Shown here piece after piece: positions 1 through 64,000 of a DNA stretch of 64,000 nt. The stretch comes from Acidimicrobiia bacterium (GTDB lineage Bacteria > Actinomycetota > Acidimicrobiia > IMCC26256 > JAOSJM01). How positions within the stretch are numbered: the stretch's first letter is position 1; every line of letters starts with the position of its first letter. The notes under the pieces were generated by a model. It worked only from the letters and a program-made list of their open reading frames with translations, ran no database searches and was not told the DNA's origin. The translations under genes were made by a program, and so were the position numbers. Location: NCBI GenBank assembly GCA_027494165.1, contig JAOSJM010000005.1, positions 62,001 to 126,000 on the forward strand, read 5' to 3'.

Positions 1-192
1 GCCATCAACGAGGTCGGCGAGATCGACCCCGACGGGGTGAAGGACTACCTCGAGTCCAACGGCTACGACGGGGTCAAGGCGACCTACGAGTACGACGCCG
101 AGCGCCACGACGGCATCGGCCTCGACGACCTCGTGTTCATCGTCGCCGACTCCTTCGAGGACGGAACCCTCGAGCTGGCGCCGAACCAGTAG
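1..192 (+). CDS. ABC transporter substrate-binding protein, C-terminal end (partial)
   Basis: The window opens inside this frame, which ends at TAG 190-192 and gives about 63 residues. The segment (LESNGYDGVKATYEYDAERH, later DGTLELAPNQ) resembles the C-terminal lobe of periplasmic branched-chain amino-acid-type binding proteins (Peripla_BP_6). A LivH permease follows 90 bp downstream on the same strand, which supports the reading. The role would be to capture the ligand outside the membrane and deliver it to the permease. The ligand cannot be told from this fragment. The identification rests mainly on context because the ligand-binding N-terminal lobe is outside the window. Confidence 0.7.
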   Translation, partial: AINEVGEIDPDGVKDYLESNGYDGVKATYEYDAERHDGIGLDDLVFIVADSFEDGTLELAPNQ

Positions 193-200
193 CGGGCCGG

Positions 201-232
201 GTGGGCTCCCCCGGGCGACCGGGGGAGCCCAC
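201..232 (+). terminator. 14-bp perfect hairpin with GCGA tetraloop after the binding-protein gene
   Basis: Arms 201-214 and 219-232 pair perfectly, closing a GNRA-type tetraloop (GCGA, 215-218). It begins 8 bp after the binding-protein stop codon and no U tract follows. It could be a terminator or a 3' stabilising stem that keeps the binding protein in excess over the permease genes. All the other binding-protein genes in the window have a comparable stem. Confidence 0.65.
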
Positions 233-282
233 CGCCCTCCTGACCCCCACCGGCCTCACAGGAGCCCCCGGGCCGCCTCGCC

Positions 283-1170
283 ATGGACCTCACCGAAGCG
301 ATCAACATCGCCCTCGCCGGCCTCACCGCCGGGGCCATCTACGCCCTGCTCGCGATGGGCTACGACGTCATCTTCGCCACCACCGGCGTGCTCAACTTCG
401 CCCACGGCGAGCTGATGATGGTGGGCACGATGGTCGGCGTCGGCCTCTTCGGGGACCGGGGCTGGCCCGTCCTGATCGCCCTCACGGCCACCGTCCTCTT
501 CGCCGGTGCGCTCGGGGCCGTCGAGGAGCGCACCGCGGTGCGCCCGGCGACCTCCCGGGGCCACGGCGCGCTCGGGTGGGTGCTGGCCACGCTCGGCTTC
601 GCCATCATCCTCCGGTCGGCGTTCGCGCTGATCATGGGACCCGACATCCGGGTCTTCCCGTCGTTCGTGTCCGACGACCCCGTCGACGTCGGCGGCGTGC
701 TGCTGAACCCCCAGCAGCTCCTCGTGATCGGGGTCGCGCTGGCGATGGCCGTCCTCCTCCACGTGCTCTACCGCCGGACCCTCCTGGGCCAGGCCCTGAG
801 CGCCGTGGCCGCCGACCCGGAGGCCGCGGCCATGCGGGGGATCCCGGTGGGCCGGCTCTCCACCATCTCGTTCGCGCTGGGCTCGGCCATCGCCGGCCTC
901 ACCGGCTTCGTCGCCGGGCCCATCACCGCCGCCTTCCCCACCATCGGCTTCGGCTTCGCGCTCAAGGGCTTCATCGCCGCGGCCGTCGGCGGCATCCCCG
1001 AGATCCGCGGCGCGCTCGTCGGCGGTCTCCTGCTGGGGCTCATCGAGGCGTTCGGCGTCCACTGGATCGGCGCCGGGTTCCGGGACGCGGTCGTCTTCGT
1101 CGCCCTGCTGGCCATGCTGGCCGTGCGCCCCGGCGGCCTGCTCGGCCGGGCCGCGGTGAGGTCGGTCTGA
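283..1170 (+). CDS. livH: Branched-chain amino acid-type ABC permease, LivH family
   Basis: A 295-residue integral membrane protein with the usual LivH order: N-terminal ITAGAIYALLAMGYDVIF-type segment, the GVLNFAHGELMMVG motif near residues 38-51, and about eight hydrophobic segments. It forms half of the inner-membrane channel of a Liv-type importer. ATG 283 follows a GGAG at 261-264 with rather long spacing. The next gene starts 64 bp downstream, but an ATG overlapping this stop codon (1170) lies out of frame with it, so the true start of the downstream gene may be obscured by a missing base. Substrate unknown; the neighbours (hydrolase, VOC, acyl-CoA enzymes) suggest a carboxylic acid rather than an amino acid. 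Confidence 0.9.
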   Translation: MDLTEAINIALAGLTAGAIYALLAMGYDVIFATTGVLNFAHGELMMVGTMVGVGLFGDRGWPVLIALTATVLFAGALGAVEERTAVRPATSRGHGALGWVLATLGFAIILRSAFALIMGPDIRVFPSFVSDDPVDVGGVLLNPQQLLVIGVALAMAVLLHVLYRRTLLGQALSAVAADPEAAAMRGIPVGRLSTISFALGSAIAGLTGFVAGPITAAFPTIGFGFALKGFIAAAVGGIPEIRGALVGGLLLGLIEAFGVHWIGAGFRDAVVFVALLAMLAVRPGGLLGRAAVRSV

Positions 1171-1234
1171 TGGAGCCGCTGACGTCGGTCGGGAGCTCAC
1201 GGCGGACCTGGGCCCCCACCTCATCACGCTCGGC

Positions 1235-3088
1235 GTGCTGCTGCTCGGCCCCGAGACGGTGGCCAAGGTCATCAGCCTGCTCACGAGCATCGTGACCTGG
1301 CCGTTCACCCGCGAGCTGCGGACCGCGAGCAACCGCTTCGAGATCTTCAACGCCGAGCTGCTGCTCATCTACCTGATCGCCGTGATCGGCCTGAACCTGC
1401 TCTTCCAGAGCGGCCTCATGTCGATCGGGCACAGCGCCCTGTTCGGCCTCGGTGGCTACTTCGTCGCCATCGCCATGGTCGAGCACGGCTGGAGCCTCTG
1501 GGTCGCGCTCCCCGCCGCCGGCCTGCTCGCGGGGGTGGTCGGCCTGGCCCTCGGCGTCCCCGCCCTGCGCCTCGGCCTCTTCACCCTGGCCATGGTCACC
1601 GTCGGCTACGCGTTCGTGTTCGAGGACATGGCCATCGAGTTCCGCAGCATCACGGGCGGGGGCGACGGCTTCCGCGGGGTCCGCCAGCCGGCCCCGTTCG
1701 ACACCCTCGAGTCCTACTACTGGCTGGTCCTGATCGTGGTCGTCGTCGCCTACGTCGTCGGCCACAACCTCCTGCGCTCCCCCGCCGGGCGGGCGTCGAA
1801 GGCCGTGGCCTCGAACCCGGTCGCGGCCCAGTCGCTCGGCATCAGCCTCTACGTCACCAAGCTGCGGGCCTTCAGCATCTCGAGCGTGTTCGCCGGGATC
1901 GCCGGTGGGCTCTTCGCCCCGCTCATCGGCTTCGTCGCCCCCGACTCGTTCACGGTCAACCTGGCCATCCTGCTCCTCCTCATGGTGCTCTTCGGCGGGG
2001 CGGGGACGGTCGCCGGCCCGGTGATCGGCACGCTCCTGCTCTTCCGGATCCCCATCGAGGTCGAGCGGGTCGCCGAGCAGCCCGGCGACTGGAGCCTGCT
2101 CATCTACGGCGCCGTCCTGCTCGCCTCCGTGCACCTCTTCCCCCAGGGCCTCATGAGCGCCTGGTGGTGGGTCCGGGCCCGGATCCCCTGGCTGGCCCGC
2201 GAGGCGGCCGTGGTCGAGGAGCGGGAGCGGGCGGACGTCACGGCGGTGACGACCCCGGTGCCCGTGTCGGCGGGCCCCGTCCTGGAGACCACCGGCGTCG
2301 TGAAGACGCTCGGTGGCGTGCGGGCCCTCGACGGCCTCGACCTGACCCTCGAGCCGGGCACCGTCCACGCGCTCATCGGGCCCAACGGCTCGGGCAAGAC
2401 CACGTTCCTCAACGTCGTGTCCGGCTACCTCACCCCCGACCAGGGCACCGTCGAGCTCTTCGGGCGGGACGCCGGGACCCGCGCGCCGCACCTGCGGGCC
2501 CGCGACGGGCTGGCCCGGACCTTCCAGACCCCGTTCGTGTTCGAGGGGATCACCTGCCTCGAGAACGTCATGACGGCGCTCGACGGCCACCGCCGCCACG
2601 GCGTGCTGGCCTTCACGGTGCGCTGGCCGGGCGCCCGGCGGGAGGAGCGCCTGCGGTACCGGAAGGCCGAGGAGATCCTCGACGCGGTCGGTCTCGGCAC
2701 CCGGGCGAACGCCTCGGCGGGGAGCCTCCCGCCGGGTGAGCGCCGCCTGCTCGAGCTCGCCCGGGTGCTGGCGCTCGAGCCCCGCGCCGTGCTCATGGAC
2801 GAGCCCGCCGCTGGCCTGTCGGGGGCCGAGATCGAGGAGCTGGAGGAGGTCATCCGGTCGCTGCGGCAGGCCGGCATCGCCGTGCTGCTCGTCGAGCACC
2901 ACGTGGAGATGGTGCTGCGGCTGGCCGACGTGGTCACCGTGATCGACTTCGGCGAGGTGATCGCCCACGGACCTCCCGAGGACGTGCGCCACGATCCCCG
3001 GGTCATCGCCGCCTACCTCGGCACCGCGGAGGACGGCGAGCACCCGCTCGAGACGGGGGCGGCCGCCCCCGAAGGGGCCCAGCCGTGA
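1235..3088 (+). CDS. Fused LivM permease and LivG ATPase of a Liv-type ABC importer
   Basis: A 617-residue protein with two domains. Residues 1-310 are a LivM-type permease (LLLIYLIAVIGLNLLFQSG, SIGHSALFGLGGYF). Residues from about 348 are a LivG-type ATPase with Walker A GPNGSGKT (about 382-389), a degenerate signature LPPGERR (about 498), Walker B AVLMDEPAAG and an EHH switch. This joins channel and ATPase in one polypeptide. GTG 1235 is the only in-frame GTG or ATG after an upstream stop at 1157. However, ATG 1170, overlapping the livH stop, would be in frame if one base were missing between 1170 and 1235, giving a more natural coupled start. LivF follows with a GTGA overlap. Confidence 0.88.
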   Translation: MLLLGPETVAKVISLLTSIVTWPFTRELRTASNRFEIFNAELLLIYLIAVIGLNLLFQSGLMSIGHSALFGLGGYFVAIAMVEHGWSLWVALPAAGLLAGVVGLALGVPALRLGLFTLAMVTVGYAFVFEDMAIEFRSITGGGDGFRGVRQPAPFDTLESYYWLVLIVVVVAYVVGHNLLRSPAGRASKAVASNPVAAQSLGISLYVTKLRAFSISSVFAGIAGGLFAPLIGFVAPDSFTVNLAILLLLMVLFGGAGTVAGPVIGTLLLFRIPIEVERVAEQPGDWSLLIYGAVLLASVHLFPQGLMSAWWWVRARIPWLAREAAVVEERERADVTAVTTPVPVSAGPVLETTGVVKTLGGVRALDGLDLTLEPGTVHALIGPNGSGKTTFLNVVSGYLTPDQGTVELFGRDAGTRAPHLRARDGLARTFQTPFVFEGITCLENVMTALDGHRRHGVLAFTVRWPGARREERLRYRKAEEILDAVGLGTRANASAGSLPPGERRLLELARVLALEPRAVLMDEPAAGLSGAEIEELEEVIRSLRQAGIAVLLVEHHVEMVLRLADVVTVIDFGEVIAHGPPEDVRHDPRVIAAYLGTAEDGEHPLETGAAAPEGAQP

Positions 3089-3798
3089 GCCTGCTCGAGG
3101 TCCGGGGGCTGGTGGCGGGCTACGGGCGGGTCCCGGTGCTGCACGGGCTCGACTTCCACGTCGACGAGGGCGAGCTCGTGACGGTGATCGGGGCGAACGG
3201 GGCCGGGAAGTCGACCCTGCTCCGCACGATCGCCGGGATCAACCGGGCGTTCGCAGGGGAGATGATCCTCGACGGCGCGCCCATCACGAAGACGCCGGCG
3301 GCGAGGGTGAACGCGCTCGGCGTCGCCCACGTCCCCGAGAACCGCCGGGTCTTCCCCGAGCACCCCATCGCGGAGAACCTGCGCCTCGGCGCGTTCGTCC
3401 GGCGTCGCGACCGGCGCGGGATCGCCGACGACATGGAGCGGATGTACGAGAAGTTCCCGATCCTCGGGGAGCGGCGCGACCAGCCCGCCGGGACGCTCTC
3501 GGGTGGGGAGCAGCAGATGCTCGCCATCGCCATGGCCCTCATGGCCCGGCCCCGGCTCCTCATGCTCGACGAGCCCTCCCTCGGCCTGGCCCCGATCATC
3601 GTCCGCCGGATCTTCGCCGAGATCCGGGAGCTGCAGCGCGAGGGCACGACGATCCTCCTGGTCGAGCAGATCGCCAACCTGGCCCTGCAGGTGGCCGACC
3701 GGGGGCTGGTCCTGTCGCTCGGGCGGTTCGTGAAGGAGGCCCCGGCGTCCGAGCTGCTCCGGGACGAGGCGGTGCGGGCCGCGTACCTGGGCACGTGA
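3085..3798 (+). CDS. livF: Branched-chain amino acid-type ABC ATPase, LivF family
   Basis: A 237-residue cytoplasmic ATPase with Walker A GANGAGKS (about 36-43), signature LSGGEQQM (about 138), Walker B LLMLDEPSLGLAP and the H-loop LLVEQ. The length matches LivF. GTG 3085 overlaps the stop of the LivM-LivG fusion (GTGA), so translation is likely coupled. With that fusion it supplies the second ATPase of the importer. The stop codon in turn overlaps the GTG start of the hydrolase, so the transporter and the next two enzymes probably share one mRNA. Confidence 0.92.
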   Translation: MSLLEVRGLVAGYGRVPVLHGLDFHVDEGELVTVIGANGAGKSTLLRTIAGINRAFAGEMILDGAPITKTPAARVNALGVAHVPENRRVFPEHPIAENLRLGAFVRRRDRRGIADDMERMYEKFPILGERRDQPAGTLSGGEQQMLAIAMALMARPRLLMLDEPSLGLAPIIVRRIFAEIRELQREGTTILLVEQIANLALQVADRGLVLSLGRFVKEAPASELLRDEAVRAAYLGT

Positions 3799-4649
3799 GC
3801 GACGCGCTGCCCGTCGAGCTGGTCCGGACGCGCAGCGCGGACGGCGTGCTGCTCCACGGCGCCCTCGTCGGCCGGGGCGCCCGCCAGGGGGTGCTCGCGG
3901 TGCACGGCGCCTGGGGCAGCTTCTACGGCACGCCGGTCTTCGACCTGCTGCCCGCCGCGGCCGGGCGCGGGCTCGTCGCGCTGTCGCTGAACGGGCGGGC
4001 CCACGACCTGGGGAGCCTCGGCGACGGCGAGCCGTGCATCGGGCTGATCCGGGACCGGTTCGAGGACGCTCCGCTCGACCTCGACGCCGCGGCGGGCGTC
4101 CTGACCTCGGCCGGGGCGGAGCGGTACGTGGTCGTGGGCCACAGCTTCGGCAGCGCCAAGGTCGCCTACTGGCTGGCCGAGCGGGGACCGGCGGGCGCCG
4201 CCGGGCTCGTCCTGGTGAGCCCGGCCCCCGCCCTCGCCACGACCACCCGGTGGTTCGTGGAGGGAGCGCTCGAGCACCACGTCGCCCGGGCGGCGGCCGC
4301 GATCGCGGCCGGCGAGCCCCACCGGCTCGTGGTGCTGTCGTCGTCGGCACCGGTCCCCATGGTCGCCGAGGCGGCGACGGTCCTGTCCCTGTGGGGGCCC
4401 GGTTCGCTCGCCGACCCCACCCTCCACGTGCCCCGGCTGTCGATCCCGGTCCTCGTGACCGTCGGCGACCGCGAGCCGTCCGCCTACCGCGAGCGGGCCG
4501 AGCGGGTCGCCGACGCCGCTGCCGACGCCGAGCTCGTGGTCCTGCCCGGCGACCACTACTACGACGACCGTGAGGCGCTCGTCTCCACCGTGCTCGACTG
4601 GGTGTGCCGGCGGGGCCTCCTCGACCTCGAAGGGAGCGAGGGCCGATGA
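3795..4649 (+). CDS. Alpha/beta hydrolase family protein
   Basis: A 284-residue protein with the nucleophile elbow GHSFGS (Ser near residue 117). A candidate acid lies in VGDREP and a candidate histidine in PGDHYYDD near the C-terminus, giving a plausible Ser-Asp-His triad. GTG 3795 overlaps the livF stop by four bases, and the gene ends four bases into the VOC gene. Being locked into the importer operon suggests that it hydrolyses an ester, lactone or thioester of the imported compound. The substrate is not evident. No signal peptide, so it is probably cytoplasmic. Confidence 0.75.
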   Translation: MSDALPVELVRTRSADGVLLHGALVGRGARQGVLAVHGAWGSFYGTPVFDLLPAAAGRGLVALSLNGRAHDLGSLGDGEPCIGLIRDRFEDAPLDLDAAAGVLTSAGAERYVVVGHSFGSAKVAYWLAERGPAGAAGLVLVSPAPALATTTRWFVEGALEHHVARAAAAIAAGEPHRLVVLSSSAPVPMVAEAATVLSLWGPGSLADPTLHVPRLSIPVLVTVGDREPSAYRERAERVADAAADAELVVLPGDHYYDDREALVSTVLDWVCRRGLLDLEGSEGR

Positions 4650-5173
4650 CCGACCAGGCCGCGAGGGACCTGCCCGACCTGGGCATCGAAGCCGTGTTCG
4701 ACCATGCCGCGGCCGCCGCGCCCCGCATCCGCGACCTGCTCCCGATCTACCTGGACCTGCTCGGAGGCACCTTCCACCAGGGTGGCGACAACTCCAGGGT
4801 CGGGTACCGGGCCGTGCAGATCGTCTACCCCGGGGGCGGGAAGATGGAGCTGATGGAGCCCCACCCCGGCTCCACGTTCTTCGACCGGTTCTTCGCGAGC
4901 CGCGGCGCGGGGCTGCACCACCTCACGTTCAAGGTCCCCGACATCGACGCCGCGATCGCCGCGGTCGAGCGCGCCGGGTACACCCCCACGAGCATCTACA
5001 CCGCCGACCGCGACTGGAAGGAGGTCTTCCTCCACCCCAAGGAGTCGCACGGCGTCCTCATCCAGCTCGCCCAGGCCGCTGCGGGCTTCCCGCGGCCCGC
5101 CGAGGGCCGCCAGACCCTCGACGACGTGCTGGCCGGGCGGGGCGACAACGGCACCGGCGTCCCCAGCCCCTGA
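4646..5173 (+). CDS. VOC (glyoxalase/dioxygenase) family protein, possibly methylmalonyl-CoA-epimerase-like
   Basis: A 175-residue protein with the vicinal-oxygen-chelate layout: FDHAA near the N-terminus, a MELMEP glutamate in the middle and GAGLHHLTFKVPDIDAAI, giving His/Glu/His metal-ligand candidates. The GLHHL...V.DI.AAI pattern is close to methylmalonyl-CoA epimerases. A split B12 mutase at the other end of the window makes that role reasonable, but other VOC activities are possible. ATG 4646 overlaps the hydrolase stop (ATGA). Last gene of the first operon; it faces the LLM gene tail-to-tail with only 18 bp between. Confidence 0.72.
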   Translation: MTDQAARDLPDLGIEAVFDHAAAAAPRIRDLLPIYLDLLGGTFHQGGDNSRVGYRAVQIVYPGGGKMELMEPHPGSTFFDRFFASRGAGLHHLTFKVPDIDAAIAAVERAGYTPTSIYTADRDWKEVFLHPKESHGVLIQLAQAAAGFPRPAEGRQTLDDVLAGRGDNGTGVPSP

Positions 5174-5191
5174 CCGGCCGGGGAGGCCCCG

Positions 5192-6241
5192 TCACCCGAG
5201 CCGGGCCCGGCAGGCGTCGCGGATGGCCGCGTGGGTCTCGAGGTAGCCGAGACCCAGCCCGTTGTCCCGGCCGGACGCGGCGCTCATGTCGCAGAGCACC
5301 AGGTGCTCGGCCCCCGCGTCGACGTACGCGGCCAGGGTCGCCGCGATGTCGTCGGGGCTGCCGTGGGGGATCACGCCGGCCAGCTCGTCGACGTCGATGC
5401 CGGCCACGAGGTCGTGGAGCCGCGGGTCGGTCGGGACCAGGCTCCCCCACGGACCCTCGGGCAGCGGCGTCCGGGTGAGCGCGCCCTGCGGGAGCAGCAG
5501 CCCGAGGGCCCGGAGCGCGGGGACCTCGAGCAGCCGCCGGGCCACCTCCCGGTCGGCCCCGGCGACGAGCCACACGAAGGCCCCGGCCTCCACCGCCGAC
5601 GGGGCGCGGCCGGCGTCCGCGGCCGCGGCCCGCACCGCCGCCAGCGCCTCGCGGTAGGGCTCGGGACCGAACGCGGTCGGCAGCCAGCCGTCGGCCCGGC
5701 TGCCGGTGATGCGCAGCGTGCGCGGCCCGTGGGCCGCCACCCACACCGGCGGCGCCGGGACGACCGCGGAGAGGCCGCAGAGCGCCTGGTCGAGGTGGTA
5801 GTGCTCGCCCGCGAAGTCGACCGGCCGGCCGTCGCGCCACAGCGCCCGCATCACCTGGAGGGCCTCCTCGAGCCGGCCCACCGGCTTCTCGTAGGGGATG
5901 CCGTAGGGACGGGTACCCGCGACCTCGCCGCACCCGACGCCCAGGAGGAGGCGGCCCCCCGAGAGCTGCTGGAGGGTGACCGCGCTCTGGGCGAGCTGGG
6001 CCGGGTGGCGCCGCAGGGGGTCGGTCACCGCCGTCCCCAGGTGGATCCGGCCGGTGGCCACGGCGGCCGCCCCCATGAGCGGGAACGGGTCGAGGAGCGC
6101 GTGGGGGCCCTCGGGCAGCCAGCCCATGAGCCGGTCGGCCCACCACATCGAGTCGAACCCCGCCTCCTCGGCCGCCCGGACCGCCCGGGTGGCGTCGCGG
6201 GCGGGGAGCTGGGAGCCGGGGATGCCGAAGCGGATGTTCAT
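5192..6241 (-). CDS. LLM class (F420-type) flavin-dependent oxidoreductase
   Basis: A 349-residue TIM-barrel protein of the luciferase-like monooxygenase family: FGIPGSQ start, EEAGFDSMWWADR, GTAVTDPLRRHPAQLAQ, LSGGRLLLGVGCGE and GSRADGWLP are characteristic. In actinobacteria such proteins usually use F420 to oxidise or reduce alcohols and CoA thioesters; which cofactor is used here is inferred. ATG 6241 is chosen because GGAGGG lies just upstream. It is divergent from the TetR gene at 6310 and shares its 68-bp promoter region, so it may be that regulator's target. Confidence 0.85.
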   Translation of the reverse strand: MNIRFGIPGSQLPARDATRAVRAAEEAGFDSMWWADRLMGWLPEGPHALLDPFPLMGAAAVATGRIHLGTAVTDPLRRHPAQLAQSAVTLQQLSGGRLLLGVGCGEVAGTRPYGIPYEKPVGRLEEALQVMRALWRDGRPVDFAGEHYHLDQALCGLSAVVPAPPVWVAAHGPRTLRITGSRADGWLPTAFGPEPYREALAAVRAAAADAGRAPSAVEAGAFVWLVAGADREVARRLLEVPALRALGLLLPQGALTRTPLPEGPWGSLVPTDPRLHDLVAGIDVDELAGVIPHGSPDDIAATLAAYVDAGAEHLVLCDMSAASGRDNGLGLGYLETHAAIRDACRARLG

Positions 6242-6268
6242 GGCGTGCCCTCCCTTCCTCGTCCATGC

Positions 6269-6291
6269 ATTATCGTCGCGCAAGTCGATTC
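6269..6291. promoter_or_regulatory. Candidate operator between LLM and TetR genes
   Basis: The 23 bp ATTATCGTCGCGCAAGTCGATTC sit in the divergent intergenic space. The same pattern recurs in reverse orientation at 7768-7790: ATTATCG, a C two bases later, then AGTC and ATTC at the same spacing. A TetR autoregulatory site for the gene at 6310 is the simplest reading. Only two copies, so this is tentative. Confidence 0.4.
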
Positions 6292-6309
6292 TTGGGAGGA
6301 GCGGCCCCG

Positions 6310-6936
6310 ATGGCGACCCGCCGGGCGCCGGGACGGCCGAGGGGCCGCCCGGCCAAGACCCGCCAGGAGATCGTGGAGGCCGGCGCCGGGGTCTTCCGCC
6401 GCCTGGGCTACCACCAGGCCCGGATGGACGACGTCGCCGCCGCGCTCGGGCTGAGCAAGGGCAGCCTCTACTACTACGTCCACACCAAGGAGGACCTGCT
6501 CTTCGAGATCGTGCTCCCGCCCTACCGGGAGGCGATCGCCCACCTCACCGAGGTCGCGGCCTCCGACCTCCCCGTCCCGGCCCGGCTCGAGGAGGTGATC
6601 CGGCGGCACCTCTCGAACGTCGTGAAGCACTACCCGGCCATCTCGATCTACCTCGAGAGCCACCGCCACCTCCCGGTGCCCGAGGAGATGCGCCAGCTCG
6701 ACCGCGAGTACTCGGCCCGGCTCAGGCAGATCGTCATCGACGGGATGCGCGACGGGTCGCTGCGGATCCAGGATCCGGCCACGGCGGTGGCGGCCCTGGT
6801 CGGCATGTGCAACTGGTTCGCCATCCGCTACGAGCCCGCCGGGGGATGGGACCCGGTCGAGGTCGCGGCCGGCTTCGCCGCCATCTTCCTCGAGGGGCTC
6901 GTCGTCCCCCATCCCGAGAGGAGGCCTCGTGGCTGA
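6310..6936 (+). CDS. TetR family transcriptional regulator
   Basis: A 208-residue regulator with an N-terminal helix-turn-helix: RQEIVEAGAGVFRRLGYHQARMDDVAAALGLS-type spacing followed by KGSLYYYVHTKEDLL, the TetR hallmark. The C-terminal part resembles TetR_C domains (HYPAISIYLESH). ATG 6310 has a GGGAGGAG ribosome site. It is divergent from the LLM gene and overlaps the crotonase at 6929 by eight bases, so it probably controls both. The ligand is likely an acyl-CoA or hydrophobic acid, inferred from the neighbours. Confidence 0.88.
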   Translation: MATRRAPGRPRGRPAKTRQEIVEAGAGVFRRLGYHQARMDDVAAALGLSKGSLYYYVHTKEDLLFEIVLPPYREAIAHLTEVAASDLPVPARLEEVIRRHLSNVVKHYPAISIYLESHRHLPVPEEMRQLDREYSARLRQIVIDGMRDGSLRIQDPATAVAALVGMCNWFAIRYEPAGGWDPVEVAAGFAAIFLEGLVVPHPERRPRG

Positions 6937-7720
6937 CGGACGCGTGGACGTCGAGGACGTGGAGGGCCTCCGGGTCCTCGTGCTCTCCCGGCCCGGCAAG
7001 CTCAACGGCATGGACACGCCCATGCTGGAGTCCCTCCTCGGGGCGGTGCGGGAGGCGACGTCCGACCGGTCGGTCCGGGCGGTCCTGCTCACCGGGGAGG
7101 GCGAGGCGTTCAGCGCCGGCGGCGACCCCGACGAGCTCACGGGGATCGCGGGCCACGACGTGCTCGACACCGTCGACCGCTGGACCGGGATCTCCACGGA
7201 GGTCGCGGGGCTGATCTTCCACGCCGAGAAGCCCGTCGTCGCCGCGGTCGACGGGCCCGCGTTCGGCGCCGGGTGCGCCCTGGCCCTCGCCTGCGACGTC
7301 GTGCTCGCCTCGGAGCGCGCCCGCTTCGGGCCCGTCTTCACCCAGCGGGGGATCCTCCCCGACCACGCCCTGCTGTGGTTCCTCCCCCGCCAGATCGGTC
7401 TCCTCGCGGCCAAGGAGCTGATCCTCAGCGGGCGGGTCGTCGAGGCCGCCGAGGCGGACCGGCTCGGCCTCTGCACGCGCGTGCTCCCGGCCGAGGGGTT
7501 CGCCGAGGCCGCCCGTGGCTACGCCCTCGACCTGGCCCGTGGCCCGACCCGGGCCCTGGCGGCGGCCAAGCTCGTGATGAACAAGGGGCTCGAGACCGAC
7601 ATGTGGACGGTGCAGGCCTTCGAGCGCATGATCCAGCCGTCGCTGTTCGCCAGCGACGACTTCCGCGAGGGGTTCGCCGCCTTCCGGGAGCGCCGCCGGC
7701 CCCGGTTCGGCGGTCGCTGA
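6929..7720 (+). CDS. Enoyl-CoA hydratase/isomerase family protein (crotonase fold)
   Basis: A 263-residue crotonase-fold protein with the two oxyanion-hole segments GEGEAFSAGGDPDEL and DGPAFGAGCALALACDVVLAS. In the catalytic region (GILPDHALLWFLPRQIG) I do not see the acidic residues of classical hydratases, so the reaction (hydration, isomerisation or other CoA chemistry) is open. GTG 6929 has GAGAGGAGG upstream and overlaps the TetR gene, implying co-transcription. A 93-bp gap with a candidate operator separates it from the next unit. Confidence 0.85.
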   Translation: MADGRVDVEDVEGLRVLVLSRPGKLNGMDTPMLESLLGAVREATSDRSVRAVLLTGEGEAFSAGGDPDELTGIAGHDVLDTVDRWTGISTEVAGLIFHAEKPVVAAVDGPAFGAGCALALACDVVLASERARFGPVFTQRGILPDHALLWFLPRQIGLLAAKELILSGRVVEAAEADRLGLCTRVLPAEGFAEAARGYALDLARGPTRALAAAKLVMNKGLETDMWTVQAFERMIQPSLFASDDFREGFAAFRERRRPRFGGR

Positions 7721-7767
7721 GCTCCCGGGCCCCACGGGGCGCGGGGCTCGCCGGGCCGGGCCCCGAC

Positions 7768-7790
7768 GAATAGACTCATTGGTCGATAAT
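7768..7790. promoter_or_regulatory. Candidate operator upstream of the FAD oxidoreductase unit
   Basis: On the minus strand this reads ATTATCGACC followed by AATGAGTCTATTC and aligns with the site at 6269-6291. It lies 24 bp before the GTG at 7814, where a promoter is expected because transcription of the 7814-14060 operon must begin near here. Confidence 0.4.
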
Positions 7791-7813
7791 CGTCGAGCTG
7801 GCGAGGGTGCACC

Positions 7814-9191
7814 GTGGCGTACGACGTGATCGTGGTCGGAGGGGGTGCCGCCGGGTCCGTCGCGGCCGCGGTGCTGGCCAAGGAGGGGAAGCGGGTCCTC
7901 CTGCTCGAGCGCGACCCGGTCCTCGCCGGCCGGGCCCGGTACTTCGACGTCGAGGGGTACAAGCTGCAGTGGGGCCCGCACCTGCTCGAGGATCCGGGCA
8001 GCGGGATCACCGCCATCCTGGGCTGGCTGGGCCACGACCTCGAGCACGGCCGCACCAACGACGGGATGGCGATCTGGGACGGCGACGGCTGGAAGGCCGC
8101 CGGCGAGGTGTACGGCTCCGGCCGCGAGGAGCTCGCGAAGGTCGCGGCCGAGATCGCCGGTCTCGACCTCGACGACCTCGACCGCTACGACCAGCAGTCC
8201 CTCCGCCAGTGGCTGTCGGAGCGGACGTCGCACGAGGGCGTCATGGGGCTCTTCGAGTTCATGGCCGTGCTCGAGGGACAGACCGGCGCCCCCGAGGACC
8301 ACTCGGCCAGCGACAACCTGTTCATGCGCTCGCTGCACCTGCGGGAGCGGCGCAAGCCCGGCTACTCGTACTGCCCGGTCGGCGGGTTCGACCAGCTCTT
8401 CGAGACCGTCGGAGCCATCGCCCAGGAGCACGGCGCCGAGGTCCGCCGGGGGGTCAGCGTGGCCTCCGTCGCCATCGAGGGCGGGCGGGCCCGTGGGGTC
8501 TACGTGGAGGAGGGTGAGCGGCGGATGGCCAACGAGGTGCTGCCGCTCGAGCGCATCGACGCGGAGGCGGTGATCCTCACCCTCCCCGTCTGGCAGGTCC
8601 TCGACCTGCTCCCCGAGGGCGCGCTGCCCGGGTGGTACCTGGAGCTGATGCAGCGACTCTGCGGGATCGACGCGCGCGGGAGCTGGATCGGCTTCTACGC
8701 CGGCCTGCCCGAGCCCGCCTACGCCTTCACCGAGCACGAGCTCGCGGCCTGGTTCACCACGCCGCGCACGGGCCTCCCGGGCTTCGGCTACCTGCACTCG
8801 AGCCTCGACCCCGGCACCGCGCCCGAGGGCGAGCACCTCTTCGTCTGCGGGGTCGCCTGCGACCTGCCGGCGGTGCGCGACCGCCAGCGGCTGGCCCGGC
8901 TCATGGCCGACTTCGAGACCGACATCGACGAGATGTACCCGGCGCTGCGGTCGGCCCGCTGGAAGGTCCGCCACGTCATCACGAACTTCGGCCTCAAGGC
9001 CCGCCCCGGCCTGGTCGGCGCCCTGCGACCCCACAACGTCGCCCCCCGGCGTCGAGGGGCTCCTGTTCGGGGGCGACACGTTCCGGGGTCGCTCCGTGGG
9101 GATCGACCGGGCGGCCCGCTCGGGGCTCACCTGCGCGGAGCTGGTGCTGGGCCGCCGGGTGCAGGGACTGGAGGGGACATGGCGCTACTGA
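7814..9191 (+). CDS. FAD-dependent oxidoreductase, phytoene desaturase-like (one-base frame break)
   Basis: An amine-oxidase/phytoene-desaturase-type flavoprotein of about 458 residues. The Rossmann dinucleotide site VIVVGGGAAGSVAAAVLAKEG is at the N-terminus. The C-terminal FAD motif GVEGLLFGGDTFRG and GIDRAARSGL appear only after a frame change at the six-C run 9042-9047, where one C seems extra. With that corrected, the protein ends at TGA 9189-9191, overlapping the next ATG. Without correction it would read into the NTF2-like gene and create a false fusion. Likely role: FAD-dependent desaturation or oxidation of a hydrophobic substrate. GTG 7814 is the first start after the promoter region. 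Confidence 0.8.
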
Positions 9192-9649
9192 GCAACGACC
9201 CGAACGACCCGGCCGAGGAGCTCGCCATCCGGGCCCTCACCGCCCGCTTCACCGACGCCGTGAACCGCCGTGACCCCGCGACGCTGGGGGGCCTGTTCGC
9301 GCCCGACGGCGAGTGGGTGGTACCGGGGATGGGCGAGACGGTCGGGCCCGCGGCCGTCACGGCCCAGCTCGAGACCCTGCTCTCCGGCTTCGACCTCCTC
9401 GTCCAGCTCGTGCACAGCGGCGAGGTCCGGGTCGACGGCGACCGGGCCTCGGCCCGCTGGTACCTCAGCGAGGTCGGCCGGGACGCGCAGGGCCAGGGTG
9501 TCCACTTCGTCGGCGTCTACCAGGACCGCCACGTGAAGGTCGGCGGGGAGTGGCGCTTCGCCCGGCGACGCTTCGACTTCCTCTACCGGGGCCGCACCGA
9601 GATGCCCGGGAAGGGTTACCCGTTCCCGGAGCTGGAAGGGGGACGCTGA
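9179..9649 (+). CDS. NTF2/SnoaL-like protein
   Basis: A 156-residue protein with the cone-shaped NTF2-like pattern: EELAIRALTARFTDAVNRRD, LFAPDGEWVVPG, VDGDRASARWYLSE and VYQDRHVKVGGEWRFARRRFDFLYRG. Members act as small isomerases, dehydratases, cyclases or hydroxylase partners. The exact role here is unknown. ATG 9179 overlaps the end of the FAD gene, and the stop overlaps the start of the crotonase at 9649, so the three are translationally coupled. A similar domain is fused to a crotonase at 25462-26534, which suggests that NTF2 and crotonase proteins work on the same substrate. Confidence 0.8.
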   Translation: MALLSNDPNDPAEELAIRALTARFTDAVNRRDPATLGGLFAPDGEWVVPGMGETVGPAAVTAQLETLLSGFDLLVQLVHSGEVRVDGDRASARWYLSEVGRDAQGQGVHFVGVYQDRHVKVGGEWRFARRRFDFLYRGRTEMPGKGYPFPELEGGR

Positions 9650-10420
9650 TGTCCGGCCTGCTCGTCGAGCAGCCCGCCGACGGGGTGGCGCTGCTGACCC
9701 TCAACCGCCCCGACCGGCTCAACGCCTTCGACGACGAGCTGCTCACCGACCTGCTCCCCCGCACGTTCGCCGACCTGGCCGGCGACGACTCGGTCCGGGC
9801 GGTGGTCGTCACCGGGGCGGGCCGGGGGTTCTCGTCGGGGGCCGACCTCGACTGCTCCGGCTTCCGCCAGCCCACGCCCACCGAAGGTGAACGCTTCGTG
9901 CGGGGGACCCACCGCACCCCCCGTGAACGTCCGGAAGATGGGCAAGCCCTCGATCGCGGCGGTCAACGGCCCCGCCATCGGGGCCGGCTTCGGCCTGGCC
10001 CTGGCCTGCGACATCCGTCTGGCGTCGCCGGCCGCCCGGTTCGGGGCGACCTTCATCGCCATGGGGCTCGTGCCCGACTACGGGGTCTCGTACTTCCTGC
10101 CCCGGGTGGTCGGCACCTCGACCGCCCTCGAGCTGCTCCTCACGGGCCGGATGGTCGACGCCGAGGAGGCCCGGGCCCTGGGGATCGTGTCGCGCGTCGA
10201 GGAGGACGTGGTCGGGGCCGCGGTCGAGCTGGCCATCACGATCGCGGCCCACCCTCCCCACGCGACCGGCATCACCCGGGCCAACGTGTACCGCTCGATG
10301 GAGCTCGACCTCGAGACCGAGGTGCTGGAGCAGGAGCCCCGGTCGCAGGCCGTGGCCCTGTTCGGCTCGGAGTTCCCCGAACGGTTCGCGGCGTGGACGA
10401 GGAAGATCCAGGGCCGGTAG
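9649..10420 (+). CDS. Enoyl-CoA hydratase/isomerase family protein (one-base frame break)
   Basis: A crotonase of about 256 residues. The first frame gives LLVEQPADGVALLTLNRPDR, LNAFDDELL and GAGRGFSSGADL. After the six-C run 9917-9922 (one C in excess) the other frame gives KPSIAAVNGPAIGAGFGLAL, ACDIRLAS and GLVPDYGVSYFLPRVVG. Both oxyanion-hole segments are therefore present and the gene is otherwise intact, so I treat the break as a sequence error. It lies between an NTF2-like gene and the carboxylase genes; hydration after carboxylation is a known order in the leucine and acyclic terpene pathways, but the real substrate is unproven. Confidence 0.85.
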
Positions 10421-10444
10421 GCGGTCCGGAGGGAGGAACCACCG

Positions 10445-12040
10445 GTGGACGTCCTGTCGACGAGGGTCGAGCCCTCGTCCGAGAGCTACCAGCACAACCG
10501 GGCCACGATGCTCGAGCGCCTGGCCGAGATCGAGCAGCTCCACGCCCAGAACCTCGCCGGCGGGGGCGAGAAGTACGTCGCCCGTCACCGCCAGCGGGGC
10601 AAGCTGCTGATCCGGGAGCGCATCGAGCTGCTGCTCGACCGGGACAGCTACTTCCTCGAGCTGAGCCCGCTGGCCGGCTGGGGCAGCCGCTTCCACGTGG
10701 GCGGCAGCATCGTCACCGGGGTCGGCCGGGTGTCGGGCGTCGAGTGCGTGATCTCGGGCAACGAGCCGACCGTGCGGGGCGGGACGATGAACCCGTTCAC
10801 GTCGAGGAAGTGGCTGCGGGCGCTCGACATCGCCCAGCAGAACCGGCTCCCGATGATCCAGCTCACCGAGTCGGGTGGTGGGGACCTCCCGACCCAGGCC
10901 GAGTCGTTCGTCGACGGCGGCAAGGTCTTCTACGACATGAGCCAGCTCTCGAAGGCCCGCATCCCCACCCTGTCGGTCGTGTTCGGGAACTCCACCGCGG
11001 GCGGGGCGTACGTCCCCGGCATGTCCGACTACACGGTGTTCATCCGGGAGCGGTCCAAGGTCTTCCTCGGCGGCCCGCCGCTGGTGAAGATGGCCACCGG
11101 CGAGGACGCCGACGAGGAGGAGCTCGGCGGCGGCGACATGCACGCCACCGTCTCGGGCGTCGCCGACTACCTGGCCAACGACGAGATCGAGGCCCTGCGC
11201 ATGGCCCGCCAGGTCGTCGCCCACTACCGCTGGCGCAAGCTCGGCGGCGACCCGACCCTCCCCGCCGACCCGCCCGTCCACGACCCCGACGAGCTGCTCG
11301 GGATCGCCTCGGCCGACCTGCGGGAGCCCTTCGACGCACGCGAGGTGATCGCCCGGATCGTCGACGGCTCGCGCTTCGAGGAGTTCAAGCCGCTGTGGGG
11401 GCGGGCCATCGTCACCGGCTTCGCCTCGCTCTTCGGGTACCCCGTCGGGATCGTCGCCAACAACGGCTACCTCGCCAACGAGGAGTCGGAGAAGGCCGCC
11501 CAGTTCATCTGGCTCTGCAACCAGCACGACACGCCGCTGCTGTTCCTCCAGAACACGACCGGCTACGTCGTGGGCACGATCTACGAGCAGCGCGGGATCA
11601 CCAAGGACGGCTCGAAGATGGTGCGGGCCGTCTCCAACTCCGAGGTCCCCCACATCACGCTGATGATGGGCGCCAGCTACGGCGCCGGGAACTACGGGAT
11701 GAGCGGCAAGGCCTACCGGCCCCGCTTCGTCTTCACCTGGCCGAACCACCGGGTCGGGATCATGGGTCCGAAGCAGATGGCCGGGGTCCTCTCGATCGTC
11801 GCCCGGGCCGCGGCCGAGGCCGCCGGGCGCGAGTACGACGAGGAGCAGGACGCGGCCATGCGGGCCCAGGTCGAGGACCAGCTCGACCGGGAGTCCACCG
11901 CGCTGTTCTCGACTGGTCGGCTGTGGGACGACGGCATCATCGACCCTCGCGACAGCCGCACCGTGCTCGGCATCGCCCTCTCGGCCGCCTACAACGGCCC
12001 GGTGAGGGGCAGCACCGATTTCGGCCCCGTCCGCCTCTGA
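10445..12040 (+). CDS. Biotin-dependent acyl-CoA carboxylase, carboxyltransferase beta subunit (methylcrotonyl/geranyl-CoA type)
   Basis: A 531-residue carboxyltransferase that moves CO2 from carboxybiotin to an acyl-CoA. Visible marks: HRQRGKLLIRERIELLLD, TESGGGDLP, FGNSTAGGAYVPGMSDY and NTTGYVVGTIYEQRGITKDG. Length and motifs match the methylcrotonyl-CoA carboxylase beta class, including geranyl-CoA carboxylases, rather than propionyl-CoA carboxylase. GTG 10445 has GGAGGAACC upstream. The biotin carboxylase subunit follows 14 bp later. A crotonase precedes it, as expected if the product is hydrated next (methylglutaconyl-CoA-like chemistry). Confidence 0.9.
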   Translation: MDVLSTRVEPSSESYQHNRATMLERLAEIEQLHAQNLAGGGEKYVARHRQRGKLLIRERIELLLDRDSYFLELSPLAGWGSRFHVGGSIVTGVGRVSGVECVISGNEPTVRGGTMNPFTSRKWLRALDIAQQNRLPMIQLTESGGGDLPTQAESFVDGGKVFYDMSQLSKARIPTLSVVFGNSTAGGAYVPGMSDYTVFIRERSKVFLGGPPLVKMATGEDADEEELGGGDMHATVSGVADYLANDEIEALRMARQVVAHYRWRKLGGDPTLPADPPVHDPDELLGIASADLREPFDAREVIARIVDGSRFEEFKPLWGRAIVTGFASLFGYPVGIVANNGYLANEESEKAAQFIWLCNQHDTPLLFLQNTTGYVVGTIYEQRGITKDGSKMVRAVSNSEVPHITLMMGASYGAGNYGMSGKAYRPRFVFTWPNHRVGIMGPKQMAGVLSIVARAAAEAAGREYDEEQDAAMRAQVEDQLDRESTALFSTGRLWDDGIIDPRDSRTVLGIALSAAYNGPVRGSTDFGPVRL

Positions 12041-12054
12041 CCCCGAAGCGAGCC

Positions 12055-14060
<2,006 letters not shown>

Positions 14061-14103
14061 CCGCGGGTCGCGTCGCGGGACCGGCTCCCGCGACGCGCCG
14101 CGG
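14061..14103. terminator. Long hairpin between convergent operons
   Basis: A 12-bp perfect stem (14069-14080 with 14086-14097, loop CCGGC) is extended by an outer 6-bp CCGCGG stem (14061-14066 with 14098-14103) after a two-base bulge. It fills the gap between a + stop at 14060 and a - stop at 14120. This fits a bidirectional terminator. Confidence 0.7.
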
Positions 14104-14119
14104 GACGATCAACCGGCGG

Positions 14120-15472
14120 TCAGTAGCGGGGCTCCTTCCAGCGGGGGGCGCCCCCCTCGCGCACGTGCTCGTCGAGGAGCTCGTCGGTGGCCTCCCAGTC
14201 GACGAGGGGGGTGCCCTCGGGCAGGCCCCACGGCCACTCGCCGTAGAGGGTCATGACGTGCTCGGGCGGCCGGCGCTCCGGCCAGCCCTCGATCCAGTCC
14301 CCGTACGGGCGGGCCCGGGCCAGGCGGGCCTCGCGCTCCTCCTTGCGGGCCAGCTCCGTGGCCTCGTGGTCGATGACCAGGTTGTCCTCCCGGTAGACCA
14401 CCTTGAAGACGTCGCGGGCCGTCCGGTGCGAGATCGTCTTCGACCGCAGGTCGTCCATCACCAGCTCGGCGTCACGCTCGAGGACGTCGCCGTACCCGGC
14501 CCCGGAGGGGGCGCAGGCGAGGAACAGGTCGCCCTCGACGAGCATCTCCATCCCCGAGTTCTGGTGCTTGAACATCCAGTCGCCCTCGATCCGCTCCACG
14601 GCCTCGTAGAGGTCGTGGGGGATCCGGTTCTGCGCCTTCAGCTCCTCGAGGTTGTGGTTCTGCACGAGCGCGAAGGCGACCGGACGGGAGGGGTACCCAC
14701 CCATGAGCCCGGGCGCCATGGGCCGGCCCGAGAAGCCGCCGATCGACACGGCGGCGACGCCGGGCACGCCGTGGATCTGGTACATGGCGTTCATCGAACG
14801 GCCGCCCCGGAACTTGCCGTAGCCCACCGCGTCCCGCCAGTAGACGTTCCGGTAGACGGGCAGCAGCGGGAACTGGTGCTCGATCTGCTCGGAGTCGAGG
14901 AACTCCCCGATCGCGCACCAGATGAACCCGCCCACGTCGATCCCGTCGGAATCCCAGCGGGCCCCCATCCCCACCCCGTTGGGGATCCCCTGGTCCCACG
15001 CCGAGAACGGCTGGCCGTGCGCGTCGACCCCGCCGACGGCCACCGTGTTCGAGGTCCCGGGCCAGCCGGCGACGACGTTGTCGTGCTCGGGCGACCCGAA
15101 CTTCATCTTCTCCATGCAGTTGTGCACGGCCGTGATCACCTGGGCGTGCGTCGCCACCCCGAGGGACGTGGCGTCCTCGGGGTCGGCCATGAAGAACGAC
15201 CCCTCCTGGAACTCGAAGCGGAACGGCTCGTAGTAGCCCGTGGTCGCCGGAAGCTCGTGGAACAGGTACTGGAACAGGTAGCAGGCGAACATCGCGATCT
15301 GCATGTGGGGGAACATGTTGAAGTTCCCCAGGAGCACGCGGGGGCTCCCGTAGTGACGGATCGTGCAGACCTCGCCCCGCTTCTCCACCTCGACCCGGCA
15401 GTTGATGAGCCCGTACTTCCCCTCGCCCGCGTTCTCCAGGAACACGTCCTGGCGGTAGATCCCGTCGTTCAT
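14120..15472 (-). CDS. Acetone-carboxylase-alpha-like / hydantoinase B family protein, C-terminal part
   Basis: A 450-residue piece of the HyuB/AcxB family. It opens with MNDGIYRQDVFLENAGEG, which corresponds to the middle of acetone carboxylase alpha (LPGTYRQVGFVDV region). Later it shows GGRSMNAMYQIHGVPG, GLMGGYPSRPVAFAL and GAGYGDVLERD, family features. It begins at an ATG overlapping the stop of the N-terminal part (ATGA at 15469-15472). In known enzymes the two parts are one chain, so either this is a natural split with coupled translation or one base is missing near 15475-15490; a single inserted base would join them into about 706 residues. Carboxylase partners (HyuA/AcxA, AcxC) are not in the window. 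Confidence 0.72.
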   Translation of the reverse strand: MNDGIYRQDVFLENAGEGKYGLINCRVEVEKRGEVCTIRHYGSPRVLLGNFNMFPHMQIAMFACYLFQYLFHELPATTGYYEPFRFEFQEGSFFMADPEDATSLGVATHAQVITAVHNCMEKMKFGSPEHDNVVAGWPGTSNTVAVGGVDAHGQPFSAWDQGIPNGVGMGARWDSDGIDVGGFIWCAIGEFLDSEQIEHQFPLLPVYRNVYWRDAVGYGKFRGGRSMNAMYQIHGVPGVAAVSIGGFSGRPMAPGLMGGYPSRPVAFALVQNHNLEELKAQNRIPHDLYEAVERIEGDWMFKHQNSGMEMLVEGDLFLACAPSGAGYGDVLERDAELVMDDLRSKTISHRTARDVFKVVYREDNLVIDHEATELARKEEREARLARARPYGDWIEGWPERRPPEHVMTLYGEWPWGLPEGTPLVDWEATDELLDEHVREGGAPRWKEPRY

Positions 15473-16239
15473 CGACGCCAGCTCTCGCGGGCCGCCGCCA
15501 CGCCCTCGTCGATCATCCGCCGCATCGACCCGATGAGGAAATCGACGCCCTTCTTGGCGATGATCTCGTGGCATCGGGTCTCGAGGATGTGGCACGCCGC
15601 GGCCCGGGCCTTGATGTCGAGGGTCTGCATCCGCGGGTCGCGGACCATGTTCTCCATCATCTCCATCATGTCGGCCCGCAACTGGTAGTTGATGCCGATC
15701 TTGATGGGCGACAGGATCATGCCCTCGTCGTAACGGCTCTGCGCCGAGGGAGGGTTGCCGCCCGGCTCCTTGGCCCCGGTCTCGGTCTCGTGGCTCGCGG
15801 CGGCCACCCAGGCCACGATCTCGCCCTCCCAGAACACCGGCATGAAGAGGATCTGGTCCGGGGAGTGGATCCCGCCGTAGAGCGCGTCGTTGGCGTAGAA
15901 CATGTCGCCCTCGTGGATGCCCACCGAGGGCTCCTCGTAGAACCAGCGCATCATCCACTTGATGCCGATCGAGGCGTTGATGAGGTGGAGCTGAGTCCCC
16001 ATGATCCCCACCGCCAGGTCCCCCTGGCGGGTGTAGATCCCGACGGCCGCGTCCCCGGCCTCGATCATGGGGCTGATCCCCATCCGGGAGAACGTCTGGT
16101 AGGCCTCCCAGCAGGACAGCTCCATCTTGTTGCGGTAGATCTCGAAGTCACCCCGCTCGACGCTCTCCATCGCCCGCAGCTCGCGGTTGGTGGCCGGCTC
16201 CGGACGCCAGTGCTTGAGCAGGTTCGGATCACGCGGCAC
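15469..16239 (-). CDS. Acetone-carboxylase-alpha-like / hydantoinase B family protein, N-terminal part
   Basis: A 256-residue piece with the N-terminal features of AcxB-like proteins: GDMFYANDALYGGIHSPDQI, MPVFWEGEIVAWVAAASHET and ETGAKEPGG. These align with the GNVHPCDIH, PIFWEGELIGWV and DTGAVGPG segments I recall for acetone carboxylase alpha. GTG 16239 is preferred over an upstream start because it follows a GGGGGGA ribosome site and keeps PRDPNLLKHWRPEP. Acetone carboxylase carboxylates ketones or activated phenols at ATP cost; the substrate here is unknown. Upstream neighbours on the same strand are an SDR and a FAD oxidoreductase, which could generate the ketone. Confidence 0.72.
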   Translation of the reverse strand: MPRDPNLLKHWRPEPATNRELRAMESVERGDFEIYRNKMELSCWEAYQTFSRMGISPMIEAGDAAVGIYTRQGDLAVGIMGTQLHLINASIGIKWMMRWFYEEPSVGIHEGDMFYANDALYGGIHSPDQILFMPVFWEGEIVAWVAAASHETETGAKEPGGNPPSAQSRYDEGMILSPIKIGINYQLRADMMEMMENMVRDPRMQTLDIKARAAACHILETRCHEIIAKKGVDFLIGSMRRMIDEGVAAARESWRR

Positions 16240-16365
16240 GGGTCCCCCCTTCGGTCCGCGAAGCTCCCCCGAGCTCCCCCGGCCGAGGCTAGGCGACCGG
16301 CGAGGCCCGCGGGCGTCACCCACCGCTCATCCTCTGCGGTCGCCCCGGTGGCCGGGCGCCGGCGG

Positions 16366-17184
16366 TCAGTGGTCGAGCCGGAAGTGCCCGGGCATCCCGG
16401 ACGGCCAGAGGTCGCCCCACTGGTGCTGGCCACCGTCGACGGTGAGCACGACCCCGGTGAGGAACGACCCCGACGGTCCCGAGAGGTAGGCCACGGCCTC
16501 GGCGACGTCCAGGGACTCCCCCATGCGGCGCATCGGGTTGCTGTCCCTGAAGCGGGCCGCCGCCTCCGCCGGGTACACGCCGTGACCCTCGGTCTCGATC
16601 GCCCCGGCGGACACGCAGTTGGCCCGGATGCCGTACGGCGCCCACTCGGTCGACACGGTCCTCGTCGCGCACACGACGCCGGCCCGCGCGGCGCCCGAGT
16701 GCACGACCTGCGGGGTCCCGCGCTCGGTGTTGAGGACGATGTTCACGATGCTCCCCGGGTGGCCCTCGTCGCGCCAGCGACGGGCGGCGGCCTGCATCAT
16801 GTACCAGGTCCCGTTGAGGTTGGTGTCCACGACGGCCCGCCAGCCGCGGTCCTCGAGGTCGATGGACGGCGTGGGGAACTGGCCCCCGGCGTTGTTCACG
16901 AGGTGGTCGAGACGACCCCAGCGGTCCCACACCTCGGCGACCAGCGCGTCGACCTGGTCGCGCTCGCGGATCGACATCGGCCGGACGAGCGTCTCGGTAC
17001 CGAGCGCATGCTCGATCGTGCCGGCGGTCTCCCGCAGAGGCCCCTCGCGCCGGCCGCAGATCGCCACCCGGGCGCCCAGGCGCGCGAAGAGGGTGGCGAT
17101 GACGCGCCCGATGCCGGTCCCCCCTCCCGAGACGAGAGCGACCTGCCCGTCGAACAGGCCGTCGCGGAAGACCGTCGGCCGCAT
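16366..17184 (-). CDS. Short-chain dehydrogenase/reductase, 2,4-dienoyl-CoA reductase-like
   Basis: A 272-residue Rossmann protein with nucleotide motif SGGGTGIGR, the NNAGGQFP motif and C-terminal TGVVLTVDGGQ. At the place of the usual YxxxK catalytic pair it reads VVHSGAARAGV, with no tyrosine. Loss of this Tyr together with PQ.VHS and VSTEWAPYGIR is typical of 2,4-dienoyl-CoA reductases and related enoyl reductases. The likely reaction is NADPH-dependent reduction of an unsaturated acyl-CoA. It lies three bases from the FAD oxidoreductase and 126 bp before the AcxB-like gene, so probably one operon. Confidence 0.82.
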   Translation of the reverse strand: MRPTVFRDGLFDGQVALVSGGGTGIGRVIATLFARLGARVAICGRREGPLRETAGTIEHALGTETLVRPMSIRERDQVDALVAEVWDRWGRLDHLVNNAGGQFPTPSIDLEDRGWRAVVDTNLNGTWYMMQAAARRWRDEGHPGSIVNIVLNTERGTPQVVHSGAARAGVVCATRTVSTEWAPYGIRANCVSAGAIETEGHGVYPAEAAARFRDSNPMRRMGESLDVAEAVAYLSGPSGSFLTGVVLTVDGGQHQWGDLWPSGMPGHFRLDH

Positions 17185-17187
17185 CGG

Positions 17188-18703
17188 TCAGCGCATCGCC
17201 GGCGGCAGGAGGACCCGGAAGTCGCGGTCGGCCACCGCGCTCGCGCACAGCACGGCACCGTGGGCGGCCCCGTTCGTCCCGACGTCGGTCTGGGTCACGG
17301 TGTCGCCGGTGAAGAAGAGGTTCCGGACCAGGGGGTGGCGCACCGGCGGCCTGCGGTCGCCGGTGAGGCCGGGCCCGGGGTGGACGCCGTAGACGGCGGG
17401 AGCGGCGACCATGATGTACCACTCGACCAGGTCGTCGAAGCCCGGGTACTGCTCGCGCATGAAGGCGAACTTGGCGTCCATGACCTCTCGGACCACGGCC
17501 TGGTCGTGGATCTCGTCGGGGTCCTTGGCCGACATCCCCACCCACGTCTGGAGGAGGCAGCCGTCGGCGCCCTGCTGGCGGGTGGGGTCGATGATGCTCG
17601 TCTGCTCGAACCCGTAGACGGTGGCGTCGCCCCGCAGCTTCGGGCCCTCGAGGCCGTCGAGGACGAACATGCCCTTCGGGAAGCGGGTCTCGATCGGCTG
17701 GCGCAGCTTCACGTGCCCGAGGAGGCCGGGCATCGGGAAGATGGCCTTGATCCGCTCGACGAGCTCGGCGGGGAAGGTCTCCTCCGGGACGATGCGGAAC
17801 ACCCGGTTCATCGGGAGGTTCGACACGACGAAGCGGGCGTCGACCCGGCTCCGCCGCCCGGCCTCCTCCACGACGACCCCCTGGGCCCGGTGCCGCTCGA
17901 TGATCACCTCGTCGACCCGGGCGCCGGTCCGGATCTCGCCGCCGCTCTCCCGGATCACCTCGGCGAAGGTGTCCACGGCGCTCTTGAAGCCCGACCGGAC
18001 GTCGCCCATGCCCCCACCCAGGCTCAGGTGGCGACCCGACGCCGAGGTCATGTTGTTGCACATGATCCAGTCGCCCGCCGAGATCCGCTCGACGTCGTTC
18101 ACCCCCATCTGGAACTTGGCGAGGACGGCGTAGTAGTCGCGGACGTTCTCGTCGTCGGTGACGAGCTCGAGGTAGGAGCGCAGGCCCACGTGGTTGAACT
18201 CGGCTGCCTCCGCGTTCGAGATCAGCGCCCGCTCGGCCGCGACCCGGGTCCGCTCCCGGACGGACTCCTTGGGCCAGCGGTCGGCCACGTCGCGCATCTC
18301 CACCCAGTCGCCGTCCCGGTGGTAGAGGAGGCCGACCTGCGGGTCGACGTCGATGCGCTTCCCGAAGTACCGGGCCAGGGTCGAGTAGCGACACCGGTCA
18401 CCCGCGGAGACGCCGTGCCATCCCCCGTCGAGGATGTGCTGCTCGAAGAGGCCGCCGTCGACGATCTGGGCCAGCGACGGCTCCGAGTCGACGATCCGCA
18501 ACCCGGCGCAGCCGGCCAGGAGGTCCCGGTACTCGGTGGCCGAGTACGTGCCGTGGGGCCCGCCGAAGGAGACCACCCGGCCGCCGATGATCGGCTCCTT
18601 CTCGAGGACGAGGACCTTCATCCCGGCGACCCCGGCGAGGATCGCCCCGGTGATCATCCCCCAGCCCCGCACCGACGATGACGACGTCGTGGTCCTCGGC
18701 CAT
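17188..18703 (-). CDS. FAD-dependent oxidoreductase, phytoene desaturase-like (frame break near start)
   Basis: About 504 residues. The real start is ATG 18703 (AEDHDVVIVGAGLG). After the five-C run 18658-18662 (one base too many, or two missing) the frame continues as MITGAILAGVAGMKVLVLEKE, PIIGGRVVSFGG. The dinucleotide-binding fold thus straddles the break. The C-terminal FAD segment is LVRNLFFTGDTVTQTDVGTNGAAHG. Family: COG1233-type desaturases/oxidases. It is a second member beside the one at 7814. With the following SDR it forms a redox pair. An imperfect palindrome lies 60 bp upstream. Confidence 0.8.
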
Positions 18704-18763
18704 CGGGCCTCCTCCTGTTCCGGCCCGGACGCCGGCCTCCGCCACCGGCGGCGGCGCCCGGGG

Positions 18764-18783
18764 TTTCTACGCCTGTGTCGAAA
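18764..18783. promoter_or_regulatory. Imperfect 20-bp palindrome upstream of the FAD gene
   Basis: TTTCTACGCCTGTGTCGAAA pairs at 8 of 10 positions. It lies in the 173-bp gap between the TetR gene and the FAD gene. The GTTTCTAC half also occurs in the AT-rich palindrome at 22547-22562 (minus strand), so the TetR at 18877 might bind both. Otherwise nothing distinct is seen in the gap. Confidence 0.35.
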
Positions 18784-18876
18784 GTATGGGCGCAGTATCA
18801 CCCCCGTCGGGGACGTTGTCAAGATGCGGCCTTCGGGTGGGACCGGCGAGGCGGCCGTCCCGTCACGAGGGCGAGG

Positions 18877-19566
18877 TCAGCCGCTCGGAGCCGCCTCCAC
18901 GGCGTCGCGGCACACCTCGTCCAGGCAGTCCGGATCGGCCAGCAGGGCCCGCATCGCGAACCGGGCGACGTAGTGGGCGACATCGCGCGCCGCCAGGTCG
19001 CGCTGGCCGTGCACGCGGGTCAGGACCGAGTGGACCAATCCGATGATCGAGGCGAGCGCGAGCGAGGGGTCGGTCGGCGCGAGCTCCCCGGCCTCGATCC
19101 CCTCACGGATGAGCTTCTCGACCGCGGCGTTCCACTGCTGCATCTTCCGCCACCACGCCAGGTACCGGGGTTTGCGCACCTCACGGGAGTTGACGAGGCA
19201 GCTCAGGTCGTACGGGCTGTCGACGATCCGGCGGATCTGCTGGTGGAGCAGGCGGTACAGGCGGGACGCGGGCGATCCCTCCTCGGCGATGATCCCGACG
19301 GCGTAGACGCTCGAGACGTTCAGCGTGTAGTCGAGGATCCGCTCGAGGATCTCCTCCTTGCCGTCGAAGTAGTAGTACAGCGAGGGACCGCGCAGCCCGG
19401 CCCGGCGCGCGATCTCCCGTACGGACGTGCCCTCGAAGCCGTAGGTGGCGAAGAGGTCGGCCGCGACCCGGAGGATGTCCTCCTCGGGGCTCAGCTCCGC
19501 CTCCCGCGCGCTGACGCGCGGCCGGCCGATCCCCCGGTTCTCCCTTGCTCGCTCCTGGGCGCCCAC
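18877..19566 (-). CDS. TetR family transcriptional regulator
   Basis: A 229-residue regulator: a positively charged N-terminal tail, then EEDILRVAADLFATYGFEGTSVREIARRAGLRGPSLYYYFDGKEEIL, a canonical TetR helix-turn-helix. The C-terminal ligand domain starts with a TetR_C-like IVDSPYDLSCLV stretch. The position between a ligase (19609) and the FAD-SDR-AcxB-like genes on the same strand makes it the local controller, perhaps acting on the palindromes at 18764 and 22547. The effector is unknown. Confidence 0.88.
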   Translation of the reverse strand: MGAQERARENRGIGRPRVSAREAELSPEEDILRVAADLFATYGFEGTSVREIARRAGLRGPSLYYYFDGKEEILERILDYTLNVSSVYAVGIIAEEGSPASRLYRLLHQQIRRIVDSPYDLSCLVNSREVRKPRYLAWWRKMQQWNAAVEKLIREGIEAGELAPTDPSLALASIIGLVHSVLTRVHGQRDLAARDVAHYVARFAMRALLADPDCLDEVCRDAVEAAPSG

Positions 19567-19608
19567 GTCCGTCTCCGGTCACCTGCGGGGCGTCCAGCCT
19601 ACCCGGGG

Positions 19609-21135
19609 CTACCCGACGCGCCGGACGGCCCCCTCCCAGTAGCGCTCGCGGACCAGGCGCTTCAGGATCTTCCCCGTGGGGTTCTTCGGCAGCTCCTCGA
19701 CCAGCTCGACCGACTTGGGGATCTTGTAACCCGCGAGCCGGGGGCGGCAGTGCTCGATCAGCTCCCGCGCGCCCAGCGCCCCCGGCTCCTTCGGGACGAC
19801 GATTGCGTGGACGGCCTCCCCCCAACGCTCGTCCGGGATGCCGACGACCGCGACCTCGAGGACCTGCGGGTGCCCGTAGATGACGTCCTCCACCTCCCGC
19901 GGGTAGACGTTCTCCCCACCGCTCACGATCATGTCCTTGAGACGGTCGGTGACGAACAGGTACCCGTCCTCGGAGCGGTACCCGAGATCCCCGGTGTGCA
20001 TCCACCCACCGGCCAGCGCCTCCTCCGTCGCCTCGGGAGCGTTCCAGTAGCCGTCCATGAGACAGGGACCGCGACTGAGGATCTCCCCGACCACTCCGGG
20101 CCCGACGTCGCCACCCTGCTCGTCGACGACCCGCGTCTCGAAGGAGACCGCGTCGGTGCCCGCCGAGGCGAGCCACTCGGGATGGCCGTCGGGATCGTGG
20201 TCCCCGGCCCGGAGCATGGAGGCGCAGAACGTCTCGGTCATCCCGAAGAGCTGCATGAACTCGCACCGGGGGAAGGCGGCGATCGCCCGCCGGAGGACGT
20301 CGGGAGCGATCGGCGAGGCGCCGTAGGAGATCAGGCGGAGCGCGCTCAGATCCGCGGCCTCCAGGGTGGGCTCCTGGCCGAGGAGGTTGATGATGGTCGG
20401 GACGAGCATCACGTGGGTCGCCCGCCGCTCCTCGATCGTGCGGATCAGGCTCGCCGGATCGAACGCCTTGACCATCACCGTCGTGGCTCCGTGGTGGGAG
20501 AAGCCGTAGCAGAGGTGGGCGGCGATGTGGAACATCGGCAGCACCTGGACGAAGACGTCACCGGGCCGCACGCCGAGCTCGACGGCGGTGACGTTGAGTC
20601 GGGCCCACAACGCCCCGTTCGATATCACCGCTCCCTTGGGACGGCCGGTGGTGCCACTCGTGTAGATGATCGTGGCGGGCGCGCCGGCCACCAGCATCCC
20701 GGGCCCCGCCGACGCGTCCTCGGCCGCCGTCACCTCGTCGTAGGGCTCACCGACGCCGTCGCCGCCCAGGTACCACTTCCGCTCGACCCCCAGGGCACCG
20801 GCCGCCCCCGCGAGGTCCGGCCCGTGGATCAGCAGGCGAGGCGTGGAGTCCGCCACGAGGAACTCCAGCTCGGGGACGGACAGGCGCGTGTTGAGCGGCA
20901 CCAGCGTCATCCCGGCCCGCTGGACCGCGGCCTGGATCTCCAGGTACTCGAGCTCGTTGTGCGCCAGCAGTGCCACGCGGTCCCCCGGCCGGAGGCCCGC
21001 CCGGGTCAGGGCCGAGGCCGTCCGGCTCGCGCGGGCGTCGACGTCGGCGAACGAGAGGGCGCGGTCACCCTCCACCACGCAGGTCCGATCGGGAGATCGC
21101 CTGGCGGCGTTGCGGACGAGGTCGGGAACTTCCAC
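19609..21135 (-). CDS. AMP-forming acyl-CoA ligase (class I adenylate-forming)
   Basis: A 508-residue ligase that activates a carboxylic acid to its CoA thioester via an acyl-AMP. P-loop IIYTSGTTGRPKGAVISN near residue 160, A5-type QLFGMTETFCAS, hinge TGDLGYRSEDGYLFVTDRLKD, and C-terminal lysine region NPTGKILKRL are all present, so it should be active. The N-terminus LVRNAARRSPDRTCVVEG is typical of medium-chain/aromatic FadD-like proteins. It starts 88 bp after the binding-protein gene, with a strong hairpin between, and precedes the TetR gene by 42 bp. The acid is unknown. Confidence 0.9.
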   Translation of the reverse strand: MEVPDLVRNAARRSPDRTCVVEGDRALSFADVDARASRTASALTRAGLRPGDRVALLAHNELEYLEIQAAVQRAGMTLVPLNTRLSVPELEFLVADSTPRLLIHGPDLAGAAGALGVERKWYLGGDGVGEPYDEVTAAEDASAGPGMLVAGAPATIIYTSGTTGRPKGAVISNGALWARLNVTAVELGVRPGDVFVQVLPMFHIAAHLCYGFSHHGATTVMVKAFDPASLIRTIEERRATHVMLVPTIINLLGQEPTLEAADLSALRLISYGASPIAPDVLRRAIAAFPRCEFMQLFGMTETFCASMLRAGDHDPDGHPEWLASAGTDAVSFETRVVDEQGGDVGPGVVGEILSRGPCLMDGYWNAPEATEEALAGGWMHTGDLGYRSEDGYLFVTDRLKDMIVSGGENVYPREVEDVIYGHPQVLEVAVVGIPDERWGEAVHAIVVPKEPGALGARELIEHCRPRLAGYKIPKSVELVEELPKNPTGKILKRLVRERYWEGAVRRVG

Positions 21136-21170
21136 GGCCCCTCCTTCTCGTGGTCTCGGTCGGGCCCCGG

Positions 21171-21199
21171 AGGGAGCGGCGGCGGAGCCGTCGCTCCCT
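21171..21199 (-). terminator. 12-bp hairpin after the binding-protein gene
   Basis: AGGGAGCGGCGG (21171-21182) pairs with 21188-21199 with one G-T wobble, loop CGGAG. It lies 25 bp downstream of the binding-protein stop and upstream of the ligase start at 21135, with no T tract. It may limit read-through so that binding protein exceeds the ligase. Confidence 0.6.
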
Positions 21200-21223
21200 C
21201 TCGGCGCCCCGGGGGGGATGCGA

Positions 21224-22524
21224 TCAGCCGATCTGGTCGGCGCCGGTGAGCCACTCCCCGAGCACGTCGACGGCCTGGCCGTCGCGGTACTGGACGATCC
21301 GCTCGTGGGTGCTGCAGATCGCGGGGAGGATCGCCACCTGCTTCGCGTCGCACGTGTAGGGGTGCGCCATGAAGCTGTGATGGTCCTTCAGGGTCCTCAT
21401 GTGGTCGATCACGGCCTGCGACGTGAGCCCGGCGGGGTCGCCGACCTCGTTGAGGACCTCGACGATGTTCATGACCGTCAGGAAGCCCACCTGGGAGAAC
21501 ATCGACAGCTCGTGGGTCCCGGGTCCGTACTGCTCCAGCTTCTCCCGGTAGGTCGCCACCTCGGGGTCCACCTCGTCGCTGAAGAGCAGGAGCTCGGAGT
21601 TGAAGTAGGCGCCCTCGGCCCCCTCCCCGCCGGTCTCGAGGACGTCCCTGTTGAGGCAGGAGCCGGGATAGAACGTCAGGACGTCGACACCCAGGGCCTG
21701 CTTGGCCTGCATGATGCGCCCGCAGCCCGAGGCCGGGAAGAGCACCATGATGGCGTCGGGGTCCCCCTCGCTGGCCGCGGTGAGCGCGGCCGTGAAGTCG
21801 GCCGTGTCGGCCTTCTCGGGGATGAGCCGGACGTCGGTGACGCCCTTCTTGGCCAGGACCTGCCTGCCGAAGGCGTCGGCCGCGGCCAGGCCGGGCGGGT
21901 TGTCGACGTAGAGGATGTTGACCTTGGTGGCCTTCACCACGTCGGCCAGGTACACGGCCTGGGCCGGGAAGGCAGCCGCGCTGCCCCCTGGAACTGGAAC
22001 GAGACCGGCGACCGGAACTCGGGCATCAGCAGCGGCACGCCCCCGATGTAGGGGATCCCGGCCTGCTCGAGCACCGGCAGCGATGCCTCGGTGCCGTAGT
22101 CGAGGCCCCCGGCGACGAGCAGGACGCCCTTCTCGACGAGCTCGTTGGCGCACTGGGCCGCCGACTCGGGCGTCCCGACGGTCGCGCACACCTCGAGGGC
22201 CAGCGGCCGCCCGCCGACGCCACCGAGCTCCTGGTTGACGTACTCGACCGCGGCCTGCGCCGCCTCCCGGATCTCGGGGAACGATCCCGCCGGGGTGTCC
22301 TCCTGGTTGATCATCCCGATGACGATCGGTTCCCCGGAAGCCTTGGTCGCGCCGGCGGCCGTCGTCGTGGTGTCTCCCCCGGCCGCCGTCGTGGTGGCTC
22401 CCGGCTCGGCCTCGCCGCCGTCGTCGTCCCCGCACGCCGCGACCAGGAGCGCGACGACGCAGAGCAGCGCCACGAGCGGTACCCGCCGCCTCACCTGCCG
22501 CGCCCTGAGCACTCGATCGACCAT
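21224..22524 (-). CDS. ABC transporter substrate-binding lipoprotein, Peripla_BP_6 type (one-base frame break)
   Basis: About 433 residues. The N-terminus has a basic stretch (RARQVRRR), a hydrophobic run and the lipobox LLVAAC followed by GDDDGG, then a Thr/Ala-rich linker, so it is a membrane-anchored lipoprotein. The ligand domain starts at PIVIGMINQEDTPAGSFPE. After VSFQFQG the frame changes at the five-C run 21984-21988 (one base missing) and continues as GSAAAFPAQAVYLADVVKA to the end. ATG 22524 follows GGAGG at good spacing; a GTG sits just before it. No cognate permease is adjacent, so it may serve one of the other Liv importers. Confidence 0.85.
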
Positions 22525-22546
22525 CACCGGGCCTCCTCGGTGGATA

Positions 22547-22562
22547 TCTACTATATAGTAGA
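22547..22562. promoter_or_regulatory. 16-bp perfect AT-rich palindrome upstream of the binding-protein gene
   Basis: TCTACTATATAGTAGA is a perfect inverted repeat, 23 bp upstream of the ATG at 22524. Such an AT-rich stretch is exceptional in this GC-rich window. It most likely is an operator overlapping a promoter. The TetR at 18877 is a candidate binder. Confidence 0.65.
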
Positions 22563-22636
22563 AACTCTGCGCGGAGTGTCGCGCTTCTCGCTCTCGAACG
22601 CAACCCCCGCCGGGTCCCGGCCCGGCGCCCCGCCCC

Positions 22637-24178
22637 TCAGGCCCGGCGCGTGCCCTCGGCCAGCCGCTCGCGCAGCTCGGCCTTGAGGACCTTGCCCATG
22701 GGGTTGGTCGGCAGGGCCTCGACGAAGTGCACCGCCTTGGGGACCTTCGGGCCGCCGAGCCGGTCCCGGCAGTGCTCGACGAGCTCCTCGGCGGTGATGG
22801 CCTCGTGCCCCGGGGCCCGGACGACCACGGCGGTGACCGCCTCGCCCCAGCGCTCGTGGGGCACGCCGACCACGGCCACCTGGCCGACGGCCGGGTGGCC
22901 TCCGAGGACCTCCTCCACCTCCCGGGAGGCCACGTTGGTGCCGCCGCTTATGATCACGTCCTTCGTGCGGTCGACGATCGTGAGGAAGCCGGCCCCGTCG
23001 ACGGTCGCCACGTCGCCGGTTCGGAACCACTCCCCGTCCCACGACGTCGCGTTCTCGGGCACGTCCCCCCAGTAGCGACGCACGACGTTCCCGCCCCGCA
23101 GCAGGATCTCCCCGAACTCGACCCCGTCGCGGGCGACCTCCGACCCGTCGTCGCGCACCACCCGGACCTCGACGCCCGCCGACGGCGTGCCTGCCGACAG
23201 GAGCCGTCCGGGCGGCTGGGCCGCCACCGGGTACATGTCGTCGGGACGCAGGACGCAGGCCACCGAGGTCGACTCGGTCATGCCGTACATGGGCCGGAAC
23301 ACCTCGCCGAAGGCCTCCACGGCCTCCTCGAGCAGGCGGCGCGGGACCGGCGCCGCGCCCACGATCACCCGCTTCAGCGACGACGTGTCGAAGCCCGCCC
23401 GGTCGGGGGTGGCGCAGCACGTCGTGGAGCATGGTCGGGACGAGGACCGTGTGGGTGACCCGGTGCTCCTCGATGGCGGCCAGGCAGGCGGCGGGCTCGA
23501 AGCGGGGCAGGAGCACGGTCCGGGCCGCCTCGGGCAGGGGGAAGAGCTGGCCGGGGCCGCCGGGCACGTTGGCCATGGGGTGCTGGATCAGGTAGGCGTC
23601 CCCGGTGGCGATGGGGATCTCGGCCACGAAGGAGAAGATGGCCGACGCGGCGCTCCGCTGCGTGATGACGGCCCCCTTGGGCCGGCCGGTGGTGCCGCTC
23701 GTCTGGCCGATCGTGAACGGGGCGTCGGGGTCGACGTCGTCGCGCAGCTCGCCTCCCCCGGCCACGACCTCCTCGTAGGGCTCACCGGCCGGGCCCCCGG
23801 GGAGGGCCACCACCGCGTCGCACCGGTCGAGCCAGCCGCCCAGGCACGCCTCCGAGCCGGGGCCGAGGAGGGCGCCGCGGGGCTGCACGTACTCGCCGAA
23901 GTAGCGGTCCAGCTCCGCCGGGTGCGACCGCGTGCTCGACGGGCTGACGACCAGGCCCGAGCCGGCCGCGGCGTAGAAGGACTCCAGGATCTCGGGGACG
24001 TTGTCGGAGACGAGCGCCACCCGGTCCCCCGGCGCCAGCCCCCGGCGCCGGAGCCCGCCGGCGAGCCCGGCCGCCCGCTCGGCCACCTCCCCCAGGTCCT
24101 CCGGTCGCCCGCCACCACCGCGACCCGGTCCCGGTGGTGGCGGGCGTTCACGAGCAGCATGCGGGCGATCATGGCCAC
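22637..24178 (-). CDS. AMP-forming acyl-CoA ligase (two one-base frame breaks)
   Basis: About 513 residues after repair. Start GTG 24178 (AMIARMLLVNARHHRDRVAVV) has GGAGGACGACC upstream. A break at 24101-24102 (one base missing) leads to EDLGEVAERAAGLAGGL. The P-loop is GQTSGTTGRPKGAVITQ. A second break in the five-G run 23405-23409 (one base extra) leads to GFDTSSLKRVIVGAAPVPRR. Then come FRPMYGMTESTSV, RTGDVATVDGAGFLTIVDRTKD and the lysine region NPMGKVLKAEL. The two errors compensate, so the end is in the starting frame. It lies at the 3' end of the dehydrogenase-crotonase operon that begins at 27719. Confidence 0.85.
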
Positions 24179-24226
24179 GGTCGTCCTCCTCCTCCTCGTG
24201 TCGCGGTGCCCGCCAGGACCCGGGGA

Positions 24227-24736
24227 TCAGGGCCCGGGCGACGGTGGTCCGGTCAACCGGGCGTCGGTGTACTCGCGGGCGGCACCCCGGTGGGCCTGGC
24301 GCAGGATCGTGGCCACCGCCACCGGCGAGCGCGCCGCCACCTCCTCGGCGAGCCCGGTCGCCGCCGCGCCCGGGTCGTCGGCCACGAGCGACACCAGCCC
24401 CCAGCGGCGGGCCAGGTCGGCGTCGACCGCCCGCCCGGTCATGGTCAGGTACGCCGCCGCCTTCCGCCCGACGATCCCGGTGCCCCTCCGGACCACCACG
24501 TCGACCCAGTCACCGGCCCGGCCGAAGGTGGCCCCGGGGGTCGCGACGAGCAGGTCGACGGCGACGGCCACCGCGAGGGCCGCGCCCTCGCAGCGGCCGC
24601 GCACCACCCCCACGCTCGCCTCGTCGCGCCGTTCGAGGCCGGCCAGGTCCTCGAGGGTCACCGGACCCAGCCGGTCGAGGTCGACGACGAGGGTGCCCTC
24701 GGGCCACGGCGGGCCGGTCACGAGCTCAGCGGTCAC
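24227..24736 (-). CDS. Short crotonase-like protein lacking the first oxyanion-loop region
   Basis: A 169-residue protein whose middle (EASVGVVRGRCEGAALAVAV, AVDLLVATPGATFGRAGDW) matches the second oxyanion-hole helix of crotonases. The usual first half with a GxxFxAGxDL loop is absent; only about 40 unrelated-looking residues precede. GTG 24736 overlaps the end of the full-length crotonase by 11 bases, so the two are coupled. It could form a hetero-oligomer with that neighbour or be a degenerate copy. I see no frame break that would restore a longer N-terminus. Activity is doubtful. Confidence 0.6.
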   Translation of the reverse strand: MTAELVTGPPWPEGTLVVDLDRLGPVTLEDLAGLERRDEASVGVVRGRCEGAALAVAVAVDLLVATPGATFGRAGDWVDVVVRRGTGIVGRKAAAYLTMTGRAVDADLARRWGLVSLVADDPGAAATGLAEEVAARSPVAVATILRQAHRGAAREYTDARLTGPPSPGP

Positions 24737-25451
24737 CGGCGTACCTCCTGCGGCTGGCCGCCACCGTCCCCGACGCCATGAGCCGGGGCATGATCAGCGG
24801 GGCGAGCCGGTACCCCGCCTCGGCCCCGAGCGTGAGCAACCGCTTGGCGTGCCCGCTCGCCGGGGTCGCCGCCACCTCGGCGGCCAGCGCCACCGCCGCG
24901 TCGACGAGCCGGTCCGGCTCGTGCAGCTCGGCGACCATCCCGTACCCGTGGGCCTCGGCACCCGAGAGCCAGCGCCGTCCCGAGAGGGCCAGGTGGCGGA
25001 CCAGCCCCCGGCCCAGGACGTCGACGGCGCGGACCATGGCGTTGGGCGGGGCCGCCCCGTGGGTGATCTCCGGCAGGCCGAGGACGGCGCGGGGAGACGC
25101 CAGCACGAGGTCGCAGGCCAGGGCCAGCTCGAACCCGAACCCGAGGGCGTAGCCGTCGACGGCGGCCACGACCGGCCTCGGGTGGCCCTCGATGACCCGG
25201 AAGATCCGCTCGACCTCGACGATGAACGCGTCGGCGGCCTCGACCCCCTCGAAGTCGAACATGGCCACGTCGTCGCCGGCGGAGAAGTCGCCCCCGGCCC
25301 CGGCGAGGACGTACGCGGCGGCGTCCTCGCCCAGCGCCGCTTCGAGCCCGTGGTACACGGACAGGTCGGCGGCGTTGCGCTTGTCCGGCCGGTCCATGGT
25401 GGCGACGACGACGTCGCCGCGCCGCTCGACCCGCACCGTCTCGGTCGTCAC
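24726..25451 (-). CDS. Enoyl-CoA hydratase/isomerase family protein
   Basis: A 241-residue crotonase with VATMDRPDKRNAADLS, first oxyanion loop GAGGDFSAGDDVAMFD, second segment DGYALGFGFELALACDLVLAS and PEITHGAAPPNAMVRAVDVLG. GTG 25451 lies 10 bp after the stop of the NTF2-crotonase gene. Third gene of the operon after acyl-CoA dehydrogenase and NTF2-crotonase; it probably hydrates or isomerises the enoyl-CoA made by the dehydrogenase. The specific reaction is not determined. Confidence 0.85.
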   Translation of the reverse strand: MTTETVRVERRGDVVVATMDRPDKRNAADLSVYHGLEAALGEDAAAYVLAGAGGDFSAGDDVAMFDFEGVEAADAFIVEVERIFRVIEGHPRPVVAAVDGYALGFGFELALACDLVLASPRAVLGLPEITHGAAPPNAMVRAVDVLGRGLVRHLALSGRRWLSGAEAHGYGMVAELHEPDRLVDAAVALAAEVAATPASGHAKRLLTLGAEAGYRLAPLIMPRLMASGTVAASRRRYAGDR

Positions 25452-25461
25452 CGGTGCCGCC

Positions 25462-26534
25462 TCACAGGGCCGGTTCCACCTGCATCAGCACGGCCGGCAT
25501 GAACTCGCGGGCCCGGGCGTGGTCGTCGGCCGCGTCGTGGCCGAGCAGCCCCTTGACCAGGGCCACCGCGCCGGGCGCCCAGCCGGCCATCTCGCGGGCG
25601 GCCGCCTCGGCCGCGCCGACCGGGTCGTCGACCACGGCGTGGACGAGACGGGCCTCGAGCGCCTCGGTCGCGCCCACCCGGCGACCGGTGAGGGCGAGGA
25701 GGAGCGCCCGGCGGCGGAGCGCGACGTCGAGGCCCCGGGTCACGAGGACCGACGGCACGGCGCCGTGGTCGATCTCGGCGAAGCCGAAGCGGGCGTCGGG
25801 GGCGGACAGCACGCAGTCGGCGACGAGCAGCACCTCGCTGCCGAACCCGAGGGCCGCGCCGTGCACGGCCACCACGACGGGCTGGGGGAGCGTCTCGATC
25901 GCGGTGAAGAAGCCGAGCGGACCGTCGAGGAACCGCTCGCAGGTGGCCACGTCGGGGAAGTCGAAGCCACCGACGTCCTCGCCGGCGCAGAAGGCCCGTC
26001 CCTCGCCCCGAAGCACGAGGGCCCGGAGGGTCGGGTCGTCGCGGACCTCCCGGACGAAGCGGGTCATGGCGGCGAGCATGGGCTGGCTCACCGCGTTGCG
26101 CTTCTCGTCCCGGTCGAGCACCAGCCGGGCGAGCGGCGGCTCCACCTCCAGCCGGAGGCCGAGGGTCGGCCGGTCGGCCCGACGCACGCGGACGACCCGC
26201 TGCTCGGTGACCAGCCCGCGGTCGTCGACGTCGAGCTCGTCGCGGCCCTCGAAGGCACGGTCGCCGATGCTCCCCCACCACTCGAGGGCGGCGAGGCCGG
26301 GGCGGCACTCGATCCGCTCGACCCGGAGGCGGAGCGGCTCGAAGAAGTCGCGGCGGGCGGCGAACCAGCCCACGATCGCCTCGCGACCCTCGATGGCCTC
26401 CCCCTCGTGGGTGCGCAGGAGGGCGTCGGGGGCGTAGCCCCCGCCAGGCGTTCGAGGTCGAGCTCGGCCGAGGCCGCGAGGTGCTCGTCGAGCGCGGCCC
26501 GGGACGTCTCGACGGTCCCGGCCGCCGGTGTCAC
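25462..26534 (-). CDS. NTF2-like domain fused to an enoyl-CoA hydratase domain (one-base frame break)
   Basis: About 357 residues. GTG 26534 (GGAGGAGCG upstream) opens an NTF2/SnoaL-like domain: TSRAALDEHLAASAELDLERL, then, after the five-C run 26438-26442 (one base missing), GYAPDALLRTHEGEAIEGRE, AIVGWFAARRDFFEPLRL and ALEWWGSIGDRAFEGRDELD. From about residue 125 a complete crotonase follows, with RLVLDRDEKRNAVS, GEGRAFCAGEDVGGFD, HGAALGFGSEVLLVADCVLS and FAEIDHGAVPSVLVTRGLD. It suggests a two-step activity, for example isomerisation or dehydration followed by hydration, in one chain. I know of no named family with this order. A standalone NTF2 plus crotonase pair occurs at 9179-10420. Confidence 0.75.
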
Positions 26535-26559
26535 CGCTCCTCCCCCGTGCCGGCGCCCA

Positions 26560-27719
26560 TCAGTAGGGGCCCGGGTCGCCCCGCTGCAGGTGCTTCACGA
26601 TGATGTTGCGCTGGATCTGGTTGGTCCCGCCCGCGATCTCGTTGAGCTTGGTCTCGCGCCAGAGCCGCTCCATGCCGTACTCGACCATGTACGAGTAGCC
26701 ACCGAGGATCTGCATGCCGCGGTTGGCGCACCGGGTGCCGATCTCGGACCCCGCCACCTTGGCCATCGACGCCTCCATGGAGCAGGGCAGGCCGTGCTCG
26801 AGCTTCCAGGCCGCCTTCCAGGTGAGCAGGCGGGCCATCTCGATCTCGATGGCCATGTCGGCGAGCATGTGCCCCACGGACTGGAACTCGACGATGGGCT
26901 GGTCGAACTGGACCCGGTCCTGCGCGTGGCGCAGCGCGAGGTCCAGGGCCCGCTGCCCGATGCCGCAGCCCTGGGCGCCGACGGTGATCCGCTCGGCGTC
27001 GAGCAGGCCGAAGATGATCTGGGTCCCGTGGTGGAGCTCGCCCACCAGGTTGGCGTGGGGACCCGGACGTCGTCCAGGAAGACCTCGCAGGTGTGGGTGC
27101 CCTGGCCGGCGAGCTTGCGCAGCGGCCGGATGGTGACACCCTCGGCGTCGGTGGGGACGAGCAGGACCGACAGGCCGCGGGGTCCACTGACGTCGGGGTC
27201 GGTCCGCACGAAGGTGAAGATGTACCCGGCCGTGTCGGCGCCGGTGGTGAAGATCTTCTGGCCCCGGATCACCCAGTCGTCGCCGTCGCGCGTCGCCCGG
27301 GTGGACAGGTGGCCCAGGTCGGATCCGGCGTCGGGCTCCGAGAGCCCCATCGCCACGCGCAGGCGACCGGCCGCGATCTCGGGCAGCAGCTCCTTCTTCT
27401 GCTCCTCGGTGCCGTAGCGGTTGATGCCCTTGGCGCAGAACGTCACCGTGGGGATGTAGGAGTAGACGATGCTGCCGCCCGCCCGGGCCACCTCCTCGGC
27501 GACGATGCAGATCGAGATCTCGTCGGCGGCGCTCCCGCCGTAGGTCTCGTCGATGGCGATGCCGCAGAGCCCGAGGTCGGCCATCTTGGCGTAGATCTCG
27601 GACGGGAAGCGCTCCTCCCGGTCGAGCTCGGCCACGACCTCGATCGGGGCCTCCTTCTCGAAGAACGCCCGGAGCGTGCGACGGAGCTCCTGGTGCTCCT
27701 CGGAGATCGTGAAGTCCAT
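26560..27719 (-). CDS. Acyl-CoA dehydrogenase (one-base frame break)
   Basis: About 386 residues. It has the acyl-CoA dehydrogenase layout: N-terminal helical domain (ISEEHQELRRTLRAFFEKEAP), FAD/acyl-binding middle (VAMGLSEPDAGSDLGHLSTRA, RGQKIFTTGADTAGY) and C-terminal helices (AQDRVQFDQPIVEFQSVGHM, ANRGMQILGGYSYMVEYGMER, GGTNQIQRNIIVKHL). The frame breaks at the four-G run 27057-27060 (one base missing), between FLDDVRVP and HANLVGELHHG. It introduces the alpha-beta double bond into an acyl-CoA and passes electrons to ETF. First gene of its operon, with the 15-bp operator 34 bp upstream of ATG 27719. Confidence 0.9.
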
Positions 27720-27753
27720 CGTGGGTCCTCCTCGCGAGGTCCGTGCGCGCCCC

Positions 27754-27768
27754 TAACGTACAACGTCA
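27754..27768 (-). promoter_or_regulatory. 15-bp operator-like palindrome, copy 1 (upstream of acyl-CoA dehydrogenase)
   Basis: Minus strand TGACGTTGTACGTTA. It matches the consensus TNACGTTGNACGTNA shared by seven sites and lies 34 bp before ATG 27719. Confidence 0.65.
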
Positions 27769-27801
27769 GATCCTGCCCCGGCGCACCGCGCCGGCGTCCC
27801 G

Positions 27802-29322
27802 TCACGAGGGATCGGCCAGCTCCTTGCGGAGCTCGACCTTCAGCACCTTCCCCGTCACGTTGCGCGGCAGCTCGCCGACCCGGACCCAGCGCTTGGGGAC
27901 CTTGTAGGAGGCCAACCGCTCCCGCAGGTACGCGTCGAGCTCGTCGTCGGGTGGTGCCTCGCCCGCCAGGACGCCGGTGACGACCTGGCCCCACTTCGGG
28001 TCGGGGAGACCGATCACCGTCGCGTCCCTCACCCCGGGGTGCTCGGTGAGCACGGCCTCCACCTCCCGCGGGTAGACGTTCTCGCCCCCGGTGACGATCA
28101 TGTCGTTGCGGCGGTCCACCACGTGGAGGAACCCCCGCGGGTCGAAGCGCCCCAGGTCGCCGGTGTGCATCCAGCCGTGGCGGAGCGTCTCCGCGGTGGC
28201 CTCGGGGAGGTTCCAGTAGCCCGACATGACCGCCGGGCCCCGGCACACGATCTCGCCCACCTCGCCCTGGGGCACCGGCCGATCGTGCTCGTCGAACACC
28301 TCCACGTCGAAGCTGACCGCGGCCCTGCCTCCCGAGGCCAGGGCCTCGTCGTCGTCGGGATCGTGGTCCTCGGGGTGCAGGATCGTCTGGGCCCCCGTCT
28401 CGGTCATGCCGTACTGCTGGTGGAACCCGCACCGGAAGCGCTCGAGCGCCCGGCGGAGCAGGGGAGGCTCGATCGACGAGCCGCCGTAGACGATGAGGCG
28501 GAGGCTCGAGCTGTCGTGGGTCGCGCTCGCCGGCGACTCGAGCAGCATCTGGATCATCGTGGGCACGAGGACGGTGGCAGTGCACCGCTCGTGCTGGAGC
28601 GTCTCGAACCAGCCCTCGGGGGTGAAGCTGTGCAGCATCACCGTCGCGCCGCCCCGGAACACGATCGCGTAGGTCAGGAAGGCCCCGATGTGGAACATCG
28701 GGAGGCTGTGGAGGAAGCGGTCGTCGGCCCGGGCCTCCATCTCGAGGGCGTTCACGAACACCCGGGCCGTGAGGCCGGCCCGGTCGATCATGGCGCCCTT
28801 CGGGCGACCCGTGGTGCCGCTGGTGTAGAGGAAGGTCGTGTTCAGGTCCAGGTCCAGCGGGTCGGCGTCGGGATCCGGCTGGGCCGAGGCGAGGAAGGCG
28901 TCGTAGGGCTCCACGTCCCCCGAGGGGTCGGTCGGGCCGAGGCCCACCAGCCGGCACCCGCGCTCGCGCCCGAGGGCGGTGATCCGCTCGTGCTCACCCC
29001 GTCCGCCGACGATCACCGCCGGGGCGCAGTCCCCGACGATGTAGTCGAGCTCGGGCCCCGCCAGCCGGAAGTTCAGCGGGACGAGCGTGAACCCCGACCG
29101 GGCGCAGGCGGCCTGCACCTCGACGTACTCGAGCTCGTTGGCCGCCAGCAGCGCCACCCGGTCCCCCGGCGCCAGGCCGGCCCCGCGCAGCGCCGCGCCG
29201 AGCCGGCCCACCCGCTCGTCGAGCTCCCGGAACGTGAGCCGGGTGTCCGAGCCCACCACGGCCGTGGCGTCGGGGGTCCGGCGGGCTGCGCCCGACACGA
29301 TGTCCAGGTACCGCTTCAGCAT
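27802..29322 (-). CDS. AMP-forming acyl-CoA ligase
   Basis: A 506-residue intact ligase: TFLYTSGTTGRPKGAMIDRA P-loop, QQYGMTETGAQTILHPEDHD, TGDLGRFDPRGFLHVVDRRND and NVTGKVLKVELRKEL with the catalytic lysine. The N-terminal part (VSGAARRTPDATAVVGSDTR) and overall pattern are close to the ligase at 19609. It follows the MaoC gene by 33 bp, at the end of the block that starts with the duplicated ligases. It would make the CoA ester of a small or medium acid; substrate unknown. Confidence 0.9.
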   Translation of the reverse strand: MLKRYLDIVSGAARRTPDATAVVGSDTRLTFRELDERVGRLGAALRGAGLAPGDRVALLAANELEYVEVQAACARSGFTLVPLNFRLAGPELDYIVGDCAPAVIVGGRGEHERITALGRERGCRLVGLGPTDPSGDVEPYDAFLASAQPDPDADPLDLDLNTTFLYTSGTTGRPKGAMIDRAGLTARVFVNALEMEARADDRFLHSLPMFHIGAFLTYAIVFRGGATVMLHSFTPEGWFETLQHERCTATVLVPTMIQMLLESPASATHDSSSLRLIVYGGSSIEPPLLRRALERFRCGFHQQYGMTETGAQTILHPEDHDPDDDEALASGGRAAVSFDVEVFDEHDRPVPQGEVGEIVCRGPAVMSGYWNLPEATAETLRHGWMHTGDLGRFDPRGFLHVVDRRNDMIVTGGENVYPREVEAVLTEHPGVRDATVIGLPDPKWGQVVTGVLAGEAPPDDELDAYLRERLASYKVPKRWVRVGELPRNVTGKVLKVELRKELADPS

Positions 29323-29355
29323 GCGACCTCCTGTGGTCCGGCCGGCCCGTGGCGG

Positions 29356-29850
29356 CTACGGCGCCGGATCCTCCCGGGCGGGACGGGCGGCGACGACCAT
29401 CACCCAGCGGCCGTCGGCGACCCGGACCCCGTCGTCCTTCACGATCTCGTAGTGGAACGTCACGACCCCGCGCGGCTTGCCGGGCCTGGGCTCGGTCTCC
29501 TCGACGGTCAGCTCGACGTGGATCGTGTCGCCGAAGCGGACCGGCTGGTGGTAGCGGATCGTCTGCTCCAGCATGGCCAGACCCGTCCCCGCGAAGAGGC
29601 CGAGGCGCTCCTTGAGCCCCGAGGCGATGGCCACCGCCATGAGGCCGGGCGGGAAGCGACCGCCGAAGAGGCCGTGCTCGGTGGCGTACACCTCGTCGAC
29701 GTGCATGGGGTTCATGTCACCGGTGAACATGGCCCAGAGCCCGCCGTCGACCTCGGTCACCGTGCGCCCCTGGGTCACGATCCGCTCGCCGGGCCGGAAG
29801 TCCTCGAAGTACCGGGCCCCGGGTCCGACCGGGCGGTGCGCGGGGGCCAT
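29356..29850 (-). CDS. MaoC-like hot-dog fold dehydratase
   Basis: A 164-residue protein with the MaoC pattern: ARYFEDFRPGERIVTQGRTV, then FTGDMNPMHVDEVYATEHGL with the Asp-x5-His hydratase motif, and RFPPGLMAVAIASGL. Family members hydrate enoyl-CoA, or dehydrate 3-hydroxyacyl-CoA. ATG 29850 overlaps the stop of the SDR (ATGA), so the SDR (dehydrogenase) and this hydratase are probably two consecutive steps of a beta-oxidation-like sequence. Confidence 0.88.
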   Translation of the reverse strand: MAPAHRPVGPGARYFEDFRPGERIVTQGRTVTEVDGGLWAMFTGDMNPMHVDEVYATEHGLFGGRFPPGLMAVAIASGLKERLGLFAGTGLAMLEQTIRYHQPVRFGDTIHVELTVEETEPRPGKPRGVVTFHYEIVKDDGVRVADGRWVMVVAARPAREDPAP

Positions 29851-30617
29851 CAGTAACCCATCCAGCCGCCGTCGATGGCCAGCGTGGTGCCGTCGACGTA
29901 GCCGGCGTCGTCGGAGAGCAGGAAGGCGATCCCGCCCACGAGCTCCGAGGGGTCGGCCGGGCGGCGCATCGGGATCCGCGGCCGCAGGCCACCGGGGTCG
30001 TCGTCGCCCTCGCCGCCCTCCAGGGAGGCGGCCATGTCGGTGCGCATCCAGCCCGGAGCGACGGCGTTCACCCGGATCCCGTGGCGGGCGAGGTCGGTGG
30101 CGGCCCCCCGGGTGAAGGCGAGGAGAGCCCCCTTCGAGGCCGCGTAGGCCGACAGGCCGGGCAGGGAGGCGACGTGGGCGGTGGTCGACGTGATGTTCAC
30201 CACCGAGCCCGGACGGCCCGCGGCGACGAGCCGGCGAGCGAGCTCCCGGGTGGCGATCATCGGCCCCATGGCGTTGATCCTCAGGATCCGGTCGATCTCC
30301 TCGTCGTCGAGGTCGAGGACCCGGGTCGACGACAGGATCCCGGCGTTGTTCACGAGCGCGTCGGCCGGTCCGCCCCACTCGGCCTCCACCGCGTCGAGGA
30401 CCGCCCGGACGCCTTCGGCGGTGGCGCAGTCTGCCTCCACGCCGAGCGCCGGGCCGAGCGCACCCACCTCGGCGGCGGCCCGTCGGACTCCCGGGCCGTC
30501 GAGGTCCGCGAGCGCCACCCGGGCACCCTCGCGGGCGAGGCCCTCGGCGACCGCCCGGCCCAGCCCCCGGGCGGCGCCGGTGACGACGGCCGTGCGACCC
30601 TCGAGACGTCCCTTCAT
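29850..30617 (-). CDS. Short-chain dehydrogenase/reductase (FabG-like)
   Basis: A 255-residue SDR with TGAARGLGRAVAEGLAREGA, NNAGILSSTRVLD, the catalytic set ITSTTAHVASLPGLSAYAASKGA (Ser, Tyr-x3-Lys intact) and GTTLAIDGGWMGY. It is a likely NAD(P)-dependent 3-hydroxyacyl-CoA dehydrogenase or related alcohol dehydrogenase. ATG 30617 overlaps the stop of the ligase (TGA 30614-30616). In the raw sequence a ligase frame appears to run on into this gene, but that is an artefact of an extra base at 30692-30695. Confidence 0.88.
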   Translation of the reverse strand: MKGRLEGRTAVVTGAARGLGRAVAEGLAREGARVALADLDGPGVRRAAAEVGALGPALGVEADCATAEGVRAVLDAVEAEWGGPADALVNNAGILSSTRVLDLDDEEIDRILRINAMGPMIATRELARRLVAAGRPGSVVNITSTTAHVASLPGLSAYAASKGALLAFTRGAATDLARHGIRVNAVAPGWMRTDMAASLEGGEGDDDPGGLRPRIPMRRPADPSELVGGIAFLLSDDAGYVDGTTLAIDGGWMGY

Positions 30618-32179
30618 CCGACCGGGCGCTCGTGGCCCGTCCAGTAGCGCTCCCGGAGCTCCTTCTTGAGGATCTTCCCGGTCCCGCCGACGGGGAAGCT
30701 CGTCCACGATCTCCAGCGACCGCGGCTTCTTGTAGTCGGCGAGGCGCTCGGCCGCGAAGGCCATCAGCTCCTCGGGCGTGGCCTCCTGGCCCGGCGCCGG
30801 CACCACCAGCGCGTGGATGGCCTCCCCCCACTTGTCGTGGGGCACCCCGATCACCGCGACCTGGCCCACCGCCGGGTGCCCGTACAGCGCCTTCTCCACC
30901 TCCACGCTGAACACGTTGATCCCGCCCGTGATGATCATGTCCTTGAGGCGGTCCACGATCGTCACGAACCCGTCCGGGTCCACCGTGGCCAGGTCCCCCG
31001 ACTTGAACCACTCCCCCGAGCGCGCCGCGACCGTCTCCTCGGGCATCCGGAAGTACTCCGGCGAGACGCTGTCACCGCGCATCCACACCTCGCCCCCGGT
31101 CGCGTCGTCCCGGGGGACGTCGACGCCGTGCTCGTCGACCACCCGCACCTGCATGAGCACGTGCGGCTTGCCCGCAGAGCCCAGCCGCCGGACCTGCTCC
31201 TCGGTGCCCTCGGTGTGCTGGTCCTCCCGGCGCAGGTGCATGCCGACCGAGTAGGTCTCGGCCATCCCGTACATCGGGAAGAAGACGTCACCGATGATCT
31301 GCTTCCCGCGCTCGAGCATCTCGCGGGGGATGGGGGATCCACCGCAACCGATGGCCATGATCGACGAGAGGTCGTGCTGCTCGCACTCGGGGTGGGCCAG
31401 CACCATCCCGATCATGGTCGGCACGAGGATCGAGTGGGTCACCCGGTACTCGGGCACCGCCCGCAGGAAGCTCCCCGGCTCGAAGGCCGGGAAGATCACG
31501 GTCCGGCCCCCCTTCAACAGCACCGGGTGCAGGCCCGAGACCCCGCCGGGGTTGAAGAACAGGGGGATGTTCTGGAGGTTCGTGCCTTCGGGCGGCACCG
31601 GCATCTCGACGGCCCAGCAGAGGATCCCCGCCATGGCGTTGGCGTGGGTGAGGACCGCACCCTTGGGGATCCCCGTCGTGCCGCTCGTCGCCCCGAGCTG
31701 GTACGTGTCGGTGTCGTCGACCGCACACCCCGGATCGCCGCCCTCCTGGGCCTCCACCAACCCCGCGTAGTCCAGGTCGAACCCGTGGCCCTCCCCCACA
31801 CCGATCACGTGACGGATCGACGGCACCTCGGCCACCCAACCCGCCTGACCCACCAGGTCCGCGTGGACCAGGATCGCCGAGGGCTCCACGTAGTTCAGGT
31901 ACGACACCAGCTCCGCCGGCGCCAGACGGATGTTCGTCGTCGACCCGATCACCCCCGACTTCGCGCACCCGAAGAAGAACTCGATGTACTCACCGCAGTT
32001 CGGCGCGTACGTCGCCACCCGATCGCCCTTGCCCAACCCCAGACCCAGGAACGCCCGGGCCAGCTGGTTCGTCCGCTCCTCCAACCCCGCCCACGTGAGA
32101 CTCCCCCACCCGGGACCACCACCGCCTCCCGGTCGCCGTAGAAGTCGGCGTTGCGGCGCACGATGTCGCTGATCAGCAT
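30614..32179 (-). CDS. AMP-forming acyl-CoA ligase, duplicate A (two one-base frame breaks)
   Basis: About 521 residues. It is a tandem paralogue of the ligase at 32252-33814. The direct comparison shows two indels: one C missing at 32109-32111 (VVVPGGG then SLTWAG) and one G too many at 30692-30695, before GGTGKILKKELRERYW. P-loop YQLGATSGTTGIPKGAVLTH and hinge SGDLATVDPDGFVTIVDRLKD are identical to duplicate B. Residues differing from B cluster in the substrate region: NAMAGILCWAVEMP, IGCGGSPIPREMLERGKQII, YGMAETYSVGMH. So A and B should activate different acids. An operator copy sits 31 bp before ATG 32179. Confidence 0.88.
30620..31064. repeat. Near-identical duplicated block: 3' end of ligase A
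   Basis: This 445-bp block matches 32255-32698 (444 bp). By eye I find only one substitution (G for A near 30949) and the extra G at 30692-30695. Synonymous positions are also identical, so the copies exchanged sequence recently. Confidence 0.85.
31644..32179. repeat. Near-identical duplicated block: 5' end of ligase A
   Basis: It matches 33278-33814. The differences seen are one missing C plus an adjacent substitution at 32108-32111 and one substitution near the start codon. The 579 bp between the two blocks (31065-31643) are clearly diverged from 32699-33277, though equal in length. Confidence 0.85.
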
Positions 32180-32210
32180 GACCTCTCCCGCGAGGCTGAT
32201 CCGACCGATC

Positions 32211-32225
32211 TCACGTTCAACGTTA
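32211..32225 (-). promoter_or_regulatory. 15-bp operator-like palindrome, copy 2 (upstream of ligase A)
   Basis: Plus strand TCACGTTCAACGTTA, minus strand TAACGTTGAACGTGA. It lies 31 bp before ATG 32179, the same spacing as copy 3 to ligase B. Confidence 0.68.
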
Positions 32226-32251
32226 TATGACACACTTCACGGCGCCTCGCC

Positions 32252-33814
32252 TCAGACCGGGCGCTCGTGGCCCGTCCAGTAGCGCTCCCGGAGCTCCTTC
32301 TTGAGGATCTTCCCGGTCCCGCCGACGGGAAGCTCGTCCACGATCTCCAGCGACCGCGGCTTCTTGTAGTCGGCGAGGCGCTCGGCCGCGAAGGCCATCA
32401 GCTCCTCGGGCGTGGCCTCCTGGCCCGGCGCCGGCACCACCAGCGCGTGGATGGCCTCCCCCCACTTGTCGTGGGGCACCCCGATCACCGCGACCTGGCC
32501 CACCGCCGGGTGCCCGTACAGCGCCTTCTCCACCTCCACGCTGAACACGTTGATCCCGCCCGTGATGATCATGTCCTTGAGACGGTCCACGATCGTCACG
32601 AACCCGTCCGGGTCCACCGTGGCCAGGTCCCCCGACTTGAACCACTCCCCCGAGCGCGCCGCGACCGTCTCCTCGGGCATCCGGAAGTACTCCGGCGACA
32701 GGGTGTCTCCCTTGAGCCAGACCTCACCGGCCGTCGCGTTGTCCCGGGGGACGTCGACGCCGTGCTCGTCGACCACCCGCACCTGGTTGAGGACCATGGG
32801 CTTGCCCGCGGAGCCCAGCCGCCGGACCTGCTCCTCGGTGCCCTCGGTGTGCTGGTCCTCCCGGCGCAGGATGAGCCCGGACGAGTAGCTCTCGGCCATC
32901 CCGTACATCGGGAAGAAGACGTCGCCGAACACCTCGCGGGCCCTCGCCAGCACCTCCCTCGGCAGCGGCGAGCCGCCGATGCTCACCGCCATGATCGAGG
33001 AGAGGTCGTGCTGCTCGCACTCGGGGTGGGCCAGCACCATCCCGACCATGGTCGGCACGAGGATCGAGTGGGTCACCCGGTACTCGGGCACCGCCCGCAG
33101 GAAGTTCCCCGGCTCGAAGGCCGGGAAGATCACGGTCCGGCCCCCCTTCATCAGCACCGGGTGCATCCCGGCCGGGCCGCCGGGGTTGAAGAACAGGGGG
33201 ATGTTCTGGAGGTTCGTGCCCTCGGGCGGGTAGGGCATGTCGGCCATCCAGTTGAGCATGGCGGCGATGGCGTTGCGGTGGGTGAGGACCGCACCCTTGG
33301 GGATCCCCGTCGTGCCGCTCGTCGCCCCGAGCTGGTACGTGTCGGTGTCGTCGACCGCACACCCCGGATCGCCGCCCTCCTGGGCCTCCACCAACCCCGC
33401 GTAGTCCAGGTCGAACCCGTGGCCCTCCCCCACACCGATCACGTGACGGATCGACGGCACCTCGGCCACCCAACCCGCCTGACCCACCAGGTCCGCGTGG
33501 ACCAGGATCGCCGAGGGCTCCACGTAGTTCAGGTACGACACCAGCTCCGCCGGCGCCAGACGGATGTTCGTCGTCGACCCGATCACCCCCGACTTCGCGC
33601 ACCCGAAGAAGAACTCGATGTACTCACCGCAGTTCGGCGCGTACGTCGCCACCCGATCGCCCTTGCCCAACCCCAGACCCAGGAACGCCCGGGCCAGCTG
33701 GTTCGTCCGCTCCTCCAACCCCGCCCACGTGAGACTCCCCCGCCCCGGGACCACCACCGCCTCCCGGTCGCCGTAGAAGTCGGCGTTGCGGCGCACGATG
33801 TCGCTGACCAGCAT
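32252..33814 (-). CDS. AMP-forming acyl-CoA ligase, duplicate B
   Basis: An intact 520-residue ligase and reference for its copy A. It starts MLVSDIVRRNADFYGDREAV and shows ATSGTTGIPKGAVLTH, FPMYGMAESYSSGL, SGDLATVDPDGFVTIVDRLKD and GGTGKILKKELRERYW. It has substrate-region residues different from A (NAIAAMLNWMADMP, VSIGGSPLPREVLARAREVF), while the first about 160 and last about 145 residues are the same. ATG 33814 has an operator copy 31 bp upstream, and the stop lies 73 bp before the next start, so each copy can be transcribed on its own. Confidence 0.92.
   Translation of the reverse strand: MLVSDIVRRNADFYGDREAVVVPGRGSLTWAGLEERTNQLARAFLGLGLGKGDRVATYAPNCGEYIEFFFGCAKSGVIGSTTNIRLAPAELVSYLNYVEPSAILVHADLVGQAGWVAEVPSIRHVIGVGEGHGFDLDYAGLVEAQEGGDPGCAVDDTDTYQLGATSGTTGIPKGAVLTHRNAIAAMLNWMADMPYPPEGTNLQNIPLFFNPGGPAGMHPVLMKGGRTVIFPAFEPGNFLRAVPEYRVTHSILVPTMVGMVLAHPECEQHDLSSIMAVSIGGSPLPREVLARAREVFGDVFFPMYGMAESYSSGLILRREDQHTEGTEEQVRRLGSAGKPMVLNQVRVVDEHGVDVPRDNATAGEVWLKGDTLSPEYFRMPEETVAARSGEWFKSGDLATVDPDGFVTIVDRLKDMIITGGINVFSVEVEKALYGHPAVGQVAVIGVPHDKWGEAIHALVVPAPGQEATPEELMAFAAERLADYKKPRSLEIVDELPVGGTGKILKKELRERYWTGHERPV
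32255..32698. repeat. Near-identical duplicated block: 3' end of ligase B
   Basis: Partner of 30620-31064. It ends abruptly at the shared TACTCCGGCGA, after which the two ligase genes diverge at many codons. Confidence 0.85.
33278..33814. repeat. Near-identical duplicated block: 5' end of ligase B
   Basis: Partner of 31644-32179. It begins at the shared GTGGGTGAGGACC beside the P-loop codons, which places the break of identity just after the AVLTH motif. Confidence 0.85.
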
Positions 33815-33845
33815 GACCCTGCTCCTCCGCGGGGTTCCCGAAGTC

Positions 33846-33860
33846 TTTCGTCTTACGTTA
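33846..33860 (-). promoter_or_regulatory. 15-bp operator-like palindrome, copy 3 (upstream of ligase B)
   Basis: Plus strand TTTCGTCTTACGTTA, the weakest match to the consensus: one half (TACGTTA) is good, the other has two changes. Spacing of 31 bp to ATG 33814 equals that of copy 2. Confidence 0.5.
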
Positions 33861-33900
33861 GATGCTGCACCTGGACCGGCGGAACCGGTGCTCCGGCGGC

Positions 33901-34674
33901 TCACCCCGGGGCCACCCCCAGGTCACGGGCCCTCGCCTGCACCGCCTCGGCGCAGTCGGCGGACCGCAGGCACGCCTCCAGCGCCGCCGCGGTGGCCCGG
34001 AGCCCGTCGCGCACGGTGCCGGTGAAGGAGCCGTCCACGAGGTGCTTGGCCTGCCCCACGGCCAGGGGCGGCAGGCCGGCCAGCTCGTCCGCGAGCGCGC
34101 CGGCCACCCGCTCGAGGTCGCCGTCGTCGACCACCCGGTCGGCCAGGCCGAGGCGGCCCGCCTCCTCGGCCCCGAGCTCCCGGCCCGTCCAGATCAGGTC
34201 CTTCGCCGCGGCCGCACCGACGACCCGCGGGAGCCGGATGCACCCGCCCATGTCGGGGACGAACCCCATCCGGACCTCCGGGAGCGCGAGCCGGGCGCCC
34301 CGCGCCACGACGCGCAGGTCGCAGGCCAGCGCGAGCTCCAGGCCGCCGCCGATGCAGGCACCGCGCACGGCGGCCACGGTCGGGAAGGGCGCCTCCTCGA
34401 GCCAGGTGTAGGCCTCCTGGGTCTCCAGGGCGACCTCGGCCGGCGAACGCTCCATGGCCGTGGCCTCCGACAGCACGGCGAGGTCCACGCCCGACGAGAA
34501 CGAGCGACCGGCCCCGATCACCACCAGGGCCCCGACCTCGCGCTCGGCCACGAGGCGGGCGCCCAGGGCCCGCATCTCCGCCCACATGGCGTGGGTGAAG
34601 GCGTTGAGGCGCTCGGGCCGGTGCAGGGTGAGCCAGCCGACCCGACCGCGCTGCTCGTACCGCAGGTGCTCCAC
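33901..34674 (-). CDS. Enoyl-CoA hydratase/isomerase family protein
   Basis: A 257-residue crotonase: WLTLHRPERLNAFTHAMW, GAGRSFSSGVDLAVLSE, RGACIGGGLELALACDLRVV, MGFVPDMGGCIRLPRVVG and a C-terminal helix. I choose GTG 34674 (EHLRYEQRGRVG) because a longer frame would translate through the hairpin at 34699-34731. It is the last gene of the block that starts with the ligase at 40144 and runs through LivH, LivM and the binding protein. It should act on enoyl-CoA made from the imported acid. Confidence 0.85.
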   Translation of the reverse strand: MEHLRYEQRGRVGWLTLHRPERLNAFTHAMWAEMRALGARLVAEREVGALVVIGAGRSFSSGVDLAVLSEATAMERSPAEVALETQEAYTWLEEAPFPTVAAVRGACIGGGLELALACDLRVVARGARLALPEVRMGFVPDMGGCIRLPRVVGAAAAKDLIWTGRELGAEEAGRLGLADRVVDDGDLERVAGALADELAGLPPLAVGQAKHLVDGSFTGTVRDGLRATAAALEACLRSADCAEAVQARARDLGVAPG

Positions 34675-34698
34675 GGCGTGCTCCCGGTCGGACCCCGT

Positions 34699-34731
34699 CC
34701 CGTGGGGGCCGGTGGACCCGGCCCCCACGGG
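34699..34731 (-). terminator. Hairpin, second of a tandem pair, after the binding-protein gene
   Basis: 34700-34712 pair perfectly with 34718-34730 (13 bp, loop TGGAC), with one more C-G pair at the base. It lies between the binding protein (stop 34802) and the crotonase start at 34674. No T tract. Confidence 0.6.
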
Positions 34732-34766
34732 GCGACCCGCGGGCTCGTCGCGCCCCGCGGAGCGGA

Positions 34767-34794
34767 TCGGGGGCCGGGCGAACCCGGCCCCCGA
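34767..34794 (-). terminator. Hairpin with TTCG tetraloop, first of a tandem pair
   Basis: A 12-bp perfect stem (34767-34778 with 34783-34794); read on the minus strand the loop is TTCG. It starts 7 bp after the binding-protein stop. It probably protects the binding-protein mRNA end or attenuates read-through into the crotonase. Confidence 0.65.
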
Positions 34795-34801
34795 CGCTCG
34801 A

Positions 34802-36133
34802 TCAGGCGCCGCTCTCGACGTACTGCTGGCTGAGGTCGTAGCTCACGGTGCCCTCGACGAGGGGCTCCACACCACCTTCGGCCGTCGTGCTCGGCGTCCA
34901 GATCCGGGTCTCGGTCGACGGGATGCGCGGCTCCTCGGCCCGGGACCCGTACGCGTGCGGCGGGACGATGCCGCCGTTGTCGAGCTCGAGCGTGGCCGCG
35001 GCGCGGTAGATCCCACCGAGGGTCAGGTCGCCGCTCTCCGAGGCCGTCTGGAGGACGGCGCCCGCGACGGTGGCCGCGTTGTAGCCGGTCTGGGCCGGCG
35101 AGCCCGGCTTCACGTCCGGCGCGTGCTCGGCGATGTCCTCACGCATCTGCACGACGCCCTCCTCGTCGCCGCCCCAGGCCGCGTACGGCGTGATGACGAT
35201 GACGTTGGCGACGATGGCGTCGGCCGCCGGGGTCCCGAGGAGCGCGGGGGACCACGCCCCGGTCGGGATCAGGAAGACCATGTCGTTCCCCGCTGCCGCC
35301 ACGCCGGCCGAGAGGGCCGCGAGCTGCGTGGGCAGGCCGCCGTACACGACGTAGTCGGGGTCGGCCGCGAGGAGCGCCTGGGTCTGGGCGGTCAGGTCCG
35401 TGTCGCGGGGCCCGAAGGTGACCTGCTCGAGCCACTCGAAGCCCTCGGTCTCGGCCGCGAAGTCGCCGGCCGCCTTGAGGGCCTCGCCGTAGGCGTCACC
35501 CTGGTACGCCACCGCGAAGGTGGCGTCGGGGTTCTGCTCGAGGGCGTAGGCCACCCCGTTCACCACGTCGTGCCCGGCGCTCGTGGCCGGCGAGAACACC
35601 GACGTGTACGTCTGGGCCAGCACGCCGTTGGTCGCACCCTGGAAGGTGATCAGGCAGTCCTGCTCCATGTCGGCCGCGACGGCGTCGATCGCCGCGCTCC
35701 CGAGGATGTCGGCGACCATCGCGGTCTCGGTCCGGACCTGCTCGTACTCCCCGGCCGCGGTCACCGGGTCGTACTTCATGTCCCGGATGTCGACCTCGAC
35801 CGTCCGGCCGTCGATGCCGCCGGCCGCGTTGAGGGCGTCGAAGTAGGCCTTGAACGCCTGCCCGTGCTCGATGCCGCCGACCGTCGAGATCGGACCCGAG
35901 AGGTCGGTCAGCACCGTGATCGTGATGCTGTCGTCGGTGACGCCCTGCTCGTTGTCGCACGACGCCGGGAGTTCGAGGTCGGGACCCTCGTCCGCCGCGG
36001 TCGTCCCGGTGGGAGCCGCCGTCGTGCCCGTCGTGCCGTCGGCCTCGCCGCCGTCGTCGTCGTCGCCGCACGCGGCCGCGACCATGACGAGGACGACCAG
36101 CAAGATCAGCAGTCGTCTGATGTGCTTCGTCAC
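34802..36133 (-). CDS. ABC transporter substrate-binding lipoprotein, Peripla_BP_6 type
   Basis: An intact 443-residue protein: basic N-terminus, hydrophobic run, lipobox VAAACG followed by DDDDGG and a Thr/Ala linker, then ITVLTDLSGPISTVGGIEHG, YFDALNAAGGIDGRTVEV, a Liv-type binding fold. GTG 36133 has AGGAGGGGAAAC upstream. It follows livM by 27 bp. With LivH (37329), LivM (36161), LivF (40346) and LivG (41124) it makes a complete importer. Two strong hairpins after its stop fit higher expression of the binding protein. Confidence 0.92.
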   Translation of the reverse strand: MTKHIRRLLILLVVLVMVAAACGDDDDGGEADGTTGTTAAPTGTTAADEGPDLELPASCDNEQGVTDDSITITVLTDLSGPISTVGGIEHGQAFKAYFDALNAAGGIDGRTVEVDIRDMKYDPVTAAGEYEQVRTETAMVADILGSAAIDAVAADMEQDCLITFQGATNGVLAQTYTSVFSPATSAGHDVVNGVAYALEQNPDATFAVAYQGDAYGEALKAAGDFAAETEGFEWLEQVTFGPRDTDLTAQTQALLAADPDYVVYGGLPTQLAALSAGVAAAGNDMVFLIPTGAWSPALLGTPAADAIVANVIVITPYAAWGGDEEGVVQMREDIAEHAPDVKPGSPAQTGYNAATVAGAVLQTASESGDLTLGGIYRAAATLELDNGGIVPPHAYGSRAEEPRIPSTETRIWTPSTTAEGGVEPLVEGTVSYDLSQQYVESGA

Positions 36134-36160
36134 GTTTCCCCTCCTGGTATTCGGGATCTG

Positions 36161-37329
36161 TCAGTGGCGGAACGGCCAGAACGAGAAGTACCGGCGGACC
36201 CTGATCCAGAGGCCGTAGAGCCCGAGCGGCTCCAGGACCATGACACCGGCGATCAGGAGACCGTAGACGATCGTGCTGAGCCGCTCGGAGGTGAGCCCGA
36301 ATCCCGGCTGCTGGCTCACGAACCCGAGGACGCCGCTCAGGCCGTCGACGATCTCGGGGAGGGCGGTCACGAAGACCGCACCCAGGACGGCGCCCACGAC
36401 GGTGCCGAGGCCTCCGAGCACGATCATGGCGAGGTACTGGATGGAGAGCAGCAGGTCCCACTGCTCGAAGGTGACGAACTTGTAGAAGCCGCCGAGAAGG
36501 GCTCCGGCGACCCCGGTCATGGCCGACGAGATCACGAAGGCGCGCGTCTTGGCGGCGAAGACGTTGACCCCCACGACCCCCGCGGCGATGTCGTGGTCGC
36601 GGATGGCGGCGAAGGCCCGGCCGGTGCGGGACCGGAGGAGGTTCTTGGCCACGAGGATCGCGAGCAGCGCGAACACGAGGCTCAGGAAGTAGTAGGGCAC
36701 GTTCTGGCCCAGCTCGATGCCGGCCAGCTCCCCGCCCCGGATCATGTCGACCCCGAAGAGCTCCGGGGTCACGACCCGGTTCCCGCCGACTCCCCCGTGA
36801 GGCCCTTCAGGGTCCGGAAGAGGTGCTGCATGAAGAAGACGAACCCGAGGGTCACCACCGAGAGGTAGAGGCCCCGGAGCCGCAGGGCCGCCGGGGCGAG
36901 CACCAGGCCGAGGAGCCCGGCGAGGACCGCCGCCAGGGGGAGCGACCACCAGAACGGCCAGCCCTGGTTGCTCGTGACCCACGCGGCGGTGAACGCCCCG
37001 ACGCCGAGGAAGCCGGCGTGGCCCAGCGAGAGCTGCCCGGCCACCCCGCCGACGATGTTGAGGCCGATGGCGCCGATGCTCGCGAGGAGCGCCAGGACCA
37101 TGATCCGGGTGACGTCGGCGCTGACCTGGAACGGCGCCACGACGAGCACGAGCAGGAGCAGCGCCCACGCGACCCTCTTCGCGGTCGAGTTCAGCAGCGC
37201 CGTCTCGGACCTCCAGCTCGTGTGGAAGTTGGCGTGACGGAGCCGGGGCAGCCGCCGGCGGGGCCGGGGCGGGAACGAGAACCCCTCGGGGACGGGGGCC
37301 CGGGTGTGGACCGAGGTGTCGATCGCCAT
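36161..37329 (-). CDS. livM: Branched-chain amino acid-type ABC permease, LivM family (one-base frame break)
   Basis: About 389 residues. A long charged N-terminal tail (FPPRPRRRLPRLRHANFHTS) precedes the membrane part: LLASIGAIGLNIVGGVAGQL, SLGHAGFLGVGAFTAAWVTS. The frame breaks at the five-C run 36792-36796 (one base missing) within LKGLTG-G, then continues RVVTPELFGVDMIRGGELAG, RDHDIAAGVVGVNVFAAKTR (the EAA-like loop for the ATPase) and further helices. ATG 37329 overlaps the livH stop. It forms the channel with LivH. Confidence 0.88.
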
Positions 37330-38222
37330 CAGACCCGCCGGATCTCGGGCTTGCCGAACAGACCCTGCTGCCGGACGAGCAACACGAGGATCATCACGAC
37401 GTAGGCCACCACCAGATGGAAGTTCTCGCCGAGCGCCGAGGGCGCGTAGCGGGCGGCGTAGACCTCGACGAGCCCGATGACCGTCCCGCCCACGATGGCC
37501 CCGGGCACCGAGTCCATGCCGCCGATGACGACGGCGGGGAGGCTGCGGAGCGCGATCTCCGGCGTGGTCGGCGAGAGGAGGCGGGGGAAGGTACCGGTGA
37601 AGGCCCCGGCGACGGCGGCGAGCATGCCCGCCACGAACCAGGCCCCGACCAGCACGGTCCTCACGTTGACGCCGTTGGCCGCCGCGGCCTCCTCGTCCTC
37701 GGCGATGGCCCGGAAGAGGAGCCCCCAGCGGGAGCGACTGAGCACCACGACGAGGAGGGTCACCACGACCACCGCCGTCCCGATGAGCCAGAGCTGCGAC
37801 GTGAAGACGTTCGCCCCGAAGATCTCGGTCGTGTCGGCCTGCCACGGCGAGCCGACCTCGATGTTGTCGCCCGACCAGGGACGGTACGAGCCGATGGCGG
37901 TCCGCATGGCCGTCTCCACCCCGATCGTGGCGATGGCGATGGCGAAGATCGACCGGCCCACGAGCGGGGCGGCCACGAGCAGGTAGACGACGGCGCTGGC
38001 GACGCCGCACAGGAGGGCCGAGAGCCCGACGGCCGGCCAGTAGCCCAGATCCCAGCTGCTCGTCCCCTGGAAGACGAGGAAGGCCCCCAGGAGGAGCACG
38101 GCCACGTGGGCGAAGTTCAGGGTGCTCGAGGACTTGAAGATGATCACGAAGCCGAGCGCGATCAGGGTGTAGATCGCCCCGACCGCGAGCCCGCCGACCA
38201 CCAGCGCGACCTGCTCGCTCAT
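37329..38222 (-). CDS. livH: Branched-chain amino acid-type ABC permease, LivH family
   Basis: A 297-residue permease: VGGLAVGAIYTLIALGFVII, STLNFAHVAVLLLGAFLVF (the LivH NFAH motif), AIAEDEEAAAANGVNVRTV cytoplasmic loop, and VIGGMDSVPGAIVGGTVIGL. About eight hydrophobic segments. ATG 38222 overlaps the stop of the ligase gene (ATGA), so ligase and transporter are translationally coupled, a strong hint that the imported acid is the ligase's substrate. Confidence 0.92.
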   Translation of the reverse strand: MSEQVALVVGGLAVGAIYTLIALGFVIIFKSSSTLNFAHVAVLLLGAFLVFQGTSSWDLGYWPAVGLSALLCGVASAVVYLLVAAPLVGRSIFAIAIATIGVETAMRTAIGSYRPWSGDNIEVGSPWQADTTEIFGANVFTSQLWLIGTAVVVVTLLVVVLSRSRWGLLFRAIAEDEEAAAANGVNVRTVLVGAWFVAGMLAAVAGAFTGTFPRLLSPTTPEIALRSLPAVVIGGMDSVPGAIVGGTVIGLVEVYAARYAPSALGENFHLVVAYVVMILVLLVRQQGLFGKPEIRRV

Positions 38223-40144
38223 GCCCCGTACATCTCCTCGATGAGATCCTCGTAGCGCTCGGCGATGATCCTCCGCTTGACCTTCTGGGTGGCGGTGAGC
38301 TCGCCGTCGTCCTGGTCGAGCTCGCGAGGCAGGATCCGGAAGGCCTTCACCTGCTCGACCCTCGCCATCTCGTCGTTCGCCGCGCGCACCACTCCCTCGA
38401 TCAGCTCGTGGACCTCGGGCTTCTCGGCGAGGTCCCGGTACGTCGTGAAGAGGAGGCCGCGACGCTTGGCCCAGTCGGAGACGGTGTCCAGCTCGATCTG
38501 GATCAGGGCGGACACGAACTTCCGCCGGTCCCCGATGACCACGGCCTCCTTCACGAACGGCGAGACCTTGAGCTTGTTCTCGATCTCGGACGGGCTGAGG
38601 TTCTTGCCGCCCGAGGTGATGATGATGTCCTTCTTGCGGTCGGTGATCTTGAGCCGGCCGTCGGCGACCCACTCGCCGACGTCGCCGGTGGCGAGCCACC
38701 CGTCGGCGTCGACGGTCTCGGCGGTCGCCTCGGGGCGGCACCAGTAGCCGGCGAAGACGTTGTCCCCCCGGACGAGGATCTCGCCGTCCTCCGCGAGGCG
38801 CACCTCGACCCCGGGGAAGGGGGCGCCGACGGTCCCCAGGACGAAGTCGTCGACGTCGTTGGCGGTGGCCATCCCGGTGCACTCGGTCTGGCCGTACGCC
38901 TCGGTGATCGGGACCCCCATGGCCCGGAAGAAGAACAGCACCTCGGGCGCGATGGGCGCGCCGGCCGAGAGGCCGATCCGGACCCGGCTCAGGCCGGTGT
39001 GGGCCTGGAGCGAGCGGAAGAGGAACAGCCAGGCGAGGAGGTACACGGGCTGCTCGTACCAGGCCAGGCGGTGGGGACGGCGGGCCAGGCGCCGCCGGGC
39101 GAGCCACTCCCCCACCCGCCGCCAGACGCGGTAGTTCGCCCGCTTGAACCACGAGCTGTCGGCGACCTTCATCTCGACGTTGGCGAGGATCTTCTCCGAG
39201 ACCCGGGGCACGGCGAAGAACAGGGTGGGCCGGACCTCCCGCAGGTCCTCGTTCACGGTGTCGACCGACTCGGCGAAGTTGACCTTCACCCCGCAGCCGA
39301 GCCCGTCGTAGAGGCTCATCACCTGCTCGGCCACGTGGCACAGGGGGAGGTAGGAGAGGACCTCGTCGCTGGGCGTGACCCCGAAGTAGCACGCGTGGAT
39401 CCGGATCGCCGCCACGATGTTCCGCCAGGTGAGCACCGCCCCCTTGGGCGGTCCCGTCGTCCCCGAGGTGTAGATGATCACCGCGGGGTCGTCGGGCCCC
39501 GCCCGGTCCAGCTCGCGGTCCCAGCGTTGCGGGTCGGCGCCGAGCGCCTCCTCGCCCCGGCGCAGGAGCTCGTCCCAGTGCACGATCCGGGGGTCGGCGT
39601 ACGCGGGACCGACGGTCCCCTTCCGCTCGACCACGATCACGTGCTCGAGCGACGGGCACCGGTCGAGGATCTCGACGGCCTTGTCGAGCTGCTCCTGGTC
39701 CTCGGCGACGAGCACCCGGGCCCCCGAGTCCTCCACCTGGTAGGCGAGCTCCGCGGCCGCGTTCGTCGGGTAGACGCCGAACGCGATGGCCCCGAGCCCC
39801 TGGGCTCCGAGACACGCGTGGAACCACTCGGGGCGGTTCTCCGACAGGATGCCGAGCCGGTCCTCGCGCTGGAGGCCCAGGGCGGCGAGCCCCGCACCGA
39901 CCATCCGCGTCGTCCGGGCCCACTCCCCGTACGTGATCTCCTTCCAGCGGCCGAGCGTCTTCTCGCGCAGGGCCACGGTTCCGGGTGCGGCCCGCTCCCA
40001 GCGCACGAGGAGCTGGGGGAGGGTCGGGACACCCGTCTCGAGACCGCCCGCCGGTCGCGCCGGCGGCGCCTCCGTGTCGGTCGCCGTGGACACCGTGCCT
40101 GTGCTCAACGTGTGCTCGAGACCTCGCTCGCCCGCCCGTGCCAT
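38219..40144 (-). CDS. Long-chain-type AMP-forming acyl-CoA synthetase (FadD15-like)
   Basis: About 641 residues, larger than the other ligases and of the long-chain/very-long-chain class: AVIIYTSGTTGPPKGAVLTW, YLPLCHVAEQVMSLYDGLGC, AYGQTECTGMATAN, ATGDVGEWVADGRLKITDRK, KDIIITSGGKNLSPSEIENK and a C-terminal QKVKRRIIAERYEDLI helix, the class pattern. ATG 40144 is the longest sensible start without a clear ribosome site; an internal GTG about 18 codons downstream is an alternative. It heads the minus-strand operon ligase-livH-livM-binding protein-crotonase, with an operator about 100 bp upstream shared with livF. Confidence 0.88.
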   Translation of the reverse strand: MARAGERGLEHTLSTGTVSTATDTEAPPARPAGGLETGVPTLPQLLVRWERAAPGTVALREKTLGRWKEITYGEWARTTRMVGAGLAALGLQREDRLGILSENRPEWFHACLGAQGLGAIAFGVYPTNAAAELAYQVEDSGARVLVAEDQEQLDKAVEILDRCPSLEHVIVVERKGTVGPAYADPRIVHWDELLRRGEEALGADPQRWDRELDRAGPDDPAVIIYTSGTTGPPKGAVLTWRNIVAAIRIHACYFGVTPSDEVLSYLPLCHVAEQVMSLYDGLGCGVKVNFAESVDTVNEDLREVRPTLFFAVPRVSEKILANVEMKVADSSWFKRANYRVWRRVGEWLARRRLARRPHRLAWYEQPVYLLAWLFLFRSLQAHTGLSRVRIGLSAGAPIAPEVLFFFRAMGVPITEAYGQTECTGMATANDVDDFVLGTVGAPFPGVEVRLAEDGEILVRGDNVFAGYWCRPEATAETVDADGWLATGDVGEWVADGRLKITDRKKDIIITSGGKNLSPSEIENKLKVSPFVKEAVVIGDRRKFVSALIQIELDTVSDWAKRRGLLFTTYRDLAEKPEVHELIEGVVRAANDEMARVEQVKAFRILPRELDQDDGELTATQKVKRRIIAERYEDLIEEMYGA

Positions 40145-40244
40145 TCTGGCCCAGCGAGCCGGTCCGGGACCCGGTACGCTCGCCCCCCTCTGGTGCCGAC
40201 CTGGGGTACCGTTCCGTCCCCGGTCCATCTTCGAGGTCGGGACT

Positions 40245-40259
40245 TTACGTTGTACGTTG
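40245..40259. promoter_or_regulatory. 15-bp operator-like palindrome, copy 4 (between ligase and livF)
   Basis: TTACGTTGTACGTTG in the 201-bp divergent region, 100 bp from ATG 40144 and 86 bp from GTG 40346. The arms match the consensus almost perfectly. One site here could control both halves of the transporter. Confidence 0.68.
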
Positions 40260-40345
40260 AGGATATGTAAAGTACCGCCCTCCGAGCCGGCCGCCGGTCC
40301 CCCCTTCCTGCGGAGGCGCCGGCCCGGGACCGACCCCGAGGACCC

Positions 40346-41185
40346 GTGACCGACACGACCACGAGCACCGCCGAGGACCGGGAAGCGTCCGACCGGAGCC
40401 CCGTGCTGCTCGAGACCCGCGGCCTCGAGGTCGTCTACCAGGACGTCATCCAGGCCCTCCGCGGCGTGTCGATCCAGGTGCCCCACGGCGCGATCGTCGC
40501 CATGCTCGGCCCGAACGGGGCCGGCAAGACCACCACCCTGCGAGCGGTGACCGGGCTCCTCGACTTCCACAAGGGCCGGATCGCCAAGGGCTCGGTCCAC
40601 TTCGACGGCGAGGACGTGAGCACCGCGTCGGCCGCCCGCCTCGTCTCCGGCGGGATCGCCCAGGTCCTCGAGGGCCGGCGGATCTTCCCCACCCTGACCG
40701 TCGACGAGAACCTGAAGGTCGGCACGGGGGGCCGGCGGCGGCCCGACGCCCTCGAGAAGGTCTGGGACCTCTTCCCCGTGCTCGCCGAGCGGCGGCAGCA
40801 GCCCGGCGGTTACCTCTCCGGGGGCGAGCAGCAGATGCTGGCCATGGCCCGCGCGCTGGTCTCCGACCCCCGCCTGCTCGTGCTCGACGAGCCGTCGCTC
40901 GGGCTGGCGCCCAAGCTGGTCGACGTCGTGGCCGACCTCATCACGCGCATCAACGAGCTCGGCACGACGGTGCTGCTCGTGGAGCAGAACGCGGCCGTCG
41001 CGCTCGACATCTCCCACCACGGCTACGTGGTCGAGAACGGCCGCATCGTGATGGACGCGCCGAGCGCCGAGCTCCGCCGCAACGAGGACATCCTCGAGTT
41101 CTACCTGGGCGTCAAGGAGGGAGGTGAGCGACGCAGCTATGCCGACGTCAAGCACTACCGGCGCCGCAAGCGGTGGCTCTCCTGA
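40346..41185 (+). CDS. livF: Branched-chain amino acid-type ABC ATPase, LivF family
   Basis: A 279-residue ATPase with Walker A GPNGAGKTTT, VLEGRRIFPTLTVDENL, signature YLSGGEQQMLAMARAL, Walker B LLVLDEPSLGLAPK and H-loop LLVEQNAAVAL, the LivF set. It has an extra N-terminal tail (about 20 residues) and a basic C-terminal tail (RSYADVKHYRRRKRWLS). GTG 40346. Its partner permeases lie divergently at 36161-38222. The end overlaps livG. Confidence 0.92.
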   Translation: MTDTTTSTAEDREASDRSPVLLETRGLEVVYQDVIQALRGVSIQVPHGAIVAMLGPNGAGKTTTLRAVTGLLDFHKGRIAKGSVHFDGEDVSTASAARLVSGGIAQVLEGRRIFPTLTVDENLKVGTGGRRRPDALEKVWDLFPVLAERRQQPGGYLSGGEQQMLAMARALVSDPRLLVLDEPSLGLAPKLVDVVADLITRINELGTTVLLVEQNAAVALDISHHGYVVENGRIVMDAPSAELRRNEDILEFYLGVKEGGERRSYADVKHYRRRKRWLS

Positions 41186-41979
41186 GGCCGCGCCCCTGCT
41201 CGAGGTCCGCGAGCTGACCCTCCGCTTCGGAGGGCTCACGGCCCTGCACGACGTCACGTTCTCGGTGCGCCGGGGCGAGCTCCTCGCGATCCTCCGGACC
41301 CAACGGGGCCGGCAAGTCGTCCCTGTTCAACTGCGTCAACGGCGTCTACCGGCCCCAGGAGGGGACGGTGCTCCTCGACGGGGTCGACATCACCCGGTGG
41401 TCGCCGCACCGGCGGGCCCACGCCGGGCTCGCCCGCACGTTCCAGAACCTGGCCCTGTTCGAGGAGATGTCGGTCCTCGGCAACCTCATGGCCGCCCGGA
41501 ACCATCTCATGAAGCGGGGCTCGCTGGCCGGGCTGCTGTGGATCGGGCCCACCCGGCGCGAGGAGCTGGCCCACCGGGCCCGGGTGGAGGAGATCATCGA
41601 GTTCCTGGACCTGGCGGCCATGCGCCACGCCCCGGTGGCGTCGCTCCCCTACGGGTGGCGCAAGCGCGTCGAGCTGGGGCGGGCCCTCTGCATGGAGCCC
41701 CGGGTCGTGCTGCTCGACGAGCCGGTGGCGGGGATGAACCAGGAGGAGACCGAGGACATCGCCCGGTACCTGCTCGACCTGCGCGACCAGTGGGGTCTGA
41801 CCCAGGTGCTGGTCGAGCACAACCTCGGCGTCGTCATGGACATCGCCGACCGGGTCGTCGTGCTCGACTTCGGCGAGGTCATCGCCGACGGGACCCCCGG
41901 CGAGGTGGAGAAGGATCCGGCGGTGATCGCCGCCTACCTGGGCGAGCGCCACCGCGAGCGCCTCGGCTCGGGAACCTGA
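41124..41979 (+). CDS. livG: Branched-chain amino acid-type ABC ATPase, LivG family (one-base frame break)
   Basis: About 279-284 residues. The start is GTG 41124 or ATG 41139 (GGAGG upstream), both inside livF. LEVRELTLRFGGLTALHDVT leads to the P-loop, where the frame breaks at 41294-41295 (one extra C); corrected it reads AILGPNGAGKSSLFNCVNGV. Then LARTFQNLALFEEMSVLGNL, signature-like SLPYGWRKRVELGRAL (degenerate, as often in LivG), Walker B VVLLDEPVAGMN and VLVEHNLGVVMDIADRVVVL. It completes the importer with LivF, LivH, LivM and the binding protein. Confidence 0.9.
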
Positions 41980-42002
41980 GCCCCTCCCCTCTCCCCGCCC
42001 CC

Positions 42003-42075
42003 CGAGTCGGCGACCATCCCCTCGGCGAGTTGGCGCGGAATCGGGGCCCACGAACCCGAAACCGCACCAACCCGG
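42003..42075. repeat. 73-bp direct repeat, unit 1
   Basis: Starts CGAGTCGGCGACCAT and ends GCACCAACCCGG. It is repeated at 42108-42180 with about four substitutions. Within the unit TCGGG and CCCGA form a short inverted repeat around GCCCACGAA. The whole gap 41980-42270 contains no gene that I can support. Confidence 0.8.
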
Positions 42076-42107
42076 CCATGTCCCGGAGCACCGACCCCTC
42101 GCCTCGC

Positions 42108-42180
42108 CGAGTCGGCGGCCATTCCCTCGGCAAGTTGGCGCGGAATCGGGGCCCACGACCCCGAAACCGCACCAACCCGG
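42108..42180. repeat. 73-bp direct repeat, unit 2
   Basis: Second copy, period 105 bp, in the gap between livG and the convergent acyl-CoA dehydrogenase gene. It could be an extragenic palindromic-type element acting on both 3' ends. Confidence 0.8.
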
Positions 42181-42230
42181 GCGGTCCAGGGGGCGGTCCA
42201 CCAGGGGGCGGTCCAGGGGCGGTCCAGGGG
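42181..42230. repeat. G-rich mini-repeat, four copies of GGCGGTCCA
   Basis: Irregular tandem GGCGGTCCA units separated by runs of four to five G, directly after the 73-bp repeat. The G runs could form a quadruplex. It precedes the 3' end of the dehydrogenase gene (stop at 42271). Confidence 0.7.
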
Positions 42231-42270
42231 AGCGCCAACCCGGGCGTGTCGCAGAGCGGCGGCCGGCGGC

Positions 42271-43417
42271 CTACAGGCCGAGCTGCTTGGCGATGATGTT
42301 GCGCTGGATCTGGGAGGTGCCGGCCCCCACCGGGTTGAGCAGCGAGTCGCGCAGGTGCCGCTGCATCGGGTACTCGAGCATGTAGCCGTACCCCCCCAGG
42401 ATCTGCATGCCCTGGAGGCAGATCTCCTTCGCCTTCTCGGTGACGAAGAGCTTCACCATGGCCGCCTCCTTGGCGCAGGGCTCACCACGCCGGTGGCGGT
42501 CGGCCACCGAGTAGATGAAGGCCCGGCACGCCTCGAGGTCGGTGGCCATGTCGGCGACCATGTGCGCGACCGCCTGGAAGCGCCCGATCGGCTGGCCGAA
42601 CTGGTGTCGCTCCTTCGCGTGGGTGATCGCCTCGTCGAGCGCGGCGCGCGCCGTCCCGAGCGACTGGGCCGCGATGATGATGCGCTCCAGCTCGAAGGTC
42701 CCCATCACCTGGTTCCAGCCGCGCCCGACCGCCTCCACGCCCCCCGAGCACGGCGTCGGCGGGCACCTCGACGTCGTCGAAGGTCAGCTCGCAGGCGCTC
42801 ATCCCCCGGGTCCCGAACTTGTCGAGCTTGCGTACCCCGAACCCCGGCGCGTCCCGGGGGACGAGCAGGATCGTCAGGCCGTCGTGGCGGCGCTCCTCGC
42901 GGCTGGTGCGGGTGACGACGAGCACGAGCGTGGCCTCGTGGGCGCCGGTGATGAACACCTTGCGCCCGTTGACGCGCCACACGTCGCCGTCACGCTCGGC
43001 CCGGGTCGTGATCCCCGCGACGTCGGAGCCCGCGTCGGGTTCCGTGATCGCCATGGCGCAGCGGACCTCGCCGGCGCACATCCCGGGCAACAGCTCCCGG
43101 CGCTGGCGGTCGGTCCCGTTGTGGAGCACGTTGAGCCCGCCGAACAGGATGGTCGTGCCCACGACGCCCGAGAGCCCGGCGGACACCGCGGTCAGCTCCT
43201 CCATGAGGACGAGCAGGTCGAGCACGTCACCGCCGCCACCGCCGTACTCCTCGGGGAAGGGGAGCCCCAGGTAGCCCAGCTCGACCATGCGGTCGGCCAC
43301 CCACCCCGGCACCTCGTCCCGCTCGTCGATCTCCCGGACCAGCTCCGGCGTGATCTCCCGCGCCAGGAACTGGCGGACGGACGCGCGCAGGGCCTCGTGC
43401 TCGTCGGTGAGGATCAT
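42271..43417 (-). CDS. Acyl-CoA dehydrogenase (one-base frame break)
   Basis: About 381 residues: ILTDEHEALRASVRQFLARE, LPFPEEYGGGGGDVLDLLV, AMAITEPDAGSDVAGITTRA, VNGRKVFITGAHEATLVL. The frame breaks in the six-C run 42740-42745 (one base extra) after ADAVLGG, then AVGRGWNQVMGTFELERIII, AKERHQFGQPIGRFQAVAHM, GMQILGGYGYMLEYPMQRHL and AGTSQIQRNIIAKQLGL. ATG 43417 follows CCGGAGGGTGGC. FAD-dependent alpha-beta desaturation of an acyl-CoA. It is divergent from a second dehydrogenase at 43587, with one operator midway; the two may form a heteromeric enzyme like steroid side-chain FadE pairs. Confidence 0.88.
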
Positions 43418-43494
43418 GCCACCCTCCGGGCCGGACGTGGACGGGACCGGGTCGAGCGTGCCCGCGACCACTTGTCCGGTGATTGTCGGACCGT

Positions 43495-43509
43495 TTACGT
43501 TGAAGGTCA
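43495..43509. promoter_or_regulatory. 15-bp operator-like palindrome, copy 5 (between divergent dehydrogenases)
   Basis: TTACGTTGAAGGTCA, exactly 77 bp from each of the divergent starts 43417 and 43587. The symmetrical placement supports dual control. Confidence 0.6.
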
Positions 43510-43586
43510 GGTTACGTCACCCGCCGACCTACCCGCCGACCTCGGGAAGACACCGCCGAGCCCGGCCTCGACCGAAACGAGCGACC

Positions 43587-44767
43587 ATGGACTTCCACCT
43601 CCCCGAGAGCGCCCAGGCCGTCCAGGAGGGCGTGCGCCGGATCGCCCAGAAGTACGACCTCGACTACTGGGGTGACTGCCAGAAGGCGGTCCGCTTCCCC
43701 GAGGAGGTCTGGCAGGACCTGGCCCAGGGAGGCTGGCTCGGTCTCTGCATCCCCGAGGAGTACGGGGGCGCCGGCCAGGGGTTGCTCGAGATGGCCGTGG
43801 CCAACGAGGAGCTCGCCGCCTGGGGTGGAGGGTCCTCGGCCTCCTTCCTCTACGTCCTCACTCCGGGCTTCGGGGCCATGACGCTCACCGCCACGGGACC
43901 GACGAGCAGAAGCGGGACATCCTCCCCGGCATCGCCACCGGAGAGGTCGAGACCTGCTTCGCCGTCACCGAGCCCGACGCCGGGAGCAACACCCTCGAGA
44001 TCACGACGTTCGCCAAGCGCGACGGCGGCGACTTCGTCGTCAACGGCCAGAAGGTGTGGATCTCCGGCGTGCAGCGGGCCGACTGGATGATCGCCGTGAC
44101 CCGCACGATCCCGGCCGGTGAGGCCAAGCCGCGGACCGCCGGCTTCACCCTGTTCCTCGTGGACGTGAAGGAGGCCCTGGCGAACGGCTCGCTGCAGGCC
44201 CAGCCGATCGAGAAGATGGGCTCCAACCTCGTCCACTCGAACCAGGTCTACTTCGACGACCTGCGCGTGCCCGCCGACCGGGTGCTGGGGGAGGTCGACC
44301 ACGGCTTCTCCGTGCTGTGGGACGTGCTGAACCCCGAGCGGATCCTCGCGGCCTCCGGGGCCGTCGGCCACGCGGAGCTGGCCCTGCGGGTCGGCTGCGA
44401 CTACGCGCGCGAGCGGGTGGTGTTCGGGAAGCCGATCGGGGCCAACCAGGCCGTCGCCTTCCCCTTCGCCCAGGCCAAGGCCCACGCCGACCTGGCCCGG
44501 CTCATGACGCACAAGGCCGCGTGGCTCTTCGACCGGGGCGAGCCGTGCGGCCACGAGGCCAACGTGGCCAAGTTGGTGGCGTGCCAGGCGGCCTGGGACG
44601 CCACCGACCGCGCCTTCCAGACCCACGGCGGCATGGCCTACTCGAAGGAGTACCACGTCGAGCGGCTCTTCCGGGACGCCCGGATCGCGAAGGTGGCCCC
44701 GATCTCCGAGGAGCTGATCCTGGCCCACATCGCCACCCAGACCCTGGGCCTCCCGCGCAGCTACTGA
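43587..44767 (+). CDS. Acyl-CoA dehydrogenase (one-base frame break)
   Basis: About 393 residues. MDFHLPESAQAVQEGVRRIA, LGLCIPEEYGGAGQGLLEMA and GFGAMTL come first; the frame then breaks near 43888-43892 (one base missing) and continues HGTDEQKRDILPGIATGEVE, FAVTEPDAGSNTLEITTFAK, VNGQKVWISGVQRADWMIAV, GSNLVHSNQVYFDDLRVPAD, ARERVVFGKPIGANQAVAFP and THGGMAYSKEYHVERLFRDA. A VFGKPIGxNQ-type motif is usual in branched-chain and short-chain acyl-CoA dehydrogenases. ATG 43587. It is followed after 47 bp by the FadD19-like ligase on the same strand, so ligation and dehydrogenation of one substrate are likely coupled. Confidence 0.88.
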
Positions 44768-44814
44768 GCCGTGGCAGGCTTGACCCGCCCGGCGCGACGA
44801 GGAGGCCCCCTCCG

Positions 44815-46449
44815 GTGAACGAGAACTACGCCAGCATCTGGGAGGCGATCGCGGATGCCTTCCCCGAGCGCATCGCGATCGTCGAGGGCGAGCGGCGCGT
44901 GAGCTACCGGGAGTGGGACGACCGCTCGGCCCGCCTGGCCGCCGCGCTCGCCGATCGGGGCGTCGGCCACGACGACATGGTCGCGGCCTTCCTCTACAAC
45001 TGCGTCGAGTACCTCGAGGTCGCCCACGCCGCCTTCAAGTGCCGTGCGGTCCCGATCAACATCAACTACCGGTACGTGGAGGAGGAGCTGGCCTACGTCC
45101 TCGAGGACTCGCAGGCCAAGGCCCTGGTCTTCCACCGCTCGCTGGCCGACCGGATCGCCGGGGTGCGGGAGCGGTTCCCTGATCTCGTGCTGATCCAGGT
45201 CGACGACGGAGGGACGGGTCGCGACGACGCCCTCGGCTACGAGGAGCTGCTGGCCGCCCACGAGCCGATGCCCCGCATCCCCCGGTCGGGCGAGGAGGAC
45301 CACTACGTCCTCTACACCGGCGGCACCACCGGGATGCCCAAGGGGGTGGTGTGGCGCCACGACGAGCTCTTCGGCACGCTCACCGCCACCTACGTGCTCT
45401 CCGGGACCGAGCCCCCCGACACCCTCGACCAGGTCGCCCCCAAGGCCCTCGAGGTCGAGAAGGCCGGCAACACCCCGATCACCATGCCGGCGTCGCCCAT
45501 GATCCACGGCACCGCCTTCTTCCTGGCCCAGACCACCCTCGTCCTCGCCGGGACCGTGGTCTTCCTGACCGGCCGGCACCTCGACGCCCACGAGCTCTGG
45601 CAGACCGTCGAGCGCGAGAAGGTCACCCAGATCGTCATCGTCGGCGACGCGTTCGCCAAGCCCATGGTGAAGGCCCTCGACGAGGCGGCCGAGCGCGGCG
45701 CGCCCTACGACATCTCCTCGGTCACCCAGATCGTCAGCTCGGGTGTCATGTGGACCGCCCCCGTGAAGCAGGCCCTCCTCGACCGGGGCAACATGCTCCT
45801 GGCCGACATGCTGGGGGCCAGCGAGGGCGGGCCCTTCGGCGTCTCGATGCTCAAGCCCGGCGACTCGGCCGAGACGGCCACGTTCACCATCGGGCCCCGC
45901 GCCAAGCTGCTGCGCGACGACGACACCGAGATCCCCTGGGGCTCCGACGAGGTCGGCGTCCTCGCCGTGGCCGAGCCGGTCCCCTCCGGCTACTTCAAGG
46001 ACCCCGAGAAGACCACGAGGACCTTCCGGGTCATCGACGGGATCCGCTACTCGATCCCCGGCGACTACGCCAAGGTCGACGCCGACGGCACCCTCCACCT
46101 CCTCGGGCGCGGCTCGGTGTGCATCAACACCGGCGGCGAGAAGGTCTACCCCGAGGAGGTCGAGGAGATCCTCAAGATCCACGCCGACGTCGACGACTGC
46201 AACGTCGTGGGGATTCCCGACGACCGGTGGGGCGAGGCCATCACCGCCGTCGTGCAGCCCAGGGACGGAGCGTCCGTGCGGGGCGAGGACCTCGAACCGC
46301 TCCTGCGCGAGCACCTGGCCGGCTACAAGGTCCCCAAGCACTGGGTCTTCGTCGACCGCATCGAGCGCAGCCCCGCCGGCAAGTCCCGGTACCGCTGGGC
46401 CCGCGCCACCGCCGCCGACGCCCTCGGCGTCGCCCTGCCGGAAGGCTGA
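44815..46449 (+). CDS. AMP-forming acyl-CoA ligase, FadD19-like
   Basis: An intact 544-residue ligase with an unusual P-loop, VLYTGGTTGMPKGVVWRHDE, in which the usual TSGTTG is TGGTTG and a WR pair follows. That variant is characteristic of the FadD19/FadD17-type ligases that activate sterol side-chain acids in mycobacteria and rhodococci. Other marks: PASPMIHGTAFFLAQTTLVL, INTGGEKVYPEEVEEILKIH, and the end SPAGKSRYRWARA with the catalytic lysine. GTG 44815 has GGAGGCCCC upstream. Whether the substrate is a sterol, a terpenoid or another branched acid is not shown; no sterol-ring or mce genes occur here. Confidence 0.88.
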   Translation: MNENYASIWEAIADAFPERIAIVEGERRVSYREWDDRSARLAAALADRGVGHDDMVAAFLYNCVEYLEVAHAAFKCRAVPININYRYVEEELAYVLEDSQAKALVFHRSLADRIAGVRERFPDLVLIQVDDGGTGRDDALGYEELLAAHEPMPRIPRSGEEDHYVLYTGGTTGMPKGVVWRHDELFGTLTATYVLSGTEPPDTLDQVAPKALEVEKAGNTPITMPASPMIHGTAFFLAQTTLVLAGTVVFLTGRHLDAHELWQTVEREKVTQIVIVGDAFAKPMVKALDEAAERGAPYDISSVTQIVSSGVMWTAPVKQALLDRGNMLLADMLGASEGGPFGVSMLKPGDSAETATFTIGPRAKLLRDDDTEIPWGSDEVGVLAVAEPVPSGYFKDPEKTTRTFRVIDGIRYSIPGDYAKVDADGTLHLLGRGSVCINTGGEKVYPEEVEEILKIHADVDDCNVVGIPDDRWGEAITAVVQPRDGASVRGEDLEPLLREHLAGYKVPKHWVFVDRIERSPAGKSRYRWARATAADALGVALPEG

Positions 46450-46452
46450 GCA

Positions 46453-48045
46453 TCAGCCCTTGGGCAGCCGGACCCCCGCGGCTTCGCGGTCCCAGGTCCG
46501 CTCGGTGACCCCGGCCTGGCGCAGCTCCACCTTGCGGACCTTCGCCGTCGGGGTCTTGGGGAGCGCGTCGGCCACCTCCACGTAGCGCGGGATCATGAAG
46601 CGCGGCATCCGCGCCGCCAGCTCCAGCACCAGCGCCTCGGGGTCGACGTCCTTCCCTGGCGCGGGCACGACGACCAGCTTGACCTCGTCCTCGCCGTGCT
46701 CGGAGGGCACCGCCACCGCGGCCGACTCGGCCACCTCCACCAGGGAGTTGACGATCGCCTCGACCTCCATCGACGAGATGTTCTCTCCCCGGCGGCGGAT
46801 CGTGTCCTTGAAGCGGTCGACGAAGAAGAAGTTGCCCTCCTCGTCCCGGGTGAAGCCGTCCCCGGTGTGGAACCAGCCGTTGCGCCAGGCCTCGGCCGTC
46901 TTGTCCGGCATCCCGTAGTACCCCGCGTTGAGCACCCACGGCTCGTCCGCCCTGACGACCAGCTCCCCCACCTGCCCCGGCGGCACCTCGTAGTCGTGCT
47001 CGTCGACGATCCGGCACTGGTACCCGGCCTGCACCTGGCCGCAGCTCTTGGGGTCGGGGATCCCCCAGCCCTGCGTCGCGATGGGGTTGCTGACCTCGGT
47101 CATGTTGTAGACGGTCCGAACCCTCATGCCGTAACGGCGGGCCAGCTCCTCCACCTGGGGGATGGGCGGGACGACCATGGCCTTCTCGAGCGGGATCTCC
47201 GCGTCGTCGGGGCGCTCGGGCTGCTGGTGGAGCCAGGCCGCCATCGTGAAGATCAGCATGGCGAACGTGCAGCCGTAGGTGCGGACGTCGTCCATGAACT
47301 CGTCGGTGGAGAACACGTCCCGGACGACGCAGGACCCGCCCGCCGCGAGCATGAAGGCCACCGGGGACTTCCCCGAGACGTGGTACGCGGGGAACGGGAC
47401 GTACCCCACGTCGTGCTCGTCGAAGTCCTCCAGTGGGGCCATACCGACGGCCGTGCGATGGAGCTGCGCCCACGGGACGAGGACGCCCTTGGAGGGCCCG
47501 GTCGTCCCCGACGTGTAGAGGATCGCGCAGAGGTCCCAGGGATCGGGTGGCTCCAGGTCGGAAGTCGGGGACACCCCCTCGAACACATCCTCCCGGCCCA
47601 GGACCCGGAAGGGCAGCGCGACGGACGGGTCGCCGTCGTCGTCGGGGACGATCACCGTCTCGAGGTTCGGGCACCGGTCGGCCACCGCGGCGAGGCGCTC
47701 GAGCCATCGCGCCGCGATCACGATCACCCGGGCCTTCGAGTCGTTCACGACGTACTCGAGCATCGCCCCCAGGTACTGGGTGTTCACCGGGACCTCGACG
47801 GCCCTCAACCAGCCGATCCCCAACCAGGTCGCGTAGGTGTCGATCCGCGTGGGGAGCATGGTCAGGACCGTGGCCCCGGACGTGACGCCCAACCGCCGGA
47901 GGGCCGCCGCCCACCCGAGCGCGGCCTCGTGGAGCTGGCGGTGGGTCACCTCGCCCCCGCCGACCTCCCGCATGAAGACGCGGTCGGGGTGCTCGGCGGC
48001 ACGACGCGCCAGGCACCCCGGCATCATCTCGTCACGTGTGAGCAT
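46453..48045 (-). CDS. AMP-forming acyl-CoA ligase, CaiC-like
   Basis: A 530-residue intact ligase: AILYTSGTTGPSKGVLVPWA P-loop, YVPFPAYHVSGKSPVAFML, TVYNMTEVSNPIATQGW, HTGDGFTRDEEGNFFFVDRF, KDTIRRRGENISSMEVEAIV and TPTAKVRKVELRQAG. The RRRGENIS motif is typical of the crotonobetaine/carnitine-CoA ligase (CaiC) branch. ATG 48045 follows GGAGGAGCC and overlaps the end of the permease fusion by 14 bp, so it is the last gene of the operon from 53023. The + ligase ends only 3 bp from its stop. Confidence 0.9.
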   Translation of the reverse strand: MLTRDEMMPGCLARRAAEHPDRVFMREVGGGEVTHRQLHEAALGWAAALRRLGVTSGATVLTMLPTRIDTYATWLGIGWLRAVEVPVNTQYLGAMLEYVVNDSKARVIVIAARWLERLAAVADRCPNLETVIVPDDDGDPSVALPFRVLGREDVFEGVSPTSDLEPPDPWDLCAILYTSGTTGPSKGVLVPWAQLHRTAVGMAPLEDFDEHDVGYVPFPAYHVSGKSPVAFMLAAGGSCVVRDVFSTDEFMDDVRTYGCTFAMLIFTMAAWLHQQPERPDDAEIPLEKAMVVPPIPQVEELARRYGMRVRTVYNMTEVSNPIATQGWGIPDPKSCGQVQAGYQCRIVDEHDYEVPPGQVGELVVRADEPWVLNAGYYGMPDKTAEAWRNGWFHTGDGFTRDEEGNFFFVDRFKDTIRRRGENISSMEVEAIVNSLVEVAESAAVAVPSEHGEDEVKLVVVPAPGKDVDPEALVLELAARMPRFMIPRYVEVADALPKTPTAKVRKVELRQAGVTERTWDREAAGVRLPKG

Positions 48046-50015
48046 GGCTCCTCCCCTCACTCTGATCGTCCATCGCCGACGGTCGCCTCGTGCTCGCGGG
48101 TCCCGAGCTGGTGGCGGTCCCCACGCCACCCGGATGTGGGCGGGGTCGGGAGCTCCGGACGTGCCCGACGCGGTCCCGCAACAGCGACGCGATCCCGTCG
48201 GGGTGCGTCGTGAGGGTCACCAGCAGCAGGACCGCCATGAGCACCGACTCGAAGCTCTCGATCGCCGTGATCCGCGACACGACGTTCGAGAAGACGCCGC
48301 CGTTGGCCAGGAGGCCCGCGACGACGGCGCCACTGATCATCCCGATCCCGCCGAGGTAGGCCTGGAGCACGACGTGGAGCGAGGCGATCGGACCGAAGCG
48401 CTCGAAGCCGATGATCCGCAGGTGGTAGGCGAGGAGCCCGCCGGCCAGCCCGGCCACGAAGGCCGAGGCCGCGAAGCCGGTCAGCTTCGTCTGCGCGACC
48501 CCGATGCCTGCCGCGGCGGCCGCGCGCTCGTTCTCCCGCACCGCGATGAACCGTCGGCCGAGCGCCGAGCGGCGCAGGTTCGCGACGAGCGAGGCGATCA
48601 GGACCAGGGCGCCGAGGCTCAGGATCGCGAACCAGCGGGGGCCCAGCTCCCAGCCGAACAGGGAGGGGGCCGCGACCCGGCTCCCCTCGAACCGGCCGGT
48701 CACCGACGGGTTCTGGAACAGGACCCGATCGAGGGCGAGGGCGGCCGCCAGGGTCACGATGGCCAGGCTCGGCCCCCGCACTCTGACCGAGGGCAACCCG
48801 AGGACCAGGCCCAGGGTCGTGGCCAGGAGCGCCCCGGCCACGATCGGCAACGGGAACGGCCAGCCCAGGTCGCTCGAGAGCTTCGACACGACGAACGCGG
48901 CCACCCCCACGAACGCCATGTGGACCAGCGACACCTGCCCGACGTACCCGGTGACCACGACCAGGGAGAGGGCGACGACGGCCATCAGGATCGAGATCGT
49001 CGCGGCCCTGGTCCACGTCGCCGTGGCGAGCGCCAGCACCGGTGCGCCGACGAGGAGCGCGGCCGCCGCCGGAACGAGCACGCGCCGCGGACTCGGGCTG
49101 CGGGGAGTCCAGCGGGCCCGCGATCCCTCACGGCCCGGGAGAAGCCGCCCGAAGGCGATCATGGCGAGGATGACGACGACCGCGGGGAACGCGTCGGCCC
49201 GCCCCTGCCCCTGCCACAGGAAGGCGATCCCCGGCCCGTGGTCCCCCGTAGCTCGTGATGACCGACTGGACCATCCCGATGGCGAAGGCCGCCACGGTCG
49301 TGACGACGATCGACGAGAAGCGGCCGATCAACGCGGCGGTGAAGACCGGGACGATCATCAGCGTGAGCGCGAGCGGGTCCATCCCCACCATCGGGGTGAC
49401 GAGGATCCCGGCGAGCGCGGCCAGGGCGCTGCCGAACGCCCACGTCTGGACGGCGACGACGTCGGGCGAGAACCCCAGGAGCTGGGCTCCGCGCTCGTTG
49501 TCGCTCATCGCCCTCATCACGAGCCCGGTCCGCGTCCTGCCGACGAGCAACGCGGTGACGCCCGCCACGGCCACGGCGATGCCCCCGAGGTACAGCCGGT
49601 CCAAACCCACCCGGACCCCGAGAACCTCGACGACGCGGACCGGAAGGACCGAGGAGGGGATCCTCACGCCACCGCCGAAGATCCACACCACGAGGGCTTC
49701 GAGGAGCACCACCAGCGCGAGGGTCGCCACGACCTTGGCCAGCAGGCCCGTACGTCGGAGGGGTCGCATGAGCAGCAGGTGCATGGCCGCCCCGATGACG
49801 ACACCGAGGACAAGGACGGCGGCGAAGGCCGCGGCCAGCGGCCACGACCTCCGCTCGTGCAGCTCGAAGAACAGGTAGGCACAGAACGTGCCGATGGCGC
49901 CCTGGGCGAAGTTCAGGATCCCCGTGCCCCGGAACACGACCACGACACCGGTGGCGAGGATGGCGTAGGCCGCCCCCGCGCCGATGCCGAGCAGGGCGAA
50001 CTGGAGGGTCCGCAC
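48032..50015 (-). CDS. Fused LivH-LivM permease of a Liv-type ABC importer (one-base frame break)
   Basis: About 660 residues. The N-terminal half is LivH-like: LLGIGAGAAYAILATGVVVV, TGILNFAQGAIGTFCAYLFF, AMSDNERGAQLLGFSPDVVA. A frame break at the five-C run 49243-49247 (one extra base) leads to DHGPGIAFLWQGQGRADAFP. The frame then runs without stop into a LivM half: SILMAVVALSLVVVTGYVGQ, VSLVHMAFVGVAAFVVSKLS, RENERAAAAAGIGVAQTKL. Joined, it provides both channel subunits in one chain. No ATPase genes are near; it may borrow those of another system. GTG 50015. A binding protein (51734-53023) belongs to the same operon. Confidence 0.82.
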
Positions 50016-50024
50016 GGCCTCGGC

Positions 50025-51602
50025 TCAGATCGGCGCCACGGGGTGACGCTTGGGCGGCAGGGACAGCCGGCTCGGGTTCGACGAGACGACCCGCAGGGCC
50101 AGCACCACCCGGCGCCGCGTGTCGGCCGGGTCGATCAGGTCGTCGACCGTGAAGCCGGCCGCGGTCTGCTCGGCCGACGACCGCTCGAGGAGCCGCTCGA
50201 CGAGCGCACGCCGGGCCTTCTCGGGGTCGTCGGCCGACGCCCAGTGCTCGCGCAAGGCGACGTCGACCGCCCCCTCGATGCCCATGGCGCTCATCTCGGC
50301 CTCCGGCCAGAGGAGGAGCAGGTCGTTCCCGAGCCCGCGCTGGGCCCCCATGGCCACCATCCCCATCCCGTAGGCCTTCCGGAGGACCACGGTGATCAGC
50401 CCGGCTGCGTGGTGGCCGAGCGCCTGGAGCATCTTGGCCGAGCGGCGCACGAGCGCGGCCGACTCGGAACCGGAGCCGGGCAGGAACCCGGGGGTGTCGC
50501 AGAGGGAGAGCACCGGGAGCCCGAACGCGCTGCAGAGCGACAGCAGGCGCCCCGCCTTCTCGGCCGCGGACGCGTCGATCGCCCCCGCGAGGTGCATCGG
50601 CTGGTTGGCCATCATCCCGACGGGCCGCCCGTCGATCCGGGCCAGGCCCGTCACCATGTTCCGGGCCCACTCGGGCCGGAGCTCGAAGAGCTCTCCGTCG
50701 TCGACGAGGAGGCGCAGCACCCCCCTGACGTCGTACCCGCGCCGCCGGTCCCGGGGAACCACGGTCCGCAGCTCCGGGACGGGATCGAGGAGGTCGTCAC
50801 GGGTGGGCCCGCGTGGAGGTGGGGCGCTCGCGTTCGTGGGCAGGAACGAGAGGTACCGGCGGATGGCGTGCAGGCACTCCTCGTCCGACTCGCACACCAG
50901 GTCCGCGTTCCCGGACCTCGCCTGGCGCTCGGCCCCACCGAGCTCGTCCTTCGTCAGATCCTCCCCGGTGGCGGCCCGGACGAGCGCGGGGCCGGCGATG
51001 CCCATCGAGGAGGTTCCCCGGACCATGGGGACGAAGTCGGCGAGGCTGGACGAGTTCGCCGGTCCGGCGAACCCCGGGCCCATGATGGAACAGACCACCG
51101 GGGCCCAGCCCGAGAGCCGCACCACCGCCTCGAAGAAGGGCATGGCGTGCTTGCCGAACCCGCTCGCGTCGAGCCCTTCGGTGATCCGGTGCCCCCCGCC
51201 CTCGAGGAGCATGACGAGCGGGAGGCCGTGCCGCAGCGCCAGGTCGGCCATCCGGTACTGCTTCTCCATCCCCAGCCGGCCGTCGGAGCCGCCCTCGACG
51301 GTGAAGTCGCTGGCCACCACGGCGACCGGGCGGCCGTCGACCGACCCCGTCCCGGCGATCAGCCCGTCCGCCGGAGAGGACGAGTACGCGGAGTCGTCGG
51401 CGTCGTAGTCGCGGACGAGCCCGCCGTGCTCCGAGAAGGTCCCGGGGTCGCACAGGGCCGCCACCCGCTCCCGGGCGGTGAGCGTTCCCCGCTCGCGCGC
51501 CCGCCGGACGGTGTCGGGCCGGCGGGCGTCCTCCAGCCGGTCACGCAGGTCACGGACCCGATGGACCCTCGGATCGACCTCGGCGTCCTCGCTCTCGCTC
51601 AT
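50025..51602 (-). CDS. Acyl-CoA carboxylase, carboxyltransferase (beta) subunit
   Basis: A 525-residue carboxyltransferase: RRARERGTLTARERVAALCD, VVASDFTVEGGSDGRLGMEK, MLLEGGGHRITEG, CSIMGPGFAGPANSSSLADF, VPRDRRRGYDVRGVLRLLVD, SLCDTPGFLPGSGSESAALV. The family moves CO2 from carboxybiotin to acyl-CoA. No biotin carboxylase gene is adjacent, so it must share a distant alpha subunit. ATG 51602 is preferred (GGAG six bases before); GTG 51626 is an alternative. It lies between a binding-protein gene and the permease fusion, so carboxylation is probably an early step for the imported compound. Confidence 0.85.
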   Translation of the reverse strand: MSESEDAEVDPRVHRVRDLRDRLEDARRPDTVRRARERGTLTARERVAALCDPGTFSEHGGLVRDYDADDSAYSSSPADGLIAGTGSVDGRPVAVVASDFTVEGGSDGRLGMEKQYRMADLALRHGLPLVMLLEGGGHRITEGLDASGFGKHAMPFFEAVVRLSGWAPVVCSIMGPGFAGPANSSSLADFVPMVRGTSSMGIAGPALVRAATGEDLTKDELGGAERQARSGNADLVCESDEECLHAIRRYLSFLPTNASAPPPRGPTRDDLLDPVPELRTVVPRDRRRGYDVRGVLRLLVDDGELFELRPEWARNMVTGLARIDGRPVGMMANQPMHLAGAIDASAAEKAGRLLSLCSAFGLPVLSLCDTPGFLPGSGSESAALVRRSAKMLQALGHHAAGLITVVLRKAYGMGMVAMGAQRGLGNDLLLLWPEAEMSAMGIEGAVDVALREHWASADDPEKARRALVERLLERSSAEQTAAGFTVDDLIDPADTRRRVVLALRVVSSNPSRLSLPPKRHPVAPI

Positions 51603-51645
51603 CCTGGCTCCGGATCGGTCGGTCACTCGGTGGTCGTCGATGGAT

Positions 51646-51682
51646 GGTGCCGGCTGCCCGGAGCGCCCGGGCAGCCGGCACC
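51646..51682 (-). terminator. 16-bp perfect hairpin after the binding-protein gene
   Basis: Arms 51646-51661 and 51667-51682 pair without mismatch, loop AGCGC, the strongest stem seen in the window. It lies 52 bp after the binding-protein stop and upstream of the carboxyltransferase start. No T tract. Confidence 0.7.
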
Positions 51683-51733
51683 GACGCAGGCTCGCCTCGG
51701 AAGCCGGGGATCAAGGGTTGGGGAGGAACCCGG

Positions 51734-53023
51734 TCACAGTCCGGCCACCCAGTCGCTCACCTGCGAGTACTCGCCATCCTGGTACCTGACGATGACGTAG
51801 TAGGGGTTCCACACCTTGGGCAGCTGCGCGGGGGCGAGCTCCGGGCCCCAGGCGTGGGCCATGAGCAGCGACTCCTCGGCCACCGAGCTCAGCGCCGCCA
51901 GGATCGAGGCCGGAGTGATCTCGCCGGCCTCCTCCTCCGCCCTCTCCATCATGCGGACGAGCAGGTCCACACTGGCCGCGCTGTTCTGGACCTTCTCGCG
52001 GATCTCCAGATCGGGCGCGTAGCGCTCCATCACCTCCACGAACTCCCGGACCTCGGGATCGTCGTCGGTCGGGAGGAGGAAGGCGGAGCTGAAGAACGCC
52101 CCTTCGATGGCCGGGCCGGCCGCCTCGATCACCTCCGGTGTGTTCGCGGCCCCGGGGAGCACGAGGTCGCCTTCGAGGCCGGCGATGTCGGCGGCTTGGA
52201 CCAGACGGACCGCCCAGTTCTGGCTGGTCAGGAGGACCGTGACGTCGGCGCCGTTGGCCGTCGCGGTGGTCAGCGCCGGGGTGAAGTCGGGGGCGGCCGG
52301 GTCGAAGGCCACGAGGAAGGCCTCCTCGCCGCCGGCCGCCTCGAAGGCCGCCGCCGCGCCCTCGGCGGACGCCTTCCCGGGCGCGATGTCGGGGTAGACG
52401 ATGTTCATCGTCTTCGCGCCGTTCTCAGCGAAGTAGACGGAGATCGCCGGATAGGTACCGGCTCCCCCACCGATCGTCGGGAAGTTGTAGTCGCTCGAGT
52501 ACTCGGCGCCCGACTGCGGGCTTCCCCCGACGGCAGGGATCCCCGCCGCCTCGATGAGGGGCATCCCGTTGGAGCCGAGTTGCGAGGTCGTGTTGTCGAC
52601 GAACGCCACGACGCCGTCGTCGATGAGCTGCTGGGCGCACCCGGCGTTCTGGCCCGGATCGCCGTGGTCGTCGCAGTTGACGATCTCGATCGGCCGTCCG
52701 TTGACGCCACCGAGCTCCTCGTTGACGTACTCGGCGTACGCGTCGTGGGCGGCCACGACCTCGGGTGACGAGAAGATCTTGGAGTCGACCTCGACGATCG
52801 ACCCGATCTTGATCGGCTCACCCGTCGCCTTCTGTCCGGCGCTGCTGGTGGTGGTCTCGGCGGAGCCGCTCGTGCTCGCCGGCGCCGCCGTCTCGCCGCC
52901 GTCGTCGTCGTCGCCGCACGCGCTGGCCACCAGGGCGAGCGTCATCAGCAGCGCAGCCCAGACCGGCACCCCGCGGAGCCGCCTCCCTGTCCCGTCGTTC
53001 ACGCGTCGCACGTGCCCTCCCAT
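51734..53023 (-). CDS. ABC transporter substrate-binding lipoprotein, Peripla_BP_6 type
   Basis: An intact 429-residue protein with hydrophobic leader, lipobox LVASAC followed by GDDDDGG, a Ser/Thr linker and the ligand domain starting PIKIGSIVEVDSKIFSSPEV. YVNEELGGVNGRPIEIVNCD, a two-cysteine-spaced segment (NCDDHG, NAGCAQQ) and VDNTTSQLGSNGMPLIEAAG are typical of the binding-protein group also seen at 21224. ATG 53023 is chosen; GTG 53041 is possible. First gene of the operon 53023-46453. Upstream lies the 24-bp palindrome, likely the regulator's site. Confidence 0.92.
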   Translation of the reverse strand: MGGHVRRVNDGTGRRLRGVPVWAALLMTLALVASACGDDDDGGETAAPASTSGSAETTTSSAGQKATGEPIKIGSIVEVDSKIFSSPEVVAAHDAYAEYVNEELGGVNGRPIEIVNCDDHGDPGQNAGCAQQLIDDGVVAFVDNTTSQLGSNGMPLIEAAGIPAVGGSPQSGAEYSSDYNFPTIGGGAGTYPAISVYFAENGAKTMNIVYPDIAPGKASAEGAAAAFEAAGGEEAFLVAFDPAAPDFTPALTTATANGADVTVLLTSQNWAVRLVQAADIAGLEGDLVLPGAANTPEVIEAAGPAIEGAFFSSAFLLPTDDDPEVREFVEVMERYAPDLEIREKVQNSAASVDLLVRMMERAEEEAGEITPASILAALSSVAEESLLMAHAWGPELAPAQLPKVWNPYYVIVRYQDGEYSQVSDWVAGL

Positions 53024-53115
53024 CGCCGTCGCCCCACCCACGCCCGGGCGGACGGAGGTCTCGGAGGCGACCTCGAGACCGCACCGCTCGAGACGCCCTG
53101 TTCGTCGAGCCGAAT

Positions 53116-53139
53116 GCTCGACCGACTAGTCGGTCGAGC
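53116..53139. promoter_or_regulatory. 24-bp perfect palindrome, candidate TetR operator
   Basis: Half site GCTCGACCGACT followed by its exact reverse complement. It sits in the 406-bp gap (53024-53429) between the binding-protein gene and the divergent TetR gene. A looser related site is at 53237-53257. The rest of the gap holds no gene I can support. Confidence 0.75.
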
Positions 53140-53236
53140 GTCGGGAGCCCGGAGCATATCGAGTGATCGCCTCTCCCACAAGAGGTCTTGACCAGGTATG
53201 ATGAGGAGGCCGGAGGAATGCGGCCCTCACCGACCG

Positions 53237-53257
53237 TTGGTCGACTAATGGACGAGC
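53237..53257. promoter_or_regulatory. Degenerate second operator-like site
   Basis: TTGGTCGACTAATGGACGAGC (split as TTGGTCGACTAA, a 10-of-12 palindrome, plus GGACGAGC). On the minus strand it aligns with the 24-bp palindrome at roughly 15 of 23 positions, and it also resembles TTGGTCGATAATCGTCGAGC at 7779-7798. Confidence 0.4.
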
Positions 53258-53429
53258 GACCACCGGTGCGGATCGGGGCCGCCCCGGATCCGGAGGCACC
53301 GGCCCGGCCCGAGGGGATCGAGCGATGACTCCGCGCCGCCCGACCGGAGCCACAATGCGGCCGAGGACGCCGAGACGCTCCCGTCGGCCCCGTGGGAAGC
53401 TTCGCTCCGTGACGACAGGAGGACCCAGG

Positions 53430-54080
53430 ATGGACCCGGTTCCGGCGAAGGTCGCCGGCTCGACCGCCGAGGCCCCGGCCGATCGACGGCGCGCGGAGAT
53501 CATCTTCCAGGCGGCCGTGCTCTTCGACCGGAACGGCTACCACTCCACGAGCATGGAGGACATCGCCACGGCGATCGGGCTCCGCAAGCCCACGCTCTAC
53601 CACTACGTGTCGAGCAAGGAGGAGATCCTCTTCCTCATCCACAAGGAGGCCATCAGCGTCCTCGTGGCGCGCCACCAGGCGCGCCAGCGCACCTCGATGC
53701 CGATGAGCCACCAGCTCCTGGAGATCATCTCCGACATCCTCGAGGTGACCGGCCAGGGCGGCTCCCCCCACGGGCGGGTCTTCCTCGAGCACTACCGTGA
53801 GCTCCCCGAGCAGTACCAGGCGGTCATCCGCGCCGAACGGGTGCAGTACACGAGGATGGTCGAGGACGTCATACGCGCCGGGATCGAACGCGGTGAGCTC
53901 GAGCCCGTGGACCCCAGGATCACCGCCTTCGCCCTCATCGGGATGGCGGTCTGGTCCTACCAGTGGTACCGGGTCGAAGGCCCGCTGGGAGGCCGGGAGA
54001 TCGCCTACCAGTTCTGGGACATCCTCCTGAAGGGGATCGCCCGGCGCACCGGGACCGACGGCGGCCCGGTGGCCGGCTGA
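53430..54080 (+). CDS. TetR family transcriptional regulator
   Basis: A 216-residue regulator: ADRRRAEIIFQAAVLFDRNG, YHSTSMEDIATAIGLRKPTL and YHYVSSKEEILFLIHKEAIS form the TetR DNA-binding domain. The C-terminal domain (FLEHYRELPEQYQAVIRAER) is TetR_C-like and close to KstR2-type regulators in style. ATG 53430 has AGGAGGACCC upstream; a longer frame from 53325 lacks this signal. It is divergent from the binding-protein operon, with a perfect palindrome between, so it probably represses both and responds to a CoA ester of the imported acid. Confidence 0.88.
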   Translation: MDPVPAKVAGSTAEAPADRRRAEIIFQAAVLFDRNGYHSTSMEDIATAIGLRKPTLYHYVSSKEEILFLIHKEAISVLVARHQARQRTSMPMSHQLLEIISDILEVTGQGGSPHGRVFLEHYRELPEQYQAVIRAERVQYTRMVEDVIRAGIERGELEPVDPRITAFALIGMAVWSYQWYRVEGPLGGREIAYQFWDILLKGIARRTGTDGGPVAG

Positions 54081-54088
54081 TCCCCCTC

Positions 54089-54105
54089 CCGAGCGTCACG
54101 CTCGG
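54089..54105. terminator. Small hairpin between convergent genes
   Basis: CCGAGCG TCA CGCTCGG, a 7-bp stem with a 3-base loop, in the 35-bp gap between the TetR stop (54080) and the SDR stop (54116). It may end both transcripts. Weak on its own. Confidence 0.4.
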
Positions 54106-54115
54106 CGGTCCCGGC

Positions 54116-54925
54116 TCAGCGGCCGGGGAGCTCCTCGACGAACTCGAAGAGGCCCTTCGAGAGGTGGTGGCCGCCGTCGATGGTCAGGCAGTGGCCGGTG
54201 ACGTACGCGGCGTCGTCGGAGAGCAGGTAGGCGACGGCCCGGGCGGTCTCCTCGGGGCGCAGCAGCCGCCCGGCCGGGATGGCCTGTAGCAGCCGGGCCT
54301 CGTCCTCGGGCGTCCGCACGAGCGCCTCGGTCCCCCCGACCGGCATCCAGCCCGGGGCGACGGCGTTGACCCGGACCCCGCGGCCGGCCCACTCGACCCC
54401 GAGCGTGCGGGTCATGTTGAGCACGCCGCCCTTGGCCGCCGCGTTGTGCACGATCCCCGGGCCCCCCATCCAGGCGTAGGGCGTGAGCACGCTCACCACC
54501 GCGCCGGGCCTCCCGGCGTCCAGCCAGCGGGTGGCGACCTCGCGGGTGCAGTGGAACGTGCCGTGGAGCACGATCTCCACGACGGCCCGGAACCCGTTGG
54601 GGCTGAGCTGCTCGGCGTGGACCGGGAAGAGCCCCGACGCGTTGTTCACCAACCCGTCGACGTGCCCGAGAGCCGCCTCGGCCGCGTCGACCATGGCGGC
54701 CACGGCGGCCGGGTCCCGCACGTCGCAGATCGCGAGGTGGCAGCGGCCCTCCCCCAGCTCGGCCGCCACCGCGTCGACGGTGCGGGCCAGGGACTCCTCG
54801 GTCCGCCCGCACACCAGCACCGAGGCACCCAGCCGGCAGAGCTCGGCGGCCATGGCCGACCCCAGCCCCCCACCGCCGCCGGTCACGATGATGCCCTTCC
54901 CGTCGACCCCGGACAGCGTCGTCAC
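54116..54925 (-). CDS. Short-chain dehydrogenase/reductase, 2,4-dienoyl-CoA reductase-like
   Basis: A 269-residue SDR with GKGIIVTGGGGGLGSAMAAE, NNASGLFPVHAEQLSPNGFR and GHCLTIDGGHHLSKG. The catalytic Tyr position reads GIVHNAAAKGGVLNMTRTLG: Lys kept, Tyr absent, as in dienoyl-CoA reductases and in the SDR at 16366. GTG 54925 overlaps the LLM stop (GTGA). The reaction is likely reduction of an unsaturated acyl-CoA in concert with the LLM oxidoreductase. Confidence 0.82.
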   Translation of the reverse strand: MTTLSGVDGKGIIVTGGGGGLGSAMAAELCRLGASVLVCGRTEESLARTVDAVAAELGEGRCHLAICDVRDPAAVAAMVDAAEAALGHVDGLVNNASGLFPVHAEQLSPNGFRAVVEIVLHGTFHCTREVATRWLDAGRPGAVVSVLTPYAWMGGPGIVHNAAAKGGVLNMTRTLGVEWAGRGVRVNAVAPGWMPVGGTEALVRTPEDEARLLQAIPAGRLLRPEETARAVAYLLSDDAAYVTGHCLTIDGGHHLSKGLFEFVEELPGR

Positions 54926-55995
54926 GTCTCCTCCTGGAGCAGGGCCGCCAGCCTCACGCAGCCGGCGGCGGCGGACCTGGCGGCGTCGAGGTCCGCCAGC
55001 GGGACCGGGTCCCAGAGCACCACGTGGTCGAGGCCCCGGTACCGGCCGATCTGCTCGGCCACCTCCTCGGGGGTGCCGTGCAGCATCTGGTCGTGGACGA
55101 CCTCGAAGGGGACCGCCTCGGCGGCCCGCAGCTGGTCCGCCCCGGCCCGGCTCGCCACCATGTGGTGGAGCCCGCCCCCGCCGAGGGGGTGCGAGGCACC
55201 CACGGCCTCGTACCGCTCGGGCGGGAGGAGGAGCGCGAACGCCTTGAGGACCGGGTGCTCGAGCAGGCGGTGGGCGGCCTCGTGGTCGTCCTGGAGCACG
55301 ACCTGGACCGAGAGGCCGTACGTCAGCGCCGAGGGGTCACGGCCGGCCTCCGCGGCCGCCGACGCCACGGCCTCCTTCCCGGCGTGCCAGGCGTCGACGG
55401 TGAGGAAGTTGGGGATCCAGCCGTCCCCGTACCGCCCCGCGGTCCGGAACCCCCTGGGCCCGTGAGCCGCCAGCCAGAGCCGGGGCCCGGGCGACCCCTC
55501 GGGCGGGCGCAGGCCCATCACCGCACCCTGCTCGTCGGGACCCGGGTCGTCGAGCAGGCGCCGGATCCGGGCCGCCGCCTCGTCGAGGACCCGCGCCGGG
55601 GACGGCACCTCGACCCCGTACGGGCCGTAGTTGGCGTACTCCCCCGACCCCAGGCCGAGCACGACGCGCCCGGGCGCCAGGTGGTCGAGGCTGAGGACGG
55701 TCTGGGCCAGCGTCGCCGCGTTGCGCCGGATGGCGTCGGTGACGCACACCCCGACGAGGGCGTCGCCCGCCGCCCCGGCCGAGACCGCCATGCAGACGAA
55801 CGGATCGGCGTACACGTGGGGGTCGGGCTGGATCCGCCCCAAACCCCCGGTGGCCCACAGCTCGGCCGAGTGGAACGCCACGAGGTGGTCCGGCCACCAG
55901 AACGAGCGCAGGCCCGACGCGGCGAGCCTGGACACCCGCCGGGCCATGGCGTCGAACGGAGGCGTGGGGCCCATGGCGATGCCCACGTCAGGCAC
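54922..55995 (-). CDS. LLM class (F420-type) flavin-dependent oxidoreductase
   Basis: A 357-residue luciferase-like protein: PPFDAMARRVSRLAASGLRS, FWWPDHLVAF, CVTDAIRRNAATLAQTVLSL, APGRVVLGLGSGEYANYGPYG, WLAAHGPRGFRTAGRYGDGW. Same family as 5192-6241, but with a clearer GSGE(Y)xN F420-type segment. ATG 55995; the region to the + crotonase holds an operator copy, so the LLM-SDR pair and the 56094 operon may be co-regulated. Confidence 0.86.
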   Translation of the reverse strand: MPDVGIAMGPTPPFDAMARRVSRLAASGLRSFWWPDHLVAFHSAELWATGGLGRIQPDPHVYADPFVCMAVSAGAAGDALVGVCVTDAIRRNAATLAQTVLSLDHLAPGRVVLGLGSGEYANYGPYGVEVPSPARVLDEAAARIRRLLDDPGPDEQGAVMGLRPPEGSPGPRLWLAAHGPRGFRTAGRYGDGWIPNFLTVDAWHAGKEAVASAAAEAGRDPSALTYGLSVQVVLQDDHEAAHRLLEHPVLKAFALLLPPERYEAVGASHPLGGGGLHHMVASRAGADQLRAAEAVPFEVVHDQMLHGTPEEVAEQIGRYRGLDHVVLWDPVPLADLDAARSAAAGCVRLAALLQEET

Positions 55996-56044
55996 CCCGC
56001 GCCCCTCCCCGGCTCCTCGACCATCCCCTGCCCATGGCGAAAAC

Positions 56045-56059
56045 TTACCTTGGACGTAA
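56045..56059. promoter_or_regulatory. 15-bp operator-like palindrome, copy 6 (between LLM and crotonase)
   Basis: TTACCTTGGACGTAA, 34 bp before GTG 56094 and 49 bp before ATG 55995 on the other strand. Arms pair at six of seven positions. Confidence 0.62.
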
Positions 56060-56093
56060 GATGTTATGCACGACCGCTGCAGAGGAGGACGCC

Positions 56094-56897
56094 GTGTCCC
56101 TGTCGGAGCAGCCCTGGGAGCGACTGAAGGTCCGGGAGACGGACCGGAGGGTCGACATCACGATCTCCTGGCCCGAGCGCCGCAACGCCCTCGACTTCAC
56201 CACGTGGGACGAGCTCGATCGGGTGATGCTCGAGGTGGCCCGTCACGACGAGGTGCGGGTCGTCACGCTCACGGGCGAGGACCCCGCGTTCTGCGCCGGG
56301 GTCTCGTTCGACGCCATCGGGAGCTCCCTGGGGGTCGAGAAGCAGCAGTACCCCAGCTTCATCCGCCGCTGGGCCGGCGTGGCGGACCACTTCGAGCGGG
56401 TCGCCCAGCCCACCATCGCCGCGATCAACGGCCCCGCCATCGGCGCGGGCTTCGAGATCGCCCTCGCCTGCGACCTCCGGATCGCCAGCGACCGGGCCGT
56501 CTTCTGCATGCCCCAGATGCGCATGGGCATCGTCCCCGACGCCGGCGGGACCAGCCGGCTGGCCCGGGCCGCCGGGTCGGCCGTGGCCAAGGACCTCGTC
56601 CTCTCCAGCCGAGTGATCGACGCCGAGGAAGCGCTGCGCTGCGGCATCGTGAGCCGGGTCGTCCCGCACGAGGAGCTCGGCGCCGAGGTGGACGCCCTCG
56701 CCGACCAGGTCGCCGAGCTCCCCTGGCCGTCGGCCTACTTCGCCGTCGTGGCCATCGACAGCGGGCCCCACCTCGACCCCCGGCGGGCGGCCGACCTCGA
56801 GGGCATCGCCGACCAGGTGATGCTCCGCCAGGACGAGGTCTGGGAGAAGGTCGAGGGCTTCATGGCCAGCCGGGGCCTGAAGGGGTTCCGCCCGTGA
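56094..56897 (+). CDS. Enoyl-CoA hydratase/isomerase family protein
   Basis: A 267-residue crotonase: VDITISWPERRNALDFTTWD, GEDPAFCAGVSFDAIG, NGPAIGAGFEIALACDLRIA, MGIVPDAGGTSRLARAAGSA. GTG 56094 follows GAGGAGGACGCC, better than the upstream ATG 56034, which would overlap the operator. Its stop overlaps the SDR start (GTGA). First gene of the crotonase-SDR-molybdoenzyme operon. Likely hydratase followed by the dehydrogenase step. Confidence 0.86.
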   Translation: MSLSEQPWERLKVRETDRRVDITISWPERRNALDFTTWDELDRVMLEVARHDEVRVVTLTGEDPAFCAGVSFDAIGSSLGVEKQQYPSFIRRWAGVADHFERVAQPTIAAINGPAIGAGFEIALACDLRIASDRAVFCMPQMRMGIVPDAGGTSRLARAAGSAVAKDLVLSSRVIDAEEALRCGIVSRVVPHEELGAEVDALADQVAELPWPSAYFAVVAIDSGPHLDPRRAADLEGIADQVMLRQDEVWEKVEGFMASRGLKGFRP

Positions 56898-57601
56898 GCG
56901 ACGTCGCCCTGGTCACGGGAGCCGCCGGGGGCATCGGCGCCGCCATCGTCGACCGCCTCGCGAAGGCGGACTACGAGGTCGTGGCCGGCGACGTCGCCGA
57001 CCCGGGCCCGGAGCGACCGGGCGTCCACCCGGTCCGTCTCGACGTCACCAGCCCCGACGACGTCGCCGCGGCGGTGGCCGCGGCGGCGGAGCGGGGGCGG
57101 TTCCGGGCCCTCGTGAACTGCGCCGGCTTCCTGCGCTCCACCCCCGTGGACGGCACCGCCGAGGCCGACGTCGAGGCCACCGTGGCGGTGAACCTCGTCG
57201 GGACCATGCGGGTCTGCCGGGCGGCCGCCGCGGCGCTCCGGGCCCCGGCGGCGATCGTGAACATCGGCAGCATCGCGGCCGCATCGGGGAGCGCGCCCGG
57301 CGTCTCCGCCTACGGCGCGACGAAGGCGGGGCTCGAGGGCTACACCCGGGCCCTGGCCTGCGAGCTGGGGCCCCGGGACGTACGGGTGAACCTGCTCGCG
57401 CCCGGGTTCGTGCGTGCGCCCATGAGCGAGCTCCTGCGCAGCACCCCCCGGGGCGAGGAACGCCTCGTGCGCCAGGTCCCCCTCGGCCGCCTCGCCGAGC
57501 CGGAGGAGATCGCCGAGGTCGTGGAGTTCCTGCTCTCCGAGCGGGCGTCGTACGTGAACGGCGTGGTCCTGCCCGTCGACGGAGGCACGCTGGCGCGCTG
57601 A
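56894..57601 (+). CDS. Short-chain dehydrogenase/reductase (FabG-like)
   Basis: A 235-residue SDR with complete motifs: ALVTGAAGGIGAAIVDRLAK, NCAGFLRSTPVDG, IVNIGSIAAASGSAPGVSAY with YGATK (Tyr, Lys intact), and NGVVLPVDGGTLAR. A probable 3-hydroxyacyl-CoA or alcohol dehydrogenase acting after the crotonase, with which it is coupled. The molybdoenzyme gene follows 27 bp downstream. Confidence 0.88.
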   Translation: MSDVALVTGAAGGIGAAIVDRLAKADYEVVAGDVADPGPERPGVHPVRLDVTSPDDVAAAVAAAAERGRFRALVNCAGFLRSTPVDGTAEADVEATVAVNLVGTMRVCRAAAAALRAPAAIVNIGSIAAASGSAPGVSAYGATKAGLEGYTRALACELGPRDVRVNLLAPGFVRAPMSELLRSTPRGEERLVRQVPLGRLAEPEEIAEVVEFLLSERASYVNGVVLPVDGGTLAR

Positions 57602-57628
57602 CCACCACCGAGCAGAGGGGGGAGCCCC

Positions 57629-59654
57629 GTGACCGTCGAGCATCGCAGCTATTGCCGGTTCTGCATCGCGCTCTGCGGCGTGATCGTGACGACCGAGGGT
57701 GACCGGGTCGTGTCCGTCAAGGGCGACCCGGAGCACCCGCTCTCCCGCGGCTACACGTGCCCCAAGGGCCGGTCCCTCGGGGAGATGCACCACCACCCGG
57801 ACCGGCTCGACCACCCGCTCGTGCGGGTGGACGGGGGTCCTGGCCCCGACGTCGTGGGACGCGTGCCTCTCCGACCTGGCCGGCCGGCTGTCGTCGATCA
57901 TCGACGAGTCGGGGCCCGACTCGGTGGGCATGTACCTGGCCACGGCCTCGGCCTTCGACGTGAACGGGCGCCGGGCCGCCGAGCGCCTCCACGCGTCGCT
58001 CCGGTCGCGCAGCAAGTACACCTCCACGACCGTCGACACCCCGTGCAAGCCGCTGGTGTCGGAGATGATGTCGGGTCACCCGGGGCTCGTGCCGGCGCTC
58101 GACCACGAGCGGGCCACGCTCACGATCCTCATCGGCTCCAACCCCGTCGTGTCCCACGGGCACCTCAACGCCTTCCCGGACCCGGTGACCCGACTCCGGG
58201 CCCTGGCCCGCCAGGGCGAGCTGTGGGTCGTCGACCCGAGGCGCACCGAGACGGCGCGCCTCGCCACCCGCCACCTGGCCCAGCGCCCAGGGACCGACCA
58301 CGCCCTGCTCGCCTACCTCGTGCGCGAGCTGCTGCGCGACGGCGCCGACCACGGGTACCTGGCCGAGCACGCCACCGGGGTCGACGAGCTGGCCGCGGCG
58401 GTCGAGCCGTTCGACCTCGAGACCGCGGCGTCCCACACCGGCCTCCCCGCCGAGGACCTCACCGACCTGCTCGGGGCCGTCCGCCGTCACGGACGGGTGG
58501 CCGCCCAGACCGGCACCGGCACCACCATGTCGGCCGCCGCCAACGTCACCGAGTGGCTGACCTGGGCCCTCCACGTCGTCACCGCCTCCTACGACCGGCC
58601 CGGCGGCATGTGGTTCCAGCCCGGCTTCATGAAGCAGCTCGACCGCCGCGACTGGCAGGCCGCTGAGGCCACGCCGGGCCCGGGCCCGTCCAGCCGCCCC
58701 GACCTCCCCGGCCGGTGGGGGGAGCTCCCCTGCGCGGGCCTGGCCGACGAGGTCGACGCCGGGAACCTGCGGGCCCTGCTCGTCGTGGGCGGCAACCCCG
58801 TGACCTCGCTGCCCGAGACGGGGCGCCTCGTGAAGGCCTTCGAGCGGCTCGACGTGCTCGCGGTCGCGGACGTGGTCGCCACGGACACGACCGCCTTCGC
58901 CACCCACGTCCTGCCCTGCGCCGGCCAGCTCGAGCGCGCCGACGTCCCCCACTACATCGACCAGTTCCAGCCCGCGGTGGCCAGCCAGTACACCCCGGCG
59001 GTCTTCGCGCCGGCGGCCGAGCGCAAGCCGATGTGGTGGGTCTTCGCCGCGCTGGCCGAGCGGATGGGGATGTCCGTGCTCCCCTCCGGAACGCCGGCCG
59101 ACCGGTGCAGCGACGACGACCTCATCCGGGTGCTCGCCGACCGGAGCCGGGCCTCCTTCGAGGAGCTGCGTGACGCGCCCACCGGGCTCGTCGCCGACGA
59201 GGCCGTGTTCGGCTGGGTCGAGGAGCGAGTGCTCCCGGACGGCCGGTGGCGGCTCGCCCCCGCGCCCCTCGTCGAGCAGCTCGCGTCGCTGGGGGAACCG
59301 GCCCCGCTCGTGCTCGTGCCGCGCCGCCAGCTCCGCCACCTCAACTCGCAGCTGCGCGACGTGGCGGCGCCCCGGGGGAAGCTCGACCCGCCGGAGATCC
59401 TGATCCACCCCGTCGACGCCGCCGGCGCGGGCGTCGCCGACGGGACGAGGGTCGTGGTCGCCAGCTCGAGCGGCGAGCTCGAGGGCACGGCGCGCGTCGA
59501 CGACTCGATCCGTCGCGGCGGCGTGTCGGTGCCCCACGGGTTCGCCGACCCGAACGTGGGCATGCTCACGAGCGGCACGCTGCGCACGGACCCGCTCACG
59601 GGGATGGTGCTGCAGTCGGGGGTTCCGATCACGATCCGCCCCGCCACCCGATGA
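57629..59654 (+). CDS. Molybdopterin-dependent oxidoreductase (bis-MGD family; one-base frame break)
   Basis: About 674 residues. The N-terminus carries a 4Fe-4S motif, SYCRFCIALCG with a fourth Cys in YTCPKGRSLGE (C-x2-C-x3-C-x27-C type). The frame breaks at the five-G run 57833-57837 (one base extra), then VLAPTSWDACLSDLAGRLSS. A candidate molybdenum-ligand cysteine is in VDTPCKPLVSEMM (near residue 139). MGD-binding stretches: LIGSNPVVSHGHLNAFPDP, VVDPRRTETARLA, LLVVGGNPVTSLPET; C-terminal molydopterin dinucleotide domain with RRQLRHLNSQLRD. No iron-sulfur or membrane partner subunit follows, and no twin-arginine signal is seen, so it is probably soluble and cytoplasmic. GTG 57629 follows GGGGGGAGCCCC. 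Substrate unknown. Confidence 0.85.
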
Positions 59655-60202
59655 CCGGCCCCGGAGGCGAGATACCCGCGGTGGAGCTGGCGGGCCTGGG
59701 CGACGACCGGGCGCGCCTCGCCTGGCTCCGGCAGGCCTACTACGGCCTCGACGGTCGCTGGTACCTCAAGGTCCGCGACCGCCGCGGCGCCGGCGAGGCC
59801 CAGGAGATCGACGAGGACGTGTGCCGGAGCCTGGGCCGCCTCCACGTCAGGGTGTGGTGCGAGCTGACCGGCGTGGACCGGATCGAGGACTGCCGGACGC
59901 TGGGCCGGTTCGTGCGGGACGTGTTCGACAGCCTCTACGGCTCGTGGGAGGACGCCTTCGAGGTCGTGCGCGACGAGCCGGACGTCTGGGAGCTGCGCCA
60001 CCGGCGGTGCACGATCTTCGACATGGGCGCCGCGGCGGGCTACGGGACCGCGGTCCCCGGGGAGCTCCCCGGGTGCGGGGGCATCCGGGCCCTGTACGAG
60101 GGCTGGGTGCGCGCCGCGGGCGGCTTCACCGTGGAGCAGCTCCCGGCCCCCGGTGAGCCGCACGGCGTGGCGTGCCGCTACGTGTTCCGCCGGTCGAGCT
60201 GA
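59651..60202 (+). CDS. Protein of unknown function (possibly DUF6125 or ATC-hydrolase-like)
   Basis: A 183-residue soluble protein. Visible features: LAWLRQAYYGLDGRWYLKVR, EIDEDVCRSLGRLHVRVWCE, a C-terminal part with four cysteines (RRCTIFDMG, LPGCGGIR and others). The pattern YYGLDGRWYLKV..RRGAGEA.EIDE reminds me of DUF6125 or L-2-amino-thiazoline-4-carboxylate-hydrolase-related proteins, but I am not certain. ATG 59651 overlaps the stop of the molybdoenzyme gene, so the two are coupled and may act together, for example as a dedicated partner or accessory subunit. Confidence 0.6.
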   Translation: MTGPGGEIPAVELAGLGDDRARLAWLRQAYYGLDGRWYLKVRDRRGAGEAQEIDEDVCRSLGRLHVRVWCELTGVDRIEDCRTLGRFVRDVFDSLYGSWEDAFEVVRDEPDVWELRHRRCTIFDMGAAAGYGTAVPGELPGCGGIRALYEGWVRAAGGFTVEQLPAPGEPHGVACRYVFRRSS

Positions 60203-60214
60203 CCCATCCTCCCC

Positions 60215-60257
60215 GCGTTGGGACGGATCCGGCCCTCCCCGGGGCCCCCGACGTCCC
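60215..60257. repeat. 43-bp direct repeat, unit 1
   Basis: Starts GCGTTGGGACGGATCC and ends CGACGTCCC. The ends GGGACG and CGTCCC are complementary, and GGCCCT with GGGGCC forms an inner stem, so each unit folds into a hairpin. It lies just after the end of the molybdoenzyme operon and may be one of two tandem terminators. Confidence 0.8.
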
Positions 60258-60276
60258 ATCGCCGACGGCGCGGTGC

Positions 60277-60319
60277 GCGTTGGGACGGATCCGGCCCTCC
60301 CCGGGGCCCCCGACGTCCC
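60277..60319. repeat. 43-bp direct repeat, unit 2
   Basis: Exact second copy, period 62 bp, in the 241-bp gap before the mutase gene. The remainder of the gap holds the operator copy at 60375-60389 and no gene. Confidence 0.8.
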
Positions 60320-60374
60320 GACGCGGGGAGTGCGCGGCCCGCGTTGACGGTCCGCGATCCCGGACCGTAAGATT

Positions 60375-60389
60375 TAACGTTGAACGGCA
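60375..60389 (+). promoter_or_regulatory. 15-bp operator-like palindrome, copy 7 (upstream of mutase operon)
   Basis: TAACGTTGAACGGCA, 54 bp before ATG 60444. A GTAAGAT-type sequence just before it could be part of a promoter. Confidence 0.62.
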
Positions 60390-60443
60390 GGTTTCTTCCC
60401 GCCCCGACCGTGGCGGGAGCCGCTGGATCCCGGAGGAGGGGCC

Positions 60444-62047
60444 ATGGCCGACCAGCTCGAACTGTTCTCCGCATCCGGCCTCCCCCTGCAGCAGAGCTAC
60501 GGCCCCGAGGACCGGGCCGGGAAGGACCACGCGGAGATCGGCGAGCCCGGCGCCTACCCCTTCACCCGTGGCCTCCACGCGACCGCCTACAACAAGACCC
60601 CCTGGATGATGCAGCAGGTCCTCGGGGCCGGTCTCAGCGAGGAGACCCGCGACATCATCGACCACCTCGTGGCGGAGGGGATGGAGGGGTACTTCGGCCA
60701 CCACGTCTTCAACGTCGTGATGGACAACCCCACGAAGGGGGGCATCGACCCCGACCACCCCGAGGCACGCGGCCACGTCGGCGTGGGCGGCTGGAACCTC
60801 TCGAACCTCGGGGACATGCGCCGGCTCATCGAGGGCTACGACCTGACCCGCACCAACTTCTCGTTCATCACCGGGGACACCTGCCTGATCGCCCTCGCCA
60901 TGTACGTGGTCGCGGCCGAGGAGCGCGGGTACACCCCGACCAGCTCCGCGGGAACTCGATGAACTGGCTCCTGAAGAGCTTCTGCGTCGACAACCCCGAC
61001 TTCCCGCCCCGCAACGCGCAGAAGCTCACGGGCCAGCTCATCCGGTACTCCACCGAGCAGATGCCCTCCTGGAACACCACGAACCTCTCCGGGTACCTCA
61101 TCCGCGAGGCCGGGTCGAACGCGATCCAGGAGCTGGCGTTCACGATGGCGTGGGGCATCGCGGTCATCGAGCAGTGCATCGAGTACGGCCTCGCCGTCGA
61201 CGACTTCGCCCCGCGGCTGGGCTTCCAGATGGCCTTCCACAACGACTTCTTCGAGGAGGTCGCCAAGCTGCGGGCCCACCGGCGGATGTGGGCCAAGATC
61301 CTGCGCGAGCGCTTCGGGGCCGAGAGCAAGAAGTCGATGCAGGCCCGGATCCACATCCACACGGCCGGCGACACCCTGCTGTTCCAGCAGCCCCAGAACA
61401 ACATCGTCCGGGTCGCCCTCCAGACCCTGGGCGCCGTCATGGCCGGGGTCCAGAGCATCCACACCTGCGCCTACACGGAGTCGGTCCAGATCCCCACGCC
61501 CGAGCAGTCCCGGCTCGCCCTGCGGACCCAGCAGATCGTCCTCCACGAGACCAACGTCCCCAAGGTGGCCGACCCGATGGGCGGCTCGTGGTACCTCGAG
61601 GAGCTCACCGACCGGGTCGAGCAGGCGGCCTGGGACGTGATCGACGAGATCGACAAGAAGGGCGGGTTCGTCGCCGCCATCGAGTCCGGGTGGGTGAAGG
61701 GCCAGATCGTCGACGAGCTGATCCGCAAGCACGAGGCCATCGACAGCGGGGAGCTGGTCCGCGTGGGCCTCAACCGGTACCAGGTCGAGGAGGCCCCCGA
61801 GTCCCGTCCCGACGTCTTCACGGTGCCGCCGGAGATCGAGCAGGAGGCCGTCCGCCGGATCACCGAGTGGAAGCGCGATCGCGACCAGGCCGCGACCCGG
61901 CGCGCGCTCGACGAGCTGCATCGCGTGGGTGAGGCCGACGGCTACCTGATGCCGGCGATCCTCGAGGCGGTTCGGGCCCAGGCCACCCAGGGCGAGATCA
62001 TGGACGTCCTCAAGGACGTCTACGGCTGGGGCTTCGTCACCAACTAG
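60444..62047 (+). CDS. B12-dependent acyl-CoA mutase, large subunit, divergent (one-base frame break)
   Basis: About 534 residues, the size of large subunits of split mutases (isobutyryl-CoA or 2-hydroxyisobutyryl-CoA mutase class), with no fused B12 domain. It begins GAYPFTRGLHATAYNKTPWM. The frame breaks at the four-C run 60934-60937 (one base missing) after ERGYTP, then DQLRGNSMNWLLKSF, SGYLIREAGSNAIQELAFTM, DDFAPRLGFQMAFHNDFFEE, QQPQNNIVRVALQTLGAVMA. Two conserved segments are unusual: R-P-W-T-I-R-Q is TPWMMQQ, and the QTSG/QTAG stretch reads HTAG. This suggests a non-standard substrate. ATG 60444 follows GGAGGAGGGGCC. The B12-binding subunit follows after 66 bp. Confidence 0.82.
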
Positions 62048-62113
62048 GAGCGACGCACGGGTCGAGGCGGCCCCGCCGGCGCGACGCCGGGCGACCGAAC
62101 GGAAGGGCACAGG

Positions 62114-62584
62114 GTGAGCGAGAACACGTCGCACGTGGGTGAGGTCACGAGGGGCACCCCCCTCCACTCGCCCACCCCGTCGGGAGCCGGTCCCCGGGTC
62201 AAGGTGGTGCTGGGCAAGAAGCGCTTCGACGCCCACGACGTCGGCGCGCGCTACATCATGCGCAAGCTCGTCGAGGCCGGGATGGAGGTCGTCTTCATCC
62301 GGTTCGCCCTGGTCGAGGAGCTGGTCGGCGCGGCGGTCCAGGAGGACGCCCAGGTCGTCGCCCTCTCCTCGCTCACCGGCGGGCACCTCGTCGTCGCCGA
62401 GGATCTGATGGCCGCGGCGCGCGAGGCCGGGATCGCGGACCGGCTGTTCGTCGTCGGGGGCGTCATCGCCGACGAGGACCACGAGAAGCTCCGGTCGCTC
62501 GGCGTCGGCGGCGTCTTCGGCCCGGGCACCAAGCCGGCCGACGTGGTCGAGTTCATCCGGGAGCGAGTGAAGGTGGAAGCCTGA
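62114..62584 (+). CDS. B12-binding small subunit of acyl-CoA mutase
   Basis: A 156-residue cobalamin-binding domain: RVKVVLGKKRFDAHDVGARY with the DxHxxG base-off/His-on motif (Asp about 39, His about 41, Gly about 44), ALSSLTGGHLVVAEDLMAA, FVVGGVIADEDHEKLRSLGV and GVGGVFGPGTKPADVVEFIR. It binds adenosylcobalamin and completes the mutase with the 60444 subunit. GTG 62114 with GGAAGGGCACAG upstream. Its stop codon overlaps the start of the CoA-transferase gene at 62584. Confidence 0.9.
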   Translation: MSENTSHVGEVTRGTPLHSPTPSGAGPRVKVVLGKKRFDAHDVGARYIMRKLVEAGMEVVFIRFALVEELVGAAVQEDAQVVALSSLTGGHLVVAEDLMAAAREAGIADRLFVVGGVIADEDHEKLRSLGVGGVFGPGTKPADVVEFIRERVKVEA

Positions 62585-63486
62585 TGGCAGACAAGGTCGC
62601 GACCCTCGAGGACCTCGGGGGCCTCGTCGGCGACGGTGATTCGGTGGCCCTCGGGGGCGGATGGTTCGCCAACCACCCCATGGCCGCGGTCCGGCAGCTC
62701 ATCAGGGCCGGGCGCGAGGACCTCCACGTGTACACGGTGGTGGGCTCCATCGACGTCGACCTGCTCGCCGGCGCCGGCGTGCTCGGCCACCTGGCGTTCT
62801 CCATGGTCACGCTCGAGGCCTTCGGCCTCGCTCCCAACGTCCGCAAGGGCGTCGAGGGCGGGACCCTGCCGTTCACCGAGTACACGGGCCTGGGGATCCT
62901 CCTGGGCTTCGAGGCCCAGGGGCGGGGCGTGCCGTTCCTCGCCTACCGGGGGCCGTTCGGATCCGACATCCCGGCCCGCTACCCCGGCATCTACGCCACC
63001 GTCACCTGCCCGTTCACCGGCGAGGAGATGACCGCGGTGCGGGCCATCGAGCCCGACGTGGCGATCGTGCACGCGCTGCGCTGCGACGCCGAGGGCAACG
63101 CCCAGTGGGACGGCACCTCGGGACCCGACGTCGAGATGGCCAAGTCGGCCAAGAAGGTGATCGTCACCTGCGAGGAGGTCGTGCCCCGCTCGACGATCGT
63201 CGAGACGGCCCACATGACCAAGCTCCCCGGCTACTACGTCGACGCCGTCATCCCGACGCCCTTCGGGGCCCACCCGACGTCCCACGTCCCCTCGTACGCG
63301 CTCGACGCGTGGCAGATCATGGAGTACGCGGGTGCCGCGGCGTCCGAGGGCTTCGGCGACTACATCGAGCGGATCCGGTCGGAGTCGGAGGAGGAGTACC
63401 GAGCCCGCGTCTTCGAGGGGGGTCGCGACCGCGTCCTGCGCGCCCTCGTCGAGCAGGCCCGCATCCTGGAGGTTCCCGCATCGTGA
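62584..63486 (+). CDS. CoA-transferase subunit A (glutaconate CoA-transferase/IpdA-like)
   Basis: A 300-residue family I CoA-transferase alpha subunit: GDSVALGGGWFANHPMAAVR, LIRAGREDLHVYTVVGSIDV, FTEYTGLGILLGFEAQGRGV, ATVTCPFTGEEMTAVRAIEP, VTCEEVVPRST. Similar to GctA and to IpdA, which in sterol degradation acts as a hydrolase on a ring-containing CoA ester. ATG 62584 overlaps the mutase small-subunit stop. So the substrate of the mutase and of this enzyme are probably consecutive intermediates. Confidence 0.88.
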   Translation: MADKVATLEDLGGLVGDGDSVALGGGWFANHPMAAVRQLIRAGREDLHVYTVVGSIDVDLLAGAGVLGHLAFSMVTLEAFGLAPNVRKGVEGGTLPFTEYTGLGILLGFEAQGRGVPFLAYRGPFGSDIPARYPGIYATVTCPFTGEEMTAVRAIEPDVAIVHALRCDAEGNAQWDGTSGPDVEMAKSAKKVIVTCEEVVPRSTIVETAHMTKLPGYYVDAVIPTPFGAHPTSHVPSYALDAWQIMEYAGAAASEGFGDYIERIRSESEEEYRARVFEGGRDRVLRALVEQARILEVPAS

Positions 63487-64000
63487 ACGATTACGAGGTC
63501 CACGAGCTGATGGTCTGCCGCGTCGCGGCCGAGGTCGACGACGAGGGCGTCGTGGTCATGGGCTCCTTCACCCCGCTCGCCTACGCGGCGTACATGCTGG
63601 CCAAGCTCACCCACGCCCGGGACGCGTACCTCGCCGGCTTCGACGCGGTGGGGATGGCCCCCGTCCAGCTCGCCTTCACGGGAGCGGAGGCCGCCGCCTA
63701 CAAGGGCGCGGTCTGCCGGTGGGGCATGCTCACCGAGATCAACTCGATCCACCTCTCGAACCACGGAGGGGTCGAGGCCGTGTCGTCGGCCCAGTTCGAC
63801 GGTGACGGCGCGATCAACCTCTCGGTCATCGGGCCCTTCGAGCAGCCCAAGGTCCGCCTGCCCGGCGGGGCCGGCGCGGCCGAGGTGATCAAGATGTACC
63901 GGAAGATGATCGCCTACTTCGGCAACCACAACAGCCGGACCCTCGTCGACAAGGTGGGCTTCGTGACGGGCACTCGCTGGAAGGTCGGGCCCGAGTCGCG
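63483..64000 (+). CDS. CoA-transferase subunit B (GctB/IpdB-like), partial at window end
   Basis: The first 172 residues of the beta subunit. GTG 63483 overlaps the subunit A stop (GTGA). Visible features: YEVHELMVCRVAAEVDDEGV, VVMGSFTPLAYAAYMLAKLT, ISxS-like SNHGGVEAVSSAQFDGDGAI, GPFEQPKVRLPGGAGAAEVI. At the family position of the catalytic glutamate (E-x-G) I see MGSF instead, so it may lack transferase chemistry and act as an IpdAB-type ring hydrolase. The C-terminus is outside the window. Confidence 0.82.
   Translation, partial: MNDYEVHELMVCRVAAEVDDEGVVVMGSFTPLAYAAYMLAKLTHARDAYLAGFDAVGMAPVQLAFTGAEAAAYKGAVCRWGMLTEINSIHLSNHGGVEAVSSAQFDGDGAINLSVIGPFEQPKVRLPGGAGAAEVIKMYRKMIAYFGNHNSRTLVDKVGFVTGTRWKVGPES

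What the first reader, a model, noticed from the sequence alone, without database searches (positions are those of the whole stretch)
27754..60389. Seven copies of a 15-bp palindrome define a putative acyl-CoA catabolic regulon
Sites at 27754, 32211, 33846, 40245, 43495, 56045 and 60375 fit TNACGTTGNACGTNA (a TNACGTT arm, one centre base, and its complement). All lie in intergenic spaces upstream of acyl-CoA ligase, dehydrogenase, LivF, crotonase or mutase genes, often 31-34 bp before the start codon. None of the three TetR genes in the window sits beside a copy, so the regulator is likely elsewhere. I do not recognise the motif as a published operator such as KstR or KstR2, though I cannot search.
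Basis: seen in the sequence. Interest (0 to 1): 0.8.

Follow-up and report, generated by a model that had tools for sequence, protein, structure and literature searches.

The report
Acyl-CoA breakdown regulon with MerR switch
A short palindromic DNA switch repeated before many acyl-CoA-degrading genes is real, and it most likely belongs to a small MerR-family regulator encoded just outside the window, related to known amino-acid-degradation regulators but with its own version of the switch.

Summary
The seven sites are real, intergenic and far above chance, though only 2 of 7 match the printed consensus exactly. They belong to about 22 sites in C5:45-158 kb and C1:1.79-1.82 Mb; in this genome the element extends to a 25-bp dyad. 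The probable regulator is not a TetR. Two MerR-family proteins (143 and 152 aa, 68% identical, no cysteine) lie 17-20 kb past the window; the first has a perfect site 68 bp before its ATG. Four of 11 genomes with a close homologue (Acrocarpospora, two overlapping Actinomycetes MAGs, a Chloroflexi MAG) carry 6-18 strict places, mostly intergenic, several before orthologous genes; the other seven have 0-3 strand hits. On a stricter pattern, 40 order-mates without the MerR have at most one place each. Before 30 of 68 distant MerR genes the same half-sites stand one base closer. Reading: an autoregulated, LiuR-like MerR regulon for acyl-CoA catabolism with a one-base-longer operator core. Binding, ligand and sign of control are inferred.

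The parts
27749..27773 (-). 25-bp operator (core 27754-27768), 34 bp before ATG of an acyl-CoA dehydrogenase (26595-27719, -)
32206..32230 (-). Operator (core 32211-32225), 31 bp before ATG 32179 of an AMP-ligase/SDR fusion gene (down to 29850, -; frame break near its start)
33841..33865 (-). Weaker operator (core 33846-33860), 31 bp before acyl-CoA ligase 32252-33814 (-); this ligase and the neighbouring copy are a 94%-identical tandem duplication, each with a site; a 68%-identical gene in G058 also has a site in front (L213:2162)
40240..40264 (.). Operator (core 40245-40259) between ABC-transporter ATPase 40346-41185 (+) and AMP-ligase 38219-40093 (-)
43490..43514 (.). Operator (core 43495-43509) midway between two divergent acyl-CoA dehydrogenase genes (ATG 43417 on -, ATG 43587 on +; both with frame breaks)
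56040..56064 (+). Operator (core 56045-56059), 34 bp before enoyl-CoA hydratase 56094-56897 (+); divergent luciferase-like oxidoreductase 54922-55995 (-). Genes 64-67% identical to the hydratase have sites in front in L196 and L199
60370..60394 (+). Operator (core 60375-60389), 54 bp before a B12-type acyl-CoA mutase (60444-62047 +, two frames), B12-binding subunit (62114-62584) and CoA-transferase subunit (62584-63486). Sites also precede mutase-bearing operons in L099, L196 and L214
60444..62047 (+). Methylmalonyl-CoA-mutase-type large subunit, target operon. (The proposed regulator genes and their operator lie outside the window, at C5:143239-145994; see the full report.)
56094..56897 (+). 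Enoyl-CoA hydratase (crotonase), target gene
26595..27719 (-). Acyl-CoA dehydrogenase, target gene
32252..33814 (-). Acyl-CoA ligase, target gene

Best explanation
The palindromes are operators of a MerR-family regulator, most likely P0001 (C5:143322-143753), possibly shared with its paralogue P0002. A dimer of the winged-helix protein would bind the dyad (ACGT half-sites 7 bp apart, centre to centre) in or near the core promoter; 11 of 22 sites lie 20-56 bp before a start codon. It would control some 20 promoters for uptake (Liv-type ABC transporters and binding proteins), CoA activation (acyl-CoA ligases), beta-oxidation (dehydrogenases, crotonases, thiolase), AtuA- and acetone-carboxylase-like steps, a B12-dependent acyl-CoA mutase and luciferase-like oxidoreductases, and its own gene. 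By analogy with LiuR it probably represses these genes until an acyl-CoA intermediate binds. SHOWN by computation: the sites, their extended dyad, their grouping, the nearby MerR gene with a site in its promoter, the motif in several distant genomes picked by this MerR, sites before orthologous genes. INFERRED: physical binding, which of the two paralogues, repression versus activation, the ligand.
For: Window sites far above chance. Whole genome: of 43 distinct places with up to 1 mismatch to TNACGTTNNACGTNA, 24 lie in two stretches (bounds set by eye, about 4% of the genome), with 9 of the 10 exact ones; 65 strand hits against 4 for the reversed pattern (places counted by hand). Spacing: TNACG-N5-CGTNA gives 16 exact hits (11 intergenic) in the 395 kb fetched, against 0-7 for the other spacers from 0 to 11. 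Flank columns not used in choosing sites are conserved (A at -3 in 30 of 44 arms) and A at -3 recurs in G064 (11 of 18) and G058 (19 of 32). MerR gene with a site in its own promoter. Genomes fetched by MerR similarity alone: 4 of 11 close-homologue genomes have 9-27 strict strand hits with 0 for the reversed pattern. On the stricter TNACGTTNAACGTNA these four have 2-9 distinct places (counted) and the window genome 4, against one place in 5 and none in 35 of 40 order-mates; none of 57 order-mates has a close MerR. Sites precede orthologues of own targets. Of 68 distant MerR loci 30 have an exact TNACG-N4-CGTNA within about 350 bp before the MerR match, and none of all 79 loci has spacers 1, 2 or 6-8 there; the own-genome matrix gives two hits of 20 bits or more in 648 kb of distant loci, both just before the MerR gene.
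Against: Seven of 11 genomes with a close homologue (G059, G060, G062, G065-G068) have only 0-3 strict strand hits, so MerR similarity alone does not predict the motif; five of these form one fully supported subclade. G066 (Microtetraspora, L099) was labelled motif-bearing in the tree only for near-matches close to its MerR; the label needs at least two changes on the tree. G058 and G063 share letter-identical sequence and are not independent. The outer flanks are not conserved in the Chloroflexi genome (A at -3 in 11 of 30, at -5 in 5 of 30), so the 25-bp form is not general. Two paralogues cannot be told apart and P0002 has no strong site. The 25-column model run on the own genome returned 16 of its 22 training sites, missing six that include window sites 33846, 40245 and 56045. 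Other intergenic candidates of 15.4-17.7 bits were left out, three of them far from the cluster. No expression or binding data.
Confidence: 0.83

Rival explanations
1. A TetR-family regulator of the genome (KstR/FadR-like) owns the sites.
For: TetR proteins commonly govern acyl-CoA catabolism in high-GC bacteria (recalled); one TetR gene (C1:1793709-1794449) is next to a site at C1:1793671; two further TetR matches lie 2.5-3.8 kb from a site.
Against: Of 39 TetR domain matches, 1 is within 2 kb of a mapped site, and that site lies behind the TetR stop codon, before a crotonase; the scan lists no site of 9 bits or more in the 3 kb before that TetR. Genes 71% identical to this crotonase keep the site in L196, L199 and L214, and the gene after them matches an SDR (by Pfam in L196, by best own match in the other two); not all other neighbours were annotated, and a TetR-like gene (29% to an own one) does lie near the Acrocarpospora MerR (L097:8270-8914). 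The motif was found again in genomes picked by MerR, not by TetR.
Confidence: 0.1
2. The sites are operators of a GntR/FadR-type or other winged-helix regulator: the centre GTTNAAC fits a GT-N3-AC signature (recalled).
For: Pattern resemblance only.
Against: I did not search the genome for GntR genes, so this is weakened only indirectly: a site lies in the MerR promoter and the motif was found again in genomes selected solely by MerR homology.
Confidence: 0.04
3. The palindromes are promoter elements (TTGACG-like -35 boxes) or chance, not operators.
For: TNACG resembles a -35 hexamer.
Against: No conserved -10 at fixed distance; two-fold symmetry and spacer preference; strict form rare in order-mates.
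Confidence: 0.03

Closest known systems
LiuR (MerR family), branched-chain amino acid utilisation regulator of Proteobacteria
   Same: Described as a MerR-family repressor of Ile/Leu/Val utilisation (passages of PMC3223726; passages of PMC5343134); acyl-CoA catabolic targets; ACGT inverted half-sites (LiuR operator letters recalled, not seen in a paper; a 14-bp version was observed here before distant MerR genes).
   Different: Core is 15 bp with an odd centre (one base longer), inside a 25-bp dyad in this genome; the 11 close homologues lie in records titled Actinomycetes, Streptosporangiaceae and allies, or Chloroflexi; targets also include AtuA, acetone-carboxylase-type subunits, B12 mutase, CoA-transferases, luciferase-like enzymes and Liv transporters. 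No verified LiuR protein was in my tree.
KstR / KstR2 and FadR-type TetR regulators
   Same: Control sets of fatty-acid or steroid CoA-catabolic genes in actinobacteria (recalled).
   Different: Different protein family; operator letters (recalled) do not resemble this motif; no TetR gene found with a site in front.
CueR/ZntR/MerR/SoxR metal- and redox-sensing MerR proteins
   Same: Same family; best matches among solved structures and NCBIfam models.
   Different: Scores far below NCBIfam cut-offs; no cysteine in P0001 or P0002; targets are catabolic.

Membership tests
LiuR-type MerR regulators | MerR winged-helix domain in a protein of about 130-150 aa | tested here: met
   PF00376/PF13411 over cut-off in P0001 (143 aa) and P0002 (152 aa)
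LiuR-type MerR regulators | Operator with ACGT inverted half-sites (recalled) | tested here: met
   TNACGTTNAACGTNA
LiuR-type MerR regulators | 14-bp spacing of the dyad (recalled for LiuR; observed in distant homologues) | tested here: not met
   Own regions: N5 16 exact hits, N4 6; distant homologues use N4 in 30 of 68 loci
LiuR-type MerR regulators | Targets are acyl-CoA / branched-chain catabolic genes | tested here: met
   the exact substrate is unknown
LiuR-type MerR regulators | Orthology to characterised LiuR proteins | not tested
   no verified LiuR sequence was included in the tree
LiuR-type MerR regulators | Repression relieved by a pathway acyl-CoA | not testable with these tools
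   needs bench work
TetR acyl-CoA regulators (KstR, KstR2, FadR) | A TetR gene with the operator in its own promoter | tested here: not met
   39 TetR matches; 1 within 2 kb of one of the 22 mapped sites, and there the site is behind the gene
Metal/redox MerR sensors (CueR, ZntR, MerR, SoxR) | Ligand-binding cysteines and NCBIfam equivalog score | tested here: not met
   0 cysteines; best 66.2 bits against cut-offs of 116.9 bits or more for the metal and SoxR models

The most novel reading that the evidence does not exclude
A so far undescribed clade of MerR regulators, shared by Actinomycetota and Chloroflexota and perhaps spread together with its operators, acts as a broad switch for branched, ketone and propionyl-type acyl-CoA catabolism (up to about 20 promoters per genome) and has shifted from a 14-bp to a 15-bp dyad, so the family shows a natural change in operator spacing that can be traced residue by residue.
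Probability: 0.5. Interest if true: 0.6.

Novelty: new variant of a known kind. Interest (0 to 1): 0.47.

Why it matters
It turns an unassigned motif into a testable regulator-operator pair, extends MerR control of acyl-CoA catabolism to high-GC Actinomycetota and Chloroflexota, where TetR proteins are usually credited (recalled), and gives a motif with which to group acyl-CoA ligase, dehydrogenase and AtuA/acetone-carboxylase clusters of unknown substrate. The 14- versus 15-bp spacing within one protein family is a natural experiment on how MerR dimers read DNA.

Tried and rejected
TetR as owner: all TetR domains of the genome searched, distances compared, rejected. Metal/redox MerR function: rejected on NCBIfam scores and absence of cysteine. 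Motif as promoter box: no conserved -10. Conservation in order-mates: negative (5 of 40 with a single strict place; 3 of 10 order-mates that I picked out of 40 have one place each by the 25-column model), explained by the lack of the MerR. By the same model (150 candidates scored per genome) the 11 MerR genomes have 13 (G058), 9 (G061), 6 (G063), 4 (G064), 2 (G068), 1 (G060), 1 (G066) and 0 places (G059, G062, G065, G067).

Literature: I saw search listings and passages of PMC5045206, PMC3223726 and PMC5343134; none showed LiuR operator letters, and the paper I recall as their source is not held. Searches for a MerR acyl-CoA regulon in Actinobacteria gave 0 papers, one for the motif letters with TetR terms gave 0; this covers only that open-access library and those terms. 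I did not look for GntR, IclR or LacI genes and predicted no structures. Substrate not resolved: the CoA-transferase subunits match glutaconate CoA-transferase and two other pairs in the PDB with similar scores.

Gene calls came from a simple home-made caller that missed some starts and genes; several were corrected by hand.
Full report
OBSERVATION. The seven 15-mers are present. Exact matches to the printed consensus number 2 of 7; a looser two-armed pattern with up to one mismatch gives 8 hits in the window against 0.66 expected and at most 4 in 100 shuffles. In a matrix scan of the fetched stretches the seven score 16.4-23.5 bits; the next best window hits score 15.3 and lie inside genes (4923, 7815). 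The matrix was trained on C5, which includes these sites.

GENOME SCALE. The window is C5:62001-126000 of a 4.41-Mb, 12-contig genome estimated 86% complete. With TNACGTTNNACGTNA and up to one mismatch the genome has 65 strand hits against 4 for the reversed pattern. By hand count these are 43 distinct places; 24 lie in C5:35-188 kb and C1:1.79-1.82 Mb (bounds set by eye; about 4% of the genome), with 9 of the 10 exact ones; the tenth (C7:287129) is inside a called gene. Three of the 24 (C5:35119, 36216, 187682) are also inside called genes. I worked on with 22 sites. Dropped were sites inside called genes (up to 20.6 bits) and eight intergenic ones of 15.4-17.7 bits: C5:34015, 41588, 41595, 57791, 140838, and, away from the cluster, C7:256525, C7:274891 and C1:1710698. 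In the 395 kb fetched, TNACG and CGTNA separated by 5 bases occur exactly 16 times (11 intergenic), by 4 bases 6 times (5 intergenic), by the other spacers of 0-11 0-7 times; 16% of that sequence is intergenic. The 22 sites show A at -3 (30 of 44 arms) and -5 (22 of 44), mirrored at +17 and +19, hence a 25-bp dyad ANANYTNACGTTNAACGTNARNTNT in this genome. A sequence-only model of these 25 columns run over the own genome returned 17 distinct places: 16 of the 22 training sites and one new place inside a called gene (C5:187678-187698), none outside C5:45-188 kb and C1:1.79-1.82 Mb. This is largely circular, only 150 of 570 candidates were scored, and six training sites, three of them in the window (33846, 40245, 56045), were not returned.

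TARGETS. Pfam finds next to sites acyl-CoA dehydrogenases, AMP-dependent ligases, crotonases, a thiolase, B12 mutase subunits followed by CoA-transferase subunits, Liv-type transporter parts and periplasmic binding proteins, an AtuA protein, hydantoinase/acetone-carboxylase-type subunits, luciferase-like oxidoreductases and an OYE-type enzyme. Eleven of the 22 sites lie 20-56 bp before a start codon (counted by eye).

THE REGULATOR (outside the window, so not in the parts list; subtract 62000 from C5 positions to continue window numbering). Of 39 TetR domain matches in the genome, one lies within 2 kb of one of the 22 sites, and that site is behind its stop codon. Instead C5:143322-143753 (+) encodes a 143-aa MerR-family protein, P0001, with the site TGACGTAAAACGTCA (C5:143239-143253) 68 bp before its ATG and another site 20 bp past its stop, and C5:145536-145994 (+) a 68%-identical 152-aa paralogue, P0002, with only a weak site in front (C5:145406, 11.4 bits). 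Of 10 MerR_1 matches in the genome these two are the ones within 2 kb of a site. Neither has cysteine and both score far below the cut-offs of all NCBIfam models listed for them.

TEST ACROSS GENOMES. With the own-genome matrix, sites of 20 bits or more occur within about 5 kb of the MerR gene in L096, L097 and L099 of the 11 and in none of the other 8; in the 69 distant loci (648 kb) there are two, both just before the MerR gene. Strict TNACGTTNNACGTNA over 13 whole genomes: strand hits (distinct places) 21 (16) in G058, 27 (18) in G061 (Chloroflexi), 9 (7) in G063, 10 (6) in G064 (Acrocarpospora); 0-3 strand hits in the other nine. Reversed-pattern hits: 0 in those four; elsewhere 0-2 in total, except 4 in G070. 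G058 and G063 are not independent: long stretches are letter-identical. On the stricter TNACGTTNAACGTNA, 5 of 40 order-mates have one place and 35 none; the four rich genomes have 5, 9, 2 and 4 places (counted) and the window genome 4. None of 57 order-mates, those 40 included, has a close MerR homologue at E <= 1e-20.

In stretches fetched because they hold strict sites, sites of 17 bits or more are intergenic in 9 of 9 (G064), 14 of 16 (G058), 14 of 15 (G061) and 0 of 1 (G063, where the called gene start looks too early); 7-18% of bases there are intergenic. A at -3 recurs in G064 (11 of 18 arms) and G058 (19 of 32) but hardly in G061 (11 of 30), and A at -5 does not recur in G064 or G061, so the outer flanks are not general.

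Genes similar to own targets keep a site in front: crotonase C1:1792798-1793589 (71% identity; L196:3906, L199:5628, L214:10155); crotonase window 56094-56897 (64-67%; L196:12855, L199:8281); ligase window 32252-33814 (68%, L213:2162; 47% in the Chloroflexi stretch L207:15051); hydantoinase-A-type C5:141185-143092 (67%, L200:4996); dehydrogenase C5:131638-133980 (75%, L202:16, 343 bp away); mutase-bearing operons in L214 (561) and L099 (9075), 44-46% identical to the window mutase, and in L196 (12802), whose best own match is another mutase on C1; and the CoA-transferase pair C5:124584-126334 (51-56%, Chloroflexi L209:5202), which in the window genome follows the mutase. Many other sites in the Chloroflexi stretches precede genes with weak or no match to own targets.

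SPACING VARIANT. Within about 350 bp before the MerR match, 30 of 68 distant loci have an exact TNACG-N4-CGTNA (many are related Bacillales). Exact N5 dyads occur before L096, L097, L098 and the spirochaete L144; L091 and L100 have an N3 form; spacers 1, 2 and 6-8 do not occur in any of the 79 loci (L129 was left out for want of upstream sequence). So the half-site appears common to a broad MerR group, and the window's clade seems to read it one base further apart. Among close homologues a fully supported subclade (L092, L093, L095, L100, L101) and Thermobifida (L098) come from genomes poor in the motif, so operator specificity seems to have changed within the clade; this is the main result against a one-protein-one-motif reading. 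In the tree I counted L099 as motif-bearing on near-matches alone.

MECHANISM AND CONFIDENCE. Operators close to start codons fit repression, and LiuR is described as a MerR-family repressor of branched-chain amino acid utilisation (passages of PMC3223726; PMC5343134 lists it as MerR). MerR-type activation from between -35 and -10 is not excluded; no fixed -10 was seen. The ligand is inferred to be a pathway acyl-CoA. The LiuR operator letters are recalled; none of the listings or passages I saw shows them.

Noticed in passing
window 29850-33860: The ligase of 32252-33814 is a tandem copy of the N-terminal part of the gene at 29850-32179 (94% identity over 1578 columns, 16 gap positions); one copy has a frame break early in the gene. 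Each copy has its own operator.
   Followed up: partly
window 32084-32179, 42271-43471, 43587-44767, 60444-62047: Several catabolic genes are split across frames, suggesting indel errors in this assembly (or decay).
   Followed up: no
L030:4906-5337 (C5:144906-145337): A small cyclic-nucleotide-binding-domain protein lies between the two MerR genes.
   Followed up: no
L214 and L096: Two MAGs recorded as different isolates (G058, G063) share letter-identical stretches of the regulon; either the same organism or contamination of one bin.
   Followed up: partly
window 62584-63486 and L029:5483-6334: CoA-transferase pair whose closest solved relatives are 5mzw-type, glutaconate and 6co*-type CoA-transferases; 73% and 83% identical in Acrocarpospora (L197), unusually conserved.
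   Followed up: partly
L092, L093, L095, L100, L101: A sister subclade of MerR proteins; in four of the loci (L093, L095, L100, L101) the MerR gene is divergent from a gene 66-69% identical to the thiolase C5:44555-45703. These genomes have few copies of the motif, so another operator is likely.
   Followed up: partly

Follow-up and report, generated by a model that had tools for sequence, protein, structure and literature searches.

The 64-kb window (the whole stretch of DNA that was analysed, 64,000 nucleotides) contains a tandem pair of acyl-CoA ligase genes on the minus strand. The first of them, copy 2 (32252-33814, minus strand), is intact and encodes 520 aa; after a spacer of 72 bp it is followed by copy 1 (30614-32179, minus strand), which has the same length, is broken in frame as assembled by two 1-nt indels, and has a stop codon that overlaps the start of a short-chain dehydrogenase (SDR) gene. 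The source assembly is a draft, 85.9% complete and 5.2% contaminated. A domain scan found AMP-binding and AMP-binding_C domains in the ligases, and the AlphaFold2 model of copy 2, which is of good quality (mean pLDDT 88.5), has the ANL fold. The solved structure nearest to this model by E-value is the feruloyl-CoA synthetase 8wev, and the 4-coumarate:CoA ligase 5bst is close to it by overall fold; both have the fold and domains common to the ligase pair, with identities of 36% and 26%, respectively. We found no published pocket residues for 8wev, and no NCBIfam ligase equivalog of known substrate could be assigned, as none of the best 25 models listed reaches its cut-off.

The nearest relative is L012 (a MAG labelled Nitriliruptoraceae, SKJX01000130.1), at 73% identity. 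Its locus holds a single ligase, with enoyl-CoA hydratase and SDR genes around it as in the window and in a similar order, and one operator-like site nearby, whereas the tandem pair comprises two ligases, each with a site of its own. The consensus of these sites is a 15-bp near-palindrome, TNACGT-N3-ACGTNA. The first-pass annotation had described an operator for each copy at equal spacing, and this was borne out, since an operator-like site begins exactly 32 nt from each ATG: TAACGTTGAACGTGA for copy 1 (32211-32225, minus strand) and the degenerate TAACGTAAGACGAAA for copy 2 (33846-33860, minus strand), which is the weaker one, with three mismatches to the consensus. Seven operator-like sites with at most three mismatches were found in the 64-kb window, against 0.17 expected, and sites with at most two mismatches were confined to the window and its two 20-kb flanks, with none in 18 other 20-kb stretches (464-kb sample). 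Judged from sequence, the sites look like the marks of a local regulon of roughly 80 kb.

Reading frame of copy 1

In the alignment with copy 2, copy 1 is one base short at 32107-32111 (minus strand), which shifts the frame near codon 23, and its C-run at 30692-30695 (minus strand) is longer by one C, which shifts it near codon 495. After the second shift the frame runs into the SDR gene, and the C-terminus as assembled continues into this next gene as a false 744-aa ORF. Both indels adjoin homopolymers, and 470 codons of copy 1 are open. Other genes of the window are broken likewise (an acyl-CoA dehydrogenase, a ligase at 22.5-24.1 kb, a LivG-like ATPase and a hydantoinase B), so the indels are probably sequencing errors; such errors are also the likelier cause because of the 470 open codons and a dN/dS of about 0.34 in the diverged islands described below. 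In vivo, copy 1 is probably intact.

Mosaic of identical tracts and diverged islands

The alignment of the two copies spans 1563 positions with 98 differences, 94 of which fall in the central 579 bp. From the 5' end, three differences in the first 73 bp are followed by 464 identical bp (33278-33741 in copy 2 and 31644-32107 in copy 1, minus strand), by the 94 differences in 579 bp, and by a 3' tract of 445 bp (32254-32698 in copy 2 and 30620-31064 in copy 1, minus strand), in which copy 1 has one silent change and one inserted base. The longest identical runs observed are 154 and 109 codons; when the 67 differing codons were placed randomly, none of 20,000 trials gave a longest run above 90 codons. 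These counts agree with the earlier description of ends that are near-identical including silent positions and of a 579-bp centre with about 40 differing residues, and the motifs quoted for the two copies (IGCGGSPIP against VSIGGSPLP, AETYSVG against AESYSSG) were correct. The centre is not the single diverged block that had been described, however, because the alignment resolves it into six islands (codons 180-198, 213-222, 272-297, 309-315, 335-343 and 359-372) with silent-identical stretches between them.

Separated into silent and replacement differences, as the first-pass annotation had proposed, the alignment displays a mosaic in which dS is about 1.07 in the islands and about 0 elsewhere. 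The islands are saturated at silent sites (dS 1.07, dN 0.36, dN/dS about 0.34), with 21 of 34 four-fold sites differing between the copies, and their silent divergence is about equal to that against L012. In the stretches between the islands, dS is 0 and none of 59 four-fold sites differs; in the ends, dS is 0 (5') and 0.009 (3'), and a single four-fold site out of 189 differs. Expressed per synonymous site, there is no silent difference in about 217 sites of the 5' end and the inter-island stretches, and one in about 109 sites of the 3' end. The island borders were set post hoc from the data, and a clustering test of silent and replacement changes that is independent of the islands agrees with them: 21 of the 24 silent changes in the centre lie no more than two codons from a replacement, where 9.1 were expected, and none of 20,000 shuffles matched this.

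Constraint on silent sites was considered as a source of the identity and rejected, because more than half of the four-fold sites concerned differ between copy 2 and L012 (29 of 50 between the islands and 36 of 69 in the 5' end); the inter-island stretches are thus unconstrained at silent sites. In the ends, the copies are 99-100% identical to each other and 65-77% identical to L012, and alternative trees were rejected (AU p < 0.001). Two features expected of converted paralogs were found, namely a single gene pair in which tracts almost free of silent divergence alternate with tracts rich in it, and paralogs that are closer to each other than to the ortholog in the converted tracts. Recombination between the two copies is the simplest reading of this mosaic.

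Position of the islands in the enzyme

Island 1 (33221-33277 in copy 2, 31587-31643 in copy 1; this and all following islands on the minus strand) falls in the helix after the P-loop, which is helix 179-192 of the copy 2 model, and island 2 (33149-33178 and 31515-31544) in helix 211-222, expected at the acyl pocket lining. Island 3 (32924-33001 and 31290-31367) covers a strand, the GGSPLP loop and the next helix (strand 276-280 and helix 286-296 in the model), while island 4 (32870-32890 and 31236-31256) is the loop 309-315 after YGMAE. The elements under islands 1-4 are expected to line the acyl pocket in the ANL fold. Island 5 (32786-32812 and 31152-31178) and island 6 (32699-32740 and 31065-31106) are strands further along, whose position relative to the pocket is not obvious.

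Our own motif alignment pairs position 215 (A in copy 2 and S in copy 1) with Ala243 of a plant 4-coumarate:CoA ligase (4CL), and position 278 (S in copy 2 and G in copy 1) with its Met306. In this 4CL, A243S is reported to cause a complete loss of activity, and M306A abolished activity on two substrates (PMC5239791). The copies differ at two of the eight pocket positions of that study, a number that is not significant alone. The two enzymes may act on different substrates, and may in this way broaden the substrate range, as the first-pass annotation had suggested.

Relatives, age and direction of change

Beyond L012 and G027, no strong match was found in the family (own genome only), the order (57 other genomes), the samples of the class (395) and phylum (397) or the family of G027 (222 genomes), and no close relative carrying the ligase pair was found in this same set. 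5' of the two ATGs, the DNA of the copies is alike only at the operator-like site and in the final bases ahead of the start codon; elsewhere it has diverged, and the duplication itself is therefore not recent.

Of the 40 residues that distinguish the copies, 22 are shared by copy 2 and L012 and 7 by copy 1 and L012, while at 11 L012 matches neither copy. Copy 1 agrees with both outgroups at E192, L217, R368 and V372, and copy 2 at R180, P214 and A215; the ancestral residues are thus split over both copies, which means that both have changed. Within the islands, identity to L012 is 55% for copy 1 and 69% for copy 2, and the branch of copy 1 is 2.6-fold longer than that of copy 2. A tree of the islands only favoured sister copies without significance (AU 0.88 vs 0.12-0.20), which leaves room for an import of the copy 1 islands; for the whole centre, the alternatives to sister copies had AU p of about 0.02.

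In the own genome, the best other match to the ligases has 74% DNA identity. Hydantoinase B-type copies in the same genome are 82-88% identical, with identical runs of at most 95 bp. Other genomic repeats were rejected as equal examples, as these copies lack comparable identical runs.

Skewed silent-site composition of the ends

The coding-strand GC skew is about +0.2 to +0.3 over much of the identical ends and near zero in the middle of the centre and in L012. Codons are skewed to G-ending forms over most of the 5' identical tract of both copies, and the 3' tracts are GC-skewed as well; L012, in contrast, prefers C-ending codons in the regions that are G-ending in the pair. The third-position GC skew reaches +0.33 at codons 25-150 and +0.24 at codons 373-495. 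Against a background of 4381 coding-like blocks from the 64-kb window and a 400-kb sample of the same genome (mean -0.15, sd 0.14), fewer than 1% of blocks reach +0.24. Compared with L012 at four-fold sites, the ends have 37 C-to-G and 9 G-to-C differences, and codons 151-372 have 20 and 24 (Fisher p 0.0009). The skew was spotted after viewing the sequence, and its statistics are post hoc. Codons 151-179 and the inter-island stretches are identical yet unskewed, so that skewed and identical segments are not coextensive. The coding region with the strongest GC3 skew in the sample, L022:376-1125, is a gene of low complexity with internal repeats, and it was rejected as an equal example.

This combination resembles GRINS, which are known from polyketide synthases and have been associated with gene conversion in those genes (PMC10394414). 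Under the published procedure (PMC9899208), a region needs at least 500 bp with more than 80% identity to another region, and a mean absolute GC and TA skew above 0.15. The ligase ends have the required identity, and their GC skew passes the threshold at both ends of both copies (0.15-0.29). The TA skew reaches it over part of the 5' ends and not at the 3' ends. For several hundred bp the 5' ends exceed the cut-offs for identity and for both skews, whereas the 3' ends do so for identity and GC skew only. GRINS are located in assembly-line polyketide synthases, and no PKS domain was found among the scanned genes around the AMP-binding ligases.

Discussion

We consider it fairly probable that the locus holds an old tandem pair in concerted evolution, which short-tract conversion homogenised while sparing six islands. 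An acyl-CoA ligase gene would have been duplicated in tandem long ago, with concerted evolution of the pair thereafter. Gene conversion in short tracts, which recurred and was very recent in its latest round, would have homogenised nearly all of the coding sequence, whereas conversions over the six islands, four of them at elements expected to line the acyl pocket, would not have been kept. Most likely the islands would persist through a need for separate pockets in the two enzymes; copy 2 would hold a mostly ancestral pocket and copy 1 a faster-changing one, each gene with its own operator-like site. Gene conversion is the mechanism that we infer, and selection is the probable reason for the persistence of the islands. 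The first-pass annotation had proposed recent conversion of the ends with retained or selected diversity of the pocket. The recent conversion of the ends and the old diversity of the pocket region are supported by the contrast in dS and by the diverged upstream DNA, but conversion of two ends is insufficient, and several short tracts are needed. Counting against our favoured explanation are the failure to find a close relative with the pair in the searched genomes, the positions of islands 5 and 6, the broken frame of copy 1 as assembled, and the non-significant island tree.

The tree and the longer branch bear directly on another scenario, which we regard as a serious but not a probable alternative: the pair may be a younger duplicate, or have been fully homogenised, and copy 1 may later have received its islands through short recombination events with a homologue that had diverged, for instance the ortholog of another lineage or a lost paralog. 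The greater divergence of the copy 1 islands (55% vs 69% to L012), their 2.6-fold longer branch, and an island tree compatible with an older origin would all suit such imports. Nevertheless, several separate short imports at matching positions would be required, no donor was found in the own genome (best 74% DNA identity) or in the searched relatives, the upstream DNA of the copies had already diverged, and copy 1 retains ancestral residues that were lost from copy 2. The same long branch, together with the two frameshifts, could also mean that copy 1 is a decaying pseudogene, with real indels and pocket changes that arose from relaxed constraint and brought no new function. We think this unlikely, because 470 codons are open with an island dN/dS of about 0.34, both indels lie at homopolymers, conserved genes of the window are broken likewise, and relaxed constraint leaves the identity outside the islands unexplained.

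The homopolymer-type indels of this draft assembly might raise the suspicion that alleles of two strains were fused into a false tandem pair. Such an artefact is very improbable: the 72-bp spacer runs directly from the 3' terminus of copy 2 into the operator-like site and the beginning of copy 1, which means that every real molecule has the last part of a second copy ahead of copy 1. Moreover, patches of 20-80 bp saturated at silent sites, with identity in between, are not expected of strain alleles, a few differences persist in the ends, and the pair sits in a 1.5-Mb contig. The tight confinement of the differences to the islands could in principle reflect localised hypermutation of one recent copy, limited to the pocket. 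We rejected this explanation as scarcely conceivable, because both copies carry derived residues relative to two outgroups, dN/dS is about 0.34, and island silent sites are as diverged as those against another class.

If selection kept the islands of the concerted pair, the locus would be a natural chimera experiment, marking at a resolution of 20-80 bp those parts of an acyl-CoA ligase that probably set specificity. The ends share with GRINS near-identical repeated coding DNA, strong GC skew, silent recoding and a link to conversion (PMC10394414, PMC9899208). The ligase pair differs from GRINS in that it is not a polyketide synthase, its 3' ends are without TA skew, and parts of its identical sequence are unskewed. 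We raise as a doubtful speculation that silent-site recoding of the GRINS type, which would yield skewed sequence prone to conversion, works outside polyketide synthases, with the recoded ends as handles for frequent conversion and a short pocket cassette free to diverge; this would give bacteria a general means of diversifying tandem enzymes. GRINS-like recoding in a simple two-gene system would open the link between skew and gene conversion to tests outside the giant polyketide synthase genes.

Concerted evolution with protected islands is of a known kind, with an animal precedent (PMC3728101): in the GOT1 paralogs of Tigriopus, islands of divergence persist against gene conversion. Gene pairs under concerted evolution have also been described (PMC2720389). 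Both cases resemble the ligase pair: conversion made the paralogs alike, and the islands of divergence that remain indicate selection for new functions. Unlike those animal genes, the ligases are bacterial tandem enzymes, and their six islands, each 20-80 bp long, have saturated silent sites. What is unusual here is this fine pattern of saturated islands in a bacterial enzyme pair, together with the GRINS-like recoding of the converted ends.

A 15-bp near-palindrome with the consensus TNACGT-N3-ACGTNA would, judged from its distribution, mark a local regulon on contig JAOSJM010000005.1. In the window it occurs at 27754, 32211, 33846, 40245, 43495 and 60368-60375, with further sites in the adjoining 20-kb stretches L016 (18830) and L017 (8001, 8062, 17171, 17239 and 17774), and in the 464 kb sampled from this genome, sites with at most two mismatches are confined to 42-146 kb of this contig. 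The similar cluster of the Nitriliruptoraceae MAG SKJX01000130.1 (L012) holds one site, at 7050.

Within some 90 kb, the same contig carries three copies of a hydantoinase B-type region (window 14122-16250; L016:8349-10410; L017:10513-12642), which are 82-88% identical in DNA and whose divergence is smooth, not mosaic. Of all coding-like blocks in the sample, the one with the highest GC skew at third positions (+0.65) is L022:376-1125 (G000:C1:900376-901125), elsewhere in the genome, which falls within a low-complexity, internally repeated, Ala/Glu/Arg-rich gene.

Apparent frameshifts in the window's hydantoinase B gene (14120-16323), a ligase (22551-24178), an acyl-CoA dehydrogenase (26560-27719) and a LivG-like ATPase (41124-41979) suggest an indel-prone assembly. 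The 744-aa "ligase-SDR fusion" ORF (window 29850-32084) was rejected as an artefact of an extra base in ligase copy 1; ligase and SDR are two distinct genes, stop overlapping start, arranged as in L012.
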